This document shows positions 1 to 64,000 of a DNA stretch of 64,000 nucleotides, piece after piece (the stretch's first letter is position 1; every line of letters begins with the position of its first letter). The translations under genes were made by a program, and so were the position numbers. Under the pieces are notes generated by a model. It saw only the letters and a list, made by a program, of their open reading frames with translations, was not told the DNA's origin and did no database searches. This stretch comes from Methylomonas sp. LW13. GTDB taxonomy: Bacteria; Pseudomonadota; Gammaproteobacteria; Methylococcales; Methylomonadaceae. The stretch covers positions 1 to 64,000 of the forward strand of contig NZ_CP033381.1 of the NCBI RefSeq assembly GCF_016865255.1, in the 5' to 3' direction.

Positions 1-1317
1 ATGAGTGTGATTTGGAACAACTGCCTGGCCAAGCTTGAACATGAAATTCCCAGTACCGATTTCAGCACCTGGATCAGGCCGCTGCAAGCTGTGGAAACCG
101 ACAGCCAGTTAAAATTGCTTGCTCCCAACCGGTTTATTATCGACCACATCAAACAACATTTTTTCGCGATCATCGAAGACGCCGTCAACGAGTTTTCCAA
201 TGCGACCTTGGCGGTACAGTTTGAAATCGGCAGTAAAAAATCGCCGGCCATCAAAGCACCGGCACTTAATAAAAGTCCGGCGCAAAAGAAGAATCAACCG
301 AATTTTTTAAACAAAGCCTTCACCTTTGAAAGCTTTGTGGAAGGTAAATCCAATCAATTAGCCAGAGCCGCTTCGATGACGGTTTCCGATAACATCGGCA
401 AGGTCTACAACCCGCTGTTTATCTACGGCAGTTCCGGTCTGGGTAAAACCCATTTGATGCATGCCATCGGTAACGCGGTGCTGTTGAAAAAGCCCGACGC
501 CAATATCGTCTATCTGCATTCCGAGAAGTTTGTGCAGGACATGGTCAAGGCACTGCAACAAAACAGCATCAATCAGTTTAAAGAGTACTACCGCAGCATC
601 GATATTTTATTAATGGACGACATCCAGTTTCTGGCCGGTAAGGAACGTTCCCAGGAAGAGTTTTTCCACACCTTTAACAACCTGCTGGACAACAAACATC
701 AGGTGGTTTTGACTTGCGATAAATATCCCAAAGAAATCGATGGCTTGGAAGATCGTTTGAAGTCTCGCTTCGGTTGGGGTTTGCCAGTGGCTATCGAACC
801 GCCGGATCTGGAAACCCGGGCCGCTATCTTGATTAAAAAGGCCATGCAAGTCGGTGTGGATCTGGATCAAGACATCGCCTTCTTCATTGCTAAACGCATA
901 CCTTCCAATGTTAGGGATTTGGAGGGTGCGTTACGGCGGGTGGTAGCCAACTCGCAATTTACCGGCCGCGACATCACTCTGGAATTTACCAAGGAAGCGC
1001 TGCACGATTTGATTAGCTTGCAAGATAAGTTGATCAGTATCGATAACATTCAAAAGACCGTGGCCGAATATTTCAAGATCAGGGTAGCCGATTTATCCTC
1101 AAAAAATCGCAAACAATCCATCACTCGGCCACGACAGGTGGCTATGTGTTTGGCTAGAGAGTTGACCTCGCACAGTTATCCTGAAATCGGCGATGCCTTT
1201 GGCGGGCGCGATCACACGACGGTCATCAACGCCTGCAAGCGGGTGGCTGAGTTGAAAGATGACGATGTGAAGATGGCGGAAGATTACAAAAACCTGTTGA
1301 GAACCTTATCGCATTAA
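1..1317 (+). CDS. dnaA: Chromosomal replication initiator DnaA
   Basis: DnaA binds 9-mer boxes at oriC, melts the origin and loads the replicative helicase. The 438-residue protein has the usual layout: an N-terminal domain I, a linker around residues 75-105, an AAA+ domain with Walker A GSSGLGKT (143-150) and Walker B LLMDDIQF (203-210), and a C-terminal DNA-binding domain with the DnaA signature GGRDHTTV (401-408). The window starts on its ATG, so its promoter and ribosome-binding site cannot be seen; the sequence was probably rotated to start here. dnaN follows after a 189-bp gap carrying DnaA boxes. Length is slightly below the E. coli protein (467) because of a short linker. Confidence 0.98.
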
Positions 1318-1506
1318 TTGCGCTTAAGTTGTGGATAAAGTGTGCCGAAAATACTCTATCCAGGTTATCCACAAACCTCATACAAGCTAAAACGGTATCC
1401 GGCAACAATGTTTGATACATGCTAAGATTTTGATTTAAATTAGATAAAACCGGTTTTCCACAGCTTTTTGTTTACATAGTAGTAACAATATATAAAAGAT
1501 ATTTAT
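1318..1506. other. Candidate oriC: DnaA boxes and AT-rich segment between dnaA and dnaN
   Basis: Two perfect DnaA boxes are visible: TTATCCACA at 1365-1373 on the plus strand and its complement TGTGGATAA at 1330-1338. TTTTCCACA at 1454-1462 fits the relaxed consensus TTWTNCACA. The stretch from about 1420 to 1506 is AT-rich and could act as the unwinding element. Bacterial origins commonly sit beside dnaA, so this is a plausible oriC, but the other flank of dnaA is outside the window and may also hold boxes. The same boxes could serve autoregulation of the downstream dnaN promoter. Confidence 0.6.
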
Positions 1507-2610
1507 ATGAAATTTATTATTAGCAAAGATCAAATTTTGCCGCCGCTGCAGCAAATCGTTAGCGTGATCGAGAAACGGCAAACCATGCCGATTCTTTCCA
1601 ATGTGTTGTTGCAGGCCAGCGACGAGCAGTTGGTAATGACCGGTACGGATACGGAAATCCAGATTGTTGCTAAATTAAATATCGAATCAATATCGAATTC
1701 TGGGGAAATTACGGTTCCTGCTAGGAAATTTCTGGATATTTGCCGCTTATTACCAAACGGCGCTGAAATCCACTTCGAGTTGCAAGACGATAAAGTCAAA
1801 GTTGTCTCCGGCCGCAGCAGGTTTTCTTTAAGTACCTTGCCAGCTGAACACTACCCTGAATTCAATGAGTCAGAGTTTGAGCATAGCTTTTTATTGAATG
1901 CCGGCAAATTCAAGAAGGCGTTGGATAAAACCGTGTTTTGTATGGCTAATCAGGATGTACGCTATTACCTTAACGGCTTGCTGCTGAATGTGAGTAATTC
2001 CAGGCTAAAGCTGGTCGCTTCCGATGGTCATCGTTTGTCGATTTATGAAGATGACATAGGGCAAGCGACCGGTTATGAATCCCGCATTATCATGCCCAGA
2101 AAAGCGGTGCAGGAACTCAGTCGTTTGCTTGATGATGCAGATGCTGAATTGAATATCCAGTTTTCCAGCAACAACATCCGAATTTATTACAAGGATGTGG
2201 TGTTCTCTTCCAAGCTGATTGATGCCAAATTCCCGGATTTCAGTAAAGTGTTCAATCAAAGCTTTATGAGTCCGTTGCTAATCCAAAAACAAGTCTTGAG
2301 AGATGCGTTAACGCGGGTGGCGATTCTGTCTAATGAAAAATACAAGGGCGTGACTTTCGATATATCCAGAGATTTGCTGAAACTCAGTACGCATAATCCC
2401 GAGCATGACGAGGCCGAGGAAGAGTTGATCATCGATTATCAAGGCGAGCCGTTGAGTATTTCGTTTAACTCGCAATATATGCTGGATGCGGTGTCCAATC
2501 TTGATTCCGAAATGGCGGTGCTAACCATAGCCGGCAACGCCAGCAGTTGTTTTATTGAAGAACCTGAACAGCCTTTGTTTAAATTTATCGTGATGCCGAT
2601 GCGGATGTAG
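1507..2610 (+). CDS. dnaN: DNA polymerase III beta subunit (sliding clamp)
   Basis: The clamp encircles DNA as a dimer and tethers polymerases and repair factors. The 367-residue length equals the family norm, and the N-terminus (MKFIISKDQILPPLQQIVSV) and C-terminal FIVMPMRM ending are typical of gammaproteobacterial DnaN; the C-terminal residues form part of the protein-binding cleft. It lies in the conserved dnaA-dnaN-recF-gyrB order, 14 bp before recF, so the two are probably co-transcribed. The upstream gap contains DnaA boxes, which could couple its expression to initiation. Confidence 0.97.
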   Translation: MKFIISKDQILPPLQQIVSVIEKRQTMPILSNVLLQASDEQLVMTGTDTEIQIVAKLNIESISNSGEITVPARKFLDICRLLPNGAEIHFELQDDKVKVVSGRSRFSLSTLPAEHYPEFNESEFEHSFLLNAGKFKKALDKTVFCMANQDVRYYLNGLLLNVSNSRLKLVASDGHRLSIYEDDIGQATGYESRIIMPRKAVQELSRLLDDADAELNIQFSSNNIRIYYKDVVFSSKLIDAKFPDFSKVFNQSFMSPLLIQKQVLRDALTRVAILSNEKYKGVTFDISRDLLKLSTHNPEHDEAEEELIIDYQGEPLSISFNSQYMLDAVSNLDSEMAVLTIAGNASSCFIEEPEQPLFKFIVMPMRM

Positions 2611-2624
2611 GTTGTCCAGGGATT

Positions 2625-3698
2625 ATGACCTTGTTAAAGCTGGATGTGCTGTCGGTCAGGAACATCCATTCAGCAAGTATCTCGCCGTCTCCTGCCATTA
2701 ATTTCATCACTGGTGCCAATGCCAGCGGTAAGAGTTCGCTGCTGGAAGCCATTTTTATTTTGGGTAGGTCCCGCTCGTTCAGAACCACCCATACCAAGCA
2801 GGCAATTTCTTTTGATCAGCCGCAATTGACGGTGTCGGCACAAAATCGGCAACAGTCCGGTTCAGTCAGTACGTTGGGGATACAGATTGACAATAAACAA
2901 TGCCAGATCCGCATCGATCAGGAAGATCGGCAAAAAGCGGATTTGGCTTACGCATTGCCGGTGCAATTGATTCATCCCAAGAGTTATCGCTTGCTGGACT
3001 CCGGGCCACAAATTCGTAGAGAGTTTTTAGACTGGGGGATTTTTAATCAGCACAAAAACTTTCTGCCCAGTTGGCGGAAGTTTAATAAGGCATTGCAGCA
3101 ACGCAACGCTTTGTTGAAAACCCGGCAAATTAAACAGCTGCCGGCCTGGGATAAGGAATTTGTGGAATATGGGCAGGTGATTAACGATTTTCGTTTGGCC
3201 TATGTCGCCAGCTTGCAACCGGTGTTTTTAGAAATGGCTAGCCATTTTTTGGATAAGGATGATGTCGATTTACGCTTCTTGCCAGGCTGGGACGATAGAC
3301 AAGCCTTAGACTTTATTTTGAAAAACGATCTAGACCGAGATATGCGCTATGGCTTTACACATAGCGGCCCGCACCGAGCGGATTTTCAAACGTATCAAAA
3401 CAAAAGACTGGCTAGAGACTATCTGTCACGGGGGCAACAAAAGCTTTTGGTCTTGGCTTTGTTATTGGCACAAGTGACCTTACTGAATCAGGAAAGCCCA
3501 TACTCGTGCGTCATTCTCATTGACGATCTAGCGTCCGAATTGGATACAGAAAACCGGGCAAAATTGATAAAATACCTCGTTGGATTGAGTTGCCAGGTTT
3601 TTATCAGCAGTACCGATATAGCTGATTTTGGCGACTTAAGTTCGGTAGAAAACTATAAATGGTTTCACGTGGAACACGGCGATGTAAAACAATTTTGA
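2625..3698 (+). CDS. recF: DNA replication and repair protein RecF
   Basis: RecF is an SMC-like ATPase that helps load RecA on gapped DNA. The 357-residue protein has Walker A GANASGKSS (30-38), the ABC signature-like LSRGQQKLL in the C-terminal third and the Walker B segment VILIDDLASELD. The start codon sits 14 bp after the dnaN stop. The last codons (WFHVEHGD) encode a parS-like 16-mer, and a second parS-like site begins at the base after the stop codon, so this gene end doubles as a probable partition locus. Confidence 0.96.
   Translation: MTLLKLDVLSVRNIHSASISPSPAINFITGANASGKSSLLEAIFILGRSRSFRTTHTKQAISFDQPQLTVSAQNRQQSGSVSTLGIQIDNKQCQIRIDQEDRQKADLAYALPVQLIHPKSYRLLDSGPQIRREFLDWGIFNQHKNFLPSWRKFNKALQQRNALLKTRQIKQLPAWDKEFVEYGQVINDFRLAYVASLQPVFLEMASHFLDKDDVDLRFLPGWDDRQALDFILKNDLDRDMRYGFTHSGPHRADFQTYQNKRLARDYLSRGQQKLLVLALLLAQVTLLNQESPYSCVILIDDLASELDTENRAKLIKYLVGLSCQVFISSTDIADFGDLSSVENYKWFHVEHGDVKQF
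3661..3676 (+). other. parS-like site 1 (inside recF)
   Basis: GGTTTCACGTGGAACA contains the CACGTG core and matches the ParB-binding consensus TGTTNCACGTGAAACA at most positions. It lies within the recF coding sequence, 38 bp before a second, better copy. ParB-parS complexes normally lie close to oriC, which fits the position about 2.3 kb from the DnaA boxes. ParA and ParB genes are not in the window. Confidence 0.7.
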
Positions 3699-3714
3699 TG
3701 TTTCACGTGGAACA
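3699..3714 (+). other. parS-like site 2 (recF-gyrB gap)
   Basis: TGTTTCACGTGGAACA differs from the palindromic consensus TGTTTCACGTGAAACA at a single base and starts directly after the recF stop codon. Together with the copy at 3661-3676 it makes a tandem pair 38 bp apart, expected to nucleate ParB spreading. No other good match was noticed elsewhere in the window. Confidence 0.85.
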
Positions 3715-3773
3715 AATAATAAAAATTAACAACTCCCATCACACACGATACAACCGATTCATGCGTGACATGA

Positions 3774-6224
<2,451 letters not shown>

Positions 6225-6226
6225 CG

Positions 6227-6294
6227 TGTCGGGTGCCACAATTAGTGAAAAGTGTGCCAAAGTAGTGAAAAATTAGTGACACAAAAAATGAAAA
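6227..6294 (+). repeat. gyrB-proximal transposon end with three tandem TnsB-type sites
   Basis: After the TGTCGGGTG terminus, three related motifs follow on the same strand: GTGCCACAATTAGTGAAAA (6233-6251), GTGCCAAAGTAGTGAAAA (6254-6271) and GTGACACAAAAAATGAAAA (6276-6294). Their starts are 21-22 bp apart, about two helical turns. Tightly packed sites are the hallmark of the Tn7 right end, the end that faces the attachment gene. Inferred role: TnsB binding. Confidence 0.8.
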
Positions 6295-6650
6295 AAACCG
6301 ATTGGCTTTGGTTCTTAGAACCCGAATGGGAGCATGTTTGCAACTGTGGGGGCTGATCGGCAAGACGTTAGCGCTCAACTTGATGTGTTTATAGAAATGA
6401 AAGAGACTGATCGTTATCGATCCGTTGATGCCCTTCGAGCGTGCGTTTAATCAATGAGGGCTTCCAGGTTTGAGCTGTCTTACGAACTGAAAAGCCGATT
6501 GGCAAGTACTTTGTCTAAAGTAGATTAAGAATACATACAGCTTGAATTTAGCTATTACAATTGTGAACGTCCCGTTCTTTAGGACAAATTTGGTATATTG
6601 GCACTGTGTCACTTAGGCTCGTGGGTGACTGATCTGAATTACCGCGACAG
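6295..6650. other. Intergenic leader between transposon end and HNH-NACHT gene
   Basis: About 356 bp without a supported gene. A TATATT hexamer near 6594 could be a -10 element for the downstream gene, but I see no convincing -35 partner. No repeat of the transposon-end motif occurs beyond 6294. Nothing else recognised. Confidence 0.4.
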
Positions 6651-9600
6651 ATGGCCAAAGAAAATAGAGACGAATTTACAGCAAAGATCAAGCAACAGAT
6701 AGCAAAAAGAGCTGGCTGGCTGTGTTCTGATCCGTCATGTCGCCGTCACACCATAGGCTCAAACTCTGATGGTGATGGCGAAATCAATCTCGGAATTGCA
6801 GCGCATATTTGTGCAGCAGCGCCTGGAGGTCCTCGTTACGACCCCACAATGACGCCCGAACAGCGTAAATCTCCGGACAATGGCATATGGATGTGTCAGC
6901 TTCACGGAAAAGCCGTGGATGCGAAAGACTCCACGTTTACCAAAGACCTTCTGCACGAATGGAAGGAAAAGGCACAAAAGGATTCGTGGCTACGCGTTCT
7001 CTACAATCAAGGCGTGCAGCAAGGCTTAGTGGATCAGGGGCTGTCAAAAGACGAGCTAAGCTTCCGTTTTCATGCCGCCGCCGCCGCCGATCTCAACGTT
7101 TTCAAACGATCTTACAAATGGCCATCGACTTCAATTGCACTGACGTTAGAGATTGATGGACTAAACGATCCCGTGAGCACATCGGCTTTAGCTACGGCAC
7201 TTGCAACGTTAGATGATCTTGTCCTTGTCGCACCACCTGGTATGGGGAAAACGACGACACTGTTTCAAATAGCAGAAGCAGTTATTGCCAATAGTCATTC
7301 TGTTCCAATCATTATTCCACTCGGTGACTGGTCAGCTGACGGGGTGTCGCTGCTTGAATCCGTACTTAAGCGTCCTGCATTCTGTGGTATTACAGAAGAT
7401 CAATTGCGCACCGTGGCATCAAAACCTGGCGTAATCCTACTTTTAGACGGTTGGAACGAACTCGACAAAGATTCTCGCAAACGGGCAGCAGTCCAGCTTG
7501 AGCGATTGCAGTTAGAACTGCCCGAAGTGAGCTTGCTTATTTCGACACGTAAACAGGCTCTCGATGTTCCGGTCAATGGCAAACGGGTTAACCTCCTGCC
7601 ACTTGACGAAATGCAGCAGCTTGACATCGCACGGGCAATTCGTGGAGAGGCGGGCGAGCGTATTATCGATCAAGCGTGGCGAACGACTGGTGTACGCGAA
7701 CTCATAACAATCCCTCTATATTTAACTTCACTGTTAGCTCTACCTGAGGAATCGCCATTTCCGGCTACTAAGGAAGAGATTCTTCGTCAATTTATTGGTG
7801 TTCACGAAGATAACAATTATTGCGTCGTAGCGCTCGAGGACGTTACATTTGGCCTCCACCAACGATTTTTGGAAGACCTTGCGGTAACAGCCACGCGAGT
7901 CGCAAATACGACTCTTTCAGAATCCATTGCGCGTAAATCAATTTCCGGAACGGACGACGAGCTCGTGGCCGAAGGACTAATTACTGAAAAGCCCCAGCCA
8001 AACTTGGTGCTGGAGGCGCTGGTCAGCCATCATCTGTTGGTACGAGATAACGTCCTCTCCGGTTATTCGTTCCAGCATCAGCAATTTCTAGAGTGGTATG
8101 GGTCTCATATGGTCGAGCGTCTGATGCTTTTAAGTGTTGGTTGTGAGAAGTCGCTGGAAGCATTGAAGTCGGATGTCCTGAATCTGCCTGTATGGGAGGA
8201 ATCTATTCTCTTCGCGTGTGAGCGATTGGCGCGCGGAGTTCAGCCGCAGTTGGAAGCCTGCTGCTCTGCTATTTTGGAGGCATTCACTGTTGATCCTATT
8301 TTAGCTGCCGAGATGATTTACCGCTCCACTGAGGCAGTTTGGGTGCGTATCGGGCCGACTATTCAAGGCCTTGTCAGGCAGTGGCACAAAACCGGAAAAG
8401 TTGATCGCGCACTTGGCTTTATGATTGCATCAGGCCGCCCTGAATTTCTCGATCAGGTTTGGCCGCTTATCACACACGAGGATGATCAGATCCATCTCTC
8501 TGCATTGCGTCTAGGTAGACGCTTTCGCCCTTCGATTCTAGGAAGCGACGCTGTCAAGCGGCTTACGGAGCTCCCGCCTAAAATTCGGAAAAACGTTCTT
8601 CTCGAAATTGCGTCTAACAGTGGCATGGATGGCCTTGATCTAGTGACCGCCGTTGCTAAATCTGATCCCGACTCAGAAATAAAAGCCGCAGTGGTCAATG
8701 AATTTGCGTGGCGCTGTGCTGATAGACACATTGCTGATGTACTAAAAGGTGCTGACAATAAAACTTTTGACCTTTTGGTGCAAAATGACCTGATTGATAA
8801 TCTAGAAGACGATGCCATCAAGACTAGACTCTCTGCAGCGCGGGAACGGCGGTGCAAAGAAGGCATGAGCGCCTACGATAAGTTGCACTCTCTGGTATAT
8901 GGGCGTGGCGATATCGACCGGAGTACTGAACTAGCGACCGTAATCGCCGAAATTGAAATCGACAATAGGCAGAATGGCACTGTCAATCTTATTCATGAGG
9001 CTGCCAAATGCTTTCCTCGTGCCGTTGCCGCTGGTATCCTTCGTCGTTTACAGGAAGGTCGCACGCTTCCGTACCGCGCATCGGAGCTGATATCCGAATT
9101 AAGTTTAGAGTTTGTTGAAGACAGTGATCTGTGCAAAATTGCGCTTGAAGCAGATTGTATTGATGAGCGCGCAAATGCTGCCGCCTCGGCGCTTAGTACG
9201 AAGTCGGTAGGCCGCATTATCGACAAGATGTTTGATGCCATAAATCAGATTCACGATACTAATGGCAATTATGATAAATCGGTAGCTGATCGCTATCATA
9301 TTCTTCTTAATCGAATCGGGTATACCAAAGCCCCATGCCTTCTTGCGGCGATCGAGGCAAGATCAGCGCAAGCTAACACTCAGAAAATTGTGGCATTGGC
9401 GGATCTAATCTCACGACACCCGCATGGCGAAAATCGTCGGGGTCAGCCGTTTGATTCAGGGGCTCTTGCTACGATTACAGAGTTTATAGAAGATTGGGGC
9501 AATCGATTGTTGGCTTCGGATGATGTGACGCGCAGGCAGCTCGCGTCGATTGCCACGCTTGCCTGTCACGCACCGTCTGCGGCGTTACTACCGTTACTTA

Positions 9601-11000
9601 AGCGACTGTTGGACGAAGAACTCCGACGTTGGCGAGCGTTCAAGGAACAGGCGAAAGTTGATCAGTACCGAGGAGGCTTGGCTACAAACGAAGCACGTTC
9701 GTCTTGGACGCTGCAATATCAGCGTGCGTTCCACGCGATCAATTGTGCAGAGACAAAGGCGCTGATGCGGGAATATTTATTAAACGAAGACTTCGGCTAT
9801 TCAGCTGCATTGGTGCTTGTCGAGCAGTGGCGGGATGTGAATGAACCGAGCGACACCAATATTTGGAAGAGCGGGCCGAATTTCTCACGTGTAACAGAAA
9901 AGCGAGCTGCACGCTTATCAGATCCTTCGGGGTCTTCAGAGGAAGCCGACGCCATTTTCACAGTCATCGAGCAGTTGATAGGAGAGGAGGCGACCGAGAC
10001 AATGAGGAAGCACGCGATAACACTTGCTATCGTGGCTACTGCACTTCCGCACGGCCGGCGAGACGATACCATTAAGGCAATTATCACCTTAGCGGATCGG
10101 CATCAACGCTGCCTACTCCTCACTAATCTCGTTCTCTCCGGCGTGCTACTTGATATAGAACTGATCAAACACGGTATAGCTGAGGTCTTTGAATCTGCTC
10201 AGAAACAACCTTGGATTTTGACAGAACGTTACGAGCTACGAGATTGGCTGAGTTTGTTGCCATTCAGTAATAGCTCAATTGATGCTTTTGACATTGTGCA
10301 AGCGTTACCGAAAGAACACCGCACCTCAGAAGCATTGGAAAAGTTGCTAGACGCGTTAGGGCACGCGCCTGGTGATAACGCGGAGAGCACCCTTTTCCGA
10401 CTCGCCGAGGCTGATCCGTACCTTTACGCGTCTCATGCCTGGCGCAACGCTGTGTCTTGTCGCGGGACGCTTACAGCAATGATGTGCTTTGTAAATTTGG
10501 CCGCACAGGGTGTTTTCAACGGCAAAAGTGGTGAGGATCAATGGCGTATATCTATGCTTTTAGCGGGCTTTATAGGCGAGCAACCTGCATTGCGCTCGTA
10601 CGTCTATGATCTTTTGAGAAACGCCCCTAACTCACCGGGGCTTGTGCTCCTCGCTAAGTCCGTCGCGGAAACCCCCGACGCGGACGGATTGTTGTTACTC
10701 ATCCAAATTGAGATCGAGCAGAAGCGAGCCTTTGTGTCCTGGCGTACGATTGAGCGTATCGTGACTCAGCACGTTCCTACTGAAAACTGGGGAAGCGCTT
10801 ATAACGTTGTGGCTGCGCCTGCCGTCGAACTACGGCGGAAACTGCTAGCCATGACGACTGACGGAGGCCCAGGAGACTCGGCTGCACGTTGCCTGAATAC
10901 GATCGACCAAATCAGGGATGAATACGGTATTCCTGTAACAGAACTACGCCATCCCGATCTGGGTTCAGGCAAGGCATGGCCTATTCTATTAAACCATTAG
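6651..11000 (+). CDS. HNH-like nuclease / NACHT NTPase with long helical C-terminus (probable anti-phage STAND protein)
   Basis: A 1,449-residue multidomain protein. Residues about 20-105 form an HNH-type zinc nuclease domain: C25 and C30, then AAHICAAAPGGPRYD (50-64), N77 and C82-x2-H85. A NACHT/STAND NTPase follows with Walker A APPGMGKTT (194-202) and Walker B ILLLDGWNELD (262-272). The remaining ~900 residues look like helical repeats, the usual sensor part of STAND proteins. Known bacterial Avs and bNACHT proteins use this effector-NTPase-sensor layout to detect phage proteins and then cut DNA. It is the first cargo gene next to the transposon end and reads inwards. No clear Shine-Dalgarno precedes the ATG. 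Defence function is inferred, not shown. Confidence 0.85.
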   Translation: MAKENRDEFTAKIKQQIAKRAGWLCSDPSCRRHTIGSNSDGDGEINLGIAAHICAAAPGGPRYDPTMTPEQRKSPDNGIWMCQLHGKAVDAKDSTFTKDLLHEWKEKAQKDSWLRVLYNQGVQQGLVDQGLSKDELSFRFHAAAAADLNVFKRSYKWPSTSIALTLEIDGLNDPVSTSALATALATLDDLVLVAPPGMGKTTTLFQIAEAVIANSHSVPIIIPLGDWSADGVSLLESVLKRPAFCGITEDQLRTVASKPGVILLLDGWNELDKDSRKRAAVQLERLQLELPEVSLLISTRKQALDVPVNGKRVNLLPLDEMQQLDIARAIRGEAGERIIDQAWRTTGVRELITIPLYLTSLLALPEESPFPATKEEILRQFIGVHEDNNYCVVALEDVTFGLHQRFLEDLAVTATRVANTTLSESIARKSISGTDDELVAEGLITEKPQPNLVLEALVSHHLLVRDNVLSGYSFQHQQFLEWYGSHMVERLMLLSVGCEKSLEALKSDVLNLPVWEESILFACERLARGVQPQLEACCSAILEAFTVDPILAAEMIYRSTEAVWVRIGPTIQGLVRQWHKTGKVDRALGFMIASGRPEFLDQVWPLITHEDDQIHLSALRLGRRFRPSILGSDAVKRLTELPPKIRKNVLLEIASNSGMDGLDLVTAVAKSDPDSEIKAAVVNEFAWRCADRHIADVLKGADNKTFDLLVQNDLIDNLEDDAIKTRLSAARERRCKEGMSAYDKLHSLVYGRGDIDRSTELATVIAEIEIDNRQNGTVNLIHEAAKCFPRAVAAGILRRLQEGRTLPYRASELISELSLEFVEDSDLCKIALEADCIDERANAAASALSTKSVGRIIDKMFDAINQIHDTNGNYDKSVADRYHILLNRIGYTKAPCLLAAIEARSAQANTQKIVALADLISRHPHGENRRGQPFDSGALATITEFIEDWGNRLLASDDVTRRQLASIATLACHAPSAALLPLLKRLLDEELRRWRAFKEQAKVDQYRGGLATNEARSSWTLQYQRAFHAINCAETKALMREYLLNEDFGYSAALVLVEQWRDVNEPSDTNIWKSGPNFSRVTEKRAARLSDPSGSSEEADAIFTVIEQLIGEEATETMRKHAITLAIVATALPHGRRDDTIKAIITLADRHQRCLLLTNLVLSGVLLDIELIKHGIAEVFESAQKQPWILTERYELRDWLSLLPFSNSSIDAFDIVQALPKEHRTSEALEKLLDALGHAPGDNAESTLFRLAEADPYLYASHAWRNAVSCRGTLTAMMCFVNLAAQGVFNGKSGEDQWRISMLLAGFIGEQPALRSYVYDLLRNAPNSPGLVLLAKSVAETPDADGLLLLIQIEIEQKRAFVSWRTIERIVTQHVPTENWGSAYNVVAAPAVELRRKLLAMTTDGGPGDSAARCLNTIDQIRDEYGIPVTELRHPDLGSGKAWPILLNH

Positions 11001-11231
11001 TATGTCAATTGCTGATATTCAATTTAAAGAGGTTAGCCCCGAGGCTAAATTACCACCAATGCTGTCAAAGTGATGAAGGCGCAAGGTGCGTAGTGTCAGC
11101 TACTTATTTATATGGAGTTGACGCTCTATAGATTCGGCAACCAAAATCTGGCCGGATTCGTTTTTTGAATTGGTGGCGGTCTTGATCGGAATACGCAAAT
11201 ATGGGGCGTGTCATGTGCAGAAGCCAAACCA

Positions 11232-11493
11232 CCCGCCCCCTATACCTACCGATAATGTATATTTTGTATTTGTCATTGCTGGAAATCGACCTAGACAATC
11301 TCGGGTAGACATTAGATTTACCGCGAAAATCCAAATTACGTCTCACCCCATTGAGCTTACCAGCCGTAGTAAGTTAGGGCCGCGGCCAAATATTAGATGT
11401 GCAATTTGCGTTATCAGTTCGAATCGATTTTTCTAAGAGCATAAATGCCACCAAAAATTAAAGTTTGATCTGTCGGTAGTTATAGGGGGCGGG
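11232..11493. repeat. Inverted-repeat pair, 20 of 21 bases matching
   Basis: CCCGCCCCCTATACCTACCG starts at 11232, and its near-perfect reverse complement (C to A at one position) occupies 11473-11493, giving a 262-bp unit. A related motif ending CCTTTACCTACCG lies at 11570-11583. No transposase lies between them. They may be ends of a decayed insertion sequence or a small non-autonomous element; I cannot name the family. Confidence 0.55.
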
Positions 11494-11751
11494 TCAGGTT
11501 ATTAAACAAGCAGTGTCGTTCAAAAAATAACCTGTCATTGCGTATATACATCGGTAGGGCAATCACCCCCCCTTTACCTACCGCTATCGCAAAGAGTATT
11601 CCTTCCGCTGCCGGAGATCGGCAATCATGTTCCAGCTGTGCTTTTAGATGCAATGCTAAGAAACGGACTAGACATAGACTTGCTGTTTATATCGTTTTGC
11701 CGATCACCATCAATTTGAATTCGATTCAAATTTGGGCGATCCCCGACGAAG

Positions 11752-11895
11752 AATTGGTACGAATTGTTCGAAGATACCAACGCCGCCAACGTGATTCTGG
11801 ACCGGATCGTCCACCGGGCTAATCCTATAGAACTCAAGGGAGAGTCGATGCGGAAGCTGAAAGGTATAGCACGGCCTAAAGCCCATAATTTGTGA
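11752..11895 (+). pseudogene. 3' fragment of an IS21-family istB ATPase gene
   Basis: A 47-codon open segment ending in TGA reads NWYELFEDTNAANVILDR, then IVHRANPIELKGESMRKLKG. This matches the C-terminal signature of IstB helper ATPases (ILDRLVHR...IELKGESMRK). The upstream ATPase domain is missing and no istA is present, so only the tail of an old IS21-like insertion remains. Confidence 0.7.
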
Positions 11896-12074
11896 ACCTT
11901 GCCGGGCCGAGGGTGTGCAAGTCGGTGTAGTAATGCAGTGTGGACAGAATAATTGGTCGCTATTAAAAATAAATTAAGGTGACGACTCAAAAATTGATTA
12001 CTAATAACTGATTTATATTATGTTTTATATGAATTTATTATCGTGAGGTAGCACTACACCTTTTAAAAATTATA

Positions 12075-12110
12075 TTACAGTTTTTGTAAAGTGTAATACA
12101 GTTTATGTAT
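12075..12110. promoter_or_regulatory. Tandem operator-like dyads upstream of xre
   Basis: Two 15-bp dyads of the same design are present: TTACAGTTTTTGTAA (12075-12089) and ATACAGTTTATGTAT (12096-12110). Each has 5-bp arms around a GTTTW centre, and the centres are 21 bp apart, two helical turns. They lie about 100-140 bp before the xre start, where autoregulatory sites of XRE repressors are usual. Assignment to this Xre is inference. Confidence 0.55.
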
Positions 12111-12212
12111 ATTGCAGTTCTATTATATTCTTGTATATATAAAATATCGTTGAAAAGTTGAATTTTTTTTATTATTCTCAAATAAAAATAAATTTTCATA
12201 TTCAGTTTAATT

Positions 12213-12635
12213 ATGAGTCCATTTTCTCAATGTTTAGTAGCGCTTCGTACACGTTATGGCATTCGTCAGGGCGAGCTTGCGGCTCTGGTTGGATATGAAC
12301 AGAGCTATATTTCTGCGCTTGAGGTAGGACTTAAAGGGCCGCCGACAGCAGAGCTTGTAGAGCGCATATGCGAAGGGCTGTCGCTTTCAGCTGAAGAAAA
12401 GCAAAGGCTACATGAGGCGCTGTGTGCATCTCAACGAAAATTCACAATTGATGTGGACGCCAGGGAAGACGTTTACTGGATGTTTAGAGATTTGAGGGAA
12501 CAGCTATCGGAGCTATCGGAGGTTCAAGTGCGCATGATTCGTGATGTTGTCCGTTTGAGAGATCCCCAGAACCGTCAGGTATTGAAACCAATACGTAGTG
12601 TTAAGCGTAACAGATTTAAGGAGGCCACCATGTAA
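12213..12635 (+). CDS. XRE-family HTH regulator of the transposition genes
   Basis: A 140-residue protein with a classic HTH_XRE domain in the first 70 residues (TRYGIRQGELAALVGYEQSY, then ISALEVGLKGPP). Tn7-like elements often carry an Xre regulator just before tnsA, where it limits transposition. Two dyads upstream suit autoregulation, and a further dyad (12782-12799) lies between it and the tns genes. Its last codons overlap a strong Shine-Dalgarno (12618-12624) followed by an ATG-TAA start-stop pair at 12630-12635. The gene is separated from the tnsA region by about 240 bp. Confidence 0.85.
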   Translation: MSPFSQCLVALRTRYGIRQGELAALVGYEQSYISALEVGLKGPPTAELVERICEGLSLSAEEKQRLHEALCASQRKFTIDVDAREDVYWMFRDLREQLSELSEVQVRMIRDVVRLRDPQNRQVLKPIRSVKRNRFKEATM

Positions 12636-12664
12636 GCGGGACAAACCTTGCGGCTTGCCCCGCT
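12635..12664 (+). terminator. Possible hairpin after xre
   Basis: AGCGGG (12635-12640) and CAA (12642-12644) pair with TTG (12655-12657) and CCCGCT (12659-12664) around a single A/C mismatch. There is no U-run after it, so an intrinsic terminator is doubtful; it could be an attenuation or RNA-stability element at the end of the xre transcript. Confidence 0.35.
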
Positions 12665-12781
12665 GTTTGGAAGCATCAAACGATACTGCCGGATTGGCGT
12701 CTTCAGTATCGCTATAACCTTCCACAGCGTCAAGCCGTTTCCATGATTGACCCAATTACCGCACGTTCATTTAATCGTGTA

Positions 12782-12799
12782 TAGGCATAATTTTGCCTA
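12782..12799. promoter_or_regulatory. Perfect dyad TAGGCA-N6-TGCCTA upstream of the tnsA region
   Basis: TAGGCATAATTTTGCCTA is a perfect 6-bp inverted repeat with a 6-bp AT spacer, 77 bp before the first tns reading frame. It resembles a repressor operator in size and position. It differs in sequence from the xre-proximal dyads, so the binding protein is unknown. Confidence 0.45.
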
Positions 12800-12875
12800 A
12801 AAATTGGTGTGTCATTACAGCAACTGACGATGTTGGGTTGAGCTTGCTCGGCACGCATCTGTGGAAGGAGCAGTC

Positions 12876-13103
12876 ATGTATAGACTAGCGCTAAATATCA
12901 TTACCTCATCATGCGGCATTGTTCGCGATAAATTTCTAAGCCACAAGAGTGTTCGGATGATCCCCTATAAGAGATTACTAGAACTCTTAGCTATTTATCT
13001 GTTTGATACATCCGCTGAAATTGTCCGAGATCTCGAACAACCAATAAGTCCATGTCTTTCCGAAAGCGCTACATTGCGCCGACATGCCCTGAAATTAGAT
13101 TAA
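12876..13103 (+). pseudogene. Truncated TnsA-like N-terminal fragment upstream of tnsA
   Basis: A 75-residue ORF with a very good Shine-Dalgarno (AAGGAG, 12865-12870) five bases before its ATG. It parallels the N-terminal part of the adjacent TnsA: IITSSCGIVRDKF versus VITPSGGIVRGKF, LLELLAIYLFD versus LLELEAIYLFE, and VRDLEQPI versus VRYREQPV. The first catalytic Glu is kept, but the ORF ends (RRHALKLD) just where TnsA has its catalytic Asp (RRYTPDFE), so nuclease activity is excluded. It is either a duplication relic or a short regulatory paralog. It ends 12 bp before tnsA and would be co-transcribed with it. Confidence 0.75.
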
Positions 13104-13115
13104 CGGAGACGAGTT

Positions 13116-13838
13116 ATGTCCTCGAATCTTTGGCAAGGGCGCTGGCGTGGTCGTCAACCTGACGGTGACGTCCATAAACGAGCTCGAAATGTCATTACCC
13201 CATCAGGTGGTATCGTTCGCGGTAAATTCCCCAGCCGCAAGAATGGGCGGATGGTCCACCACGAAGGATTGCTAGAACTCGAAGCGATTTATCTGTTCGA
13301 GGCATCTCCCAATATTGTCCGCTATCGTGAACAACCCGTAACCCTTCATTATCCCGATGGCGCTAAATTGCGCCGATATACCCCGGATTTCGAGCTGGTG
13401 TTGACCACCGGCGAAATCGTCCTCATCGAAGTCAAACCGGTCAGTAGCCTTGGTCATGACGATGTGCAGCACAAACTTAATTGTGTCGCTGAGCATATGC
13501 GCAGATCGAAAATGCCCTTCGTTATATTGACCGATGAAGTAATACGGCAAGAGCCACGCTTATCCAATCTTCGCTGGGTACTTCGTCAGGCGCCACGTAT
13601 TCGGCCATCGGCGGATGCCATGACGGTCGCCATCAATAAACTTCGCGACTGCCTTCCTGCATCGCTTGCAGAGGTTACAGCTTTAACAACGGACAGTAGC
13701 GTTGACCTTTACTGTTTGCTTTTGGCGGGATCTTTACGCTGTTCTCTGGACCAGCCTATCTCGGACGATACCCGAATTGAATTGAAATTGGAGGCAGACA
13801 ATGACTGGTTTTGCGTTGCGCAAGAATATGGTTTTTGA
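13116..13838 (+). CDS. tnsA: TnsA-like transposon endonuclease
   Basis: TnsA cuts the 5' ends of the element so that, together with TnsB, transposition is cut-and-paste. The 240-residue protein has a restriction-like core: Glu54 in GLLELEAIY, Asp91 in YTPDFEL and the ExK motif Glu105-Val-Lys107 in IVLIEVKP. These correspond to the Tn7 TnsA triad (E63, D114, K132). A GGAG ribosome site lies seven bases before the ATG. The 3' end overlaps tnsB by 38 bp, typical of a tightly coupled tns operon. Presence of tnsA separates this element from Tn5053-type elements, which lack it. Confidence 0.93.
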   Translation: MSSNLWQGRWRGRQPDGDVHKRARNVITPSGGIVRGKFPSRKNGRMVHHEGLLELEAIYLFEASPNIVRYREQPVTLHYPDGAKLRRYTPDFELVLTTGEIVLIEVKPVSSLGHDDVQHKLNCVAEHMRRSKMPFVILTDEVIRQEPRLSNLRWVLRQAPRIRPSADAMTVAINKLRDCLPASLAEVTALTTDSSVDLYCLLLAGSLRCSLDQPISDDTRIELKLEADNDWFCVAQEYGF

Positions 13839-15789
13839 TTGGAGAGGTATCGAGTACCGAATTGATCGGATTCAAGCGAATGGCGACTTGCTTTTGGAAT
13901 GCCCGACTGACGGTCATTTATCGGTGGTCTGTCGCGAGCGGCTTCTTACCGAATATAGGGATGGCAAAATATCCGCAACATTAGCCGAATCATCTTCAAG
14001 CGCCTCTTCGCCGCCTACGTTTTCCAGGCCGCTCGAAGATTTAGCTGAACACGTGAAGCAAAAAGTGGTTCGCCGAAAGCATTATCTCGAAAAGATTCTG
14101 GCTTATGGCGTTCCGGTTTTTACAAAGGATTATCTCAAACCGCTGATCAAACTGGCTGCCGCGGAAATTGCCGATGCAAGCCCGCCTAGCATAACCTCAC
14201 TTTATCGATGGTATAAGCGTTTTTCTGAACAAAGCGACGCGCGAGCCATTATTCCGAGAACTGATCGATGCGGACCTCGGACATTGCGGCAATCTGATCG
14301 CATTCTACAGTTGGCGGAAGAAGCGATGGCCGAAGTATTTAATCGTTCTCCCCAAGCGTCAGGCTATACACTCTATGAGCGCTTGTGTGGAAAGATCGAG
14401 CTTGAAAATCAGCGGCAACTGGGTGCTAAACCGCTCAAGGCACCGTCGCGACGCACCGTATATCGCATGCTTAAGCGAACCGATGCCTACGACCTAACGG
14501 TGTTAAAGGAGGGGAAGTCCGTTGCTGATCGCCGATTTAGAATTTCTAAGGTGGGGGTCAAAACGTATCGGATCTTGGAGCGTGTCGAAATTGACCATAC
14601 ACCGCTGGACTTATTCCTGATTGACGAACGGACATGGTTACCGTTGGGCAGACCGACACTGACTGTCGTGATTGATCACTACAGTCGGATGTTGCTTGGC
14701 TATTACTTGAGCTTTGAAAGTCCTTCCACTGCTGCTGTCATGGGCGCACTTCGCCATGCCATTCTGCCTAAAAAATTGGCGGAGCCAGTTATAGCCAATC
14801 TAAAAATCGTCAACAGCTGGCCTTGTTACGGCATACCCGAAAAAATGGTACTCGATAATGGTTTCGAGTTTCATAGCAACGATCTTGATAGCGTTGGGTT
14901 CGATTTAGGAAGCCATATTCAATTCTGTCCAAAACATTCCCCTTGGTACAAAGGTGTGGTTGAACGCTATCTCGGCACCATTAATTGCAGTTTTGTCCAT
15001 CAGTTGCCGGGTACTAGTTTTTCGAGATTCTATCAAAGGGGGGATTACGACCCACAAAAGGCGGCCTTATTAACCTTTGCAGAATTCAAACAGGTTTTTG
15101 AGAAATGGGTGGTCGATATCTATGCTCAGGACTTACACCGAGGTATTGGTACCACGCCTATGGTACGTTGGCAGGAAAGCATGACACATCATCAGCCGAT
15201 ACTTCCCAATGATCTGCAGACTTTTCAGTGTCACATCGGGAAAGTCTATTCCCGATCATTGCGTCATGATGGCATTTTATTGAATTGGCTGTATTACCGT
15301 AGCGACGAACTCGCGCCCATCATGCGTCGTTATGGTGAAGGCGTTAAGGTTAGGGTAGTACACGACCCCGAAGATCTGGGTGAAATCTATGTTTGGGGAC
15401 CTGACGATGCCGAGCCTATCACCGTAAAGGCAGTCGAGTACGACTATGCAAAAGGCCTTACGGCAACGCAAAACAAATTTATCCGTCTGAGGCTGAATGA
15501 ACAAGGTGAGGCGGCTGTCGACAAAGTGGCATTACGCCAGGCTAAACAAGATTTGGCACAGGCTGTAGAAGACTTGATGATCAGTCGTAAGCTTAAGGAT
15601 AGACGTCGAAGTGGCGCTTTGCGGGGGATCAGCAGCAGTAAACCGAACGGGTCCGATCTGAATACTGTCACTAAACCCGACGTTATAAAGGTTACCAAGC
15701 CGAAAAATACCAAGGTGTCTATAGCGGGTGATCAGGGTCAAGAACAGACGGCGATGGAAATCATCGCCTCCTTTCAAATGAAACGCTGA
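13801..15789 (+). CDS. tnsB: TnsB/TniA-like DDE transposase
   Basis: This is the RNase H-fold integrase that binds the end repeats and joins 3' ends to the target. The 662-residue protein has HTH-like segments in the N-terminal third and the DDE triad at Asp265 (RVEIDHTPLD), Asp352 (VLDNGFEF) and Glu388 (GVVERYLGTIN). GGAGG (13790-13794) precedes the ATG at 13801 by six bases, which decides for this start over an internal Met at 13828 that lacks a ribosome site. The acidic/basic C-terminal tail probably contacts TnsC, as in Tn7. Its presumed binding sites are the GTGNCA...GTGAAAA repeats at both element ends. Confidence 0.95.
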   Translation: MTGFALRKNMVFDWRGIEYRIDRIQANGDLLLECPTDGHLSVVCRERLLTEYRDGKISATLAESSSSASSPPTFSRPLEDLAEHVKQKVVRRKHYLEKILAYGVPVFTKDYLKPLIKLAAAEIADASPPSITSLYRWYKRFSEQSDARAIIPRTDRCGPRTLRQSDRILQLAEEAMAEVFNRSPQASGYTLYERLCGKIELENQRQLGAKPLKAPSRRTVYRMLKRTDAYDLTVLKEGKSVADRRFRISKVGVKTYRILERVEIDHTPLDLFLIDERTWLPLGRPTLTVVIDHYSRMLLGYYLSFESPSTAAVMGALRHAILPKKLAEPVIANLKIVNSWPCYGIPEKMVLDNGFEFHSNDLDSVGFDLGSHIQFCPKHSPWYKGVVERYLGTINCSFVHQLPGTSFSRFYQRGDYDPQKAALLTFAEFKQVFEKWVVDIYAQDLHRGIGTTPMVRWQESMTHHQPILPNDLQTFQCHIGKVYSRSLRHDGILLNWLYYRSDELAPIMRRYGEGVKVRVVHDPEDLGEIYVWGPDDAEPITVKAVEYDYAKGLTATQNKFIRLRLNEQGEAAVDKVALRQAKQDLAQAVEDLMISRKLKDRRRSGALRGISSSKPNGSDLNTVTKPDVIKVTKPKNTKVSIAGDQGQEQTAMEIIASFQMKR

Positions 15790-15802
15790 CAGGGAGGTCG
15801 CG

Positions 15803-16777
15803 ATGAATTTCAAAGAGATTTTCGATGCATTGCAGCGTTTCGATGAAGAGTACATTCCCTTCCCGCCTTTTGTTGTTGCAGTCGATGCCGTCAAAGCAAA
15901 CATCGCGCTGTTTCGAGAGACGGGGATTGCACATCATCTGCTTTTACTGGGAGAAAGTGGCACGGGTAAGAGCAGTCTCTGCCGGTGGGTAGAACAACAA
16001 TATCCTCGCTTCAAGTTGCCAGATCGGGATGTTACGCCAGTATTGATCGTATCGGTGCCACCGGCGGCCACCATTGCCAGTATGGCGTCCGCGCTGCTCG
16101 AGAAATTGGGTGATCCGGCGGCGGCTTCCGGCACTGTGTCGGCAAAAACCGCTCGGGTGATTACGCTATGCCGCGCCTGTCGGGTAGAAATGATTTTGTT
16201 CGACGAAGCCCAGCATATCCATGATCGCGGGAAATCAACTACGCATTATTTGGTGGGCGACTGGCTTAAATCATTGATAGACCAGACGGGGGTACCGACG
16301 GTGTTTCTAGGTCTGCCTCGCCTGGAAAAACTGTTACAGGTTAACGAGCAATTACGCCGACGTTTTTCCCGACGTATTCGTTTGGCCTTGGGACAAAGTG
16401 ATAAGGACACTATCCACGCTGAATGTTTGCAGTTATTCCGTTCGCTGGGTTCTTGTTTGCCGCTTCCTCTGCACTGCGGCTCTTGTGGCTGGGACGAACT
16501 GGGTATGCGCCTCTATTACGCCAGTGATGGCCGTGTGGCCTATATCAAAAAGCTGTTAGCCACATCGTTGAGGATCGCACTGGAAACAGAAATAAACGAG
16601 ATTGGACCGTCCCTATTGGAGCAAGCCTTTACCGAGGAAATATGGTGGGAAGGTGTGGGCAAGCTAAATCCGTTCAATCCGGGATTCGAATTTCGCCGTC
16701 TGGCTCGAGGAAACGAACCGTTTGAGTGCGGCAGTTTCGGCAATAGCCGCAGGTCTGGTCTGGAGCCGGTATGCTGA
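15803..16777 (+). CDS. tnsC: TnsC/TniB-like AAA+ transposition regulator
   Basis: TnsC polymerises on target DNA with ATP, linking the target selector (TniQ/TnsD) to the transposase. The 324-residue protein has Walker A GESGTGKS (50-57), Walker B ILFDEAQH (131-138) and arginine-rich sensor segments around RRRFSRRIRL. Size and motifs are closer to TniB than to the 555-residue Tn7 TnsC. A GGGAGG ribosome site precedes the ATG 13 bp after the tnsB stop, and its own stop overlaps the start of the next gene by 7 bp. Confidence 0.93.
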   Translation: MNFKEIFDALQRFDEEYIPFPPFVVAVDAVKANIALFRETGIAHHLLLLGESGTGKSSLCRWVEQQYPRFKLPDRDVTPVLIVSVPPAATIASMASALLEKLGDPAAASGTVSAKTARVITLCRACRVEMILFDEAQHIHDRGKSTTHYLVGDWLKSLIDQTGVPTVFLGLPRLEKLLQVNEQLRRRFSRRIRLALGQSDKDTIHAECLQLFRSLGSCLPLPLHCGSCGWDELGMRLYYASDGRVAYIKKLLATSLRIALETEINEIGPSLLEQAFTEEIWWEGVGKLNPFNPGFEFRRLARGNEPFECGSFGNSRRSGLEPVC

Positions 16778-18159
16778 TTCCGCATAGCCAGTATCCGGTG
16801 CGCCAAACAATGGAAAAGGGGGAAAGTCTAGCGGGTTATTTATATCGTTTTCAGGGTGGCAACGGGCATCGAATCACTCGGCGCTTAGCGCATACCTTAG
16901 GCGCTTTGTATCGCGGAACGGCAACTGATGCTACACCAGCGGCTTTTGATACCTTACAAACGTTGCTGGGGACTTCAACCGAACTTGATCGGACCTGGTG
17001 GCTGCGCAAACGGCGTTTACCGAAATGCTCGAATGGGCATGAGAATAGCAGGCCGGGAATAGATATCGTCCCGGTACGTTTTTGTGTTCTCTGCCTAAGC
17101 GAATGCAGTTTTCATTTTGCCCTTTGGGAATTGCCGCAGATTGCGGCATGCCCCGTTCATCAGATCCGATTGTATGAGCACTGCGCTCTTTGCGGCAAAA
17201 CTTTTTCCTGGTCCGAATTAATGCCGGATTGGTTTTGTGCCTGTGGTCAGTCGATTATCAATGCACCCATTACACTTGCCAGTCGCAATCAGTTGCTATT
17301 TGCCCAGCTCTTAGCGGGATCGGAAGATGTTGACCTGCCCAGTCGTTTCAACAACTGTGATGAATCGTCAATTTCGAAAGGTTATACGCTCAGTGAAGTT
17401 TACGCAGGTCTCGAATGGGGCAGTCGGTTGCGTAAAGCGTTATGTCGTGACGGTCATCGATCCCGCAAGCCGATTCAGAGCAAGTGGAGTCACAGACCTT
17501 ACTGGTCTGACGACTGGATTGTCGTGCTTATAATGGCGTCGCCTGACGAATTAAGACATCGGATACTGAGAATACTTGCCAGACGATTCAGAGGGCATAA
17601 AGACTTGCTCTGTTCCGTGTCGAAATTAGATTGGTTGTATCGGATGATGCTATTTGTCGACACCGGCAGCTATGGATACTTCCAGATGAAAATTCAGGTG
17701 GTAGTGGCGCAAATGCTGGCCGACTACCAACTGAAATTGCCGATCTCGTCGGCGGTGTTTTATAACCCCTGGATTTCGCCAACACGGCGACGCGAAAAAC
17801 AATCAGCGTTGATGCACTGGTGGGCAAATTTATCCAAACATATTGGCGACCTCGATCCCGAAATGCTTCGCTATCAACAAACAACAGTTATACCGCCCGT
17901 CAAATACGGTAAGCGGGAATACGAGTTGGAGTTGGTGGACATCCTAAATCGCCTGTCGAGTGAGGCATTCCAGCACGCTGATTTAGCGGATTGTCGAGCG
18001 CTCATCTATTGGTGGCGGATACCGAAAGAATTGCGTGAGCTAAGCGATCCTAGCGATGTTTTACCAAAGCTCGGATTACACCTGACGGGAATACCCGATT
18101 ATGAGCTGTACTTCGTCGGATCCCTGGTTCGACTGGCATGTCAGGAAAAACCAGCATGA
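16771..18159 (+). CDS. tniQ: TniQ/TnsD-family target selector 1
   Basis: TniQ-family proteins recruit TnsC to the target. The 462-residue protein begins with the typical TniQ segment (KGESLAGYLYRFQGGNGH) and carries zinc-finger cysteines in FCVLCLSEC and in CPVHQIRLYEHCALCGKTF, followed by CACGQ. The C-terminal 250 residues are basic and TniQ/TnsD-like, with no obvious added HTH. It overlaps tnsC by 7 bp and its own stop overlaps the next tniQ start (ATGA). With an intact reading frame it is the only complete target selector left in this element. Confidence 0.88.
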   Translation: MLIPHSQYPVRQTMEKGESLAGYLYRFQGGNGHRITRRLAHTLGALYRGTATDATPAAFDTLQTLLGTSTELDRTWWLRKRRLPKCSNGHENSRPGIDIVPVRFCVLCLSECSFHFALWELPQIAACPVHQIRLYEHCALCGKTFSWSELMPDWFCACGQSIINAPITLASRNQLLFAQLLAGSEDVDLPSRFNNCDESSISKGYTLSEVYAGLEWGSRLRKALCRDGHRSRKPIQSKWSHRPYWSDDWIVVLIMASPDELRHRILRILARRFRGHKDLLCSVSKLDWLYRMMLFVDTGSYGYFQMKIQVVVAQMLADYQLKLPISSAVFYNPWISPTRRREKQSALMHWWANLSKHIGDLDPEMLRYQQTTVIPPVKYGKREYELELVDILNRLSSEAFQHADLADCRALIYWWRIPKELRELSDPSDVLPKLGLHLTGIPDYELYFVGSLVRLACQEKPA

Positions 18160-20000
18160 TTGCCGTGAACGATTATTGTGCTTTACCTGTGCGTCCGCGT
18201 CCGATCAATGGCGAGGCTACCCTGGGTTTTTTGATGCGCGTTGCACGGGCAAACGGTTACGAATCGCTGCGGCAGTTAGGCAACACATTTCGAAACTTTG
18301 AAGGCCTATGCCAAGCGCTTGGCTTATCCGCTGAGGAAAGACAGGCATTGTTTGGACCCCATCCAAGTTTTTGGGGACCAAGCGCATTGTCGAATGGGCT
18401 GACTGCCATCGACTTTAACCATAGTCAAATGCGCTGGTGTCCGCTCTGCCTTCGCGAGTCGGCACATCTAAGGGGTCCATGGCTGCTGAAAATCAGCTGT
18501 ATTTGCAACCGGCATTCAATCCGTTTACATGAGCGATGCCCAAGTTGCGGCAGTACTCAGCGGCTAGAACGGGTTTAACTTGAACAATGCGCTTGTGGAG
18601 CGCGGCTTGCCGATGCCCGAGGTACCGATCGGGTCGATGAGCCACTGCTTTCACTAAGCCGTGCTATTCAGGCGGCAATGAAAGGCAAGTCGGCATTGGC
18701 GGGTTTTCCTGCCATGTCACTGCCGGAATGGATTCGATTGATTGGTTATCTAGGGCAGTACTCGGAATCCTTCCAACCCGCCAAACCGGGGAAGATTGCG
18801 AATTTACACCAACTGGATACTGCAACCACGCTGATGCTGCAAGTGAGTCGGCTATTGGATGGCTGGCCGGAAAACTTTCACGCCCTATTGAGCACTCTAC
18901 ATCAGCAAGCAGACAGTCAATCCAGTATTCGGAGGACTTTCGGGTCATTCTATAGGACTTTATACACGGACTTGTCCGGTGAATGTTTTCAATTCCTGCG
19001 CGACGCATTCGAGGGCTATTTGCACGAGCATTGGTCAGGGATAGTCAATAAACGCCACCGAGCGTTTAAGCTAGAGACGATTGCCAGACATCCCCGCGTG
19101 ACCTTGAAACAAGCCGCCAAAAAAGCCGGCGTGGCACCGTCAACTGTTCGACATTTCATTCGAGCCAAGGTGATCGCTGGGAATCAGATTGAATTGCCGT
19201 CCGGTCGAAAGATGCGTTCAGTCGATGAACAGAGCTTTGCTGAAATAGCGATTCTGGCAAAGGGATGTGTCACGCTTGATCAAGCTGCCAAACAACTGGT
19301 GTTACCGAAGAGCCGGGTCAGAGAATTAATAGCGGATGGCGTCTTAAAGCCGTTGGTCTCAAGAATGCACGGCAATGCCACCGCTTGGCTAATTCCGAAG
19401 CAGCAAGTGCAAGCATTGTTTTTCACCGGCACAGAAGTGATGCATTCGCCACCGACAATAAACGTCAGATATATATTGAAATATTGGCATCTGCGCGAAG
19501 GGGAATTCATCGCACTGGTTCGTGCGCTTTTGGGTAACCAATTAAAACCAGTGGGCAAGCTGAATGAGTCAGTGCCATTGGGAAACATCCAGCTTGATGA
19601 GCAACAAACTTGGCAGTGGCTGGCGGAAATGCGCTACGCCGACGGTGCCAGTGTTTCTGTCGACCAGGCAGCGAAGAGACTAGGCTTGAAACAACAAGTG
19701 GTATACGACTTGGTAAGGCTGAGGTTACTGACGACTATCCAAGATCATCTTCCTGGTCGGCGAGTCACGCAAGTAAGCCTCGACGATTTTCAAGCCACCT
19801 ATGTATCTTTGGCTGAATATGCCAAGTCAGAAAAACGGGCGCCGCGATGCCTGCTACAAGCATTGCAAGTAAAGCCGGTTTCGGGGCCTATGATCGATGG
19901 TAGCCGGCAATATTTTTTTCGTCGGTCTGACCTATATGGTGAATTGAGTGGCAATGGAGCCAGTTTGATTGCCCCGTCCTCCCCAAATGAAATGGAGTAG
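18156..20000 (+). pseudogene. TniQ/TnsD-family target selector 2, interrupted by an in-frame TAA
   Basis: The frame from ATG 18156 (overlapping the previous stop) through 20000 encodes one TniQ protein of about 614 residues, except that codon 141 is TAA (18576-18578). The stop falls inside the zinc finger, between RCPSCGSTQRLERV and LEQCACGARLADA. Downstream, the same frame contains three HTH-like segments (VTLKQAAKKAGVAPSTVRHF, VTLDQAAKQLVLPKSRVREL, VSVDQAAKRLGLKQQVVYDL), good candidates for sequence-specific recognition of an attachment site. The second half could restart at ATG 18678. A recent nonsense mutation fits best, since both halves are otherwise open; a sequencing error is possible. 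Confidence 0.8.
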
Positions 20001-20007
20001 AAACCCT

Positions 20008-20250
20008 ATGATGCCATGTAATCTTTGCAGTCCAGCCGATGAAAACGGTATACATCAGCCCTTTGGTTCAGAGGGTCAAATGCTTCTGGGTTTAAAACAG
20101 CGTGGTAAAACGAAATACTTACCAGATGGAATGAGTTATCAACGGACATACGTTTGTCAGGATTGTGGCGCCGAATGGAAAATGATCGGTAAGCTAGGCC
20201 CAAATCCAAGTTACAAAGATATACCCATACTTGAAATCGTCAGGCGCTGA
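20008..20250 (+). CDS. Small zinc-ribbon protein
   Basis: An 80-residue protein with two Cys pairs, CNLC near the N-terminus and CQDC in TYVCQDCGAEWKMIG, forming a probable zinc ribbon. I choose ATG 20008 because a GGAG lies about 12 bases upstream and the first Cys pair follows at once; an in-frame ATG at 19969 would overlap tniQ2. It directly follows the tniQ genes and may belong to the transposition operon, but I do not recognise the family. Confidence 0.65.
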   Translation: MMPCNLCSPADENGIHQPFGSEGQMLLGLKQRGKTKYLPDGMSYQRTYVCQDCGAEWKMIGKLGPNPSYKDIPILEIVRR

Positions 20251-20740
20251 GCAGGAGAAACGCCAGAGAAAAATCATGGTATTTTTGCAGGGCCTGCCGA
20301 GTTAGCTTACTTGCACCGCCATGGCGATAACGCGATGTATGCAACGACGATAAAGTATATCGAAGGATGGTAGGCTGGCAGAACGTGACTGCTGGGAACA
20401 AACAAACATCACTAACATGGAAAAAAGGTGGCAAGTCCATCGGGGGGTTGAATAGTATTCATCAACCGGCAAACTGTAACGTATTACACTCTTTCTGCAA
20501 CGACAATCGAGCTTCTAACTTGAAAAAATTGACGCCGCTGTTATTCAAAACACGGCAAATCTTTGACATTCTTATGAGCATTTGCGGTTCCTAATGTACG
20601 CCGAACAATTCCTTGATGTATCAATAATCCCCAAAACAAGCGGATAAAACGAATCTTAATACCTCAGAAAAGACGGTTGTGCGTACATTAGGAACTTTTA
20701 GTATTGGAATTTATCTTAACGAGCCTTGGCATAATCCATT
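20251..20740. other. Intergenic region with MITE-like inverted repeat
   Basis: No supported gene. The frame of the zinc-ribbon gene stays open after its stop for 40 codons (ending ...TTIKYIEGW at 20373) but lacks a start with a ribosome site. A perfect 15-bp inverted repeat marks 20587-20695. Otherwise nothing recognised. Confidence 0.5.
20587..20695. repeat. 109-bp unit bounded by perfect 15-bp inverted repeats
   Basis: GTTCCTAATGTACGC at 20587-20601 and GCGTACATTAGGAAC at 20681-20695 are exact reverse complements. The unit is too short for a transposase. No flanking duplication is obvious, so it may be a non-autonomous element, a deletion remnant of an insertion sequence, or a long-range hairpin upstream of selO. 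Confidence 0.6.
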
Positions 20741-22477
20741 ATGACAAACCGACTGCCCCAGAAAGCGTCCTCGACTATATCGATGCTCCAGGATCTTGCG
20801 AAGTTGGCAAACTATTCTCTCATGGACACGCTCAACTGTGACCCTGACGCGACAAAATACGGTGACGACCACGCGCCGCGACAAGTCTTTACGGGACATT
20901 ATGTCCCCGTCAAGCCGACTCCAATCATAGACCCTGAGTATGTAGCTCACAGCAAAAATTTTTTTTCCGAGCTTGGCCTTGCCGACAGCATGGCAGAGTG
21001 CTCCGATTTCGTCCGCATGTTCTCCGGTGACATCTCTCAGGTTCCAGAGCCGATGCGCAAGGTTGGTTGGGCGACTGGGTACGCACTTTCCATCTACGGC
21101 ACTGAATACATTCAGCAGTGTCCGTTCCAAACTGGCAACGGATATGGAGACGGTCGTGCAATTTCTGTGCTTGAGGCCGTCATCGACGGTCGACGCTGGG
21201 AGATGCAGCTGAAAGGTGGCGGTCGCACGCCATATTGCCGTGGCGCAGACGGTCGCGCTGTCTTGCGGTCAAGTATCCGCGAGTTCTTGGCTCAGGAGCA
21301 CATGCACGCACTGGGCGTGCCGACATCGCGGTCTTTGAGTTTGTATGTTTCAAAAACGGAGAAGGTAAAGCGACCGTGGTACTCGGAGGGTTCGCGCTCG
21401 GAGAATCCTGACATGCTTATATCTGAGGCTGTCGCCATATCGACTCGCGTCGCGCCGTCGTTCATTCGCGTCGGCCAACTTGAACTATTCGCTCGCCGTA
21501 CTCGAAAAAACGAACACCCAAAAGCGCTGGAAGAACTGGCGAAGATTGTACTGCACTTGATTGATCGCGAGTACGCTGACGTGGTCAATAAGCAACTCAC
21601 AACTCCCGATAAATTGCTGTTGTTGGCGCGCGCGTTTCGTAGCCGCCTCACGTCACTGGTGGCGAACTGGATCCGCGTCGGCTTCTGCCAGGGCAACTTC
21701 AACAGCGACAACTGTGCAGTCGGAGGTTTTACACTTGATTATGGCCCCTTCGGCTTTTGCGATGTGTTTAACCCCCATTACCAACCTTGGACGGGAGGCG
21801 GTCATCACTTCTCGTTCCTGAATCAACCAAGCGCAGCGCAACGCAATTTCGATATGTTTTGTTCGGCGTTGCGGCCGTTGCTGGCATCGCATCAGGACTA
21901 TTTGCTAGAGCTCGACGAGATTCAAAGTGGATTCTCGAAAGTTATGGAAGCGCAAATGGAAAATATGTGGGCCGCCAAGCTGGGTCTTAGTACTTTGAAA
22001 ACAGCGTCTCATAAGGCATTTTGCAGCGCACTAATCAGCGAGCTTGGCACACTCATGATGCAAACGCCTGTCGATTACACTATTTTCTTCCGCGAGCTCT
22101 CGTCGATACCCGACGACATTGGCCCACTCAAGAAAAGCTTCTACAATGACGCGGCGCATGATACTAACCCCAAAGAGTTAGATAAGCGTTGGGCAGCGTG
22201 GCTCGCGAAATGGAAAACACTTCTCAGCAGTTCCAGTGAGGAAACCTCTAGGCAGATGAAGCTTGTAAACCCAAAGTACATTTTGCGAGAGTGGTTTGTT
22301 GTGCCGGCATATCAGCAAGCAGCTGTGGGAAATTATTCTCTAATTCGAGAACTTCAGGACGTGATGACGCAGCCCTATGAAGAGCAGTCGAAGGACGTGG
22401 AAGATAAATACTATCGGTTGAAACCGCCTGAGTTCTTTGAGGTGGGTGGATTGTCCCACCTTAGTTGCTCGTCGTGA
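20741..22477 (+). CDS. selO: SelO/YdiU-family protein adenylyltransferase
   Basis: SelO is a pseudokinase-fold enzyme that transfers AMP to Ser/Thr/Tyr of target proteins. The 578-residue protein has the family blocks [37 protein letters not shown], the metal/catalytic NSDN segment ([12 protein letters not shown]) and [13 protein letters not shown]. The usual HG before N-x-DN is QG here. It is longer than E. coli YdiU (478), mainly through a C-terminal extension. SelO is normally a core housekeeping gene, so its presence as transposon cargo is unusual. It has its own gap of 490 bp upstream and is probably transcribed alone. Confidence 0.88.
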
Positions 22478-22652
22478 TTCGTTGGAATTGAAAAAGTAGT
22501 GCCCGATACGAATGGCACTTACTTAAGCTTCTCGGATGCCCATATTTTTTCACGTGTTCACTCGCCTGATCGCTTGGCTCAACAAGTAAGGTATTGTTTT
22601 CATTGAAAATAAATTTTATGGTTTAACTTGATTATCCAAGAAGGGTTAATAA

Positions 22653-22901
22653 ATGCAAACTGAAATTAAGAAGTGGGGCAATAGTGCCGTGGTTCGATTG
22701 CCGGCCAGGATGCTCGCCCAATTGAAGTTGGAAGTTGGTTCATCAGTTGAACTAACTGTTGACGAAACCGGTTTTCGGATTGAACGAACAACAGCAAAAC
22801 CAAAGCTCAAGTTAGACGACTTGCTGGCCGAAATTACGCCCGATAATCGTCACGAGCCGATTGAGTGGGGAACAAGCGTTGGGCGCGAAGTTGCAATGTG
22901 A
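22653..22901 (+). CDS. mazE: MazE/PemI-like antitoxin (AbrB fold)
   Basis: An 82-residue protein with the SpoVT/AbrB swapped-hairpin DNA-binding fold: IKKWGNSAVVRLPARMLAQL, then GSSVELTVDETGFRIE. The C-terminal part (LDDLLAEITPDNRHEPIEWG) is the toxin-binding tail typical of MazE/ChpB-type antitoxins. An AAGGG ribosome site precedes the ATG. In a normal pair the MazF toxin starts in an overlap with the antitoxin stop; here an ATGTGATG overlap exists but no MazF follows, so it is an orphan antitoxin. Confidence 0.85.
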   Translation: MQTEIKKWGNSAVVRLPARMLAQLKLEVGSSVELTVDETGFRIERTTAKPKLKLDDLLAEITPDNRHEPIEWGTSVGREVAM

Positions 22902-23038
22902 TGGCTGCGAACTATCTGCCTGTTGATTCAATGGCTTTTCGCTTGCTAGTTGCAAAATGGCGTCTAATTTTCACCACAATGTTAAAGTCTGAGATCAAGC
23001 AAAAAGTGTCATATATAAATCCGCCTTATCAAATCTAA
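22901..23038 (+). pseudogene. Remnant ORF in the MazF toxin position
   Basis: A 45-codon ORF starts in the overlap with the mazE stop (ATGTGATG). Its first residues MAANYLPV resemble the N-terminus of MazF proteins, but the RNA-binding core (GDIVW...G.RP) is absent and the rest is unrecognisable. The likely history is deletion or decay of a toxin gene. Confidence 0.35.
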
Positions 23039-23040
23039 TG

Positions 23041-23832
23041 TTAAACAACTTTCACAGTCCGGCATTTAGGATAGCCACTACATCCCCAAAATTGATTGCC
23101 TTGGTTGTCTCCGGTTTTAGCGGTTCTTAGGATCATCGGTTTTCCGCATTTAGGACAGGCGTTTTCAGGTTGCTGCTGCTTTTGCTCAACAATGGTCTTA
23201 ACATGTCTGACATGCTCTATATGGGTTTTGATAGAGGGCTTTAGACGACCCGCTTGGATTTTGCGGCACACCACCGCGATCTCGCTTTCGCTCAATAGGC
23301 GCTGTTGTTTACTTTTGATAAAGCGAATGTAACCACCGGCATAGACGACATTCTCTGGCATGGGCGTTTTAAACTCACTATCACCGACAAACACTACTAA
23401 CGAAAAAAGTTTGCTAGGTTCAATCTCCAATGCCGATTGCAGCGTCTGCGTGTGCTTATAGTTTTGATGCAAGGGATTTTGGAACTGGTTTTTGTGCTTG
23501 TATATTTGCTGCGTCCACATCTTTTGCTGCGCACTACCAAATATCCAACCTTTTAAATTCTTGGTTTCAATGACGAAAATGCCATATGGCGATACGATCA
23601 CATGATCCACCTGCGTCGAACCGTCTTCCGTGGGCAGCGTGACGTTTTTGAATAAGCGATAGATGTTTTTATCCAGAAACAACGCGGCCGCCAAGTTGAC
23701 TAAGGCTTCTCCGATGACACCTTTCATGAACGGTGTTTTCAACAAGCCGATGACGATCAACAAGACAAACAGCCATCCATAGCTTGCTATCATAGGCGCA
23801 AACGCTTGTAACAGAATTTGGTTAATATCCAT
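23041..23832 (-). CDS. NERD-domain protein with topoisomerase-type zinc finger
   Basis: A 263-residue protein with one N-terminal membrane segment (YGWLFVLLIVIGLL), a NERD (nuclease-related) domain with GEALVN and QVDHVIVSPYGIFVIETKN (the D...ExK-like nuclease core), and a C-terminal topoisomerase-I-type zinc finger CPKCGKPM...FWGCSGYPKC. Such proteins are widespread in accessory regions and presumed to act on DNA at the membrane; the exact role is unknown. It is convergent with mazE and divergent from the SRAP gene, which starts 66 bp away. Confidence 0.85.
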   Translation of the reverse strand: MDINQILLQAFAPMIASYGWLFVLLIVIGLLKTPFMKGVIGEALVNLAAALFLDKNIYRLFKNVTLPTEDGSTQVDHVIVSPYGIFVIETKNLKGWIFGSAQQKMWTQQIYKHKNQFQNPLHQNYKHTQTLQSALEIEPSKLFSLVVFVGDSEFKTPMPENVVYAGGYIRFIKSKQQRLLSESEIAVVCRKIQAGRLKPSIKTHIEHVRHVKTIVEQKQQQPENACPKCGKPMILRTAKTGDNQGNQFWGCSGYPKCRTVKVV

Positions 23833-23898
23833 TTAATGAGTCCAATGGTGGGTTTAATCGTTATGGGTCTTACGAACCACAGGTAAGGAATGGTCGGT

Positions 23899-24552
23899 AT
23901 GTGCGGTCGCTACAACCTCACGGCAACGCCGGAAAGCATAGCTGAACATTTTGAGTTACCACGCTTGCCGAGCTTTCAACCCAGCTACAACATCACTCCC
24001 GCACAAAAAATCCTTTGCATCGTTCAGCTAGACGACCAATCATTAAAATCGGTAAACCTGTTTTGGGGCTTAGTGCCATCCTGGTCTAAAGACGATAAAA
24101 ACAGCCATCACCTGATCAACGCCCGTGCTGAAACCATCAGAGAAAAACCCAGTTTTCGGGCTGCCTTTCATAAGCGCCGCTGCTTAATCGTCGCAAACGG
24201 ATTTTATGAGTGGCAGAAATTGGCATCGCACAAACAAGCGTTTCATATCCATCGTCAAGACAATCAGTTATTTGCCTTTGCTGGACTCTGGGAACATTGG
24301 GAGCACGATGCGAAAACGCTCTATTCCTGCACCATCATCACGACCGCTGCAACGACACTGATGCGACCGATTCATGAGCGTATGCCGGTTATCATACCAA
24401 TAGCCCATTACCGGGATTGGTTGGATAAATCAGCAGGGGAAGATGACGTGTTTCGACTCCTGGATAATCATGCTTACGCTGATATGACTACAACACCGAT
24501 TAGCGATTATGTGAATAATCCAACGCATGATGACGAGCGGTGCTTAAATTGA
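23899..24552 (+). CDS. SRAP (YedK/HMCES-type) abasic-site protein
   Basis: SRAP proteins form a thiazolidine crosslink to abasic sites in single-stranded DNA through the N-terminal Cys. I start at ATG 23899 because the catalytic Cys must be residue 2 (MCGRYNL) and AAGGA lies ten bases upstream; the ATG at 23890 would add three residues and block the active site. Other family blocks: LINARAETIREKPSFR, GFYEWQK (catalytic Glu) and PIHERMPVII (catalytic His). The 217-residue length is normal. It sits beside a NERD gene in the cargo, suggesting a DNA-maintenance function. Confidence 0.93.
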   Translation: MCGRYNLTATPESIAEHFELPRLPSFQPSYNITPAQKILCIVQLDDQSLKSVNLFWGLVPSWSKDDKNSHHLINARAETIREKPSFRAAFHKRRCLIVANGFYEWQKLASHKQAFHIHRQDNQLFAFAGLWEHWEHDAKTLYSCTIITTAATTLMRPIHERMPVIIPIAHYRDWLDKSAGEDDVFRLLDNHAYADMTTTPISDYVNNPTHDDERCLN

Positions 24553-24649
24553 ATGTGGATATGTCCTTGCGAAGGTGTTGAAGTAGCGATTTGTAATTGG
24601 ACGGCATTTGACTAGGCTAGTTAATCCAATAATGGCAAATTACTAGGCT

Positions 24650-25240
24650 ATGGAAACTGAAAGAGGCAAACTGGTTCGTTGGATAGACGATAAAGGATTT
24701 GGATTCATAAAATCGGAGTCAGGCGGTACCGATATTTTTATCCACATATCGGCGTTAAGAACCATGAGTCGGCCGCCTGTTGTCGGTGACATTATTTTTT
24801 ACGAAACAAGCCTTGATGATAAAGGCAAGCTACGCGCAATCAACGCAAAAATTGACGGAGTTTCTCAGGTTTTAACGGTTGCTCCAATAGACAGGAAGCC
24901 CAGAACACAAAAAACTGGCGCTCCGCAGCAAAGACTCCCCAGAAGTTTCAACACCTATAGGCCACCGTATAAGAAATCTGGATATAGATTTATTACAGTG
25001 CTGCTTGTGGTTGCTGGAGTTTCGATCCTCAGCAAGTTTGGTAATCAAAATGTAACTACTGGTCAGCCAGTATTACCAATAGCTGAACCACCAAAACCGA
25101 CTCAGAATTTCCAGTGTCTCGGCAAGGTGCATTGCTCGGAAATGACCTCGTATGAAGAAGCCGAATTTTATCTACAAAATTGCCCTGGCACGAAGATGGA
25201 TGGTGACAATGACGGCATTCCTTGCGAACAACAGTTCTAG
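24650..25240 (+). CDS. Cold-shock domain / membrane / Excalibur-domain protein
   Basis: Residues 1-70 are a cold-shock domain (RGKLVRWIDDKGFGFIKSES, then IFIHISAL), expected to bind single-stranded nucleic acid. A linker rich in Pro and basic residues leads to one membrane helix (FITVLLVVAGVSILSKF), and the C-terminus is an Excalibur calcium-binding-type motif with conserved Cys (CPGTKMDGDNDGIPCE). CSD-membrane-Excalibur fusions are known from many proteobacteria, but their function is unclear. The gene stands alone with about 97 bp upstream. Confidence 0.85.
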   Translation: METERGKLVRWIDDKGFGFIKSESGGTDIFIHISALRTMSRPPVVGDIIFYETSLDDKGKLRAINAKIDGVSQVLTVAPIDRKPRTQKTGAPQQRLPRSFNTYRPPYKKSGYRFITVLLVVAGVSILSKFGNQNVTTGQPVLPIAEPPKPTQNFQCLGKVHCSEMTSYEEAEFYLQNCPGTKMDGDNDGIPCEQQF

Positions 25241-25295
25241 CTCATAGAAAGCTAGGCGCTTCGCATATTCGTGGCTAAATGACGGGGGGATACGC

Positions 25296-25565
25296 TTGAA
25301 GAAACTCATAGGTGGGGTTGTCTGCGTTTTAGTTCTATCCGGTTGCGCAACTTTCAAAAGCTTAAACGCGGAGGTGCCCTTGTATGAACGCATATTCATG
25401 TATAGCGGAACCAGACTGGATTGGGCAACGTTAGAAAACGACGATGTGACTATCCGAAAACTTAAGGCTGAACCTCCGGGCTATCCTCTAGTTGACCTGC
25501 CATTTAGTTTTGCGTTGGATTCTTTGTTTTTACCGTTAGCAATTAGTGCCGAGATTTTTCACTGA
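25296..25565 (+). CDS. YceK/YidQ-family lipoprotein
   Basis: An 89-residue protein beginning with a lipoprotein signal (MKKLIGGVVCVLVLSGCATF; lipobox LSGC). The rest fits the YceK/YidQ family: YSGTRLDW and YPLVDLPFSFALDSLFLP. The start is TTG at 25296, supported by a G-rich ribosome site about 12 bases upstream and by the signal peptide. Function in the envelope is unknown. Confidence 0.82.
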   Translation: MKKLIGGVVCVLVLSGCATFKSLNAEVPLYERIFMYSGTRLDWATLENDDVTIRKLKAEPPGYPLVDLPFSFALDSLFLPLAISAEIFH

Positions 25566-25921
25566 TTGCAACTTTTAAAGCTCGTACCGGTATCGATTGC
25601 AACCAATTTGTGACTAGCTTTTAAATTCCATGCAGAATTTCCTGGCTGTTTACTATCTACGGCTACGCGCCGATTTGGGCTTGGACAACCTGTCGCACCA
25701 GCCAAAGCCCTGTTTGCCGGCGATAAAGCCTAATACGACCAAGCCTTCGAGCAATACAAAACCAACCGCCATCAGGAAATCTTAAGTCGCGACTATTTGC
25801 AACCCTCGAGGGGACGAATATTGGTTTGAGCCCAATGTCGAACATTTCGAAAAACTGATTGTTGGCGCAAATCGAAAATTGACCATGGCTTTATTGGTTC
25901 AGCGCATTAATTCCATTAGAC
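25566..25921. other. Intergenic region with decayed coding look
   Basis: No intact gene. Short open stretches such as AGDKAYDQAFEQYKTNRHQE (about 25715-25780) and FEPNVEHFEKLIVGANRKL (about 25820-25885) look like pieces of a decayed gene in shifting frames. I do not recognise the family. Confidence 0.35.
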
Positions 25922-26608
25922 TCATCTCGCTGGTTTTTCTTGATGTGTTTGTTCTAGTAGCTCCGCAGGGGAAAGAACAGAGGAATGGCCGTTTTGTGGG
26001 AAATAATGAACGAGCTTTGTGTCGGGCGCTGCACCGGCACAGTTCCTTGCTCCGCACATTAAATACAAGAGTTTTTGAGACTGCCCATTTATGGATACTG
26101 TGACCATTTCATGATCAGGAATTGACTTACTATCAAGCTTCGCATAAACGGATGAAGCCAATGCTTTGCCTTTAGATTCAAAATGCGCCAATGAAAGGAT
26201 GAGCGCGAAAAATATAGTAAGGAGAAAAGCTGATTTTATAGAGTGTCGTTTTTCGCGTTTCTCGGTATCGGAATCTTTACGCTTTCCCAGCAATTTAAAT
26301 TTTAGCTTTAAAAATCGGCGCTTTCGTTTCAAATTGTGTCGCAATGCGTCATTCACCTCGGGCAATATTGCATGTGAGTATGCAAATCTGCAAACCGTGT
26401 ATATCGCCAAACCTGTTAGAACTGGCCCAAAGGAAATTACAAATCCGTGATATAAAATCTGTTGAAAGTTACGGTCAAGAACATCGCTATCCAACCCCAA
26501 TTGTCGAAGAAATCCACCCGTGTAGGCAGCACTCGCACAGTATAAAAACGACGTTATAGCGGCAAGTCCTAAACCGCTGTCTAGTAGTGAGTTTTGTCTA
26601 TTGTCCAT
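25922..26608 (-). CDS. Hypothetical membrane protein with extracytoplasmic C-terminal domain
   Basis: A 228-residue protein of unknown family. Three hydrophobic segments are visible: LGLAAITSFLYCASAAYTGG, GFVISFGPVLTGLAIYTVCRF (first 20 residues) and AFLLTIFFALILSLAHF. A very basic stretch lies between the second and third (RHNLKRKRRFLKLKFKLLGK), so this loop is cytoplasmic and the C-terminal ~75 residues, with two Cys, are probably outside. No neighbour in the same direction. Confidence 0.65.
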   Translation of the reverse strand: MDNRQNSLLDSGLGLAAITSFLYCASAAYTGGFLRQLGLDSDVLDRNFQQILYHGFVISFGPVLTGLAIYTVCRFAYSHAILPEVNDALRHNLKRKRRFLKLKFKLLGKRKDSDTEKREKRHSIKSAFLLTIFFALILSLAHFESKGKALASSVYAKLDSKSIPDHEMVTVSINGQSQKLLYLMCGARNCAGAAPDTKLVHYFPQNGHSSVLSPAELLEQTHQEKPAR

Positions 26609-27114
26609 AGAAATAAATTATTTACAGTTTTCATGAAATCGAGCTTCAAATGAGGTAATTAACTAAGACGACTCCACTAGAGAAAAATATGAGTCACAAG
26701 TTGCAGTGAGCTCTTTAGTTCGCCAGTTAGGGCTACATACCCTTTAAGTATCAGTTTCTAAGATTCCTGGGTTATATCACTTGCTGCACTTGCTTGCTGT
26801 AAGAGTCGATCTTGTGACTCCCCCCGGCGATCTTCCAGCTAAATGGCGCGATAAAATGTTATCCGAAGCCCAACCGATATAACATTCTGGTTATGCCATG
26901 GATGAATGTCGGCTTTGGAGGGGTAGCGAATTGGTTCTATCAACCCAATTGTGCCATTGACCAGCTATAGGCTTAACGACAACTTCATGGGTGGAGCGGT
27001 CAAAAAAGTATTGAAAAATATATTTTCGCAGAAGTGTCAACTTTTTTGTAAACTACTTCTAGTATACTTTGAATAAAGCACACTTACATAACCATGATAA
27101 TAAGGAGATAAGTT
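26609..27114. other. Intergenic region with nucleotidyltransferase relic and promoter-like DNA
   Basis: Holds a 3' fragment of an MntA-type gene (26772-26882). Just before the next gene, a TATACT hexamer (about 27062) and a partial dyad GAAGTGTCAACTT/GTAAACTACTTC (about 27031-27060) look like a promoter with an operator for the three-gene operon. An AAGGAG ribosome site precedes ATG 27115. The rest shows nothing clear. Confidence 0.5.
26772..26882 (+). pseudogene. 3' relic of an MntA-like nucleotidyltransferase
   Basis: The open frame ending in TAA at 26880-26882 reads LLAVRVDLVTPPGDLPAKW then RDKMLSEAQPI. This parallels the C-terminus of the intact MntA-like protein just outside the transposon (LLAVPVDLLTPGDLPAKF... 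ILAEAQPV). The catalytic GS...DxD part is absent, so this is a truncated relic of the same family carried inside the element. Confidence 0.75.
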
Positions 27115-27897
27115 ATGAATTCCACTGCGCTTGGGACGTGGCGTAATCCGCCGCTCGTCTATGTTGTCGCGGAACTTGCCATCTCCCCCTACTACTCAAT
27201 GAGCAACAAGGTTCCTGGACTTCAGGATAGCCTAAGAAACACATTTCCTCGAACGGTTGAAGCTAAAGAGCTAATTGTCGATGGGGTCAAACCCACTCCA
27301 CAGCCCTTATGGCAACTGTTGTCAGCTGATCAAAAACTCGGTGTCCAATTGGGTACTCGCGCGATCTCGTTGCATGCAACGAGCTATGTTCAATCGAGTG
27401 ATTTCTTAAGTCGTTGGGCTGAGGTGTTGGACGCCATTCAAAATGCCAGCCTTGGGGCATTCGTCGAGCGAGCAGGATTGAGATATATTGACTTGATTGT
27501 TCCGTCCACGGACCATTCTCCAGCTGACTATTTAGCAGATGGACTAAAAGGTATTGAACCGGAAGGAGCTCGCTCTAAAGGCTCCATGTGGGCTGCAGCG
27601 TTTCAGTTTGACGGAAGTTTGGTAAATCTTCGCGCGGCTGCGCCTGCACCACAGGGCCTCTTGTTGCCGCCGGATTTCAATGCACTACCGCTAAACAAGC
27701 CAGTAAAAATGCACGAAGCTGAGAAACACATCCAGAACGGACAGACGATAGGATTCGTCGATACTGACTGCCTCAAGGAGATCGGGCAAGTATTTGATGC
27801 AGGAGAACTTTTGGGGATTTATACGGAAATGCAAAAACTGACATCGAGAACTTTCAAGGCCTCACTATCTAATACTGCGAAAGGAGAATGGATGTGA
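27115..27897 (+). CDS. TIGR04255-family protein
   Basis: A 260-residue protein with the features of the sporadically distributed TIGR04255 family: NPPLVYVVAELAISPYYSM near the start, VPGLQDSLRNTFPR, and the central VERAGLRYIDLIVPS block. The family's biochemical role is unknown; it is scattered across genomes, often near HTH proteins. An AAGGAG ribosome site precedes the ATG. Its stop overlaps the next gene by 10 bp, so the pair is translationally coupled, and a third gene follows at once. Confidence 0.8.
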   Translation: MNSTALGTWRNPPLVYVVAELAISPYYSMSNKVPGLQDSLRNTFPRTVEAKELIVDGVKPTPQPLWQLLSADQKLGVQLGTRAISLHATSYVQSSDFLSRWAEVLDAIQNASLGAFVERAGLRYIDLIVPSTDHSPADYLADGLKGIEPEGARSKGSMWAAAFQFDGSLVNLRAAAPAPQGLLLPPDFNALPLNKPVKMHEAEKHIQNGQTIGFVDTDCLKEIGQVFDAGELLGIYTEMQKLTSRTFKASLSNTAKGEWM

Positions 27898-28703
27898 ACA
27901 ACACAATAGAGACACGCCAATACACAGCTTGCCAAGCAACACTGTTGCAGCAGCGGCCTAGCGATATTATTTCTGCTGTTGAAAACACGGTAGAAACATT
28001 CGTGGCGTCCCATTCTGGAAGGGTTCAGGTAGTTTACTCTGACGATCAGGCTCAAGCTTTAGCTTCAAGCGTTGCAGGTCTTCACAACTTGGGAAAAGGG
28101 TTTGGTAAGGCTCTGACCGCCGGCACTGTGGCATATGTTCTCAGCGTTTCTTCGCCAACGAACGCACCCGAGTTGTTCACTGCTCCGGACGAGATCCCTC
28201 GCGAGAATGCTTGGAGCCGCTGGTCGGAACAAGCCAAAGAGGCTCTGCAGAACGCAGCGTTGAAGGAACTGCACCCTTCGACAGCAGTCGCTCGCCTTCG
28301 AGTTGATCGCCTCGCAACGCTCCAAGCGGCTTTCGGATTTACGACTCAGGATATGGCATCAGTCCTTGGTATTTCGCGACAACAGCTTTATAAGTGGCTT
28401 GATGCTGCCAATCCGATACAAATTCAAGAGGCGGGTCGTGTGCGTCTATCGATAGTAGAACGTATTGCGAAAGAATGGATGTCACGATCTAAAGTACCAC
28501 TCAGTTCGGTAAGTCGTGAAAATGTGGCGGGAGGAAGTTCCGTACTCTCCATGATGACTGCGGATATCATGGACGAAACCGTAATTGTGGGTAGCTTTGA
28601 TGAACTATTGGCCAAGCTTCAGACAAAACCCAAAACACGTAGCCAGCGGCTTCGCGAGGCCGGGTTTACCCGACGAACATCCTCTCTTCCTTTGGACGAC
28701 TAA
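27888..28703 (+). CDS. HTH protein partner of the TIGR04255 operon
   Basis: A 271-residue protein. Residues about 144-172 form a helix-turn-helix (LQAAFGFTTQDMASVLGISR, then QQLYKWLD) in a context resembling MbcA/ParS-type antitoxins, followed by helical sequence and a basic C-terminus (TKPKTRSQRLREAGF). The N-terminal 140 residues show no recognised domain. It overlaps the upstream gene by 10 bp and ends 11 bp before the third gene. It could be the operon's regulator or an antitoxin-like component; neither is shown. Confidence 0.65.
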   Translation: MDVNNTIETRQYTACQATLLQQRPSDIISAVENTVETFVASHSGRVQVVYSDDQAQALASSVAGLHNLGKGFGKALTAGTVAYVLSVSSPTNAPELFTAPDEIPRENAWSRWSEQAKEALQNAALKELHPSTAVARLRVDRLATLQAAFGFTTQDMASVLGISRQQLYKWLDAANPIQIQEAGRVRLSIVERIAKEWMSRSKVPLSSVSRENVAGGSSVLSMMTADIMDETVIVGSFDELLAKLQTKPKTRSQRLREAGFTRRTSSLPLDD

Positions 28704-28714
28704 GAGGGCTTTCC

Positions 28715-29545
28715 TTGGCATTTGGTGATGATATTACTCTGCGTGGGTGGCGTACTGGGTCCGTGATATCAGTTGAAATGCTTACTCTGCTCCAACCCCA
28801 CTTAACAAGGCACGATCAGCAATCGACATTAGTTGCGACGGATGATTGGCTTGTAGTTATTTCGCAAACTTGCGACATCGTCGCTCCGAAATTAGAGGCA
28901 GAACCATTAGTAGAATTGCTGCTTTGCAAGCCCATTTCAGGCAAACCTCGCAAAGGCCAACGCAACCTGGAGTCAACCCGTTATCTCGATTTTCGCCCAA
29001 ATCGGGAAACACACCCTGACATTGTTTTATCAGCACACGCAGTAGCAGATCGTCATGTAATCCCGCGCGATTTGCTCACAACCAATGAGCCCGATAGAGT
29101 TCGTTGGTTAGACCATATTTCATCTCAAAGGATATTGGCATGGTATGCGCTTCGCGCAGGACGCCCATCATGGCCAAATAACTTATGTGATCGTATTCGA
29201 AATGCAACGGGGGCCCTAAAAGATGCGCTTGATCTTGATCTGTTCGCCAACGATAAATCCGAAGTAAGAGTTGCTATCGCGGAAAAGGACCAAGAGCTCG
29301 AAAATGGCGAGTCATATCATTTAGCCGTTTACTTTGTGGTCGATGAAGACACCTGGAATGGTGATAGTGACGATCGAAAAGCCATCAACATAGCATTTGC
29401 AAAATTTGTCTCTGAACTAGATGCTTGCGAAGGGATAGATGTAAATCAAGATTTGAGTGGAGTCGTACCTGGAAATGAGTTTAGCTGGCAGGAAACTCAG
29501 CAGACTGATCAATGGAACTTCGCGAATCTGAGCCATCGGGATTAA
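28715..29545 (+). CDS. Unknown protein with SQTCDIV motif, third gene of the operon
   Basis: A 276-residue protein starting with TTG at 28715; an AGAGGG ribosome site at 28703-28708 supports this start. The most distinctive part is DDWLVVISQTCDIVAPKLEA followed by EPLVELLLCKPI, then an HVIPRDLL block. The C-terminal half is acidic. I do not recognise a known fold, although the SQTCDI block looks like a family signature. Spacing of 11 bp after the HTH gene indicates one transcript. Possibly the effector of a three-gene system, by inference from operon layout only. Confidence 0.6.
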   Translation: MAFGDDITLRGWRTGSVISVEMLTLLQPHLTRHDQQSTLVATDDWLVVISQTCDIVAPKLEAEPLVELLLCKPISGKPRKGQRNLESTRYLDFRPNRETHPDIVLSAHAVADRHVIPRDLLTTNEPDRVRWLDHISSQRILAWYALRAGRPSWPNNLCDRIRNATGALKDALDLDLFANDKSEVRVAIAEKDQELENGESYHLAVYFVVDEDTWNGDSDDRKAINIAFAKFVSELDACEGIDVNQDLSGVVPGNEFSWQETQQTDQWNFANLSHRD

Positions 29546-29713
29546 TCTAAATGACAACAACTCACAAACCCCTCGTTGTCCTAAGGTGTTACGGACTTGA
29601 GTTATAACCGGTGTTAATATCGTTTCAAGGGCCTGATCGACTTCGTGATAATTGAAAAAAACGATAAATATTTTAATTAGGTGAACTTTTGTAACTTTTA
29701 CGAGGCAATCAAA

Positions 29714-30082
29714 ATGAAGCTTTACAAGGCGATTATTATGATAATACTGGTTTGCTTTGCAAACGGCTCATATTCTGGTGGATTATTCGGTAACGATGGC
29801 TTTTTCCAAAAACAGATAATAGATCCCTTTCGTGGCAAAGATCGTTCTCCGTCACCACCACCTGGCTCTGTTGTTATTAATCCAGGAAACCAATACGTTC
29901 CGAGTGTCTCAGAACCCCCAAATAATTTGCCAAACACGCAGCCTATAACTCAAATGCCCCAGTACAGTAGTAGATGCCAAACAAATATTGGTAGTTGCAT
30001 TTTAAACTCAGTTGGTCCTGTTGGAAGTAGCTGTTGGTGTAATGCGGGTTACAATCAAATAAATGGAGTTCTTTTACCATGA
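29714..30082 (+). CDS. Small secreted Pro- and Cys-rich protein
   Basis: A 122-residue protein with a signal peptide (MKLYKAIIMIILVCFANGSY) and a Pro/Ser/Asn-rich middle followed by four Cys in RCQTNIGSCILNSVG and SSCWCNAGYNQ. ATG 29714 is chosen over an in-frame ATG at 29681 because it starts the signal peptide. Its stop overlaps the next gene by four bases (ATGA). Unknown family; the AT-rich DNA differs from the neighbouring cargo, pointing to a separate acquisition. Confidence 0.6.
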   Translation: MKLYKAIIMIILVCFANGSYSGGLFGNDGFFQKQIIDPFRGKDRSPSPPPGSVVINPGNQYVPSVSEPPNNLPNTQPITQMPQYSSRCQTNIGSCILNSVGPVGSSCWCNAGYNQINGVLLP

Positions 30083-30732
30083 ATGTAGATACCGCAATAT
30101 CATTGTCGAAAAAAACAAGCGCCTTTTTTTGTGTGGCGCTTATACTTTTATTCGTGTTCGATATTGCATCTGCGGCATCTGGTAAACCCTCAAACGATAC
30201 CGTCAAAACCGAAAAAATCACATTAACAGGAGGAGGAGGGTTCGAATCTATTCAACAAAACCATCAGATTGAAAGCTCACTTCGTGAGCAAATAGTCGAA
30301 ATGAGTAACACTATAAAACGATTAAATTCTGAAGAGGATAAAGCACGTATCCAAGCCCAGATAAAATATTACGAATATCTTAATAAAAAGGCTGAAATTA
30401 ACTTATCTCAATATAGGTGGCAACAAACAGCCTCTAATTATCTACTTTTTCTCGTTATGGTAGTGGTTTTATCTGGTATTTTCTTCTCTGGCTATCAAAT
30501 ATGGAAGTCGTCAAGCATTAAGGATATTTCGTCTGATTCCACAATAGAGCTTTCAATACAAAAAATAAAGGTAACTTCCTCAGTTGTAGGGGTTATTGTT
30601 TTAGCGATATCTATTGTTTTTCTGTATTTCTTTTTGATTGAGGTATATAGAATTAAAGTTGTCGATATGTCTAAATCTGAGATGGAAAGCTATTATACGG
30701 ACAAAAAACAAGCTGTTACTGAGTCACGCTAA
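30079..30732 (+). CDS. Membrane protein with coiled coil, partner of the secreted protein
   Basis: A 217-residue protein: an N-terminal hydrophobic segment ending in a probable signal cleavage region (ALILLFVFDIASAAS), a polar helical stretch (about residues 55-110, likely coiled coil) and two membrane helices (NYLLFLVMVVVLSGIFFSGY; VGVIVLAISIVFLYFFLI). It overlaps the preceding gene by four bases, so both are probably made together and may act together in the envelope. No family recognised. It ends about 100 bp before the transposon's distal repeats. Confidence 0.6.
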   Translation: MNVDTAISLSKKTSAFFCVALILLFVFDIASAASGKPSNDTVKTEKITLTGGGGFESIQQNHQIESSLREQIVEMSNTIKRLNSEEDKARIQAQIKYYEYLNKKAEINLSQYRWQQTASNYLLFLVMVVVLSGIFFSGYQIWKSSSIKDISSDSTIELSIQKIKVTSSVVGVIVLAISIVFLYFFLIEVYRIKVVDMSKSEMESYYTDKKQAVTESR

Positions 30733-30836
30733 CAAGGCAAATCAAAATGAATGTTCGCTGCCCTACGTGCCGCTTATTAGCGTTGTTAACGGCAGCTTTT
30801 GGCCGAACTTGCTTTATCAGAAGATGGGTTCGAAGT

Positions 30837-30969
30837 TTTTCAATATTAGTGGCACAAAATCTGGAATATTTCATTATTTGTGTCAAATGTGGGTTTTGTG
30901 TGTGACACAAATAATGAAATATCTTTTTAAAATCAACGGACCATTTTTCACTAATTATGTCACCCGACA
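30837..30969 (-). repeat. gyrB-distal transposon end with four spaced TnsB-type sites
   Basis: Reading inwards from 30969, the end begins TGTCGGGTG. Four copies of the same motif as at the other end are seen: 30945-30963 (minus), 30902-30920 (plus), 30868-30886 (minus) and 30837-30855 (minus). Spacing is wide and one copy is inverted, creating a perfect 19-bp inverted repeat, 30867-30885 against 30903-30921, with a 17-bp loop. Widely spaced sites match the left-end design of Tn7; the inverted copy is unusual. Confidence 0.8.
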
Positions 30970-30974
30970 TAACG
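30970..30974 (+). repeat. Target site duplication, right copy (TAACG)
   Basis: Identical to 6222-6226 and directly adjacent to the CACCCGACA terminus. The next base starts the GTG codon of the MntA-like gene, so in the uninterrupted ancestor gyrB TAA and this GTG were two bases apart. Confidence 0.92.
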
Positions 30975-31265
30975 GTGAAACCGTCGGAAGCATTAGATTC
31001 AAAACGCATGGCGATACGCCAAATTGTGGATCGTTACAGAGTGACCAATCCGCGCGTATTTGGATCGGTGCTTTACGGTACAGACTGCGACGGCAGCGAC
31101 CTGGACTTGCTGGTAGATACGTTGCCCGGTGCCACACTATTTGATCTTGGCGGACTACAACTTGAACTGGAAGATTTACTGGCAGTTCCGGTTGATCTTC
31201 TGACTCCCGGCGATCTGCCCGCCAAATTCCGCGAACAAATATTGGCCGAAGCCCAACCTGTATGA
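30975..31265 (+). CDS. mntA: MntA-like nucleotidyltransferase (antitoxin)
   Basis: A 96-residue minimal nucleotidyltransferase with the GS-x-DxD active site (RVFGSVLYGTDCDGSDLDLL). In MntA-HepT pairs this enzyme neutralises the HEPN toxin HepT by adding AMP to it. I choose GTG 30975, which gives the family-like N-terminus MKPSEALDSKR; an ATG at 30957 lies inside the transposon end and was created by the insertion. The stop overlaps the start of the hepT remnant (ATGA), the normal coupling of such pairs. Confidence 0.8.
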   Translation: MKPSEALDSKRMAIRQIVDRYRVTNPRVFGSVLYGTDCDGSDLDLLVDTLPGATLFDLGGLQLELEDLLAVPVDLLTPGDLPAKFREQILAEAQPV

Positions 31266-31363
31266 CAGTCAATCGCCTTGCCGATTATCTGGAACATATG
31301 CGGCAAGCCGCATCCGATGCTTGTGGTTTCATCGAAGGTTTAAGGTTGGAAGAGTCAAATTAG
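31262..31363 (+). pseudogene. Truncated HepT (HEPN toxin) gene
   Basis: The ORF starts in a 4-bp overlap with mntA and reads RLADYLEHMRQAASDACGFI, the typical N-terminus of HepT/DUF86 proteins, but stops after 33 codons (TAG 31361-31363), where a family member should have about 110. The RX4-6H ribonuclease motif is therefore missing. The next gene starts 5 bp later, so the junction near 31350 may mark the edge of an inserted two-gene module. Confidence 0.75.
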
Positions 31364-31367
31364 GATA

Positions 31368-33329
31368 ATGCTGACCTTATTCAATTTGCAATTAGAGGAA
31401 GTTCCTCTACAAGTCGCGAAGCTAGCATTCGAACTCCATTGTCAGGATACCCAAGATCTCGTAATTGAGTTAACAAACCCATCTACCATTTCGCCTCAGA
31501 AGATTGATGAGCTTTTTTACATTGAAGCAAATCAGTTGATATTCAAATCAATAGCAGCGAGAAATCATTGTACAGCTGTACATAGCGTTCATAAATTCAA
31601 TAAAAATGACTCATCAATATCTGCGATACAGATATTTGATGAAGCTCATCAACTATGCGTACGTGAATTTCAAGAGATAGATACGGCTAGCGGGCGATTT
31701 TTGGGTTTAATGACTCAAACTGTGGACGTTCTAATGGCCGCGGTAGAAGCTATCGGTAGTGCAGATTCTAGTAAAGTCTTTCAAATTTTGAGAAGCATTG
31801 GAAATGCTTTGCCATTTCTAAGTAATTTTAGCTTGGAGGGTTTAGTTAAATTAGTAGCTGCGCAGCATTTAAAAACTTCCGGAGATATGGCTGCGGGCAT
31901 GTTTTTCAATCAATTGATTAACTATTTATCCACGGTTCCGGTACGGGCAAAAGCTCTGTATGCAATAGTTCGAGAAAACATTGCTGACGAAAACATGACT
32001 TTGTATTGTTCTGCCCTGATTGCTTTGGCAAAGGCAGAGCACGGCCTTGAAGCCGTTAAGCTTGCGTTGAATGATGTAAATTCCGATTGCATCAACCTTT
32101 CAGTAAGTGCTTTGCGGGCATTGGGGGGTATAAGTAATGAATGGGATACAGAACCGGGTTTAAAGAACGACATTCAGAAAACCATAAAAACGTTGGTTCA
32201 TCACCCGGATTCGAGGATTAGTAGTCAGGCTATAAATACTTTATCCAATGCGGCAGCCGGTCAGCATGAGCTAATTCCAGAGCTATTAGCTTATGCTAAA
32301 CCTGATAATCATTCAGCGATACAAGTGCTTAGTAGCTTTGTTTTTATGAATCTTGCGACCGTCAAAGAGCAACCGAATCTGGCACAGTTATTATTAGCAT
32401 TAACTAATTTACAAGTTGGCTATACACATCATTTTGACAGTGTGCTTGCGCGATTGATTAAAAATGGTACTCATGATCAATTGGTGTATGACTGTTTATC
32501 TACTTGGATACTTAAAAATTGTGATAGCAGAGGTGCAGACGAAAAGGTGAGCACTTGTTTTAACCAAAGCCTGATGCAATTGATAAACAAACCTTTGTTG
32601 TCGGAATTAATTACACGTTGGCTAATTTCTGATGAACTGGCTTTGGGTGCGGCTTTTGGTGATGTTATTAGTTATCTATGGAGTCATGGATTCGTGCAAC
32701 CCGCTTTTTCGAAAGACGTTCTAGATACTTTAGAAAATGAAGACTTTAAATACCTTGCTCGGCGTTTACTCGGCTGGACATTTTTTGAAGAGCCTTTGCT
32801 TTCACTGACGTTTTCATTACTAGAGACAAAAGATGCGCAACGGAGAACCTTTGGCTGGGTACATGCGTTGCTAGCGAACGATGTAGGACGAAATTATCCT
32901 CTTGCCACACAGGAAGCCATTCGAGAAAAACTGAGCAGCGCTGGACCCGAAGTAGAAAAATTATTACAAGCAACGCAAGCAGAACTGCTTGCGCGTGCTG
33001 ATACGATCAAGCAATTGCCTATTAGAAAAGAACTGTATCCACCGATGCCCGTTCGTATAAGGCATGCCATTGCACTTAAAAAAGAAAAGGAGGAACGCGA
33101 GGCAAGAGAAAAGGCTAGCGAACAATCCATATTTCAACAAATCTGCACAAGAATATGGACAAAGGGAGGGACGGGGAGTTTTTCCATTTTTCAGGGCAAA
33201 GTTAGCGAGGTCAATCGCTATGCTACCCACTCAATTTTTGTCACGTTGCCAGCACAATCTGTTATTGATCCACTTAATGACGAAATCACACGAATAAGCT
33301 TTAGGCTTGCCAAGCGTGGTGATGAATGA
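31368..33329 (+). CDS. Large helical-repeat protein, first gene of a coupled two-gene module
   Basis: A 653-residue protein without a recognised catalytic motif. From about residue 130 to 540 the sequence is a run of amphipathic helices in HEAT/ARM style (for example LSVSALRALGGISNEW, ISSQAINTLSNAAAGQHELI). The C-terminal 100 residues hold a charged helix (ALKKEKEEREAREKASEQ) and a final beta-rich block. It overlaps the next gene by 4 bp (ATGA), so the two proteins are made together. Such a scaffold or sensor next to a nuclease-like partner suggests a defence function; this is inference. Confidence 0.65.
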   Translation: MLTLFNLQLEEVPLQVAKLAFELHCQDTQDLVIELTNPSTISPQKIDELFYIEANQLIFKSIAARNHCTAVHSVHKFNKNDSSISAIQIFDEAHQLCVREFQEIDTASGRFLGLMTQTVDVLMAAVEAIGSADSSKVFQILRSIGNALPFLSNFSLEGLVKLVAAQHLKTSGDMAAGMFFNQLINYLSTVPVRAKALYAIVRENIADENMTLYCSALIALAKAEHGLEAVKLALNDVNSDCINLSVSALRALGGISNEWDTEPGLKNDIQKTIKTLVHHPDSRISSQAINTLSNAAAGQHELIPELLAYAKPDNHSAIQVLSSFVFMNLATVKEQPNLAQLLLALTNLQVGYTHHFDSVLARLIKNGTHDQLVYDCLSTWILKNCDSRGADEKVSTCFNQSLMQLINKPLLSELITRWLISDELALGAAFGDVISYLWSHGFVQPAFSKDVLDTLENEDFKYLARRLLGWTFFEEPLLSLTFSLLETKDAQRRTFGWVHALLANDVGRNYPLATQEAIREKLSSAGPEVEKLLQATQAELLARADTIKQLPIRKELYPPMPVRIRHAIALKKEKEEREAREKASEQSIFQQICTRIWTKGGTGSFSIFQGKVSEVNRYATHSIFVTLPAQSVIDPLNDEITRISFRLAKRGDE

Positions 33330-35035
33330 AGCTCGTCATCTCTGAATATTTGCGCACTCTCAAAGAGCGGGATGAGCTTGATCGTCTATTACCGGACTTG
33401 TTGCTGGAAATGGGGTATGTTCCTGTCGCGCGTCCGCAAACGGGTAATCGACAATACGGAGTGGACATCGCAGCCCGAGGTAAAAATGCAGACACAGGAA
33501 TTGATGAGTTACTGCTTTTAGTGGTTAAACAAGGGGACATTAGCCGAAGCGAATGGGATAGCGGCAATCAAGCGGTACGCCAAAGTATCAACGAGATATT
33601 TGATGTTTATTTAAGATCGCATCTCGAACCTCAAGATAAAGATCGCACTATCCGCATCGTGGTTGTCACCAGCGGAGAGCTAAAACAAAACGTGCTAGCC
33701 AGTTGGAGTGGTTTTGTCAGCGAAAATCAAGATAAAGCAAAAATAGAATTTTGGGGAGCAGATGCCATCGCGGCACTAATAGAAAAACATCTTTTAGACG
33801 AAAATGTTTTTCATGACGAAGACCGCCGCGACTTAAGGCGCGCGCTGGCATTATCCGGCGATAGCGAATACGACAGACAAGATTTGCATCGGTTGTTTTT
33901 ACGTGCCTTGGATTTGAAAGACAACGGAGAGTTGCTCGATAAACCAAAGACAGGTAAATCCTTTTTGAAAGCCTTGCGAATCGTCAATTTATCCGCCCAG
34001 GCATTTGCACATTGGACGCTACGCGATGATGGAGATACTCGCCAAGGTCTTTTCGCCGTAGAACGAGCCTTGCTTTGGTCGTGGCATCGTATTCAACTCG
34101 CCGATGAGAAAAGCAGAAAAGACGCTATCGCAGGAGCTTTCGGTGCGATGTGGTGGGGTTATTACCGTTTTGCGGCGCAATACTTCGCTAGGATTCAGCC
34201 GTATTGTTTCTTGGAAAATAGTTTGACTCGATTTGCTTCTAATGGTGTGGAATCGTCCCTGATCGCCTTTGAACAAATTGGAATCTTGGCAAGCATCGCT
34301 TTGTTTTTAGGTTTCCATCCATTCGCCACAGAGGAAGAGAAAAATTCTTGGTCTAGTTATGCTGGTGTGGTGATTGATGCACTGGAGGAGTTGTTAAAAA
34401 ATAATGGCGTTAGCGGTTCACCCTGTCTTGACCGGCATAGCCAAGACATCACCTTGGCTCTTTTCGCTTTATTAGGGATGGGGCGAAGAGAGGTTGCCAA
34501 TGAATGGTTAAGAAAACTGTTCCGCAACGTAGATTTCGCCTATAAAACTAAGAAATTTGTTCCTATTGCTACGGATTCCTTGGATGATTTGGTGGAGGAA
34601 GGTGGCTGGTTAGGAGGGCAAGCTACTGATCGTATGATGGAAATATCTTGGACGCTGGCAACTATTGCCGGCTGGAGTGTCATTCTTGGTATGGATGATC
34701 TTTATGAGGTGTTAGCGAAAAATGCTAAAGATGCATACCCTAATGTATGTATTCAAATATGGCATCCTGAAAAAGATCTGTATCAACATCTCTATTTCGA
34801 GACGGCTCATTTCGACTCAGGTGCGACTGAAGCGCCAATTCATTTGCCACCAACAGCAGCAGAATATAGAAAACAGATGAATATGATTCGGGAATCTGAT
34901 TTTGGAAAAATTCTCATTGACTCACCGGCAGCCAAGGCAGAACTTATTGGGCTAGATTTCATTGCTTATCGTCACTTTCAAACACCGGTTCCACCTTCAG
35001 TTTGGTATTCGCCTCTGAACAATGTTATTGTTTAA
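33326..35035 (+). CDS. Restriction-endonuclease-like protein, second gene of the module
   Basis: A 569-residue protein. The first ~100 residues look like a PD-(D/E)XK nuclease domain of the Mrr type: LLLEMGYVPVARPQTGNRQY then GVDIAARG (Asp47), and LLLLVVKQGDISRSEWDSG (Lys68), although the usual acidic or Gln residue two before the Lys is Val, with Glu61 as possible substitute. A Rossmann-like stretch follows (RIVVVTSGELKQNV; FWGADAIAALIEKHLL), then ~380 mainly helical residues with many aromatics. Translationally coupled to the helical-repeat gene. No methyltransferase is nearby, so it is not a classical restriction-modification pair. Confidence 0.65.
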   Translation: MKLVISEYLRTLKERDELDRLLPDLLLEMGYVPVARPQTGNRQYGVDIAARGKNADTGIDELLLLVVKQGDISRSEWDSGNQAVRQSINEIFDVYLRSHLEPQDKDRTIRIVVVTSGELKQNVLASWSGFVSENQDKAKIEFWGADAIAALIEKHLLDENVFHDEDRRDLRRALALSGDSEYDRQDLHRLFLRALDLKDNGELLDKPKTGKSFLKALRIVNLSAQAFAHWTLRDDGDTRQGLFAVERALLWSWHRIQLADEKSRKDAIAGAFGAMWWGYYRFAAQYFARIQPYCFLENSLTRFASNGVESSLIAFEQIGILASIALFLGFHPFATEEEKNSWSSYAGVVIDALEELLKNNGVSGSPCLDRHSQDITLALFALLGMGRREVANEWLRKLFRNVDFAYKTKKFVPIATDSLDDLVEEGGWLGGQATDRMMEISWTLATIAGWSVILGMDDLYEVLAKNAKDAYPNVCIQIWHPEKDLYQHLYFETAHFDSGATEAPIHLPPTAAEYRKQMNMIRESDFGKILIDSPAAKAELIGLDFIAYRHFQTPVPPSVWYSPLNNVIV

Positions 35036-35088
35036 GTTACAAGGCAATTTACATAAGTGAATTTCAAGGTTTTCTATCGATATTTTCA

Positions 35089-35403
35089 CGTATAGAGATA
35101 CTTCGAACGCACTCCCTTCAGCCCCGACCGCATATAACCCCAACCCGTTGGCATATAAAAATCTCTCGGCCGCATTCCCAAGAAGTCCGGCGGTACCTTC
35201 GTGCTTCTCGGCTGCAACTTCGAGCCTGGTGGGGGTGCCTTCCGGATTTGCGCAGGTGCGTTCCAGACATTGGGATATGCCTTCCGGGGATTTTTATATG
35301 CCGCCGGGACTGTTTGGAATGCGTTCGCGGTGGTCGGCAACCCGCACGGGTGCTTCGGAAGTCACTACAAAGTAAATGGCTACGCCTTCGGGTAATTTTA
35401 AAA
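35089..35403. repeat. Degenerate 21-bp tandem repeat, about 15 units
   Basis: Aligned in steps of 21 bp, units starting at 35236, 35257, 35278, 35299 and 35320 begin TGCCTTCCGG, TGCGTTCCAG, TGCCTTCCGG, TGCCGCCGGG and TGCGTTCGCG. The same phase can be followed back to about 35089 and forward to 35403 with growing divergence. The period is seven codons, and one frame reads CLPDLRR, CVPDIGI, CLPGIFI, CRRDCLE. No start, ribosome site or clean frame supports a protein, so I treat it as a decayed repeat array. Confidence 0.65.
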
Positions 35404-35578
35404 TCCAAACGCGCGACATTTAGCCGCACTTGTGTAAGTTGATAGCTTATCTATACTCTTGGGCAACATAGTTTTAACGCTAGTTATTCCCTTCGATTTA
35501 TTCCAATACTTCCGCCGGCGATTCGGCTTGTTGGCCGTTGTCTGGCGTGCTTATCGTTTATTTATAAGGAGCACACTG

Positions 35579-36199
35579 ATGGCTAAATCAGATTATTTCC
35601 CCCGCCCGGATGGCGAGTTATTGATATGGCATGACCGGTTTATCCTCAATCTTGCTGCTTTGAAAAGCCAGTTGGGTTTATCCGACGAGGACATTGCTGC
35701 CTGCAATACCGAGAACCAAGAACTGCATGGCAAAGTGTCGGCCGCCAATATTGCCGCTGCGGCCGCGCATCATGCGACCGCCGATAAGCAGGCTTATCGC
35801 GGCCAATTCGAGAATAAGGTGAGGGCATTGGCGCGGCGCATCAAGGCTCACCCCGGTTATACGGAGGCATTGGGTAGTCTGTTGGGTATCGTCGGTGCGG
35901 AAATCAATACGGATTTAACCGATGCCAAGCCGGTGCTGAAGGCTGCCGATCAGACCGGCGGTAATGTGTTACTGAGTTTTCAAAAATTCAAAAGCGACGG
36001 CATCAATATCTATTCCCAGCGCGAGAACGAAAGCGAATTTGTGTTTCTGGCCCGCGACACCCAAACCCGCTATGTCGATAACCGGCCGCTATTGGTTGCC
36101 GGCAAGCCTGAGCTGCGCCGTTATACGGCGGTTTATGTGGTGAAAGATATGGAAGTGGGCCAATACAGTGACGAATTGGTGGTGAGTTGTGCGCCGTAA
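35579..36199 (+). CDS. Hypothetical protein (PRPDGE N-terminus)
   Basis: A 206-residue protein starting at ATG 35579 with AAGGAG seven bases upstream; an earlier in-frame ATG at 35459 lacks support. The N-terminus YFPRPDGELLIWHDRF and the middle PGYTEALGSLLGIVGAEI resemble a family of cytoplasmic hypothetical proteins that I cannot name. The C-terminal ~100 residues look like a beta-rich, fibronectin-III-like domain (VLLSFQKFKSDGINIYSQRE; ELRRYTAVYVVKD). It lies directly after the 21-bp repeat array. Confidence 0.65.
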   Translation: MAKSDYFPRPDGELLIWHDRFILNLAALKSQLGLSDEDIAACNTENQELHGKVSAANIAAAAAHHATADKQAYRGQFENKVRALARRIKAHPGYTEALGSLLGIVGAEINTDLTDAKPVLKAADQTGGNVLLSFQKFKSDGINIYSQRENESEFVFLARDTQTRYVDNRPLLVAGKPELRRYTAVYVVKDMEVGQYSDELVVSCAP

Positions 36200-36336
36200 G
36201 TGTGCTTCGATTCCAAGTGTGTTCGATTTTAGGGGATGCGTGATTCAGCCTTCGCTGGTTTCCCCGGTTTAGACACCTCATATTCGACAACGTCTATCTT
36301 TGTCCTTATTAACCAGACTGTTAAATTCCCTGGCTC

Positions 36337-36364
36337 CGTCATTCCCGCCTAAGCGGGAGCGACG
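36337..36364. repeat. REP-like palindrome
   Basis: CGTCATTCCCGC, loop CTAA, then GCGGGAGCGACG form an imperfect hairpin. Sequences of the form CGTCATTCCCGC...GCGGGAA are common dispersed repeats in proteobacteria. It lies between two convergent genes and could also act in transcript termination. Confidence 0.5.
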
Positions 36365-36495
36365 ATATTTGAGGGCTGGGTTAATAACTTGAGACTTATT
36401 ACCCTTAAATATTCGTCATTTCCGCGTATTTGCAGATCCGGAACCAGCAAAACGGGGAGGCAACCAAGGGAGAATAATCGCTGGATTATGTAGTC

Positions 36496-36897
36496 TTAAA
36501 CCAGCTGCTGGCCGAGTACCAATATATCGATAATCGGGCAATCCGGTTTATTGTCCCCGCTACAGGTCTGAGCCAACCGGGCCAGAATGTCGCGCATTTC
36601 GGTTAATTCGGCAATGCGTCGATTCAAATCTTCGACATGGGATTGGGCCAGCGCTTTGACATCGGCACTGACTCTTACCGGGTCTTGCCACAGCGAAACC
36701 AGATCGCGGATTTGCTCCAGCGAAAACCCTAGCCCCCTAGCTCGTTTGATCATCCGCAACACTTGCAAATCGGTGTCGTTGTAGGTCCGGTAGCCCGATG
36801 CGGTGCGCACGCTTTTTCTGATCAGTCCGATACCTTCGTAGTGCCGAATCATTTTCGCGGATACGCCGGTCATTTTCGCAGCTTGGCTGATATTCAT
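36496..36897 (-). CDS. cueR: CueR-type MerR-family copper-responsive regulator
   Basis: A 133-residue MerR-family activator. The N-terminal winged helix (NISQAAKMTGVSAKMIRHYE) is followed by the dimerisation helix and the metal loop with Cys112 and Cys120 in CSGDNKPDCPII, the same positions and spacing as E. coli CueR, which senses Cu(I), Ag(I) and Au(I). No copper ATPase or oxidase is adjacent. Upstream in the same orientation is a broken methyltransferase gene whose promoter has the MerR-type 19-bp spacer, a candidate target. Confidence 0.9.
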   Translation of the reverse strand: MNISQAAKMTGVSAKMIRHYEGIGLIRKSVRTASGYRTYNDTDLQVLRMIKRARGLGFSLEQIRDLVSLWQDPVRVSADVKALAQSHVEDLNRRIAELTEMRDILARLAQTCSGDNKPDCPIIDILVLGQQLV

Positions 36898-36928
36898 CGC
36901 TCACTCTCCAATAGGGGGACTCGGCGTT

Positions 36929-36952
36929 GCGGGCGGCCAGTTCGCCGCCCGC
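36929..36952 (-). terminator. Strong hairpin between the methyltransferase and cueR genes
   Basis: GCGGGCGGC (36929-36937) and GCCGCCCGC (36944-36952) are perfect 9-bp complements around the loop CAGTTC. It lies 32 bp before the cueR start. There is no adjacent T-run, so termination strength is uncertain; it would separate cueR from upstream transcription. Confidence 0.45.
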
Positions 36953-37086
36953 TAGCGGGTTCGGTTAATGCCTGATGGATTGCAATAAGCCGGCGAGTTA
37001 CCGCGATGGGACGGTCAAGCGATTTTTTTGCTTTTTTAGTCCCTGGTATTTTTTGAAAAAATCGCTCATGAAAAAAACGCAAGGCT

Positions 37087-37911
37087 CTAAACGACAGGTT
37101 TATCGGCGACGGCATAAATCACATTGGCTGAAATCTCGGTAACCGATTGGCTCACTAATTGGTCGAGATTGGCCTATTTCACCTTCTGTAGCTGTTCGCT
37201 ATTGAGCTGATCCAAGGTGCCCCGATAACCGCTACCCATCGCCAATGTCCACCAATCCTCAGGCTCAGACAGAGCATGAGTCGCGGTTTCGGCAAAAATG
37301 CGCACATTGGTTAAACCGGCTTCGGCCAGCATCTCCAACAGTCCTTTCGGTGTGGAAATACGATCCCAAGGATTAAAGTCTTTATAGAGTTCGGGGCGTT
37401 GTTGGCGGATGGCTTGCCAAAGCGAGGTGTTGGCTGGCTCGAATAAATCCGGTCCCCAGGTTGTAATAGCCAATCGCCCGCCTGGCCGGACCTGGCGCCA
37501 TAATTCTTTGACGGCGGCGGCCATATCAGGTACGAAAAAGATCCCAAACACGCAAACGACGGCGTCAAAATAACCATCGGGATAACCTAGAGCAAGCATA
37601 TCATGGACCCGAAATTCCAGATTCTCAAGACCATCGGCTTGGGCTTTATCGGCTGCCCGAGTCAATAGTTTTTCCGCCAAATCGACCGCGACCACCCGGC
37701 CATCCGAGCCGACCATCCGCGCGGCCGGTAAGGCTGAAGCGCCGGTTCCGGAACAAACATCCAATACTTGGTCACCTTGCCTCAAACCTATTCGCTCAAT
37801 GGTGCTATGACCGAAACGGTTCCAAAACGTGTTGGCCGGGTGATCGAATAAATCGGCGGCTGTGTTATAAGCATGTGCGGTTTTCTGATTGGCTACCCCA
37901 TGTGATTCCAT
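37087..37911 (-). pseudogene. Class I SAM-dependent methyltransferase, cut by an in-frame TAG
   Basis: The protein has the Rossmann SAM site (VLDVCSGTGASALPAA), the acidic VVAVDLAE strand end and the VRPGGRLAITTW post-motif, as in UbiE-like methyltransferases. Translation from ATG 37911 (preceded by GGAGG) stops at TAG 37174-37176 after 245 residues (...NSEQLQKVK). The same frame continues for 28 codons (ANLDQLVSQSVTEISANVIY, then AVADKPVV) to a second TAG at 37087, and this tail matches the usual C-terminal end of the family. A nonsense mutation has thus removed the last strand. Substrate unknown; the shortened protein may still fold. Confidence 0.75.
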
Positions 37912-37985
37912 TTCAACCTCCTGAAAAAATATTCAAATTTTAGTCATGGATAGTCACCTTACCTCAGTGACAATCCGGAGGCATC

Positions 37986-38016
37986 AATCTAAAGGTTTAC
38001 ATAATGGGAAGGTCAA
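37986..38016 (-). promoter_or_regulatory. MerR/CueR-type promoter with 19-bp spacer
   Basis: On the minus strand, TTGACC (-35, 38011-38016) and TAGATT (-10, 37986-37991) are separated by exactly 19 bp, the overlong spacer that MerR-family activators require. The spacer begins TTCCC, as in the E. coli copA promoter (TTGACCTTCCCC), but the second half of the dyad (expected GGAAGGT) is degenerate. It lies 75 bp before the methyltransferase start. CueR at 36496-36897 is the obvious candidate activator. Confidence 0.55.
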
Positions 38017-38491
38017 GCAGAATTAAGGCTTAACTATGATCGCTAGATGAACAATCTGCTCGGATCGTCGCCAGATCAACTACTGAACACCAGATTCAAA
38101 GCCTGGCGGGGAATTTAATCAGCGCTGCCCTAGGGAATAAGGCCGTAACCGCGCCAAGCAAAAGTACGGCAACAAGATTGATGTGTGTCATGTTCATTTG
38201 TTTGTTGCGCCACGTAGAGCAAAGCGAAGCTTTTTGCCCGTCCGTTTGACTGCCATGTTAGGCACTGTCTTTTCTCATCATGCGCTTTAGAATTGGTAGT
38301 CGGTAAGTCGACGTCCTTGATTTCGCTGACGCTGCATTGAGGCTGCACGACTCTCGGTGCTATGTCTCCGATTTCCAAAAAGACAATGTGCTCCGCGAGC
38401 TCCCATTAAGCCAACGCCCATTCGCCCAAGTTCACACAATTTTAGCTAGCCCTGCGATAATGGCCGGCCTGTCAATAACCCCTTTGTTTTC
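38017..38491. other. Intergenic region upstream of rep
   Basis: About 475 bp between the methyltransferase promoter and the rep start. Short open stretches on the minus strand have no credible start or family match. I see no repeat or clear promoter. Confidence 0.4.
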
Positions 38492-40498
38492 GTGTCCCCC
38501 AAACTCAACCCCCAACAACTCGCTGCCGTTAAAACCATCGATCATCCCTTGTTGGTACTGGCCGGTGCCGGTAGCGGCAAGACGCGGGTGATTACCGAGA
38601 AAATCGCTTATCTGGTGCAGCAAGGTACGCCTGCGCGACATATCGCGGCGGTGACTTTTACCAACAAGGCGGCGCGGGAAATGAAGAGCCGGGTCGGCAG
38701 GCTGATTGATGACAAAGCCAGTCGCGGCTTGCGGGTATCGACTTTTCATTCCCTGGGCTTGGATATTCTGCGCAAGGAACACAAAGCCCTGGGCTATAAG
38801 GCGGCGATCACCTTGTTCGACGAACAGGACCGGCTGACCTTGCTGCGCAATCTGATCAGCCATGGCGTCGGCGGTTGCGACATTGATAATGTCGAGCAGT
38901 ACAACTGGCAAATCGGCCAGTGGAAAAACGCCTTTGTGACGCCCATCCAGGCTTTGAGCCAAGCCGATGCCAACAGTTTGCCTGCTGCGCTGCTTTACGA
39001 GGCATTTACCCGCAGTCTCAAGGCTTATAACGCCACCGATTTCGATGATTTGATTTTGCTGCCGGTGCTGCTGTTTCAACAACATCCCGACGTTTTGGAA
39101 AAATGGCAGAACAAGATTCGCTATTTGCTGGTGGACGAATACCAGGACACCAACATCACCCAGTATCAATTGGTGAAATTACTGGCCGGTAATTTGGGGC
39201 GCTTTACCGTGGTGGGCGACGACGACCAATCCATCTATGCCTGGCGCGGCGCGCAACCGGAAAATCTCAGCCAGTTGCAAAAAGATTACAGCCGCTTGCA
39301 AGTTATCAAGCTGGAACAAAATTACCGTTCCGCCGGGCGGATTTTGAAAGTAGCCAATCAGTTGATCGCCAATAATCCGCATGCGTTCGAGAAAAAACTC
39401 TGGAGCGAGTTGGGCTACGGCGACCCGCTACGGGTGCTGAGCCATAAAAACGACGTGGCCGAAGCCAAGCAAGTGACTGCCGAGATTGTGCATCACCGCT
39501 TCAAAACCGGCGGCAGCTATGGCGACTATGCGATTCTGTATCGCGGCAACCACCAGTCGCGCTTGTTCGAAAAGGAACTGCGCGAAAATAACGTGCCCTA
39601 TTTCATCAGCGGCAGCGCTTCGTTTTTTTCGTATGCGGAAATCAAGGATGTATTGGCGTACCTGCGTTTGCTGGTTAATCGCGACGACGATGCGGCGTTT
39701 TTGCGGGTGATCAACACGCCGCGCCGCGAGATTGGGCCGACCACGCTGGAAAAGCTCGGCGCCTATGCCAACGAGCGGCATATCAGTTTGTTTGCAGCCT
39801 GCAACGAGTTAGGCCTGCAACAACGGCTGCCGGAAAAGTCGGTACAACGCTTGAGCAAGTTTTGCGATTGGTTGAAAGAGACGGCGATCAAGGTCGAGCG
39901 CGAGGATACCTTTGTCGTCGTCAACCGGATGATAGACGAGATCAACTATTCGGCTTGGTTACAGGAAAACAGCAAAACCCCCGCTTCCGCCGAACGTAAA
40001 CTGAAAAATGTGTATGAGTTAATCGAATGGCTGCAGCGTATCGCCACCAAGGAGCAAGGCAGTGAACAGTCGCTGGCCGATGTGATTGCCAAGGTGATGC
40101 TGCTGGATATTTTGGACCGCAATCAAGAAGACGAAGCCGGCGACCAGGTCAGCTTGATGACCTTACATGCCGCCAAGGGCCTGGAGTTTCCACACGTGTT
40201 TTTGATCGGCATGGAAGAAAACCTGCTGCCGCATCAAAACAGCATCGAAACCGATAATATCGAAGAAGAGCGGCGCTTGGCCTACGTGGGCATTACCCGC
40301 GCGCAGCAGACCTTGACCTTTAGCTATTGCACGCACCGCAAGCGTTTTGGTGACTTGACCGAGTGCGAACCCAGCCGATTTTTAAACGAATTGCCGGAAG
40401 AGGATTTGGAATGGGCCAACAAAAAACAGTTGCCGCCGGAAGAAATTAAACAGCGCGGCAAGGCCAGCCTGGCCGCACTGAAAACGATGCTGAATTGA
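38492..40498 (+). CDS. rep: ATP-dependent DNA helicase Rep
   Basis: Rep is a superfamily 1A 3'-5' helicase that helps forks pass obstacles. The 668-residue length matches E. coli Rep (673). Motifs: Q motif LNPQQLAAV, Walker A AGAGSGKT (24-31), VTFTNKAAREM (Ia), LLVDEYQDTN (II), VVGDDDQSIYAWRGA (III), LEQNYRS (IV), LMTLHAAKGLEF (V) and RRLAYVGITRAQQ (VI). The start is GTG 38492 because the Q motif follows at once and no ATG precedes it. The stop lies 2 bp from the convergent protease gene. Confidence 0.95.
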   Translation: MSPKLNPQQLAAVKTIDHPLLVLAGAGSGKTRVITEKIAYLVQQGTPARHIAAVTFTNKAAREMKSRVGRLIDDKASRGLRVSTFHSLGLDILRKEHKALGYKAAITLFDEQDRLTLLRNLISHGVGGCDIDNVEQYNWQIGQWKNAFVTPIQALSQADANSLPAALLYEAFTRSLKAYNATDFDDLILLPVLLFQQHPDVLEKWQNKIRYLLVDEYQDTNITQYQLVKLLAGNLGRFTVVGDDDQSIYAWRGAQPENLSQLQKDYSRLQVIKLEQNYRSAGRILKVANQLIANNPHAFEKKLWSELGYGDPLRVLSHKNDVAEAKQVTAEIVHHRFKTGGSYGDYAILYRGNHQSRLFEKELRENNVPYFISGSASFFSYAEIKDVLAYLRLLVNRDDDAAFLRVINTPRREIGPTTLEKLGAYANERHISLFAACNELGLQQRLPEKSVQRLSKFCDWLKETAIKVEREDTFVVVNRMIDEINYSAWLQENSKTPASAERKLKNVYELIEWLQRIATKEQGSEQSLADVIAKVMLLDILDRNQEDEAGDQVSLMTLHAAKGLEFPHVFLIGMEENLLPHQNSIETDNIEEERRLAYVGITRAQQTLTFSYCTHRKRFGDLTECEPSRFLNELPEEDLEWANKKQLPPEEIKQRGKASLAALKTMLN

Positions 40499-40500
40499 GT

Positions 40501-41850
40501 TTATTGCAATACCACGAAAAAGCCTTCGCCGCCGCGTTGCAGATTGACCAGCAACGGTGCATTCGGGTTGACCACTTGCTTGATCTCGTCCAGATTTCTG
40601 ACCCGGTAGCGGTTGGCTGTGACGATGATGTCGCCGGGCCGCAGGCCGGTTTTCCAGGCTTTGGAGTTTTGTTCGACTTTTTCGATCATCACCCCTTCCA
40701 CTTGATCCTTGGGAGTCACGCCGAGCACGGCACCGCTTAAAGTCGGATGCAGTTTATTGCCGTCCAGCTCCGGCCGTTTCGGCTTGCCGATGGTGGCTTG
40801 CAGTGATTTGCGTTCTTCGCCGCGCATGATTTCCAGGCTGGCGGTATCGCCGATTTGCAGCAAACCCACCGCGTTACGAATTTGGGCGCTGCCGCCTTTC
40901 ACATCCTGACCGTTGATGTTCAGAATAATATCGCCCGGCTCCAGACCGGCTTTTTCGGCGGGCGAACCGGCTTCTACCCGGCTAACTACCGCGCCGTGCT
41001 GGCTTTTCAAGGCAAAGGCTTTCACCAGTTCCGGCGTCAAATCCTGCGTGGTCACACCCAGCAAGCCGCGGCGCACCTCGCCGTGCTGCACCAAGGATTC
41101 CATCAGCCGAGTTGCCATATTCGATGGAATCGCAAAACCAATACCGACGTTGCCGCCGCTGGGCGCGAGGATAGCGGTGTTCATGCCGACAAATTCGCCG
41201 CGTAAATTCACCAAAGCACCGCCCGAGTTACCGGGGTTGATCGAGGCGTCGGTCTGAATAAAATCTTCGTAACCTTCAATGCCCAAGCCGGAGCGACCCA
41301 GCGCGCTGACGATGCCGGAGGTGACGGTTTGGCCCAAGCCGAACGGGTTGCCGATGGCGACCACGAAGTCGCCAACTTTCAGTTGGCTGGAATCAGCTAT
41401 TTTCAATGCGCTGAGGTTGTCGGCGGGGATTTGGATCACCGCCACGTCGGCTTCCGGATCGGTGCCCAGCAGTTTGGCGTTGAGCTGCCGGCCGTCGCTA
41501 AGGGTAACGGTGATTTTGTCCGCTTTGTCTATCACATGATTATTGGTCAACACATAACCTTGATCTTTATCGATGATCACGCCGGAGCCCAAGCTGTTTT
41601 TCTGCTGTTGCCGCTGGTTTTTGGGGATGTTGAAAAAACGCCGAAACATCGGATCGTTCATTAACGGATTTTCCTGCACCCGCACATTGGTCGAGGTGGA
41701 AATGTTAACGACGGCGGGCATACTTTGCTCCAGCATCGGCGCCAGGGACGGCAAAGGTGCGCCGTCGACTTGTCCGGGCAATTCTGCGCTGGCTCGCCAG
41801 CTGCTCAGGCCAAACAAGATAATCAGGAATAGTTTGTTCATGTTCGTCAT
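40501..41850 (-). CDS. Periplasmic serine protease of the DegP/DegQ (MucD) family
   Basis: An HtrA protease that degrades misfolded envelope proteins. The triad lies in TNNHVID (His), DPEADVAVIQ (Asp) and NPGNSGGAL (Ser), followed by two PDZ domains (RGLLGVTTQDLT...; SGAVLGVTPKDQ...). I start at the Met of MTNMNKLFLIILFGLSSWRA, which gives a clean signal peptide and 449 residues; a longer frame would add a non-signal extension. The gene is divergent from the cNMP-binding protein and convergent with rep. Confidence 0.92.
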   Translation of the reverse strand: MTNMNKLFLIILFGLSSWRASAELPGQVDGAPLPSLAPMLEQSMPAVVNISTSTNVRVQENPLMNDPMFRRFFNIPKNQRQQQKNSLGSGVIIDKDQGYVLTNNHVIDKADKITVTLSDGRQLNAKLLGTDPEADVAVIQIPADNLSALKIADSSQLKVGDFVVAIGNPFGLGQTVTSGIVSALGRSGLGIEGYEDFIQTDASINPGNSGGALVNLRGEFVGMNTAILAPSGGNVGIGFAIPSNMATRLMESLVQHGEVRRGLLGVTTQDLTPELVKAFALKSQHGAVVSRVEAGSPAEKAGLEPGDIILNINGQDVKGGSAQIRNAVGLLQIGDTASLEIMRGEERKSLQATIGKPKRPELDGNKLHPTLSGAVLGVTPKDQVEGVMIEKVEQNSKAWKTGLRPGDIIVTANRYRVRNLDEIKQVVNPNAPLLVNLQRGGEGFFVVLQ

Positions 41851-41993
41851 GGTTTTTGCATTCCAGGCAGTTAAGTTGCCAGCATGGACTCGCTGGGCGG
41901 GAAAATGTTTCACTGAGAGTTTACTTAATAATCGACTATCATAGATTAAGTTTTCTTGTTGGTTTCCCTTCACTTTTTATTCGCGACGAGTAC

Positions 41994-43325
41994 GTGGCTG
42001 TCGACATCCATTCCGCTGAAGGCCGTGTGATTCGGCAATTAATTCCGCTATCCACCTTGCCCTTCAGTAAATTTGAGGCGCTGTGCGCACAAATCAAGGT
42101 CGAGGATGCGGAAGAAGGCCAATTTTTGTTCAAATGCGGGGATGAACCTAACGATCTGGTGTATTTGATCGATGGCAGCGTGACCTTACAGACCGATCTG
42201 TTAAAGATCGAAACGATCAAGTCCGATAGCCCCTCGGCGCGCTTTGCGCTGGCGCATCAAATCCCCAGGAAAGTGCATGCCGTTGCCAATAGCCGAATTC
42301 GTTTTTTGCGTTTGAATGCTGATATGATGAAATCGGTTCAAGATGTCCCGTATGAAGAAGCAGAGAGTTTTATGGTAGCTGAAGAGGTGGAGGATAATGA
42401 CGACTGGATGACGACATTGTTGAAGTCGCCGGTATTTCGAGCGTTGCCTCCGGCTAATTTGCAAAAAATTTTGATGGGCATGGAGGAAGTGCGCGTGAAT
42501 GCAGGCACTGTCATTGTCAATCAAGGTGAGCAGGGCGACTTTTACTACATCATCAAACGAGGGCAATGCTTGGTGAGCAGGAAACCTGCACCCAACGCCA
42601 AGGAGATTAAGCTGGCGCAACTCAGCGATCAGGATACTTTTGGTGAGGATGCATTGATTTCAGGCGAGCCTCGCAACGTTACGGTCAGTGCGTTGACGGA
42701 TGTTTGCCTGTTGCGATTGGGTAAGGAGCAGTTTCTGAACTTGATCAAACAGCCGACGCTTAAATATATCAGCTATAAAGACGCTCAAGACTTGGTGACC
42801 AAGGGTGCGGATTTGATCGATGTGCGCGAGCCCGATGAATACAAGCCAAAGCATTTGCCGTTCAGCATCAATCTGCCGTTTTTTTCCTTGCGCATGCAGC
42901 TAAAAACCTTGAATCGGCAGCATCCCATCGTCGTGGTTTGCCAGAACGGCAAGATTAGCGAAACGGCGGCTTTTATCCTGATGCGGCACAAATTCAATGC
43001 GCTGATTTTAAGCGGCGGTATCGACAGCATTAACCCGGACGAACTGAAAGCACCTTCATCGTTTCCGATCGACGACGGTATTGAGACCGGTAATTTTAGA
43101 GGGAGCAGCGGCGAGAGCGAGACGAGTCACTCGTTCACCGAGCAATCCTCAATACAAGATGATATGGAGCGTTTGCGGCGTTTTCTGCAGCAACTTAAAA
43201 CCAAATATAATATTTTGGAAGCCGAGAAGAAAGCTTTGGAGATGAAATATTTGGCACTTGCCAAATTTACGGAATCGCTGAAAGCGGAGCTGGAAGCGAT
43301 GAAGAAAGCCGGTGGCGGTGGCTAG
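41994..43325 (+). CDS. Protein with two cyclic-nucleotide-binding domains, a rhodanese domain and a C-terminal coiled coil
   Basis: The 443-residue protein has two CRP-like cNMP-binding modules (LFKCGDEPNDLVYLIDGSV; VNQGEQGDFYYIIKRGQCLV with FGEDALISGEPRN), then a rhodanese domain (DLIDVREPDEYKPKHLPFSI, active-site Cys in VVCQNGKISE) and a C-terminal coiled coil with a Gly tail. There is no HTH, so it is not a transcription factor of CRP type. The start is uncertain; I prefer GTG 41994, since sequence before it does not look like a domain and would overlap the divergent protease gene. Role: unknown signalling or sulfur-relay function. Confidence 0.82.
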   Translation: MAVDIHSAEGRVIRQLIPLSTLPFSKFEALCAQIKVEDAEEGQFLFKCGDEPNDLVYLIDGSVTLQTDLLKIETIKSDSPSARFALAHQIPRKVHAVANSRIRFLRLNADMMKSVQDVPYEEAESFMVAEEVEDNDDWMTTLLKSPVFRALPPANLQKILMGMEEVRVNAGTVIVNQGEQGDFYYIIKRGQCLVSRKPAPNAKEIKLAQLSDQDTFGEDALISGEPRNVTVSALTDVCLLRLGKEQFLNLIKQPTLKYISYKDAQDLVTKGADLIDVREPDEYKPKHLPFSINLPFFSLRMQLKTLNRQHPIVVVCQNGKISETAAFILMRHKFNALILSGGIDSINPDELKAPSSFPIDDGIETGNFRGSSGESETSHSFTEQSSIQDDMERLRRFLQQLKTKYNILEAEKKALEMKYLALAKFTESLKAELEAMKKAGGGG

Positions 43326-43384
43326 TCGGAAAAAACCCTGCTACTAGCCCGCCAACGCCTGAAAGCTGATCAATAAAACGCTGT

Positions 43385-43540
43385 TTATTTGATCTTGGCT
43401 TCTTTGTACATCACATGCTTACGAACCACGGGATCAAATTTTTTGATCTCCATTTTTTCAGGCATGGTTTTTTTGTTTTTGGTGGTGGTGTAGAAATGGC
43501 CTGTGCCTTCGCTAGATACCAATTTGATTTTGTCGCGCAT
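43385..43540 (-). CDS. rpmG: 50S ribosomal protein L33
   Basis: A 51-residue basic protein: [36 protein letters not shown] and [14 protein letters not shown], the standard L33 sequence without the zinc cysteines. It lies 11 bp downstream of rpmB on the same strand, the conserved rpmB-rpmG operon. A GGAG ribosome site precedes its ATG. Confidence 0.95.
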
Positions 43541-43551
43541 TGTCAGTCTCC

Positions 43552-43788
43552 TTAATATTGTTCGCCGCGTTTACGCATATCGGCCAAAACAGCATCAATG
43601 CCGTTTTTGTCGATGATACGCATACCTTTGGAAGATACTCTCAAACGAACCCAACGGTTTTCGCTTTCAACCCAAAATCTGTGGTGATGCAGATTAGGCG
43701 TAAAACGTCTTTTGGTTCTGTTCATCGCGTGTGAAACGTTGTGCCCTGTTACTGGGCGTTTACCTGTTACTTGGCATACTCTGGACAT
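43552..43788 (-). CDS. rpmB: 50S ribosomal protein L28
   Basis: A 78-residue basic protein starting [20 protein letters not shown] and containing [17 protein letters not shown], as in L28 of gammaproteobacteria. The true start is ATG 43788; longer reading upstream is not conserved. First gene of the rpmB-rpmG operon, divergent from gshB. Confidence 0.95.
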
Positions 43789-43927
43789 GACTACCTCAAT
43801 GCGAGCTTTTAATTCAAAATAGCCGCGCTTTATAACAAAAAAACTTTTGTTGGTAAACAACAGCCTGCAAAATAAATTTGATAAAATCGGTTTTATTTCC
43901 CCTCGCTTCGGAATTTACAGGACTTTA

Positions 43928-44878
43928 ATGGCTATTAAACTCGGCATGGTCATGGACCCCATCGGCCAGATCAATATTAAAAAGGACACCAGTTTCGCGA
44001 TGTTGCTGGAAGCCCAGTCTCGCGGTTGGGAGCTGCATTACATGGAACTGTCCGACCTTTATATGCGCAACGGCGACGCTTATGCCCGTTCCCGCGTGCT
44101 GGAAGTCGAACGCGACGACAAGCAGTGGCATAGGTTTCTCGGTGAACAGCAAATAGCCTTGTCCGAATTGGACGCGATCATCATGCGTAAGGACCCGCCC
44201 TTTAATCAGGAATATATCTACGCCACTTATATGCTGGAACAGGCTGAGCGCCAGGGTGTTTATGTGGTCAACAAGCCGCAATCGCTGCGCGACGCCAACG
44301 AAAAAATGTTCACCGCCTGGTTTCCGCAATGTTGCACCGATACTTTGGTAGCCCGAGACCCGCAAAAAATCCGCGACTTCTTAAAAGAGCACCGGGAAAT
44401 CATCTTGAAGCCCTTAGACGGCATGGGTGGAGCGTCGATCTTTTACGTCAAAGAGCATGACCCCAATCTTAGCGTGATTCTGGAAACCATGACTCAACAC
44501 GGCAGCAGTTACATCATGGCGCAAAAATACCTGCCTGCCGTGAAAGACGGCGACAAACGGATCTTGGTGGTCAATGGCGAACCGGTGCCTTATTGTCTGG
44601 CACGGATTCCGGCCAGCGGCGAAAGCCGGGGCAATCTGGCAGCCGGCGGACGCGGCGAAGGCCGGCCATTGAGTGACCGTGATCGCTGGATTGCCGAACA
44701 GGTCGGGCCAACCTTACGCGAAAAAGGCTTGATATTTGTCGGCCTGGATGTCATCGGCGACTATCTGACCGAAGTCAACGTCACCAGTCCAACCTGCGTG
44801 CAGGAGCTGGATAAACAGTTCGGCATTAATATCAGCGCTCAATTAATGGACCACATCGCCGCTCAATGCCAGGCCTGA
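43928..44878 (+). CDS. gshB: Glutathione synthetase
   Basis: GshB joins gamma-glutamylcysteine and glycine with ATP. The 316-residue protein equals the E. coli length when started at ATG 43928 (MAIKLGMVMDPIGQINIKKD). ATP-grasp signatures are visible: LKPLDGMGGASIF, GEPVPYCLARIPA, RGNLAAGGRGE and TEVNVTSPTC. The stop lies one base before the tonB-like gene, so both are probably co-transcribed with yqgE and ruvX, an order shared with Pseudomonas. Confidence 0.96.
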   Translation: MAIKLGMVMDPIGQINIKKDTSFAMLLEAQSRGWELHYMELSDLYMRNGDAYARSRVLEVERDDKQWHRFLGEQQIALSELDAIIMRKDPPFNQEYIYATYMLEQAERQGVYVVNKPQSLRDANEKMFTAWFPQCCTDTLVARDPQKIRDFLKEHREIILKPLDGMGGASIFYVKEHDPNLSVILETMTQHGSSYIMAQKYLPAVKDGDKRILVVNGEPVPYCLARIPASGESRGNLAAGGRGEGRPLSDRDRWIAEQVGPTLREKGLIFVGLDVIGDYLTEVNVTSPTCVQELDKQFGINISAQLMDHIAAQCQA

Positions 44879-44879
44879 T

Positions 44880-45773
44880 ATGTACGCGCCGGACTTGACT
44901 CCCACGCCGTTGTCGCAAGGTGATTCGCTGCTGACGGCGTTGTTTGTGGCGGCGGTACTGCATGTGATCGTGTTGTTGGGCGTTAATTTCACCGCACCGC
45001 AGCCACCTAAGATCAACCGCTCGATTGAAATAACCGTGGCCCATGCTCCGGTGAAAAAGGCGCCCAAGGATGCGAAACATCTGGCAACGGAGCATCAAAT
45101 AGGTGCCGGCGAGGAAACCCGCAAACCGGAGCCGCCGCAGCAAAAAATAGCCACTCAGGAACAATCGATCAGTCCGCCGGCAAAGAAAGTCTTGCCGCAT
45201 CCGGTGGTTCCACAAGTCAAACCGGTCGCCGAGAGACTGCTTACCCAAGCCAAAGCGCCGGTTAAGGTGGTGACGGAACCCGAGCAACCGGTAGAATTAC
45301 CGGAAGCTGTTGAAGTTCCGGAATCTGCCCCCAAATTATCCCCGGAAGCGCTTCAGCAACAAATCGCCCAACTCGGCGAGCGCATCAGAAATACCCAACA
45401 AAGCGCGCAAGATACTAAGATTAAATTCGTCAACTCGGTTAGCACGCACAAGTATCTCGCGGCGCAATATGTCAAGGATTGGGAGGACAAGGTTGAGCGC
45501 ACCGGCAATCTGAATTATCCTGAGGCGGCGCGCAAAAAAGGCGTTTCGCAATCCTTGACCATGGACGTGGGGATTAACGCCGACGGCAGCATTTACAGCA
45601 TGCGGATTGTCCGGTCATCCGGCAATTCCGCGCTGGATGACGCCGCGAAACGGATTGTGAAGATGAGTGCGCCCTTTGCCGCTTTACCCGATGATTTGTT
45701 GAGAGAAGTGAACGTTTTGGTGATTACCAGGGTCTGGAAATTCTCAGACGAAACCGGCATGACTGCCCGCTAG
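44880..45773 (+). CDS. tonB: TonB-like energy transducer
   Basis: A 297-residue protein with one N-terminal membrane helix (LLTALFVAAVLHVIVLLGV), a long Pro/Lys/Glu-rich periplasmic spacer with VEVPE and PPAKK runs, and a C-terminal TonB domain (NLNYPEAARKKGVSQSLTMD, then GSIYSMRIVRSSGNSALDDA). TonB passes proton-motive energy to outer-membrane receptors. No exbBD is near. It lies between gshB and yqgE, as in other gammaproteobacteria. Confidence 0.9.
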   Translation: MYAPDLTPTPLSQGDSLLTALFVAAVLHVIVLLGVNFTAPQPPKINRSIEITVAHAPVKKAPKDAKHLATEHQIGAGEETRKPEPPQQKIATQEQSISPPAKKVLPHPVVPQVKPVAERLLTQAKAPVKVVTEPEQPVELPEAVEVPESAPKLSPEALQQQIAQLGERIRNTQQSAQDTKIKFVNSVSTHKYLAAQYVKDWEDKVERTGNLNYPEAARKKGVSQSLTMDVGINADGSIYSMRIVRSSGNSALDDAAKRIVKMSAPFAALPDDLLREVNVLVITRVWKFSDETGMTAR

Positions 45774-45789
45774 CCCATACAGCACTCCA

Positions 45790-46356
45790 ATGACAGACGT
45801 TACTTATTTAAATAACCAGTTTTTGATTGCGATGCCCGGCTTAGCCGACCCGCATTTTTTTCACACGGTGACATACCTGTGCCAGCACAACGAAGAAGGT
45901 GCGCTCGGCATTGTCATCAACCGACCGACCGGCATGAAATTACGCGACATTTTCGAGCAAATGGGGATTAAAACCAAGCTGGAAAATGTATTGGAAACCC
46001 CGGTGTTTGCCGGCGGCCCGGTACAGCAGGAACGCGGCTTTGTCATTCACGATGCCTGTGAACAACGCTGGGATTCCAGTATCAGTACCGCCGAGAATAT
46101 TACGCTGACCAGCTCTCGCGACATTCTCGAGGCCATTGCCGAAGGTAAAGGCCCCAACCACTATTTGATCGCCTTAGGTTACGCCGGCTGGGGTAGCGGC
46201 CAACTAGAAAAAGAAATGGTCGAAAACGCCTGGCTGAACACGCCATGCGGTGAAGAGATACTCTACGAAACGCCGATTAGCCAGCGCTGGAATGCGGCGG
46301 CGGGACAATTAGGTATCGACATTAATCGCCTGACCACGCCGGCAGGTCATGGTTAA
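45790..46356 (+). CDS. YqgE/AlgH family protein
   Basis: A 188-residue protein with the family start YLNNQFLIAMPGLADPHFFH, then GALGIVINRP and FAGGPVQQERGFVIH. AlgH was described as an alginate regulator in Pseudomonas, but a biochemical role is not settled. It overlaps ruvX by 8 bp, a very conserved pairing. Confidence 0.93.
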   Translation: MTDVTYLNNQFLIAMPGLADPHFFHTVTYLCQHNEEGALGIVINRPTGMKLRDIFEQMGIKTKLENVLETPVFAGGPVQQERGFVIHDACEQRWDSSISTAENITLTSSRDILEAIAEGKGPNHYLIALGYAGWGSGQLEKEMVENAWLNTPCGEEILYETPISQRWNAAAGQLGIDINRLTTPAGHG

Positions 46357-46795
46357 GCTCGATCCGCTGGCGGCAAAATTCAGCAGCGATGCGTATTTAG
46401 GGTTTGATTTCGGCAACAAAAAAATTGGGGTCGCGGTGGGACATGCCGATACCGGCATTGCCAGTCCGCTGCAAACCATCCAATCGCTTAATCAAGTGCC
46501 GGACTGGCATAAAATCGGTCAGCTGATCGCCGAATGGCGGCCCATAGGTTTGGTGGTCGGCATTTCTCGACAGAACGATGGTTCGGATAATGTGATTACC
46601 CCGCGCATGCAAAAATTCTGTCGGCAGCTGAATGGTCGTTACAATCTACCGGTGCACCAAATCGACGAAACACTGACCACGTTCGCCGCTAAACAAATGC
46701 TGTACGACGACTTGAAGGTTAGCGCTACTAAATTATGGGCCGTGCAAGATCAACTGGCCGCACAGATCATTCTGCAAAGCTGGTTTGATCAGTAA
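46349..46795 (+). CDS. ruvX: Holliday junction resolvase RuvX / pre-16S rRNA nuclease (YqgF)
   Basis: A 148-residue RNase H-fold protein starting YLGFDFGNKKIGVAVGH, with the first catalytic Asp in the FDFG strand, VVGISRQNDG in the middle and the conserved DETLTT block. YqgF is needed for 16S rRNA 5'-end maturation in E. coli. It overlaps yqgE by 8 bp and ends about 100 bp before pyrR. Confidence 0.94.
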   Translation: MVKLDPLAAKFSSDAYLGFDFGNKKIGVAVGHADTGIASPLQTIQSLNQVPDWHKIGQLIAEWRPIGLVVGISRQNDGSDNVITPRMQKFCRQLNGRYNLPVHQIDETLTTFAAKQMLYDDLKVSATKLWAVQDQLAAQIILQSWFDQ

Positions 46796-46896
46796 AAAGA
46801 CGAAAACGGTTTTACGCCCATGCAGCCTTATTATCCCGTCGCTTTCAGCTTTTTCCCGAATTTCATAACAATAACAAGATTCCCCCTGTAACCGTC

Positions 46897-47418
46897 ATGC
46901 CCATCACCACGCTGAATATCGATAACCTGCTCGACACTCTGGAAGCCGCGATTCGCCGGCAGATTAGCGAGCGTAACTTGCATAATCCTTTGCTAATCGG
47001 CATACACAGCGGTGGCGCCTGGATCGCACGGCATATGCATCAGCGTTTGGGTTTGAGCGAACCCTTGGGCATGCTGGACATCACCTTTTATCGCGACGAT
47101 TTTTCGCAAATCGGCATGCATCCCAAGGTCAAAACCAGCCAATTGCCGCCGCATCTGGAAGGCCGCGACATCATTCTGATCGATGATGTGTTTTACACCG
47201 GCCGCACCATCCGTGCCGCGTTGAACGAGATTTTCGATTACGGCCGCCCCAATCAAGTAGTACTGGCGGTATTGATAGAGCGCAACGGCCGGCAGATTCC
47301 CTTGCAACCGGACTGTTACGGTATCCGCATCGATCTGGCCGGCGATCAACGTATCAAACTGACCGGTCCTGATCCACTGGGCATCGAGATCCAATCCCCG
47401 CAAGTGGTGGCGGCATGA
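46897..47418 (+). CDS. pyrR: PyrR-type phosphoribosyltransferase (pyr operon regulator)
   Basis: A 173-residue PRTase-fold protein with the PRPP-binding motif [17 protein letters not shown]. In Bacillus PyrR binds pyr mRNA; in gammaproteobacteria such as Pseudomonas a PyrR homolog precedes pyrB and modulates pyr expression. It overlaps pyrB by 4 bp (ATGA). I did not identify a PyrR-type attenuator upstream. Confidence 0.93.
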
Positions 47419-48380
47419 CCCGACACATCCAGCTTACCGAACAAGGCAAGCTCAAGCATTTTCTGACGATCGAAGGCCTGGATAAGGAGCTGCTGACTGA
47501 AATTCTGGATACCGCCGAATCATTTGCCGGCATGTCGGAACATCAAGTCAAAAAAGTGCCGTTGCTGCGCGGCAAAACCATCGTCAACCTGTTTTTCGAA
47601 AACAGCACCCGCACCCGCACCACTTTCGAGCTGGCGGCCACCCGGCTGTCGGCGGACGTGCTGAGCATGAACATCGCCACGTCCGCCACTTCCAAGGGTG
47701 AGAGTCTGCTGGATACCATTCACAACCTGGAAGCGATGCACGTGGACATGTTCGTGGTTCGCCATGCCCTGAGCGGGGCGGCGCATTTTATCGCTCAACA
47801 CACCGCCCCGCATATCAGCGTGATCAACGCCGGTGACGGCCAGCACGCCCATCCTACCCAGGCGATGCTGGATATGTTCACCATCCGCCAACATAAAAAA
47901 CAATTCGAAGGCCTGAAAGTCGCCATCGTTGGCGACATCTTGCATTCGCGGGTGGCGCGTTCGCAAATCTTGGCTTTGAACACATTGGGCGTTGCCGAAG
48001 TGCGGGTAATAGCTCCCAAAACGCTGTTACCGGCGCAAGTCAAAACTATGGGCGTGATACCCATGCATGACATGGACGAGGGCCTGGATGATGTGGATGT
48101 GGTCATCATGCTGCGTTTGCAAAAAGAACGCATGAATTCGGCGTTTTTGCCTAGCGAAAGCGAGTTTTTCCGCTGTTTTGGTTTGACCGAAGCCAAGCTT
48201 AAACGCGCCAAAGCCGATGCCATTGTGATGCATCCCGGACCGATCAATCGGGGTGTGGAAATTGCCTCCAGCGTCGCCGACGGCCCGCAATCGGTGATCT
48301 TGCAGCAAGTCAGCAATGGCGTGGCTGTGCGGATGGCGATTATGTCGATGGCGATGCACAGTCAAGGAGGAGCGGCATGA
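47415..48380 (+). CDS. pyrB: Aspartate carbamoyltransferase catalytic subunit
   Basis: Makes carbamoyl aspartate in de novo pyrimidine synthesis. The 321-residue protein has the carbamoyl-phosphate site [19 protein letters not shown], then the [12 protein letters not shown] and MHPGPINRG blocks. As in Pseudomonas, the partner is not PyrI but an inactive dihydroorotase-like protein encoded directly downstream with a 4-bp overlap. Confidence 0.96.
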
Positions 48381-49666
48381 CCAAGATTTTGATTAATAAC
48401 GGCCGCATCATCGATCCGGCCAACAACATCGATGCTATCGGCCCGGTTTGTATCGCCGACGGCAAGATTGTCTCGGTGTTGGAGCACGCCGCCGATTTCA
48501 CTCCCGAACAGATTATTGATGCCAGCAGTCAAATCGTCTGCCCCGGCTTCGTCGATCTAAGTGTGCGCTTGCGCGAACCCGGCCATACCCAAAAAGGTAA
48601 TATCCTCAGCGAAACCCGAGCGGCGCTAAGCGCTGGCGTAACCTCTCTTTGCCTGCCGCCAGATACCAAGCCCTGCATCGATAGCCCGGCGGTAGTCGAG
48701 TTCATCAAGGACAAGGCCGAAAAAGCCGATTACCCGCAAATTCATAGCATAGGGGCGTTGACGCAGCGTTTGGCCGGCAGCGAATTGAGCGCGATGTTCG
48801 CGTTGAAACAGGCCGGCTGCATTGCCGTCAGCAACGCCAGCGAACCGCTCGGCAATCTGTTGATATTACGGCGGGCGATGGAATATGCCGCCACTCATGA
48901 CTTGCTATTAATGTATCGCGCCAACGAAGCGGCCCTGTCCGGCAAGGGCTGTGCGCATGAAGGCGCGGTAGCCAGCCGCTACGGTTTACCTGGCATTCCG
49001 GAAGCCGCTGAATCGATTGCCTTGGCGCAATGTCTGGAGTTGGCGGAGTTGACCGGCTGTCGGGTGCATATTAGTCAAATCAGCTGCAAACAATCGGTGA
49101 TCAAATTGCAGCAGGCCAAGAAATACGGCCTAAACGTCACGGCCGACGTGGCGATTCACCAACTGCATCTGACCGAAGACAATATCACCCCATTCGACAG
49201 CAACTACCATGTATTGCCGCCGCTACGTAGCGCCATCGACCGCCAATATCTGCGCGAGGGCCTGGTTAACGGCACCATCGACGCGATCTGCTCCGACCAC
49301 CAACCACACGATCTGGATGCCAAACTCGGCGCCTTTCCGGAAACCGAAGCGGGCGTGGCTGCACTGGAAACCCTGTTGCCATTGACGCTGGCACTGACCC
49401 AACAACATCGCATCGGTTTGTCGCAAGCCATCGCCAATCTGACCTGCAAACCGGCACACATTTTAGGCCTGGCTAGCGGCGTATTAACACCGGGTTCTGC
49501 GGCCGATGTGTGTATTTTCGATCCGCAAGCCAATTGGCCGGTTAATCGCGACAACTGGCTTAGTGCCGGTTGCAATACGCCGTATTGGCAGCAGACCTTG
49601 ACTGGGCGCGTGACCCATACCTTGCTGGCCGGTAAGCCGGTGTATCGCTTGGTTGAGCTGCCGTGA
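48377..49666 (+). CDS. pyrX: Non-catalytic dihydroorotase-like subunit (PyrC', PyrX)
   Basis: A 429-residue amidohydrolase-fold protein. The zinc-binding HxH of true dihydroorotases (DLHVHLREPG) is replaced by Ser and Arg ([10 protein letters not shown]), and other metal-ligand positions are altered too (MYRANE for M-x-HAE; HISQIS for HISHVS). In Pseudomonas such a pyrC' product is structural and binds PyrB into a dodecamer. The overlap with pyrB fits this role, so an active pyrC must exist elsewhere. Confidence 0.9.
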
Positions 49667-49721
49667 ACAGGTTATTTCGTCCCATTGTAAGTAGCACAGC
49701 GTGCTCATTAAGGAATAAATC

Positions 49722-50426
49722 ATGAGTTGCATCAAAAACCGCCGCACCGACGGCTCGACATCCTCCAGTATCATCGACGACCTGAAAGGCGATCAATCTT
49801 GGCGGATTTTTCGCATTATCAGCGAATTTACCGAGGGCTTCGACGAACTGTCCGGATTGTGCGACGCGATTTCGATTTTCGGTTCCGCCCGTTTGCCGCC
49901 CGAGCATTTTTATTATCAAAAAACTGTGGAACTGGCGGAAATGCTCAGTAAGGAAGGCTTTGCCGTGATCAGCGGCGGCGGGCCCGGCGTGATGGAAGCC
50001 GCCAACAAAGGCGCGATTTTGCATGATCAACCGTCTATCGGCTTGAACATCGAATTGCCGATGGAACAAACCCCCAATCCTTACCAAAACATTTCGCTGA
50101 ATTTCCGTTATTTTTTCGTGCGCAAGGTAATGTTCGTGCGCTACTCGATCGGTTACGTGTGTATGCCGGGCGGTTTCGGCACGCTGGACGAGTTTTTCGA
50201 AGCCTTGACCTTGATGCAAACCCACAAAATCTATCCGATTCCATTGGTACTGTTCGGCAGCGATTTCTGGAGCGGACTGATGGATTGGATGAAAGCCAAA
50301 ATGATGGAATACGGCACCATTTCCGAGGAAGATTTGGCTCTGATCACCGTCACCGACGATCCGCAAAAAGTGGTCGACATCATGGTTGCGCATCGCGAGT
50401 GGAAAGATTTGCAGCGCAAAAATTAA
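49722..50426 (+). CDS. LOG-family (TIGR00730-type) nucleotide phosphohydrolase-like protein
   Basis: A 234-residue Rossmann-fold protein with the family motifs GGGPGVMEAANKGA and PGGFGTLDEFFEAL. LOG proteins cleave nucleoside monophosphates to free base, known for cytokinin activation, and in bacteria often act on AMP or other NMPs. Its position just after the pyr genes fits a nucleotide link, but the substrate cannot be told from sequence. AAGGA precedes the ATG. Confidence 0.88.
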   Translation: MSCIKNRRTDGSTSSSIIDDLKGDQSWRIFRIISEFTEGFDELSGLCDAISIFGSARLPPEHFYYQKTVELAEMLSKEGFAVISGGGPGVMEAANKGAILHDQPSIGLNIELPMEQTPNPYQNISLNFRYFFVRKVMFVRYSIGYVCMPGGFGTLDEFFEALTLMQTHKIYPIPLVLFGSDFWSGLMDWMKAKMMEYGTISEEDLALITVTDDPQKVVDIMVAHREWKDLQRKN

Positions 50427-50492
50427 GCGCCGCGCAACTTTCAGGACTCAACTCGGTCACAACCTCGTTAAACATAAGGATTTTTTACACAC

Positions 50493-51479
50493 ATGACTGC
50501 GACAAGTCTTAGCCCCAGCCAAGCCGCCTTACAAAATCTCAAAACTCACATCAACACCCAGATCATCGGCCAGGAAGTTCTGGTTGAAAGGATGTTGATT
50601 GCCCTGCTGGCCGATGGTCATTTGTTGGTGGAAGGTGCGCCGGGCTTGGCGAAAACCCGCGCCATCAACGTGCTCAGCCAAGGCATAGAAGCCGACTTTC
50701 ATCGCGTGCAATTTACCCCGGACTTGTTACCGGCTGATTTGACCGGCACCGAGATTTACCGGCCGCAGCAAGGTAGTTTCGAGTTTCAGAAAGGTCCGTT
50801 GTTTCATAACTTAATCCTGGCCGACGAAATCAACCGCGCACCGGCTAAAGTCCAGGCCGCCTTGCTGGAAGCCATGGCAGAACGGCAGATCACGGTCGGT
50901 AAAGCCACGTATCCGCTACCGCCCTTATTTATGGTGATGGCAACGCAAAATCCTATTGAGCAGGAAGGCACTTACCCCTTACCGGAAGCGCAACTGGATA
51001 GATTTTTACTGCATGTAAAAATCGATTATCCCAATGCCGAACACGAGCAAGCCATCCTGCATTTGGCCCGCGCCGAGGCCAAGGGCGCACTGCAAAACCA
51101 GGGCAGCGCACCGCCTAAAGTGAGCCAGCAAGCCTTATTCGCCGCGCGCGGTGAAGTGTTGGATTTATATCTGGCCGACAGCTTGGAGCAATATCTGCTG
51201 CAAATCGTGCTGGCGACCCGCAATCCCGGCGCTTATGGTCAGGATTTGGCCGGCTGGATTCAATATGGCGCCAGCCCGCGAGCCAGCATTGCCCTGGACC
51301 GCTGCGCGCGCGCCAAGGCCTGGCTGCAACAACGCGATTTTGTTGATCCCGGCGACATTCAAGATATGGCTTACGACGTGTTGCGCCACCGCCTGATTCT
51401 GTCCTATGAGGCTGAAGCCGAGGGCATTAACGCCGATTATGTGATCAAAGAATTGATAGCCAGAATTGCCGTACCCTAA
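50493..51479 (+). CDS. MoxR-family AAA+ ATPase
   Basis: A 328-residue MoxR ATPase with Walker A GAPGLAKT, Walker B LILADEINRAPAK and the sensor block ATQNPIEQEGTYPLPEAQLD. MoxR proteins work as chaperones together with VWA proteins; the best known case matures methanol dehydrogenase. Its stop overlaps the ATG of the DUF58 gene by one base. First gene of a MoxR-DUF58-DUF4381-BatA-BatB/C cluster. Confidence 0.93.
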   Translation: MTATSLSPSQAALQNLKTHINTQIIGQEVLVERMLIALLADGHLLVEGAPGLAKTRAINVLSQGIEADFHRVQFTPDLLPADLTGTEIYRPQQGSFEFQKGPLFHNLILADEINRAPAKVQAALLEAMAERQITVGKATYPLPPLFMVMATQNPIEQEGTYPLPEAQLDRFLLHVKIDYPNAEHEQAILHLARAEAKGALQNQGSAPPKVSQQALFAARGEVLDLYLADSLEQYLLQIVLATRNPGAYGQDLAGWIQYGASPRASIALDRCARAKAWLQQRDFVDPGDIQDMAYDVLRHRLILSYEAEAEGINADYVIKELIARIAVP

Positions 51480-52396
51480 TGAATAAATCGCCAGCGACCG
51501 ACAACCCCCGGGTGACGGTCACTCTAAAAGCCTTGGTGGATCTGGCCAAGCCGGCCGGTATGCTCAGTCTGGGGCACGCCAATATCCGCGCCGCGCAAAG
51601 CGGTAATTATCTGTCGCATCTGAAGGGCCGCGGCATGGCCTTCGACGAAACCCGGCTCTACCAACCCGGCGATGATGTGCGGCGCATCGACTGGCGCGTC
51701 ACGGCCCGCACCGATAAGCCCCACAGCAAGATTTTCAAGGAAGAACGGGAAAGGCCCATGTTCATTGCCGTGGATTACCGCGCCACCATGGCTTTTGCCA
51801 CGCGCGGCGTGTTCAAATCCGTGCAGGCTGCCCGTTTGGCCGGTTTGCTGGCTTGGGCGGCATTGAAGCAAGGCGACCGGATTGGTGGGCAGATTTTCAG
51901 TGATGACGGTTGCCAGGAAGTAAAACCGCAAACCGGCAAACCGGCGCTGTTGCGGTTTTTAAATGCCCTGGTCAATCCGGATTACAACGGTGCGGCTGTC
52001 GTCAACCTGGCGCAGCCTCTGGCCAGATTGCTGCATCATGCCCGGCCCGGCAGCCGGGTGTATATTCTCAGCGATTTTCGCGGGATGAATAGCGCGGCCG
52101 AAAATCATCTGGCCAATCTGGCCCGGCATTGCGAGGTGGTGTTGGTACACATCGCCGACCCGCTGGAAAGCAGTTTACCGACCCAAGGCCGCTACCGCTT
52201 TACAGACGGCTGGCGCGAAGTGCTGTTCGATAGTGGTGACAAACAGCGCCTGCAAGCCTATCGGCAGCGCTTCCAAGACCGGCAGGCGTATCTGCAAAAG
52301 CTGGCCAATAAACTGCGTCTGACCTTGATACCCTGCACGACCCAGCAAATGCCTTTGGACGCATTGAACGGCACCCGCGCGCGTCCGGCGGCCTAA
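51479..52396 (+). CDS. DUF58 protein (MoxR partner)
   Basis: A 305-residue DUF58 protein with the signature YQPGDDVRRIDWRVTARTDK and a VWA-like fold C-terminal to it (MFIAVDYRATMAF; VYILSDFRGM). DUF58 proteins nearly always follow MoxR. The start overlaps the moxR stop (TAATG). Confidence 0.92.
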   Translation: MNKSPATDNPRVTVTLKALVDLAKPAGMLSLGHANIRAAQSGNYLSHLKGRGMAFDETRLYQPGDDVRRIDWRVTARTDKPHSKIFKEERERPMFIAVDYRATMAFATRGVFKSVQAARLAGLLAWAALKQGDRIGGQIFSDDGCQEVKPQTGKPALLRFLNALVNPDYNGAAVVNLAQPLARLLHHARPGSRVYILSDFRGMNSAAENHLANLARHCEVVLVHIADPLESSLPTQGRYRFTDGWREVLFDSGDKQRLQAYRQRFQDRQAYLQKLANKLRLTLIPCTTQQMPLDALNGTRARPAA

Positions 52397-52414
52397 GACC
52401 TTCTCAATCTGGCC

Positions 52415-55400
52415 ATGCGCATCCCCAATTTGTCTCATTCAATAGATTTTCCGGTGCCGGATAACGAGACACAAAGTATCGCGCTCGTCAGCCCGTTGGT
52501 TTTACTGATACAAATCGGCGTACTGAGTTTGCTGATGTTTGCCGGCGGCTGGCTGGGCGGCAAAATGATCATTCCGCCCGGCTATGCCAGTCCGCTATGG
52601 CCGCCAGCCGGCATCGCACTGGCTGCGCTATTTATGGGTGGCCGCAGGCTTTGGCCCGGAATCTGGCTGGGTGCGGCGTTCAGCAATTTTCTGGTGACTA
52701 TTGATTTTTCCGGTCAATTGACCGCGCAAACTGCGATGTCCTCCTTTGCCATTGGCGGCGGTAGCGCCTTGCAGGCGTTGGCGGCTCTGGCTTTATCCAA
52801 AGCCTACGTAGAACCGGGTTTGCCCAAATTGGATAGTCCGGCCGCCATACTCAAGTTTTTTGTCCTGGCCGGGCCGGTAGCCTGTCTGATCGCGCCCAGC
52901 GTAGGCGCAGCCGTACTTTATTCATTGGACTTGATGAGCCAGGCGCAACTCTGGTCGTCCTGGCGAAACTGGTGGGTTGGCGACAGTTTGGGCGTGATGA
53001 TAGTGACGCCGCTATTGTTTTGTTATTTCGGACGCCCCCGTGCGCTTTGGCAGGCGCGGCGCTTGAGTGTCGCGCTACCCTTACTGGGCACGCTGCTGGG
53101 TTTGGTGCTGGTATTTTTGCAAGCCTTTCAAGCGGAACGCGCACGCATTCAACAAGCTTTCGACAGTCGGGCCGCCGAGATAGACCGGCTGCTGGCGGAA
53201 TATGCCATTGATGTAATCGATAGTACGCTGGCGCTAAGAGATGTATTTCTGGCATCCGGGCAGGTGAGCAGAGCCGAATTTAGCGTGTTTTCCCAGGGTA
53301 TCCTGCAACGCCATCCGGAAATCCAAGCCCTGGAATGGCTACCTCTGATTACCCAAGCTGATTTACCGGCCTTCGAACAAGCGGTACGCGCCGAAGGATT
53401 TCCTGATTTTCGCGTCATCGAACGAGATAGTGCCGGTCAATTGGTGCATGCAAGTGCCCGGCAGGAGTATTTTCCGATCATGTTTGTGGAGCCGATGGCC
53501 GGCAACGAAAAAGCCTTTGGCTTCGATTCCATGACAAATCCTCTTAGCCGGCAAGCAAAAATCCTGGCCCGCGCCAGCGGTAAACCCACCGCCTCGCAAA
53601 AACTGACGCTAATGCAGCGTGACGATACTGATCCCGGTATTTTGGTGTCCATTCCGGTTCGCCGGCATAGCACCGGCGGCGATGTCTTGGATATTACCGG
53701 CTATGTCTCGGCAATCTTACTGCCGGCCAAAATGGTGGAAACAGTCACCAGGGGGCTCAACACCGATACGCTGGGTATCAGCATTGATGACCTCAGCGCG
53801 CCCGCCGGACAAACGGCTTTGTATGTAAAACCGGTACGCAAACCGGTGTCGCTAAACTACGACTTAAAAAAATGGCAGCATAATTTTGCGTTTGTGGATC
53901 GTAATTGGCAAATTACCGTCACGCCGGATAGCGATTTCGTCAACGAACAAGGTTCATCGCTACCTTTGATTACGCTGATCGGCGGACTCTGTTTTACCAG
54001 CTTGCTGAGTATTTTATTGTTGATCATCAGCGGCAGAACCGCCTCCGTGCAAGCTTTGGTGGACGAACGCACCCAGGCATTGGCCGACGCGGTTGCGGAA
54101 TTGGAAACCGCCGCCAATATCGCCAAGGAATCGGAGTTAAAGCTGCGCACTATCGTCGATTCCGAACCGGAGTGTGTGAAACTGCTGGCGCGGGACGGCA
54201 GTTTATTGCAAATGAACCGCGCCGGTCTGGACATGATAGAAGCCGAGACGCTGGAGCAAGCCCAACAAGGACGCATGGAGGATCTGGTATTGCCTAAGTA
54301 CCGGGCAGCCTTTAAAAAATTGACTCGGCGGGTGTTTGCCGGCGCATCAGGCACACTGGAATTTGAAATCGTCGGCCTGAAAGGCCGGCAACGCTGGTTC
54401 GATACCCACGCTGTGCCGATGCGCGATGCGGAAGGCAATATCGTAGCCTTGCTGGGTTTGACCCGCGACATAACCGAACGCAAGCAGGCCGAGGAACATC
54501 TGAAACTGGCTGCGCGAGTATTCAGCGAGGCGCACGAAGGTATTTTAATTACCGATCCTGGCGGGATCATCGTCGATGTGAATCCGACTTTTTCCGAGAT
54601 TACCGGCTATAGCCGCGCTGAAGTGATAGGCCGAAACCCGAGCCTCTTGCAATCCGGTAAATACGGTGCGGATTTTTACCGGGATATGTGGCAAGCCTTG
54701 CATGAAGCGCAGCATTGGCAAGGCGAATTGTGGAACCGTAAAAAAAACGGCGAGTTGTATGCTGAGTGGCTAACGGTTTCTGCTTTGTGTGATGCCGACG
54801 GCAAGGTCACTCACTATATCGGGCTATTTTCCGATGTCACCCAGGCCAAGCAGCAGCAACAGATGCTGGAATTGTTTGCCCATTACGATCCGCTCACCCG
54901 CCTGCCGAACCGGATTTTATTCGCTGATCGCTTGAATCAAGCCATCGCCCATAGCAAGCGGGAGAACACTTTGCTGGCGATTTGCTTCCTGGACCTGGAC
55001 GGCTTCAAGCCGGTCAACGACCAGTTCGGCCACGACATCGGCGACCGGGTGTTGGTGGAAGTGGCGGAAAGAATCAAAAGCGCGATTCGCGAGGAAGACA
55101 GCGTGTCGCGGCATGGCGGCGACGAATTCGCGCTACTACTGGGCGATATAGACTCGATTGAACAATGCGAGCAAACCATCATGCGCATTCACCGGGCGAT
55201 TGCCCAGCCGTATGTCATCGACGATCAGCCGATTTCGGTCGGCGCCAGCAGCGGTTTTACCGTATATCCGCTGGATGATGCCGACGCCGACGCCTTATTG
55301 CGGCATGCCGACTATGCCATGTACCAGGCTAAATTGGCCGGCAAAAACCGTTGCCAGTTGTTCGATGCCAGCCACGACCAACAAATCATGCATCGCCACC

Positions 55401-56572
55401 AACAACTGCGCGACATCGAAGCGGCGTTTTTAAACAACGAGTTGTGCATGTATTACCAGCCCAAGGTGGATATTAAATCCGGCCAGGTTAAAGGCGTGGA
55501 GGCCTTGATCCGCTGGCTGCATCCGCAGCGCGGCATGGTGCCGCCGTTGGAGTTTCTACCGGTGATTGCCTCCACCGATCTGGAAATCCGCATCGGCAAT
55601 TGGGTCATCGCGCAAGCTTGCGAGCAGCTGGCGGGCTGGCATGCGCGCGGCTTGCCGTTGGAGGTCAGCGTCAACATCTCCTCCTATCATTTGTTGTGGT
55701 CCGGGATTGGTGCTTATATCGAAGACACTTTACGCCTTCATCCGGAACTGGACGCCCGCTACCTGCAATTGGAAATTCTGGAAAGTACCGCATTGGATGA
55801 TTTGTCGGCAGTGAACCGGATTATCACCAGCTGCCGCGAGCAACTGGGCATCAGCGTGGCCCTGGACGACTTCGGCACCGGCTACTCCTCGTTGACGCAT
55901 TTGCGGCATCTGTCGGTAGATACCGTAAAAATCGATCAGACCTTTGTCCGCGACATGCTCGACGATCCGGACGACTACGCCATCATCGACAGCGTGATCG
56001 ATCTCAGTCAGGCTTTTAGCCGGGAAGTCGTGGCGGAAGGCGTGGAAAGTCAGGAACAAGGTATCGTGCTGTTGCTGCTGGGCTGCCATCTGCTGCAAGG
56101 TTATGCGATTGCCCGGCCGATGCCGGCAGCGGCGATTGCCGACTGGGTGATTGCTTACCGGCCTTTCGACGACTGGCAAATTTATGCGGATGCCGAGCTG
56201 TCGGCGGAACAGGTTGACATAGCGATTCGCCGCTTCGACACCCGGCAGTGGTTGCAGCGGGTCCAGGCCTGCCTGTTCGCAGAGCCGCAAGGTGCCGTAA
56301 AAAGCTGGCCCATCATGGACCAGCGTCGTACCCATCTGGGCCGCTGGCTGAAGCAAGTACAACACGACCGACAGTATGCCCAGGATTGGCTGGAACATAT
56401 CGAACAATTACAGCGGCAATTGCATGTCCTGGCCGAAAGTTTGTTGAAACGCTGCGAGACCGGCCAGCGCGATGCCGCGCAGGCGGGTTTTAACGACCTG
56501 CGGGCTATTCAGCAGCAAATCGACGACATGTTGATTTTGTATACCCCACTCCCCAATTTGGACGCGATGTAG
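52415..56572 (+). CDS. MASE1-CHASE-PAS-PAS-GGDEF-EAL cyclic-di-GMP protein
   Basis: A 1,385-residue membrane signalling protein. The N-terminal ~240 residues are a multi-helix MASE1-type sensor (SPLWPPAGIALAALFMGGRR). A CHASE domain follows (HPEIQALEWLPLITQAD; GFDSMTNPLSRQAKILARAS), then a membrane helix, two PAS domains and an intact GGDEF at 901-905 (RHGGDEFALL). The EAL domain has intact EAL at 1029-1031 and LDDFGTGYSSL. Both synthase and phosphodiesterase activity are possible. The last ~100 residues (THLGRWL...LHVLAESLL) form a helical extension distantly like CZB domains but without its zinc ligands. It interrupts the MoxR/Bat cluster. Confidence 0.92.
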   Translation: MRIPNLSHSIDFPVPDNETQSIALVSPLVLLIQIGVLSLLMFAGGWLGGKMIIPPGYASPLWPPAGIALAALFMGGRRLWPGIWLGAAFSNFLVTIDFSGQLTAQTAMSSFAIGGGSALQALAALALSKAYVEPGLPKLDSPAAILKFFVLAGPVACLIAPSVGAAVLYSLDLMSQAQLWSSWRNWWVGDSLGVMIVTPLLFCYFGRPRALWQARRLSVALPLLGTLLGLVLVFLQAFQAERARIQQAFDSRAAEIDRLLAEYAIDVIDSTLALRDVFLASGQVSRAEFSVFSQGILQRHPEIQALEWLPLITQADLPAFEQAVRAEGFPDFRVIERDSAGQLVHASARQEYFPIMFVEPMAGNEKAFGFDSMTNPLSRQAKILARASGKPTASQKLTLMQRDDTDPGILVSIPVRRHSTGGDVLDITGYVSAILLPAKMVETVTRGLNTDTLGISIDDLSAPAGQTALYVKPVRKPVSLNYDLKKWQHNFAFVDRNWQITVTPDSDFVNEQGSSLPLITLIGGLCFTSLLSILLLIISGRTASVQALVDERTQALADAVAELETAANIAKESELKLRTIVDSEPECVKLLARDGSLLQMNRAGLDMIEAETLEQAQQGRMEDLVLPKYRAAFKKLTRRVFAGASGTLEFEIVGLKGRQRWFDTHAVPMRDAEGNIVALLGLTRDITERKQAEEHLKLAARVFSEAHEGILITDPGGIIVDVNPTFSEITGYSRAEVIGRNPSLLQSGKYGADFYRDMWQALHEAQHWQGELWNRKKNGELYAEWLTVSALCDADGKVTHYIGLFSDVTQAKQQQQMLELFAHYDPLTRLPNRILFADRLNQAIAHSKRENTLLAICFLDLDGFKPVNDQFGHDIGDRVLVEVAERIKSAIREEDSVSRHGGDEFALLLGDIDSIEQCEQTIMRIHRAIAQPYVIDDQPISVGASSGFTVYPLDDADADALLRHADYAMYQAKLAGKNRCQLFDASHDQQIMHRHQQLRDIEAAFLNNELCMYYQPKVDIKSGQVKGVEALIRWLHPQRGMVPPLEFLPVIASTDLEIRIGNWVIAQACEQLAGWHARGLPLEVSVNISSYHLLWSGIGAYIEDTLRLHPELDARYLQLEILESTALDDLSAVNRIITSCREQLGISVALDDFGTGYSSLTHLRHLSVDTVKIDQTFVRDMLDDPDDYAIIDSVIDLSQAFSREVVAEGVESQEQGIVLLLLGCHLLQGYAIARPMPAAAIADWVIAYRPFDDWQIYADAELSAEQVDIAIRRFDTRQWLQRVQACLFAEPQGAVKSWPIMDQRRTHLGRWLKQVQHDRQYAQDWLEHIEQLQRQLHVLAESLLKRCETGQRDAAQAGFNDLRAIQQQIDDMLILYTPLPNLDAM

Positions 56573-56581
56573 ATATTCAAT

Positions 56582-57049
56582 ATGGAACCATTGCCTTTAA
56601 AAGATATTCATTTGCCCGATTCGGTGGCTTTTTGGCCGCCGGCGCCGGGCTGGTGGTTGTTAGCGGTATTGCTGCCGTTGTTGATTTTTTTGTGCCGGTA
56701 TTTTTATAAACGCATCCGCCGGCAGACAGCGGTGAAAACCGCCGGCAAATTGTTATCAGCGCTTCGCCGGGACGGCAGCGCCGACGCCAGACAGACCTTG
56801 GTGGCTTTATCGGCTCTGTTGCGGCGCGTAGCCATCAGTACTGCGCCGCGCAGCGATGCCGCGAGCTTGCGCGGCGAAGCCTGGCTTAGCTATCTGGATC
56901 AATCACTGCCGGATGCGCCGTTTACCCTAGGCCCCGGCCGTTGTCTGGCCGACGGCCATTATCGGCAAACACCGCCCGCCGATACCGAACTGGAGGCCTT
57001 GTTTGAATTGTGCGAACGCTGGTTGAAACAACAGGCGAAAAAACGATGA
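56582..57049 (+). CDS. DUF4381 membrane protein of the MoxR/Bat cluster
   Basis: A 155-residue protein: LPDSVAFWPPAPGWWLLAVL near the start, one membrane helix and a helical cytoplasmic domain (LVALSALLRRVAI; GEAWLSYLDQSL), as in DUF4381 proteins found between DUF58 and VWA genes. Its stop overlaps the batA start by four bases (ATGA). Confidence 0.88.
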   Translation: MEPLPLKDIHLPDSVAFWPPAPGWWLLAVLLPLLIFLCRYFYKRIRRQTAVKTAGKLLSALRRDGSADARQTLVALSALLRRVAISTAPRSDAASLRGEAWLSYLDQSLPDAPFTLGPGRCLADGHYRQTPPADTELEALFELCERWLKQQAKKR

Positions 57050-58032
57050 TCGAATTGTACTGGCCCTGGTTGTTATCTCTACTGCCGCTACCGCTGCTAT
57101 TGCGTTGGCTGTTGCCGGCGCGTGCCATCGCCCAAACGGCAGCATTGAAAGTACCGTTTCTGGACGATCTTGGCCCCAGCGAAACGCGGGTGGTCAGCAG
57201 CGAACGGCGCTGGCCTTTATGGCTGGCAGCTTTTGCCTGGGCCTGTTTACTGTTGGCCGCCGCGCGTCCGCAATGGCTCGGCGAACCCATCGAGCAAGCG
57301 GTCAGCGGCCGAGATTTGATGCTGGCAGTGGACGTATCCGGCAGTATGCAGGAGGAAGATTTCATCCTTGGCAAGCAGCGCGTGGATCGGTTAACCGCCA
57401 TCAAGCAAGTGGCCGGCGATTTTATTCAACGCCGGGTCGGCGACCGTCTGGGCTTGATCCTGTTCGGTACGCAAGCTTACTTGCACGTGCCGTTAACCTT
57501 TGATCGCAAGACCGTGCAAACCTTGTTACATGAGGCTTTTATCGGCATCACCGAGGACGACCCGAAAACCTCGATAGGCGACGCCATCGGCTTGGCAATC
57601 AAACGGCTGCAACAACAGCAAGATGCCAGCCGCGTGTTGATTTTATTGACCGACGGCGCCAATACCGCCGGCGAATTAACGCCGATAAAAGCCGCTGAAC
57701 TGGCAGCCGAACATAAGCTGAAAATCTACACGATAGGCATAGGTGCCGATGAAGTATTGGTGCGCAGCCTGTTCGGTACCCGCCGGGTCAATCCGTCCGC
57801 CGATCTGGACGAAAAAACCCTGACTGCGATTGCCGATACGACCGGCGGCCATTATTTCCGGGCGCGTAATACCGAAGAACTGGAAAAAATCTACCGGATG
57901 CTGGATCAGCTGGAGCCGGTTGAAAAAGACAAACAATATTTTCGGCCGCGCAGTGAGCTATTTTATTGGCCGCTGGGTCTGGCTTTGCTATTGACGGGAT
58001 GGTTAACCTTGGCCCGCTTGAGGTGGTCATGA
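57046..58032 (+). CDS. BatA-like VWA protein
   Basis: A 328-residue membrane protein with two N-terminal hydrophobic segments, a VWA domain with the MIDAS motif in LMLAVDVSGSMQEED, and a C-terminal membrane helix. I start at ATG 57046, overlapping the previous stop; an upstream in-frame start at 57010 would only add sequence shadowing the neighbour. Bat proteins are linked to MoxR chaperoning of envelope or oxidative-stress functions. Four-base overlap with the next gene. Confidence 0.9.
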   Translation: MIELYWPWLLSLLPLPLLLRWLLPARAIAQTAALKVPFLDDLGPSETRVVSSERRWPLWLAAFAWACLLLAAARPQWLGEPIEQAVSGRDLMLAVDVSGSMQEEDFILGKQRVDRLTAIKQVAGDFIQRRVGDRLGLILFGTQAYLHVPLTFDRKTVQTLLHEAFIGITEDDPKTSIGDAIGLAIKRLQQQQDASRVLILLTDGANTAGELTPIKAAELAAEHKLKIYTIGIGADEVLVRSLFGTRRVNPSADLDEKTLTAIADTTGGHYFRARNTEELEKIYRMLDQLEPVEKDKQYFRPRSELFYWPLGLALLLTGWLTLARLRWS

Positions 58033-59816
58033 ATTTTGCCGAGTTTCATTTCCTGCGGCCCTGGTGGTTGCTGGCATTATTGCCGGCCGCGCTGTTTTTG
58101 ATTTTGCTGGTGCGGCATCGGCAAGGGCGCGGTAACTGGAGCGAGGTATGCGATGCCGAGTTGCTGCCCTTTATTTTGCAAGACAAACCGTTGCAAGCAT
58201 CGCGTGGCCCTTTGTTCGGTGCCGGCTTTGCCGCGTTGCTAACCATAATCGCCTTGGCCGGTCCCACCTGGCAGCGCTTGCCCGGCCCGGCCTTTAGAAA
58301 CGATGCGGCGCTGGTGATTGCGCTGGATTTGTCCAAATCCATGGATGCCGCCGACATCAAACCCAGCCGTATCGGTAAGGCCCGTTACAAAATTGCCGAT
58401 TTATTAAAACAGCGCAAAGACGGCCAAACTGCATTACTGGTCTACGGCGGCGATGCGTTTACCGTCACACCATTGACCAACGATACCGCGACCATTGATA
58501 GCCAGCTAAGCGCACTGACCACCGACATCATGCCCAGTCCGGGCAGCAACACCAGTGCGGCATTGAATGCGGCGGTGGCATTGCTGCGTCAGGCCGGCCT
58601 GGTCAAGGGCCATATCCTGCTGGTCACCGACGGCGTCGACGCCGATGTGGCCGAGCAGGCCGAACACTGGTTGGACGATTACCGGCTCTCGGTACTGGCG
58701 ATGGGCACGCCGGAAGGCGCACCTATCCAGTTGCAAGGCTCAGGGTTTTTAAAAGATAGCAATGGCTCTATCGTGGTCGCCAAGCTGGACGAAGCCGCGC
58801 TGAACACGCTGGCGCAACACGGTCGCGGCATTTATCAGCCGGTGACGGCAAACGATGCGGATGTCGAGAATTTGGGGCGTTTGTTCAATAGCGCCGACAC
58901 CGGTGGCGAAAATTTGGATAGCAATCTGTTGTTGCAACAATGGGATGAAAAAGGCCCCTGGCTGTTGTTGCTGGTATTGCCTTGGGCAGCTTTGCAATTT
59001 AGAAAAGGTTTGTTATTGGCCTTGCTGTGTCTATTGCCGCTGCCGAAGAACAGCTACGCGCTGGACTGGCAGAGCTTGTGGCAAACGCCGGATCAACGCG
59101 CCAAGCAGGCTTTCGAGCAACAGCAATATCAACAAGCTGCCGAGCAGTTCGACAACCCGGATTGGCGCGCCGCCGCCCAATACAAGGCCGGTCAATATCA
59201 AGAAGCCGCCGAGACCTTGAAAAACACCCAAAGTGCGGAAGGCCATTACAACCGCGGCAATGCCTTGGCTCAGGCCGGCCAGTTGCAAGAGGCCGTGCAA
59301 GCCTATCAACAGGCGCTGCAACTTGATCCTAAGCATCAGGATGCGAAATACAATAAGGAGCTGGTTGAGAAGAAGCTGAAAGAACAGGAACAGCAGAAGG
59401 AGAATCAACAGCAAGACCAGCAAAAGCAGGACAAACAGGATTCTTCTGAGCAACAGCAAAAGCAGCAGCAACAGCAGGACGGCAAGCCCGATCAAGCCGA
59501 CAAAGATGCGCAGCAGGAGCAAAAACCGCAAGACCAGCAAAAAGCCGACGCCAAGCAGGACGCGGAACAAAATAAGGCGAAAGAAGACCAACAATCCGAA
59601 GCCGAGGCCAAACAGCAAGCTGAGCCGCAGCCGCCCAAGCAAGAGCCGACAGACCAGGAACAAGCCGCGCAAGCCACGGAAAAAAACGAAACCGAGCGCG
59701 CCAACGAGCAATTGTTGAAGCGCATACCCGACGAGCCGACGGGCTTACTAAAGCGTAAATTCAAATATCAATACGGTCAGCGCAATCGAGCTAACCCGAC
59801 CGGTCCGGCCTGGTAA
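58029..59816 (+). CDS. BatB/BatC fusion: VWA plus TPR protein
   Basis: A 595-residue protein starting at ATG 58029, which overlaps the batA stop. The N-terminus has membrane segments and a VWA MIDAS motif (LVIALDLSKSMDAAD). After a further membrane helix come TPR units (GHYNRGNALAQAGQLQEAVQ, AYQQALQLDP) and a 200-residue Gln/Lys/Glu-rich low-complexity tail (QQQKQQQQQDGKPDQADKDA). BatB and BatC are separate proteins in Bacteroides; the fusion is common in proteobacteria. Confidence 0.9.
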   Translation: MNFAEFHFLRPWWLLALLPAALFLILLVRHRQGRGNWSEVCDAELLPFILQDKPLQASRGPLFGAGFAALLTIIALAGPTWQRLPGPAFRNDAALVIALDLSKSMDAADIKPSRIGKARYKIADLLKQRKDGQTALLVYGGDAFTVTPLTNDTATIDSQLSALTTDIMPSPGSNTSAALNAAVALLRQAGLVKGHILLVTDGVDADVAEQAEHWLDDYRLSVLAMGTPEGAPIQLQGSGFLKDSNGSIVVAKLDEAALNTLAQHGRGIYQPVTANDADVENLGRLFNSADTGGENLDSNLLLQQWDEKGPWLLLLVLPWAALQFRKGLLLALLCLLPLPKNSYALDWQSLWQTPDQRAKQAFEQQQYQQAAEQFDNPDWRAAAQYKAGQYQEAAETLKNTQSAEGHYNRGNALAQAGQLQEAVQAYQQALQLDPKHQDAKYNKELVEKKLKEQEQQKENQQQDQQKQDKQDSSEQQQKQQQQQDGKPDQADKDAQQEQKPQDQQKADAKQDAEQNKAKEDQQSEAEAKQQAEPQPPKQEPTDQEQAAQATEKNETERANEQLLKRIPDEPTGLLKRKFKYQYGQRNRANPTGPAW

Positions 59817-59887
59817 ATTGACGGATCGGGAATCCGGAACGAATTAGCCTAAGACCGACACATTTTAATATTGGACGCGATGAAACG

Positions 59888-61186
59888 ATGGATATTGGCC
59901 TGATACTGATTTTAATCCTGATCAACGGTGTGTTTGCAATGTCGGAAATGTCGCTGGTCTCTTCCGGACTGGCGCGCTTGCAGAAATTGGCCGGCGAAAA
60001 ACGCGGGGGGGCGCGCACCGCGCTGAAATTGCACCAGGACCCGTCCCGATTTTTGTCTACCGTGCAGGTCGGCATTACCTCGGTCGGCATTCTCAGCGGC
60101 GCGCTGGGCGAGGATGCCTTGACCGAGCCCCTGTATCGGCAATTGCTAAACATCCCCGCACTGGCACCCTATGCCCAGAGCATTGCATTAATCGCCACGG
60201 TATTTCTGATTACTTATTGTTCGGTAGTCATAGGTGAACTGGTGCCCAAGCGACTGGCCTTGCTACATCCGGAGCGGATTGCGGTGTTTATCGCCCGGCC
60301 CATGCACACCCTGTCACTGGTTGCCAGCCCCATCGTCTGGCTGCTGTCTTCATCCAGTACGCTGATACTGCGGCTATTTGGCGCGCATCGGCCGCCGCAG
60401 ACCAGTGTCACCAACGAAGAAATTAAACTGCTGATGGAAATCGGTGCGGAGTCCGGGGTATTTCATGCCAGCGAAAGCCATTTGGTCGGTAACGTCTTGC
60501 AACTGGATGAACAAATGCTGGGTGCGGCCATGACGCCCCGGCAACAAATATACGCTATTGATTTAAGTGATCCGGAAGCGACAGTGCGCGCCGAAATCGC
60601 CGACTGTCCTTACGCCCGGGCAGTAATTTGCCGGGACGGTCTGGAAAATGTGGTCGGAATCTTGCAAAGAAGCGATCTGCTGAAGCTGGCGATGTCTGGC
60701 GAGACCTTGGATATAGCGCCGATCCTGCATACACCGCTATACGTGCCGGAAGCCATGACGCTAAGGCAATTACTGGAGTTTTTCCAGGAAAAGCGAGCCG
60801 ATCTGGCGCTGGTCGTCGACGAATATGGGGATATTGAAGGCTTGGTCACGCTGAGCGATGTGCTGAAAGCCATCGTCGGCCATCTGCCCAGCCGCACCAA
60901 TCTGGACGTCGATGTGGTGCAACGTAGCGACGGCTCATGGTTGGTAGATGGCGGCTTATCGATTCAGCGTTTGAAGACGGTGATCGGTATAGACGGCAAT
61001 TTGCCCGGCGAAGCCGACAACGCCTATCACACCGTCGGCGGCTTTATTTTGTTTTACCTGGAAAAAATTCCCCAAGTAACGGACAACTTCGAATATCGGC
61101 AGTGGCGTTTCGAGATCGTCGACATCGACGGTACTCGTATTGACAAGGTGTTGGTCAGCGCCAAGCCGCCCGAGCCCGCAATTTAA
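59888..61186 (+). CDS. CNNM/CBS/CorC_HlyC-type membrane protein (hemolysin-like)
   Basis: A 432-residue protein with the DUF21/CNNM membrane domain (INGVFAMSEMSLVSSGLARL; VVIGELVPKRLAL), a pair of CBS domains (AAMTPRQQIYAIDLS; ADLALVVDEYGDIEGLVTLS) and a C-terminal CorC_HlyC domain (NAYHTVGGFILFYLEKIPQV). Such proteins are implicated in Mg2+/Co2+ transport despite the hemolysin name. It stands alone, about 70 bp after the Bat cluster. Confidence 0.92.
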   Translation: MDIGLILILILINGVFAMSEMSLVSSGLARLQKLAGEKRGGARTALKLHQDPSRFLSTVQVGITSVGILSGALGEDALTEPLYRQLLNIPALAPYAQSIALIATVFLITYCSVVIGELVPKRLALLHPERIAVFIARPMHTLSLVASPIVWLLSSSSTLILRLFGAHRPPQTSVTNEEIKLLMEIGAESGVFHASESHLVGNVLQLDEQMLGAAMTPRQQIYAIDLSDPEATVRAEIADCPYARAVICRDGLENVVGILQRSDLLKLAMSGETLDIAPILHTPLYVPEAMTLRQLLEFFQEKRADLALVVDEYGDIEGLVTLSDVLKAIVGHLPSRTNLDVDVVQRSDGSWLVDGGLSIQRLKTVIGIDGNLPGEADNAYHTVGGFILFYLEKIPQVTDNFEYRQWRFEIVDIDGTRIDKVLVSAKPPEPAI

Positions 61187-61377
61187 CGCTTTGCCAAATT
61201 GGGTTTGTCGGCCTAAAGCGCAATAGGCGACACCTGAGTTATACGCCAACATTGCTTGCATCGGCATTCGCTTTACATCGTTAGATTACCTGACGACCTA
61301 GAAAATCACCTGGCAACGTAGAAGTAGCCCGTGATTTGTTAGTTGTTTGAAAAGATTTTTTGCTTAAAGGACATACC

Positions 61378-62514
61378 ATGAAAGCCAAGCTCCATACGTC
61401 ATTCCGCTCCTCGCCGCTTATGGCCGCGCTGTTTTTGCTGAGTTTTGCCTTGCCCGCCATTGGCGCGGATCATAAACCCTTATTGGAAGCCTCGCCCGCC
61501 CTGTTAAAGCTGCTAAGCATCGCCGAAGTCAAACCCGGCGAAGTCGGCGAGTCGTTGAATCTTTCGGCTCGGGTGGAGTTGGATCAACATAGGGTCGCAC
61601 GCATCGGCGCCTCGGTAACCGGACGGATTACCGAAATCGATGCCATGCTCGGCCAAGCGGTAAAAAAAGGGGAACGTCTGGCGCTATTGAACAGTACCGA
61701 GTTGGGTAAAGCTCAGTCCGACTATTTAAAAGCCGCGTCGCAAGTCAATTTGCGGCGGATTACCGTCAAACGCGCCGAGCGCCTGCTGGAAAGCGGCGTG
61801 ATCTCGGAAGCCGAGTTTCAGGAGCGGCAGAGCGTGTTGACTGAAGCGGATGTGGATTTACGCGCCGCCGCCGACCAGTTGCGGGTCATGGGCATGAGGG
61901 ATGCCGATTTGCAGCGCATAGACAAACAACGCAGCATTCACTCCTTTTCGCCGGTTACCGCCAGCATAGACGGCGTCGTCATCGAACGAAACGTCGCCAT
62001 CGGCCAGGTGGTACAGCCGGCAGACGCCTTGTATACCGTTGCGGACTTGTCGCAGCTGTGGCTGGTAGCGGAAATTCCCGAGCAACAAGCGCATTGGGCG
62101 CGGCAAGGCGACCAAGCCTTCGCCGAAGTGCCGGCACTGCCGGGGCAGGAAGTTAGCGGTAAGTTGATTTACGTCGCCGATATGGTCGATTCGGACACCC
62201 GCACGGTGACGGTGCGCATGGCCCTGGCCAATCCGCAGCGTCTGTTTAAGCCGCAGATGCTGGCTACTCTAAAAATCAGCAAGCCCGGTTCGCAAACCTT
62301 GATCGTGCCCAGCCAGGCGGTGGTCAGGGAAAATGATAAGGATTTTGTGTTTGTGGAAACCGCCGCCGCCCGGTTCGAATTGCGCCCGGTACGTTTGGGC
62401 CGCGAAGAAGCGCAGAAACGGCCCTTATTGGAAGGCTTGAAAGCGGGTGAAAAAATTGTCGTGGGCGGCGCGTTTCATTTAAATAACGAACGCCTGCGCA
62501 GCACATTGGAGTAG
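61378..62514 (+). CDS. RND efflux periplasmic adaptor (CzcB/CusB type)
   Basis: A 378-residue membrane-fusion protein with a signal peptide (SPLMAALFLLSFALPAIGAD), a barrel-sandwich/lipoyl domain (ASVTGRITEIDAMLGQAVKK), a helical hairpin and a beta-barrel (LWLVAEIPEQQ). I start at ATG 61378, eight bases after AAAGGA; TTG 61360 upstream is in frame but unsupported. It pairs with the HME-type RND pump gene that begins 3 bp after its stop. Metal specificity cannot be fixed: no Met-rich copper motif is seen. Confidence 0.88.
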   Translation: MKAKLHTSFRSSPLMAALFLLSFALPAIGADHKPLLEASPALLKLLSIAEVKPGEVGESLNLSARVELDQHRVARIGASVTGRITEIDAMLGQAVKKGERLALLNSTELGKAQSDYLKAASQVNLRRITVKRAERLLESGVISEAEFQERQSVLTEADVDLRAAADQLRVMGMRDADLQRIDKQRSIHSFSPVTASIDGVVIERNVAIGQVVQPADALYTVADLSQLWLVAEIPEQQAHWARQGDQAFAEVPALPGQEVSGKLIYVADMVDSDTRTVTVRMALANPQRLFKPQMLATLKISKPGSQTLIVPSQAVVRENDKDFVFVETAAARFELRPVRLGREEAQKRPLLEGLKAGEKIVVGGAFHLNNERLRSTLE

Positions 62515-62517
62515 AGC

Positions 62518-64000
62518 ATGATTAACAGCCTAATAGCAGCCGCTCTGCATCAACGTGTTCTGGTGGCGGTGCTGGCAGTGGCGGTCACGCTGTTCGGCGT
62601 GCGCGCCGTGCAGCAGTTGTCGGTGGATGCATTTCCGGATGTCACCAATATCCAGGTTCAAATTGCCACCGAAGCGACCGGCAAATCGCCGGACGAAGTG
62701 GAACGCCTGGTCACCGTGCCCTTGGAAATAGCGATGGCCGGCCTGCCGGGTCTGGAAGAAATGCGTTCGATGAATAAGAACGGCTTGTCTTTGATCACGT
62801 TAATTTTTACCGATAAGACCGAGGTTTACTTTGCCCGGCAGTTGGTGATGGAGCGGCTGATAGAGGTGAAGCAGCAGATGCCGCAAGGCATCAATCCGGT
62901 GCTGGGGCCGGTGTCCACCGGCTTGGGCGAGGTGTATCAATACACCTTGGAACGCGACGACGACGGTCAGCGGGCCTTGACCCAGGAGGAATTGCAACAG
63001 CGCCGCGAAGCCCAGGACTGGGTGGTACGGCCGTTGCTGCGCGGGATTCCCGGCGTGGCGGAAATCAACTCCCAGGGCGGCTATGTCAAGCAATACCAGG
63101 TGTTGGTTGACCCCAACCGCTTGCATCATTACCGGATTTCATTGACTGAAGTATTCGAGGCGCTGGCCAGAAATAACGCCAACAGCGGCGGCGGCGTACT
63201 GCCGCATTATGCCGAGCAATATCTGATTCGCGGCGTCGGCTTGATCAACGACGTCAAGGACATCGGCAATATCGTCTTGAAGGAAGAAGACTCCGTACCG
63301 GTGCATATGCATGATGTCGCCGAAGTCAAAATCGGCCACGAAGTCCGGGCGGGTGCAGTGCTCAAGGACGGCTACACCGAATCCGTGGGCGGCATTGTCA
63401 TGATGCTGCGCGGCGGCAACGCCAAGGAAGTGGTCAGTCGTATTAAGGCGCGAGTGGCGGAAATCAACGCGAAAGGCATGCTGCCGCATGACCTGAAAAT
63501 TGTTTCCTATTACGACCGTAGCGATTTGGTGGATGCGGCTTTGCATACCGTGACCAAAGTTCTGCTGGAAGGCATTGTGTTGGTGGTGATCGTGTTGTTC
63601 CTGTTTCTGGGCGATGTCCGCTCCAGTCTGATCGTGGTCAGCACCTTGATCGTCACGCCCTTGGTGACGTTTATCGCGATGAATCAGCTGGGTCTGTCCG
63701 CCAATTTGATGTCGCTGGGCGGCTTGGCGATTGCCATTGGTTTAATGGTCGACGGTTCGGTGGTCGTGGTGGAAAACGCTTTTCGTTTGCTCGGCGAACG
63801 CAAGGGCCGCGCTACCAGCCGGGTGCGCGTGGTGCAGACCGCGGCACAGGAAGTGGCCACGCCGGTATTGTTCGGTGTCGGCATCATCGTGCTGGTATTT
63901 TTGCCGCTGATGACGCTGCAAGGCATGGAAGGCAAGATGTTCGCGCCGCTGGCTTATACCATTGCGATTGCCTTGCTGATTTCGTTGATCGTGTCGTTGA
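62518..64000 (+). CDS. Heavy-metal RND efflux pump (CzcA/CusA family), partial at window end
   Basis: Open from ATG 62518 through the last base of the window (494 codons), so the C-terminal half is missing. The start MINSLIAAALHQRVLVAVLA, the porter-domain block DVTNIQVQIATEATGKSPDE and the TM4 proton-relay region GLMVDGSVVVVENAF place it in the HME-RND family. With its adaptor upstream it would export divalent or monovalent metal ions through an outer-membrane channel. The VDGSVVVVEN variant is nearer to CzcA/CnrA than to CusA (VDAAIVMIEN). Confidence 0.9.
   Translation, partial: MINSLIAAALHQRVLVAVLAVAVTLFGVRAVQQLSVDAFPDVTNIQVQIATEATGKSPDEVERLVTVPLEIAMAGLPGLEEMRSMNKNGLSLITLIFTDKTEVYFARQLVMERLIEVKQQMPQGINPVLGPVSTGLGEVYQYTLERDDDGQRALTQEELQQRREAQDWVVRPLLRGIPGVAEINSQGGYVKQYQVLVDPNRLHHYRISLTEVFEALARNNANSGGGVLPHYAEQYLIRGVGLINDVKDIGNIVLKEEDSVPVHMHDVAEVKIGHEVRAGAVLKDGYTESVGGIVMMLRGGNAKEVVSRIKARVAEINAKGMLPHDLKIVSYYDRSDLVDAALHTVTKVLLEGIVLVVIVLFLFLGDVRSSLIVVSTLIVTPLVTFIAMNQLGLSANLMSLGGLAIAIGLMVDGSVVVVENAFRLLGERKGRATSRVRVVQTAAQEVATPVLFGVGIIVLVFLPLMTLQGMEGKMFAPLAYTIAIALLISLIVSL

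Follow-up and report, generated by a model that had tools for sequence, protein, structure and literature searches.

Tn7 carries the genes tnsABCDE and has its attachment site, attTn7, at glmS. Tn7-like elements with attachment genes of their own have also been described, among them Tn6022/AbaR (comM), Tn6230 (yhiN) and the tRNA-targeting I-B2 and I-D elements (accessible parts of PMC11406308 and PMC10293859). In Tn7017 (EasCAST), a type I-F3 CAST with two TniQ proteins, TniQ directs insertion beside parE (accessible part of PMC11406308). The Tn7-like element analyzed here lies at the 3' end of gyrB. This gene belongs to the gene order dnaA-dnaN-recF-gyrB. The Tn7-like transposon of Pseudomonas putida HB3267 is given as B479_00025-B479_00140 in the accessible part of PMC4731212, where gyrB is not named as its site; the low locus tags, taken together with the above gene order, suggest that it directly follows gyrB. 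The accessible parts of PMC12452197, PMC4731212, PMC7031236, PMC5088629 and PMC2936356 mention no attachment site at gyrB, and no description of gyrB as a Tn7-like attachment site was found in the literature searched, i.e., main texts, with only a minority of subscription papers.

The window, i.e., the whole stretch of 64,000 nucleotides that was analyzed, comes from Methylomonas sp. LW13 (NZ_CP033381.1), in which gyrB adjoins dnaA. It contains a Tn7-like element of 24,743 bp (6227-30969), delimited by the following features:

3807..6224, + strand: gyrB, the host gene whose 3' end is the attachment site (Pfam DNA_gyraseB, GyrB_insert, DNA_gyraseB_C)
6222..6226, no strand: TAACG target-site duplication, gyrB side, containing the gyrB stop codon
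6227..6293, + strand: gyrB-proximal end (Tn7 right-end-like), TnsB-site-like repeats 11, 31, 42 and 54 from the terminus
30820..30969, - strand: distal end (Tn7 left-end-like), TnsB-site-like repeats, spread
30970..30974, no strand: TAACG target-site duplication, far side
30975..31265, + strand: native gene after gyrB, MntA-like nucleotidyltransferase (Pfam NTP_transf_2 8.3e-9; empty-site relatives G009, G021 and G029)

The terminus TGTCGGGTG starts at 6227 and its reverse complement stops at 30969, each adjoined by one copy of the 5-bp TAACG; thus, the matching termini and identical duplications of the initial annotation were both located where it had placed them. Its statement that the duplication holds the gyrB stop and leaves gyrB unharmed is also correct (TAA, 6222-6224), and the mntA-like native gene beyond the far side is likewise intact. 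The ORF 30957-31265 only appears to start within the element: the native start is GTG at 30975, because empty-site relatives show the gene beginning right past the duplication. Allowing up to 3 mismatches, a 25-base end pattern had three matches in the genome (5.23 Mb), the two element ends and an orphan at 1480816, and the reversed-pattern control had 0. Four TnsB-site-like repeats are packed into the first 67 bp on the gyrB side, compared to a spread across ~130 bp at the far end, so that the dense end faces gyrB, as annotated and as in Tn7. The layout is the same in the relative G014, including all four gyrB-side repeats, and in G035 except for the repeat at 42. Asymmetric ends with several such repeats and 5-bp target duplications (TAACG in the window, GTTGT and AAACA in two relatives) are characteristic of Tn7-like elements, and the end anatomy fits Tn7.

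The transposition genes of the element are as follows:

12213..12635, + strand: XRE-type HTH regulator, 140 codons, upstream of tnsA
13116..13838, + strand: tnsA, endonuclease subunit (Pfam Tn7_TnsA-like_N 2.6e-11, above cut-off)
13801..15789, + strand: tnsB, DDE transposase (Pfam Mu-transpos_C 2e-8, above cut-off; rve below its cut-off)
15803..16777, + strand: tnsC, AAA+ regulator (Pfam TniB 1.2e-26)
16771..18159, + strand: tniQ1, 462 aa, variable among relatives (Pfam TniQ 4.1e-15)
18138..20000, + strand: tniQ2, homolog of the single TniQ in many gyrB elements, probable gyrB selector (Pfam TniQ; in-frame stop at codon 147)

The components that define Tn7-like elements, TnsA, TnsB with a Mu C-terminal domain, TnsC/TniB and TniQ, are all present by Pfam, although tniQ is two genes and not the one of the initial annotation. 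Calling the element complete holds for its ends and tnsABC but not for tniQ2, whose frame has one in-frame stop; relatives have intact copies of ~600 codons, the TniQ2 of the Methylomonas methanica element L113 is also intact, and in G035 the gene is split. A 140-codon ORF, matched by length only, occupies the place of the regulator in five relatives. Residues D265, D270, D352 and E388 of TnsB are invariant in 10 aligned sequences, the window TnsB among them.

The element resembles Tn7 in having TnsA, TnsB, TnsC and a TniQ-family protein, a dense end beside the attachment gene, a 5-bp duplication, tns genes on the attachment-gene side, and entry in one orientation just beyond the 3' end of an essential gene. 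It differs from Tn7 proper, which inserts at glmS, in its attachment gene, gyrB; in a short, TniB-like TnsC of 324 aa; in a TnsB that is nearer to I-F3 TnsB than to Tn7 TnsB (PDB profiles, 5e-109 for the I-F3 TnsAB fusion and 3.9e-33 for Tn7 TnsB, 7pik); in that no TnsE was recognized among the scanned ORFs; and in a TniQ2 tail that is modelled as winged-helix repeats. In Tn7017, the targeted parE is a gyrB paralog, and both elements have two TniQ proteins, whereas the window element sits at gyrB and lacks the Cas effector genes of a CAST: Pfam detected no Cas families in 18 element ORFs, a scan with smaller ORFs and CRISPR arrays outside its range. Attachment genes and selectors of Tn6022/AbaR, Tn6230 and the I-B2/I-D elements differ from those of the window element, and insertion of Tn6022/AbaR inactivates comM, whereas insertion at gyrB does not inactivate gyrB.

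The cargo comprises:

6651..11000, + strand: HNH-NACHT-NCAB2 protein, probable anti-phage defence (Pfam NCAB2 1.3e-28; NACHT 1.5e-5, just below cut-off; N-terminal HNH-type effector matches by PADLOC)
20741..22477, + strand: SelO-like protein adenylyltransferase (Pfam SelO 4.3e-69)
23041..23832, - strand: NERD nuclease-domain protein (Pfam NERD 1.2e-31)
23890..24552, + strand: SRAP protein (Pfam SRAP 5.4e-73)
24650..25240, + strand: protein with cold-shock and Excalibur domains
27115..29545, + strand: three-gene cluster of a TIGR04255 family protein, a weak HTH match and an unknown

Since this island carries a probable defence gene, the gyrB site is a place to seek new ones.

The annotated role of the gyrB 3' end as attachment site was borne out when related genomes were searched. 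Among 34 readable Methylomonas gyrB 3' ends, 21 have a transposon end of type A or B within 60 bp of gyrB (control, 2/1,256 blocks) and 13 have neither type; the two types are distantly related and occur at the same spot. In three genomes (G009, G021 and G029), the site is empty and the native gene comes straight after gyrB. Relatives scattered over unrelated sites and never at gyrB, the pattern that the initial annotation had set against its own reading, were not what we found: gyrB and tnsA follow each other on one strand in 6/6 genomes of the genus with gyrB and a TnsABC relative in the fetched stretch. The exact 5-bp duplications are TAACG, GTTGT and AAACA in three Methylomonas elements (G000, G014 and G035), at slightly different offsets; because both differ, these are separate insertions and not one that was inherited. 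Directly beyond the far end and its duplication, G014 and G035 have an older end of type B, i.e., a newer element is stacked ahead of an older one. TnsB matches were detected in 14/61 relatives and in 25/201 genomes of the family. They include weaker, mostly partial matches elsewhere on chromosomes (~27-38% identity in the 61-relative search). Of the few such sites inspected, G013 has two TnsB halves behind gyrB on the gyrB strand; in G086, TnsB follows gyrB at a distance of 6.8 kb, likewise on the gyrB strand; and in G063, a TnsB fragment is on a different contig from gyrB. Reading by eye, we also noted islands without a recognizable Tn7-like end directly behind gyrB, for example one with a DndC-like gene in G061, a genome of the same species, and one with a methylase-like gene in G006.

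Across bacteria, 317 named TnsB relatives were found, and the location of the best 80 was examined: 48 are downstream of gyrB, 21 are elsewhere and 11 are undecidable. The 48 cases come from alpha-, beta- and gammaproteobacteria with 30 genus labels ("unassigned" counted as one), and TnsB relatives of 53-57% identity are at gyrB in distant hosts. Since relatives in many bacteria occupy the same spot, a large transposon lineage appears to use gyrB as its dedicated landing site. All 48 have one orientation, and the end begins 2-14 bp past the gyrB stop in 44/47 junctions, in agreement with the annotated directed, non-random insertion; a regular expression detected end-like motifs no more than 30 bp from the stop in 45/47 junctions (44 without the false call L162), compared to 564/6,600 random 30-mers. 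Duplications were detected in 4/33 named windows, many of which end short of the far end, versus 0-2/33 with wrong 5-mers in ten trials, a weak signal. TnsB relatives occur in 648 plasmid records, none at 60% identity or above, and in 4 phage records, all below 60%.

Insertion sites cluster on the TnsB tree, with 5 changes among 74 labelled rows, and most of the 21 non-gyrB relatives among the best 80 fall in sister clades, placed at their genes comparably to the gyrB elements. The sites of non-gyrB loci were read from the sequence that follows the closest gene upstream: sister lineages lie behind nrdB and behind a lysS-like gene, and another probably lies behind msrB; L143, L144, L168, L171, L180, L184 and L190 are among the loci left unplaced. 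L187 has a ribonucleotide reductase small-chain gene upstream, with no end seen behind that gene. A self-repeat score for end-like motifs in non-gyrB loci was noisy and was set aside. Because 21/80 relatives are elsewhere, the site is not determined by the transposase alone.

The probable selector is TniQ2. Among 38 gyrB loci over 18 kb, a single TniQ, homologous to TniQ2 and 591-663 aa long, occurs in 20, and two TniQ proteins occur in 16. On the TniQ2 tree sites also cluster, with 3 changes among 52 rows. The only non-gyrB row in the 33-row TnsB clade of the window, L130, has a truncated TniQ2 of 307 aa that lacks the C-terminal half. The structure model of a relative's TniQ2 (pLDDT 90.1) has repeated winged-helix units in residues 318-599; TniQ2 is thus modelled as a TniQ core with about five winged-helix repeats, a tail that may bind gyrB codons. 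TniQ1 is short and poorly conserved in several gyrB elements, with 82% identity in G014 and 26-37% across the aligned region in G027, G035 and G025. Since tniQ2 is interrupted, the window copy has probably lost the capacity to home without a helper copy.

We are confident that a Tn7-like lineage without recognized Cas genes homes to the gyrB 3' end, with TnsD-like TniQ2 as its putative selector. By analogy with Tn7, the order of events would be cut-and-paste: TniQ2 would read the final gyrB codons with its winged-helix tail and recruit TnsC, which would bring TnsA and TnsB with the excised element. The element would then be joined a few bp beyond the gyrB stop, with its dense end facing gyrB; this would create a 5-bp duplication, keep the stop codon and leave the gene behind gyrB whole. 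Newcomers would insert between gyrB and earlier residents and, therefore, islands would accumulate behind gyrB. The siting might instead be directed by something other than TniQ2, namely TniQ1, a guide RNA, or TnsC acting together with a host factor, as the window copy has an interrupted tniQ2, the gene is split in G035, and two-TniQ elements are common (16/38). Conversely, a TniQ2 homolog is the only TniQ in 20/38 gyrB loci, several gyrB elements have a short, poorly conserved TniQ1, and Pfam detected no Cas family in the 18 element ORFs scanned; we consider this explanation unlikely.

It is less plausible still that the region behind gyrB merely tolerates insertions, as a hot spot close to the replication origin where elements land by chance or because they favor replicating DNA, and persist because they are harmless. 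The islands of G061 and G006 seen by eye would suit such a site, but a single orientation in 48/48 named cases, offsets of 2-14 bp in 44/47 junctions, two distantly related end types at one spot, and comparable placement of sister clades at other genes argue against it. Vertical inheritance of a single ancestral insertion that has since decayed, the shared site reflecting history and not active targeting, would agree with a site widely common to the genus. We give it almost no credence, since duplications and offsets differ between elements, three species have empty sites and a same-species genome lacks the element, newer elements lie ahead of older ones, and TnsB relatives of 53-57% identity sit at gyrB in distant hosts.

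Homing of this lineage to gyrB explains the recurring island hot spot, because gyrB is conserved, essential and, in LW13, beside dnaA. In hosts where glmS is unsuitable, large inserts could also be placed harmlessly at the gyrB 3' end, and the winged-helix tail of TniQ2 and the related nrdB and lysS-like selectors form a natural series for deriving rules of protein-guided target choice. A broader proposal, to which we give even chances, is that in a large Tn7-like branch TniQ tails of tandem winged-helix modules act as a retargetable DNA reader, with sub-branches reading the 3' codons of different conserved genes (gyrB in the group with the most members; nrdB, lysS and, probably, msrB in sister clades), and gyrB a major site of island stacking. 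Synonymous conservation of the gyrB 3' end was considered as a selector footprint and rejected: in 30 genomes, the last 20 codons score 0.122 versus a mean of 0.114 over 260 codons, and other gyrB stretches score higher. A few codons at the extreme 3' end are well conserved.

The Tn7-like element spans 24,743 bp of the window sequence between two copies of TAACG, and both of its termini read inward as TGTCGGGTG. The features to which the following analysis refers are:

6222-6226: near TAACG copy; its first three bases are the gyrB stop codon
6227-30969: the element; its genes, starting at the gyrB side, are HNH-NACHT-NCAB2 cargo, XRE regulator, tnsA, tnsB, tnsC, tniQ1, tniQ2 and cargo (SelO, NERD nuclease, SRAP, cold-shock/Excalibur, TIGR04255 cluster)
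18138-20000: tniQ2 frame, with a single in-frame stop at codon 147
30970-30974: far TAACG copy
31265-35035: region holding an apparently truncated HEPN-like gene and the Olokun pair (OloA, OloB)

The matching termini, the identical duplications and the presence of the gyrB stop codon in one of them had been described in the initial annotation, and all are borne out. The same holds for the tightly packed end facing gyrB, where four TnsB-site-like repeats lie within 67 bp, versus about 130 bp for the repeats of the far end, some of which are inverted. The repeat positions are matched in the related genome G014 and, minus one gyrB-side repeat, in G035. The description of a complete tnsA-tnsB-tnsC-tniQ element holds for both ends and for tnsABC; however, there are two tniQ genes, and the second carries the in-frame stop. 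This stop is either a sequencing error or a sign of recent decay, and the window copy itself is probably crippled in its selector gene. Intact tniQ2 copies are found in G014 (601 aa), G027 (632 aa) and the Methylomonas methanica element (G025/L113, 599 aa). About 1.3 kb of other sequence splits the G035 copy, and the G028 contig stops short of it. A search of the 5.23-Mb genome for the 25-base end pattern, allowing up to three mismatches, gives the two element ends and one orphan site. Two orphan type-A-like ends (resembling those in the window) were noted at 1480840 (-) and 1462236 (-), 18.6 kb apart on the same strand; the 38-kb stretch containing them gave no tblastn match to the window tns proteins, and by eye conjugation-like genes lie near the first.

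The gene to the right of the element, encoding an MntA-like nucleotidyltransferase, starts immediately past the far duplication. In three relatives (G009, G021, G029), this gene lies within a few bases of the gyrB stop, and its product begins with MKPSEAL in the two that were fully read. Because the mntA-like gene begins right after the duplication, and follows gyrB directly in these empty sites, the insertion split two neighbors and broke neither; the proposed entry without harm to gyrB, the stop codon of which is kept in the near TAACG, thus extends to the next gene. Farther right, mntA is followed in the empty-site relatives by a HEPN-like partner, which in the window appears by eye to end prematurely; next comes the Olokun pair (PADLOC, 4.9e-90 and 4.6e-163). 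Homologs of this pair lie directly behind tniQ2 in G025, and therefore the window pair may be old transposon cargo.

Comparison of gyrB 3' ends across Methylomonas, the host genus, as the initial annotation had proposed, was possible in 34 of 37 genomes. An end of type A or of the distantly related type B lies within 60 bp of the gyrB stop in 21 of the 34, compared to 2 of 1,256 for the same test on downstream 60-bp blocks and their reverse complements. Among the 13 genomes with neither end, three are the empty sites, where mntA comes immediately after gyrB. The element is missing from G061, a genome of the same species; by eye, a DndC-like gene directly follows its gyrB, so that other islands, too, seem to use the site, and searching a 35-kb stretch of this genome gave no mntA start motif. 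All six stretches that include gyrB together with a TnsABC relative (G014, G027, G035, G028, G034, G024) run from gyrB to tnsA on one strand; two G025 contigs with TnsABC carry no gyrB. Three type-A elements have exact duplications (TAACG, GTTGT, AAACA) at slightly different offsets, and therefore represent separate insertions; for G014 and G035, the script gave two candidate duplications each, and the one with the matching end motif was taken. In these two genomes, a type-B end directly follows the far end with its duplication, showing that a newer element has inserted ahead of an older one, on its gyrB side. Two TnsB lineages follow one another behind gyrB in Methylobacter tundripaludum, and another genome of the family (G086) has TnsB 6.8 kb behind gyrB. 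The closest named TnsB relative, on a Candidatus Methylobacter oryzae contig (L111), has four TniQ-domain ORFs in series (217, 407, 461 and 602 aa), a pattern resembling the fusion or stacking of two elements.

A named scan extending beyond the genus yielded 317 TnsB relatives, and the best 80 of them were retained. Far from being scattered over unrelated sites and never found at gyrB, 48 of these 80 lie downstream of it: 33 carry gyrB in their upstream flank, without exception on the same strand; in 14 more, gyrB and tnsB share contig and strand, with gyrB 10.6 to 38.1 kb upstream; and the 48th is the G034 element (L156). Contig ends make 11 undecidable, and 21 lie elsewhere, including L167 and L172, which were assigned by identity to L164/L165 and L171, without their own gyrB search; true gyrB was not found in the genomes of L171 and L180. 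Twelve of the 14 contig-level cases were re-read at the gyrB 3' end (the gyrB of L133 is frame-shifted, and L124 shares its gyrB with L158), and a TGT-type terminus lies just past the stop in 11, L188 being unclear. Two additional Chromobacterium copies have such a terminus. A simple end pattern is found within 30 bp of the gyrB stop in 44 of 47 junctions, at offsets of 2-14 bp, against a background of 564 matches in 6,600 random 30-mers. A 45th match, L162, was a false call, the real end being 61 bp on; L175 and L188 have no match in this interval. The hosts are alpha-, beta- and gammaproteobacteria. Insertion at gyrB, proposed to be directed and not random, is real, directed and widespread.

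We infer that TniQ2 is most likely the gyrB reader, from several lines of evidence. In quick trees without bootstraps, gyrB versus other sites requires five changes among 74 labelled rows for TnsB, and three among 52 rows for TniQ2. Among the 38 gyrB loci with over 18 kb of sequence, a single TniQ, a TniQ2 homolog of 591-663 aa, is encoded in 20; 16 have two, one has three and one has none. TniQ2 is more conserved than TniQ1 in G027, G035 and G025, and similarly conserved in G014 (82% for TniQ1, 81-90% for TniQ2). The only non-gyrB row in the window's 33-row TnsB clade, L130 from Chitinimonas, encodes a 307-aa TniQ2 stopping before the C-terminal half, a single case. Modelled with AlphaFold from a 44-row alignment, the M. 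methanica TniQ2 (pLDDT 90.1, pTM 0.76) has a TniQ core, and its residues 318-599 contain a strand-helix-helix-strand unit that, as we read the secondary structure, is repeated about five times. Foldseek searches with this model placed I-F3 TniQ proteins at the top (9gs9_I, 9.4e-7), with a TnsD chain (8v32_J) at 1.5e-3; phage Xis and MerR-type proteins matched single units with poor E-values.

The window element has all Tn7-like transposon features tested; Tn7 proper uses glmS, whereas this element is at gyrB, and thus it is not Tn7 proper. Its TnsB has I-F3 TnsB as the nearest profile match, and no Cas family was found by Pfam among 18 element ORFs scanned. A TniQ targeting parE is known from the I-F3 element Tn7017 (PMC11406308). 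The words "gyrB" and "gyrase" do not occur in the main text of PMC10293859, PMC8649781 or PMC11406308, and none of the literature searched, supplements excluded, was found to describe gyrB as an attachment site for Tn7-like elements. PMC4731212 reports a Tn7-like transposon at B479_00025-B479_00140 of P. putida HB3267, and the low locus tags place it probably right behind gyrB; a gyrB-sited element may therefore already be in print without its site being named. We conclude that the element is of a known kind and that gyrB is new as its attachment site.

Some of the relatives located elsewhere point to sister sites. Three with identical TnsB (L164, L165, L167, at about 9165-9190; hosts Halothiobacillus and Guyparkeria) have their transposon end 12, 13 or 20 bp past a gene whose terminal sequence is alike in all three; by Pfam, the gene before L164 encodes the ribonucleotide reductase small chain, making nrdB a probable second attachment gene. 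In four others (L149, L150, L153, L154, at about 8450-8670; hosts Aquitalea, Chromobacterium and a Neisseriaceae MAG), the transposon end lies 19-25 bp past a gene for a class II tRNA synthetase (Pfam tRNA-synt_2) that looks to us like lysS, a probable third. A SelR-domain gene (msrB) directly precedes the element in L145, L147, L159 and L177 (Chromobacterium, Vogesella; about 8510-8660); L159 has no clear end-like motif behind this gene, and in L145, L147 and L177 the distance from it to an end-like TGTAGG is 12, 7 and 2 bp, respectively. Related selectors therefore seem to use the 3' ends of conserved genes. Within Methylomonas, a GyrB-like gene (41%), probably parE, is followed about 1.2 kb farther on the same strand by a distant TnsB (29%; G013:C1:963644-968095, L019), and the locus possibly represents a Tn7-like element of this genus sited at parE.
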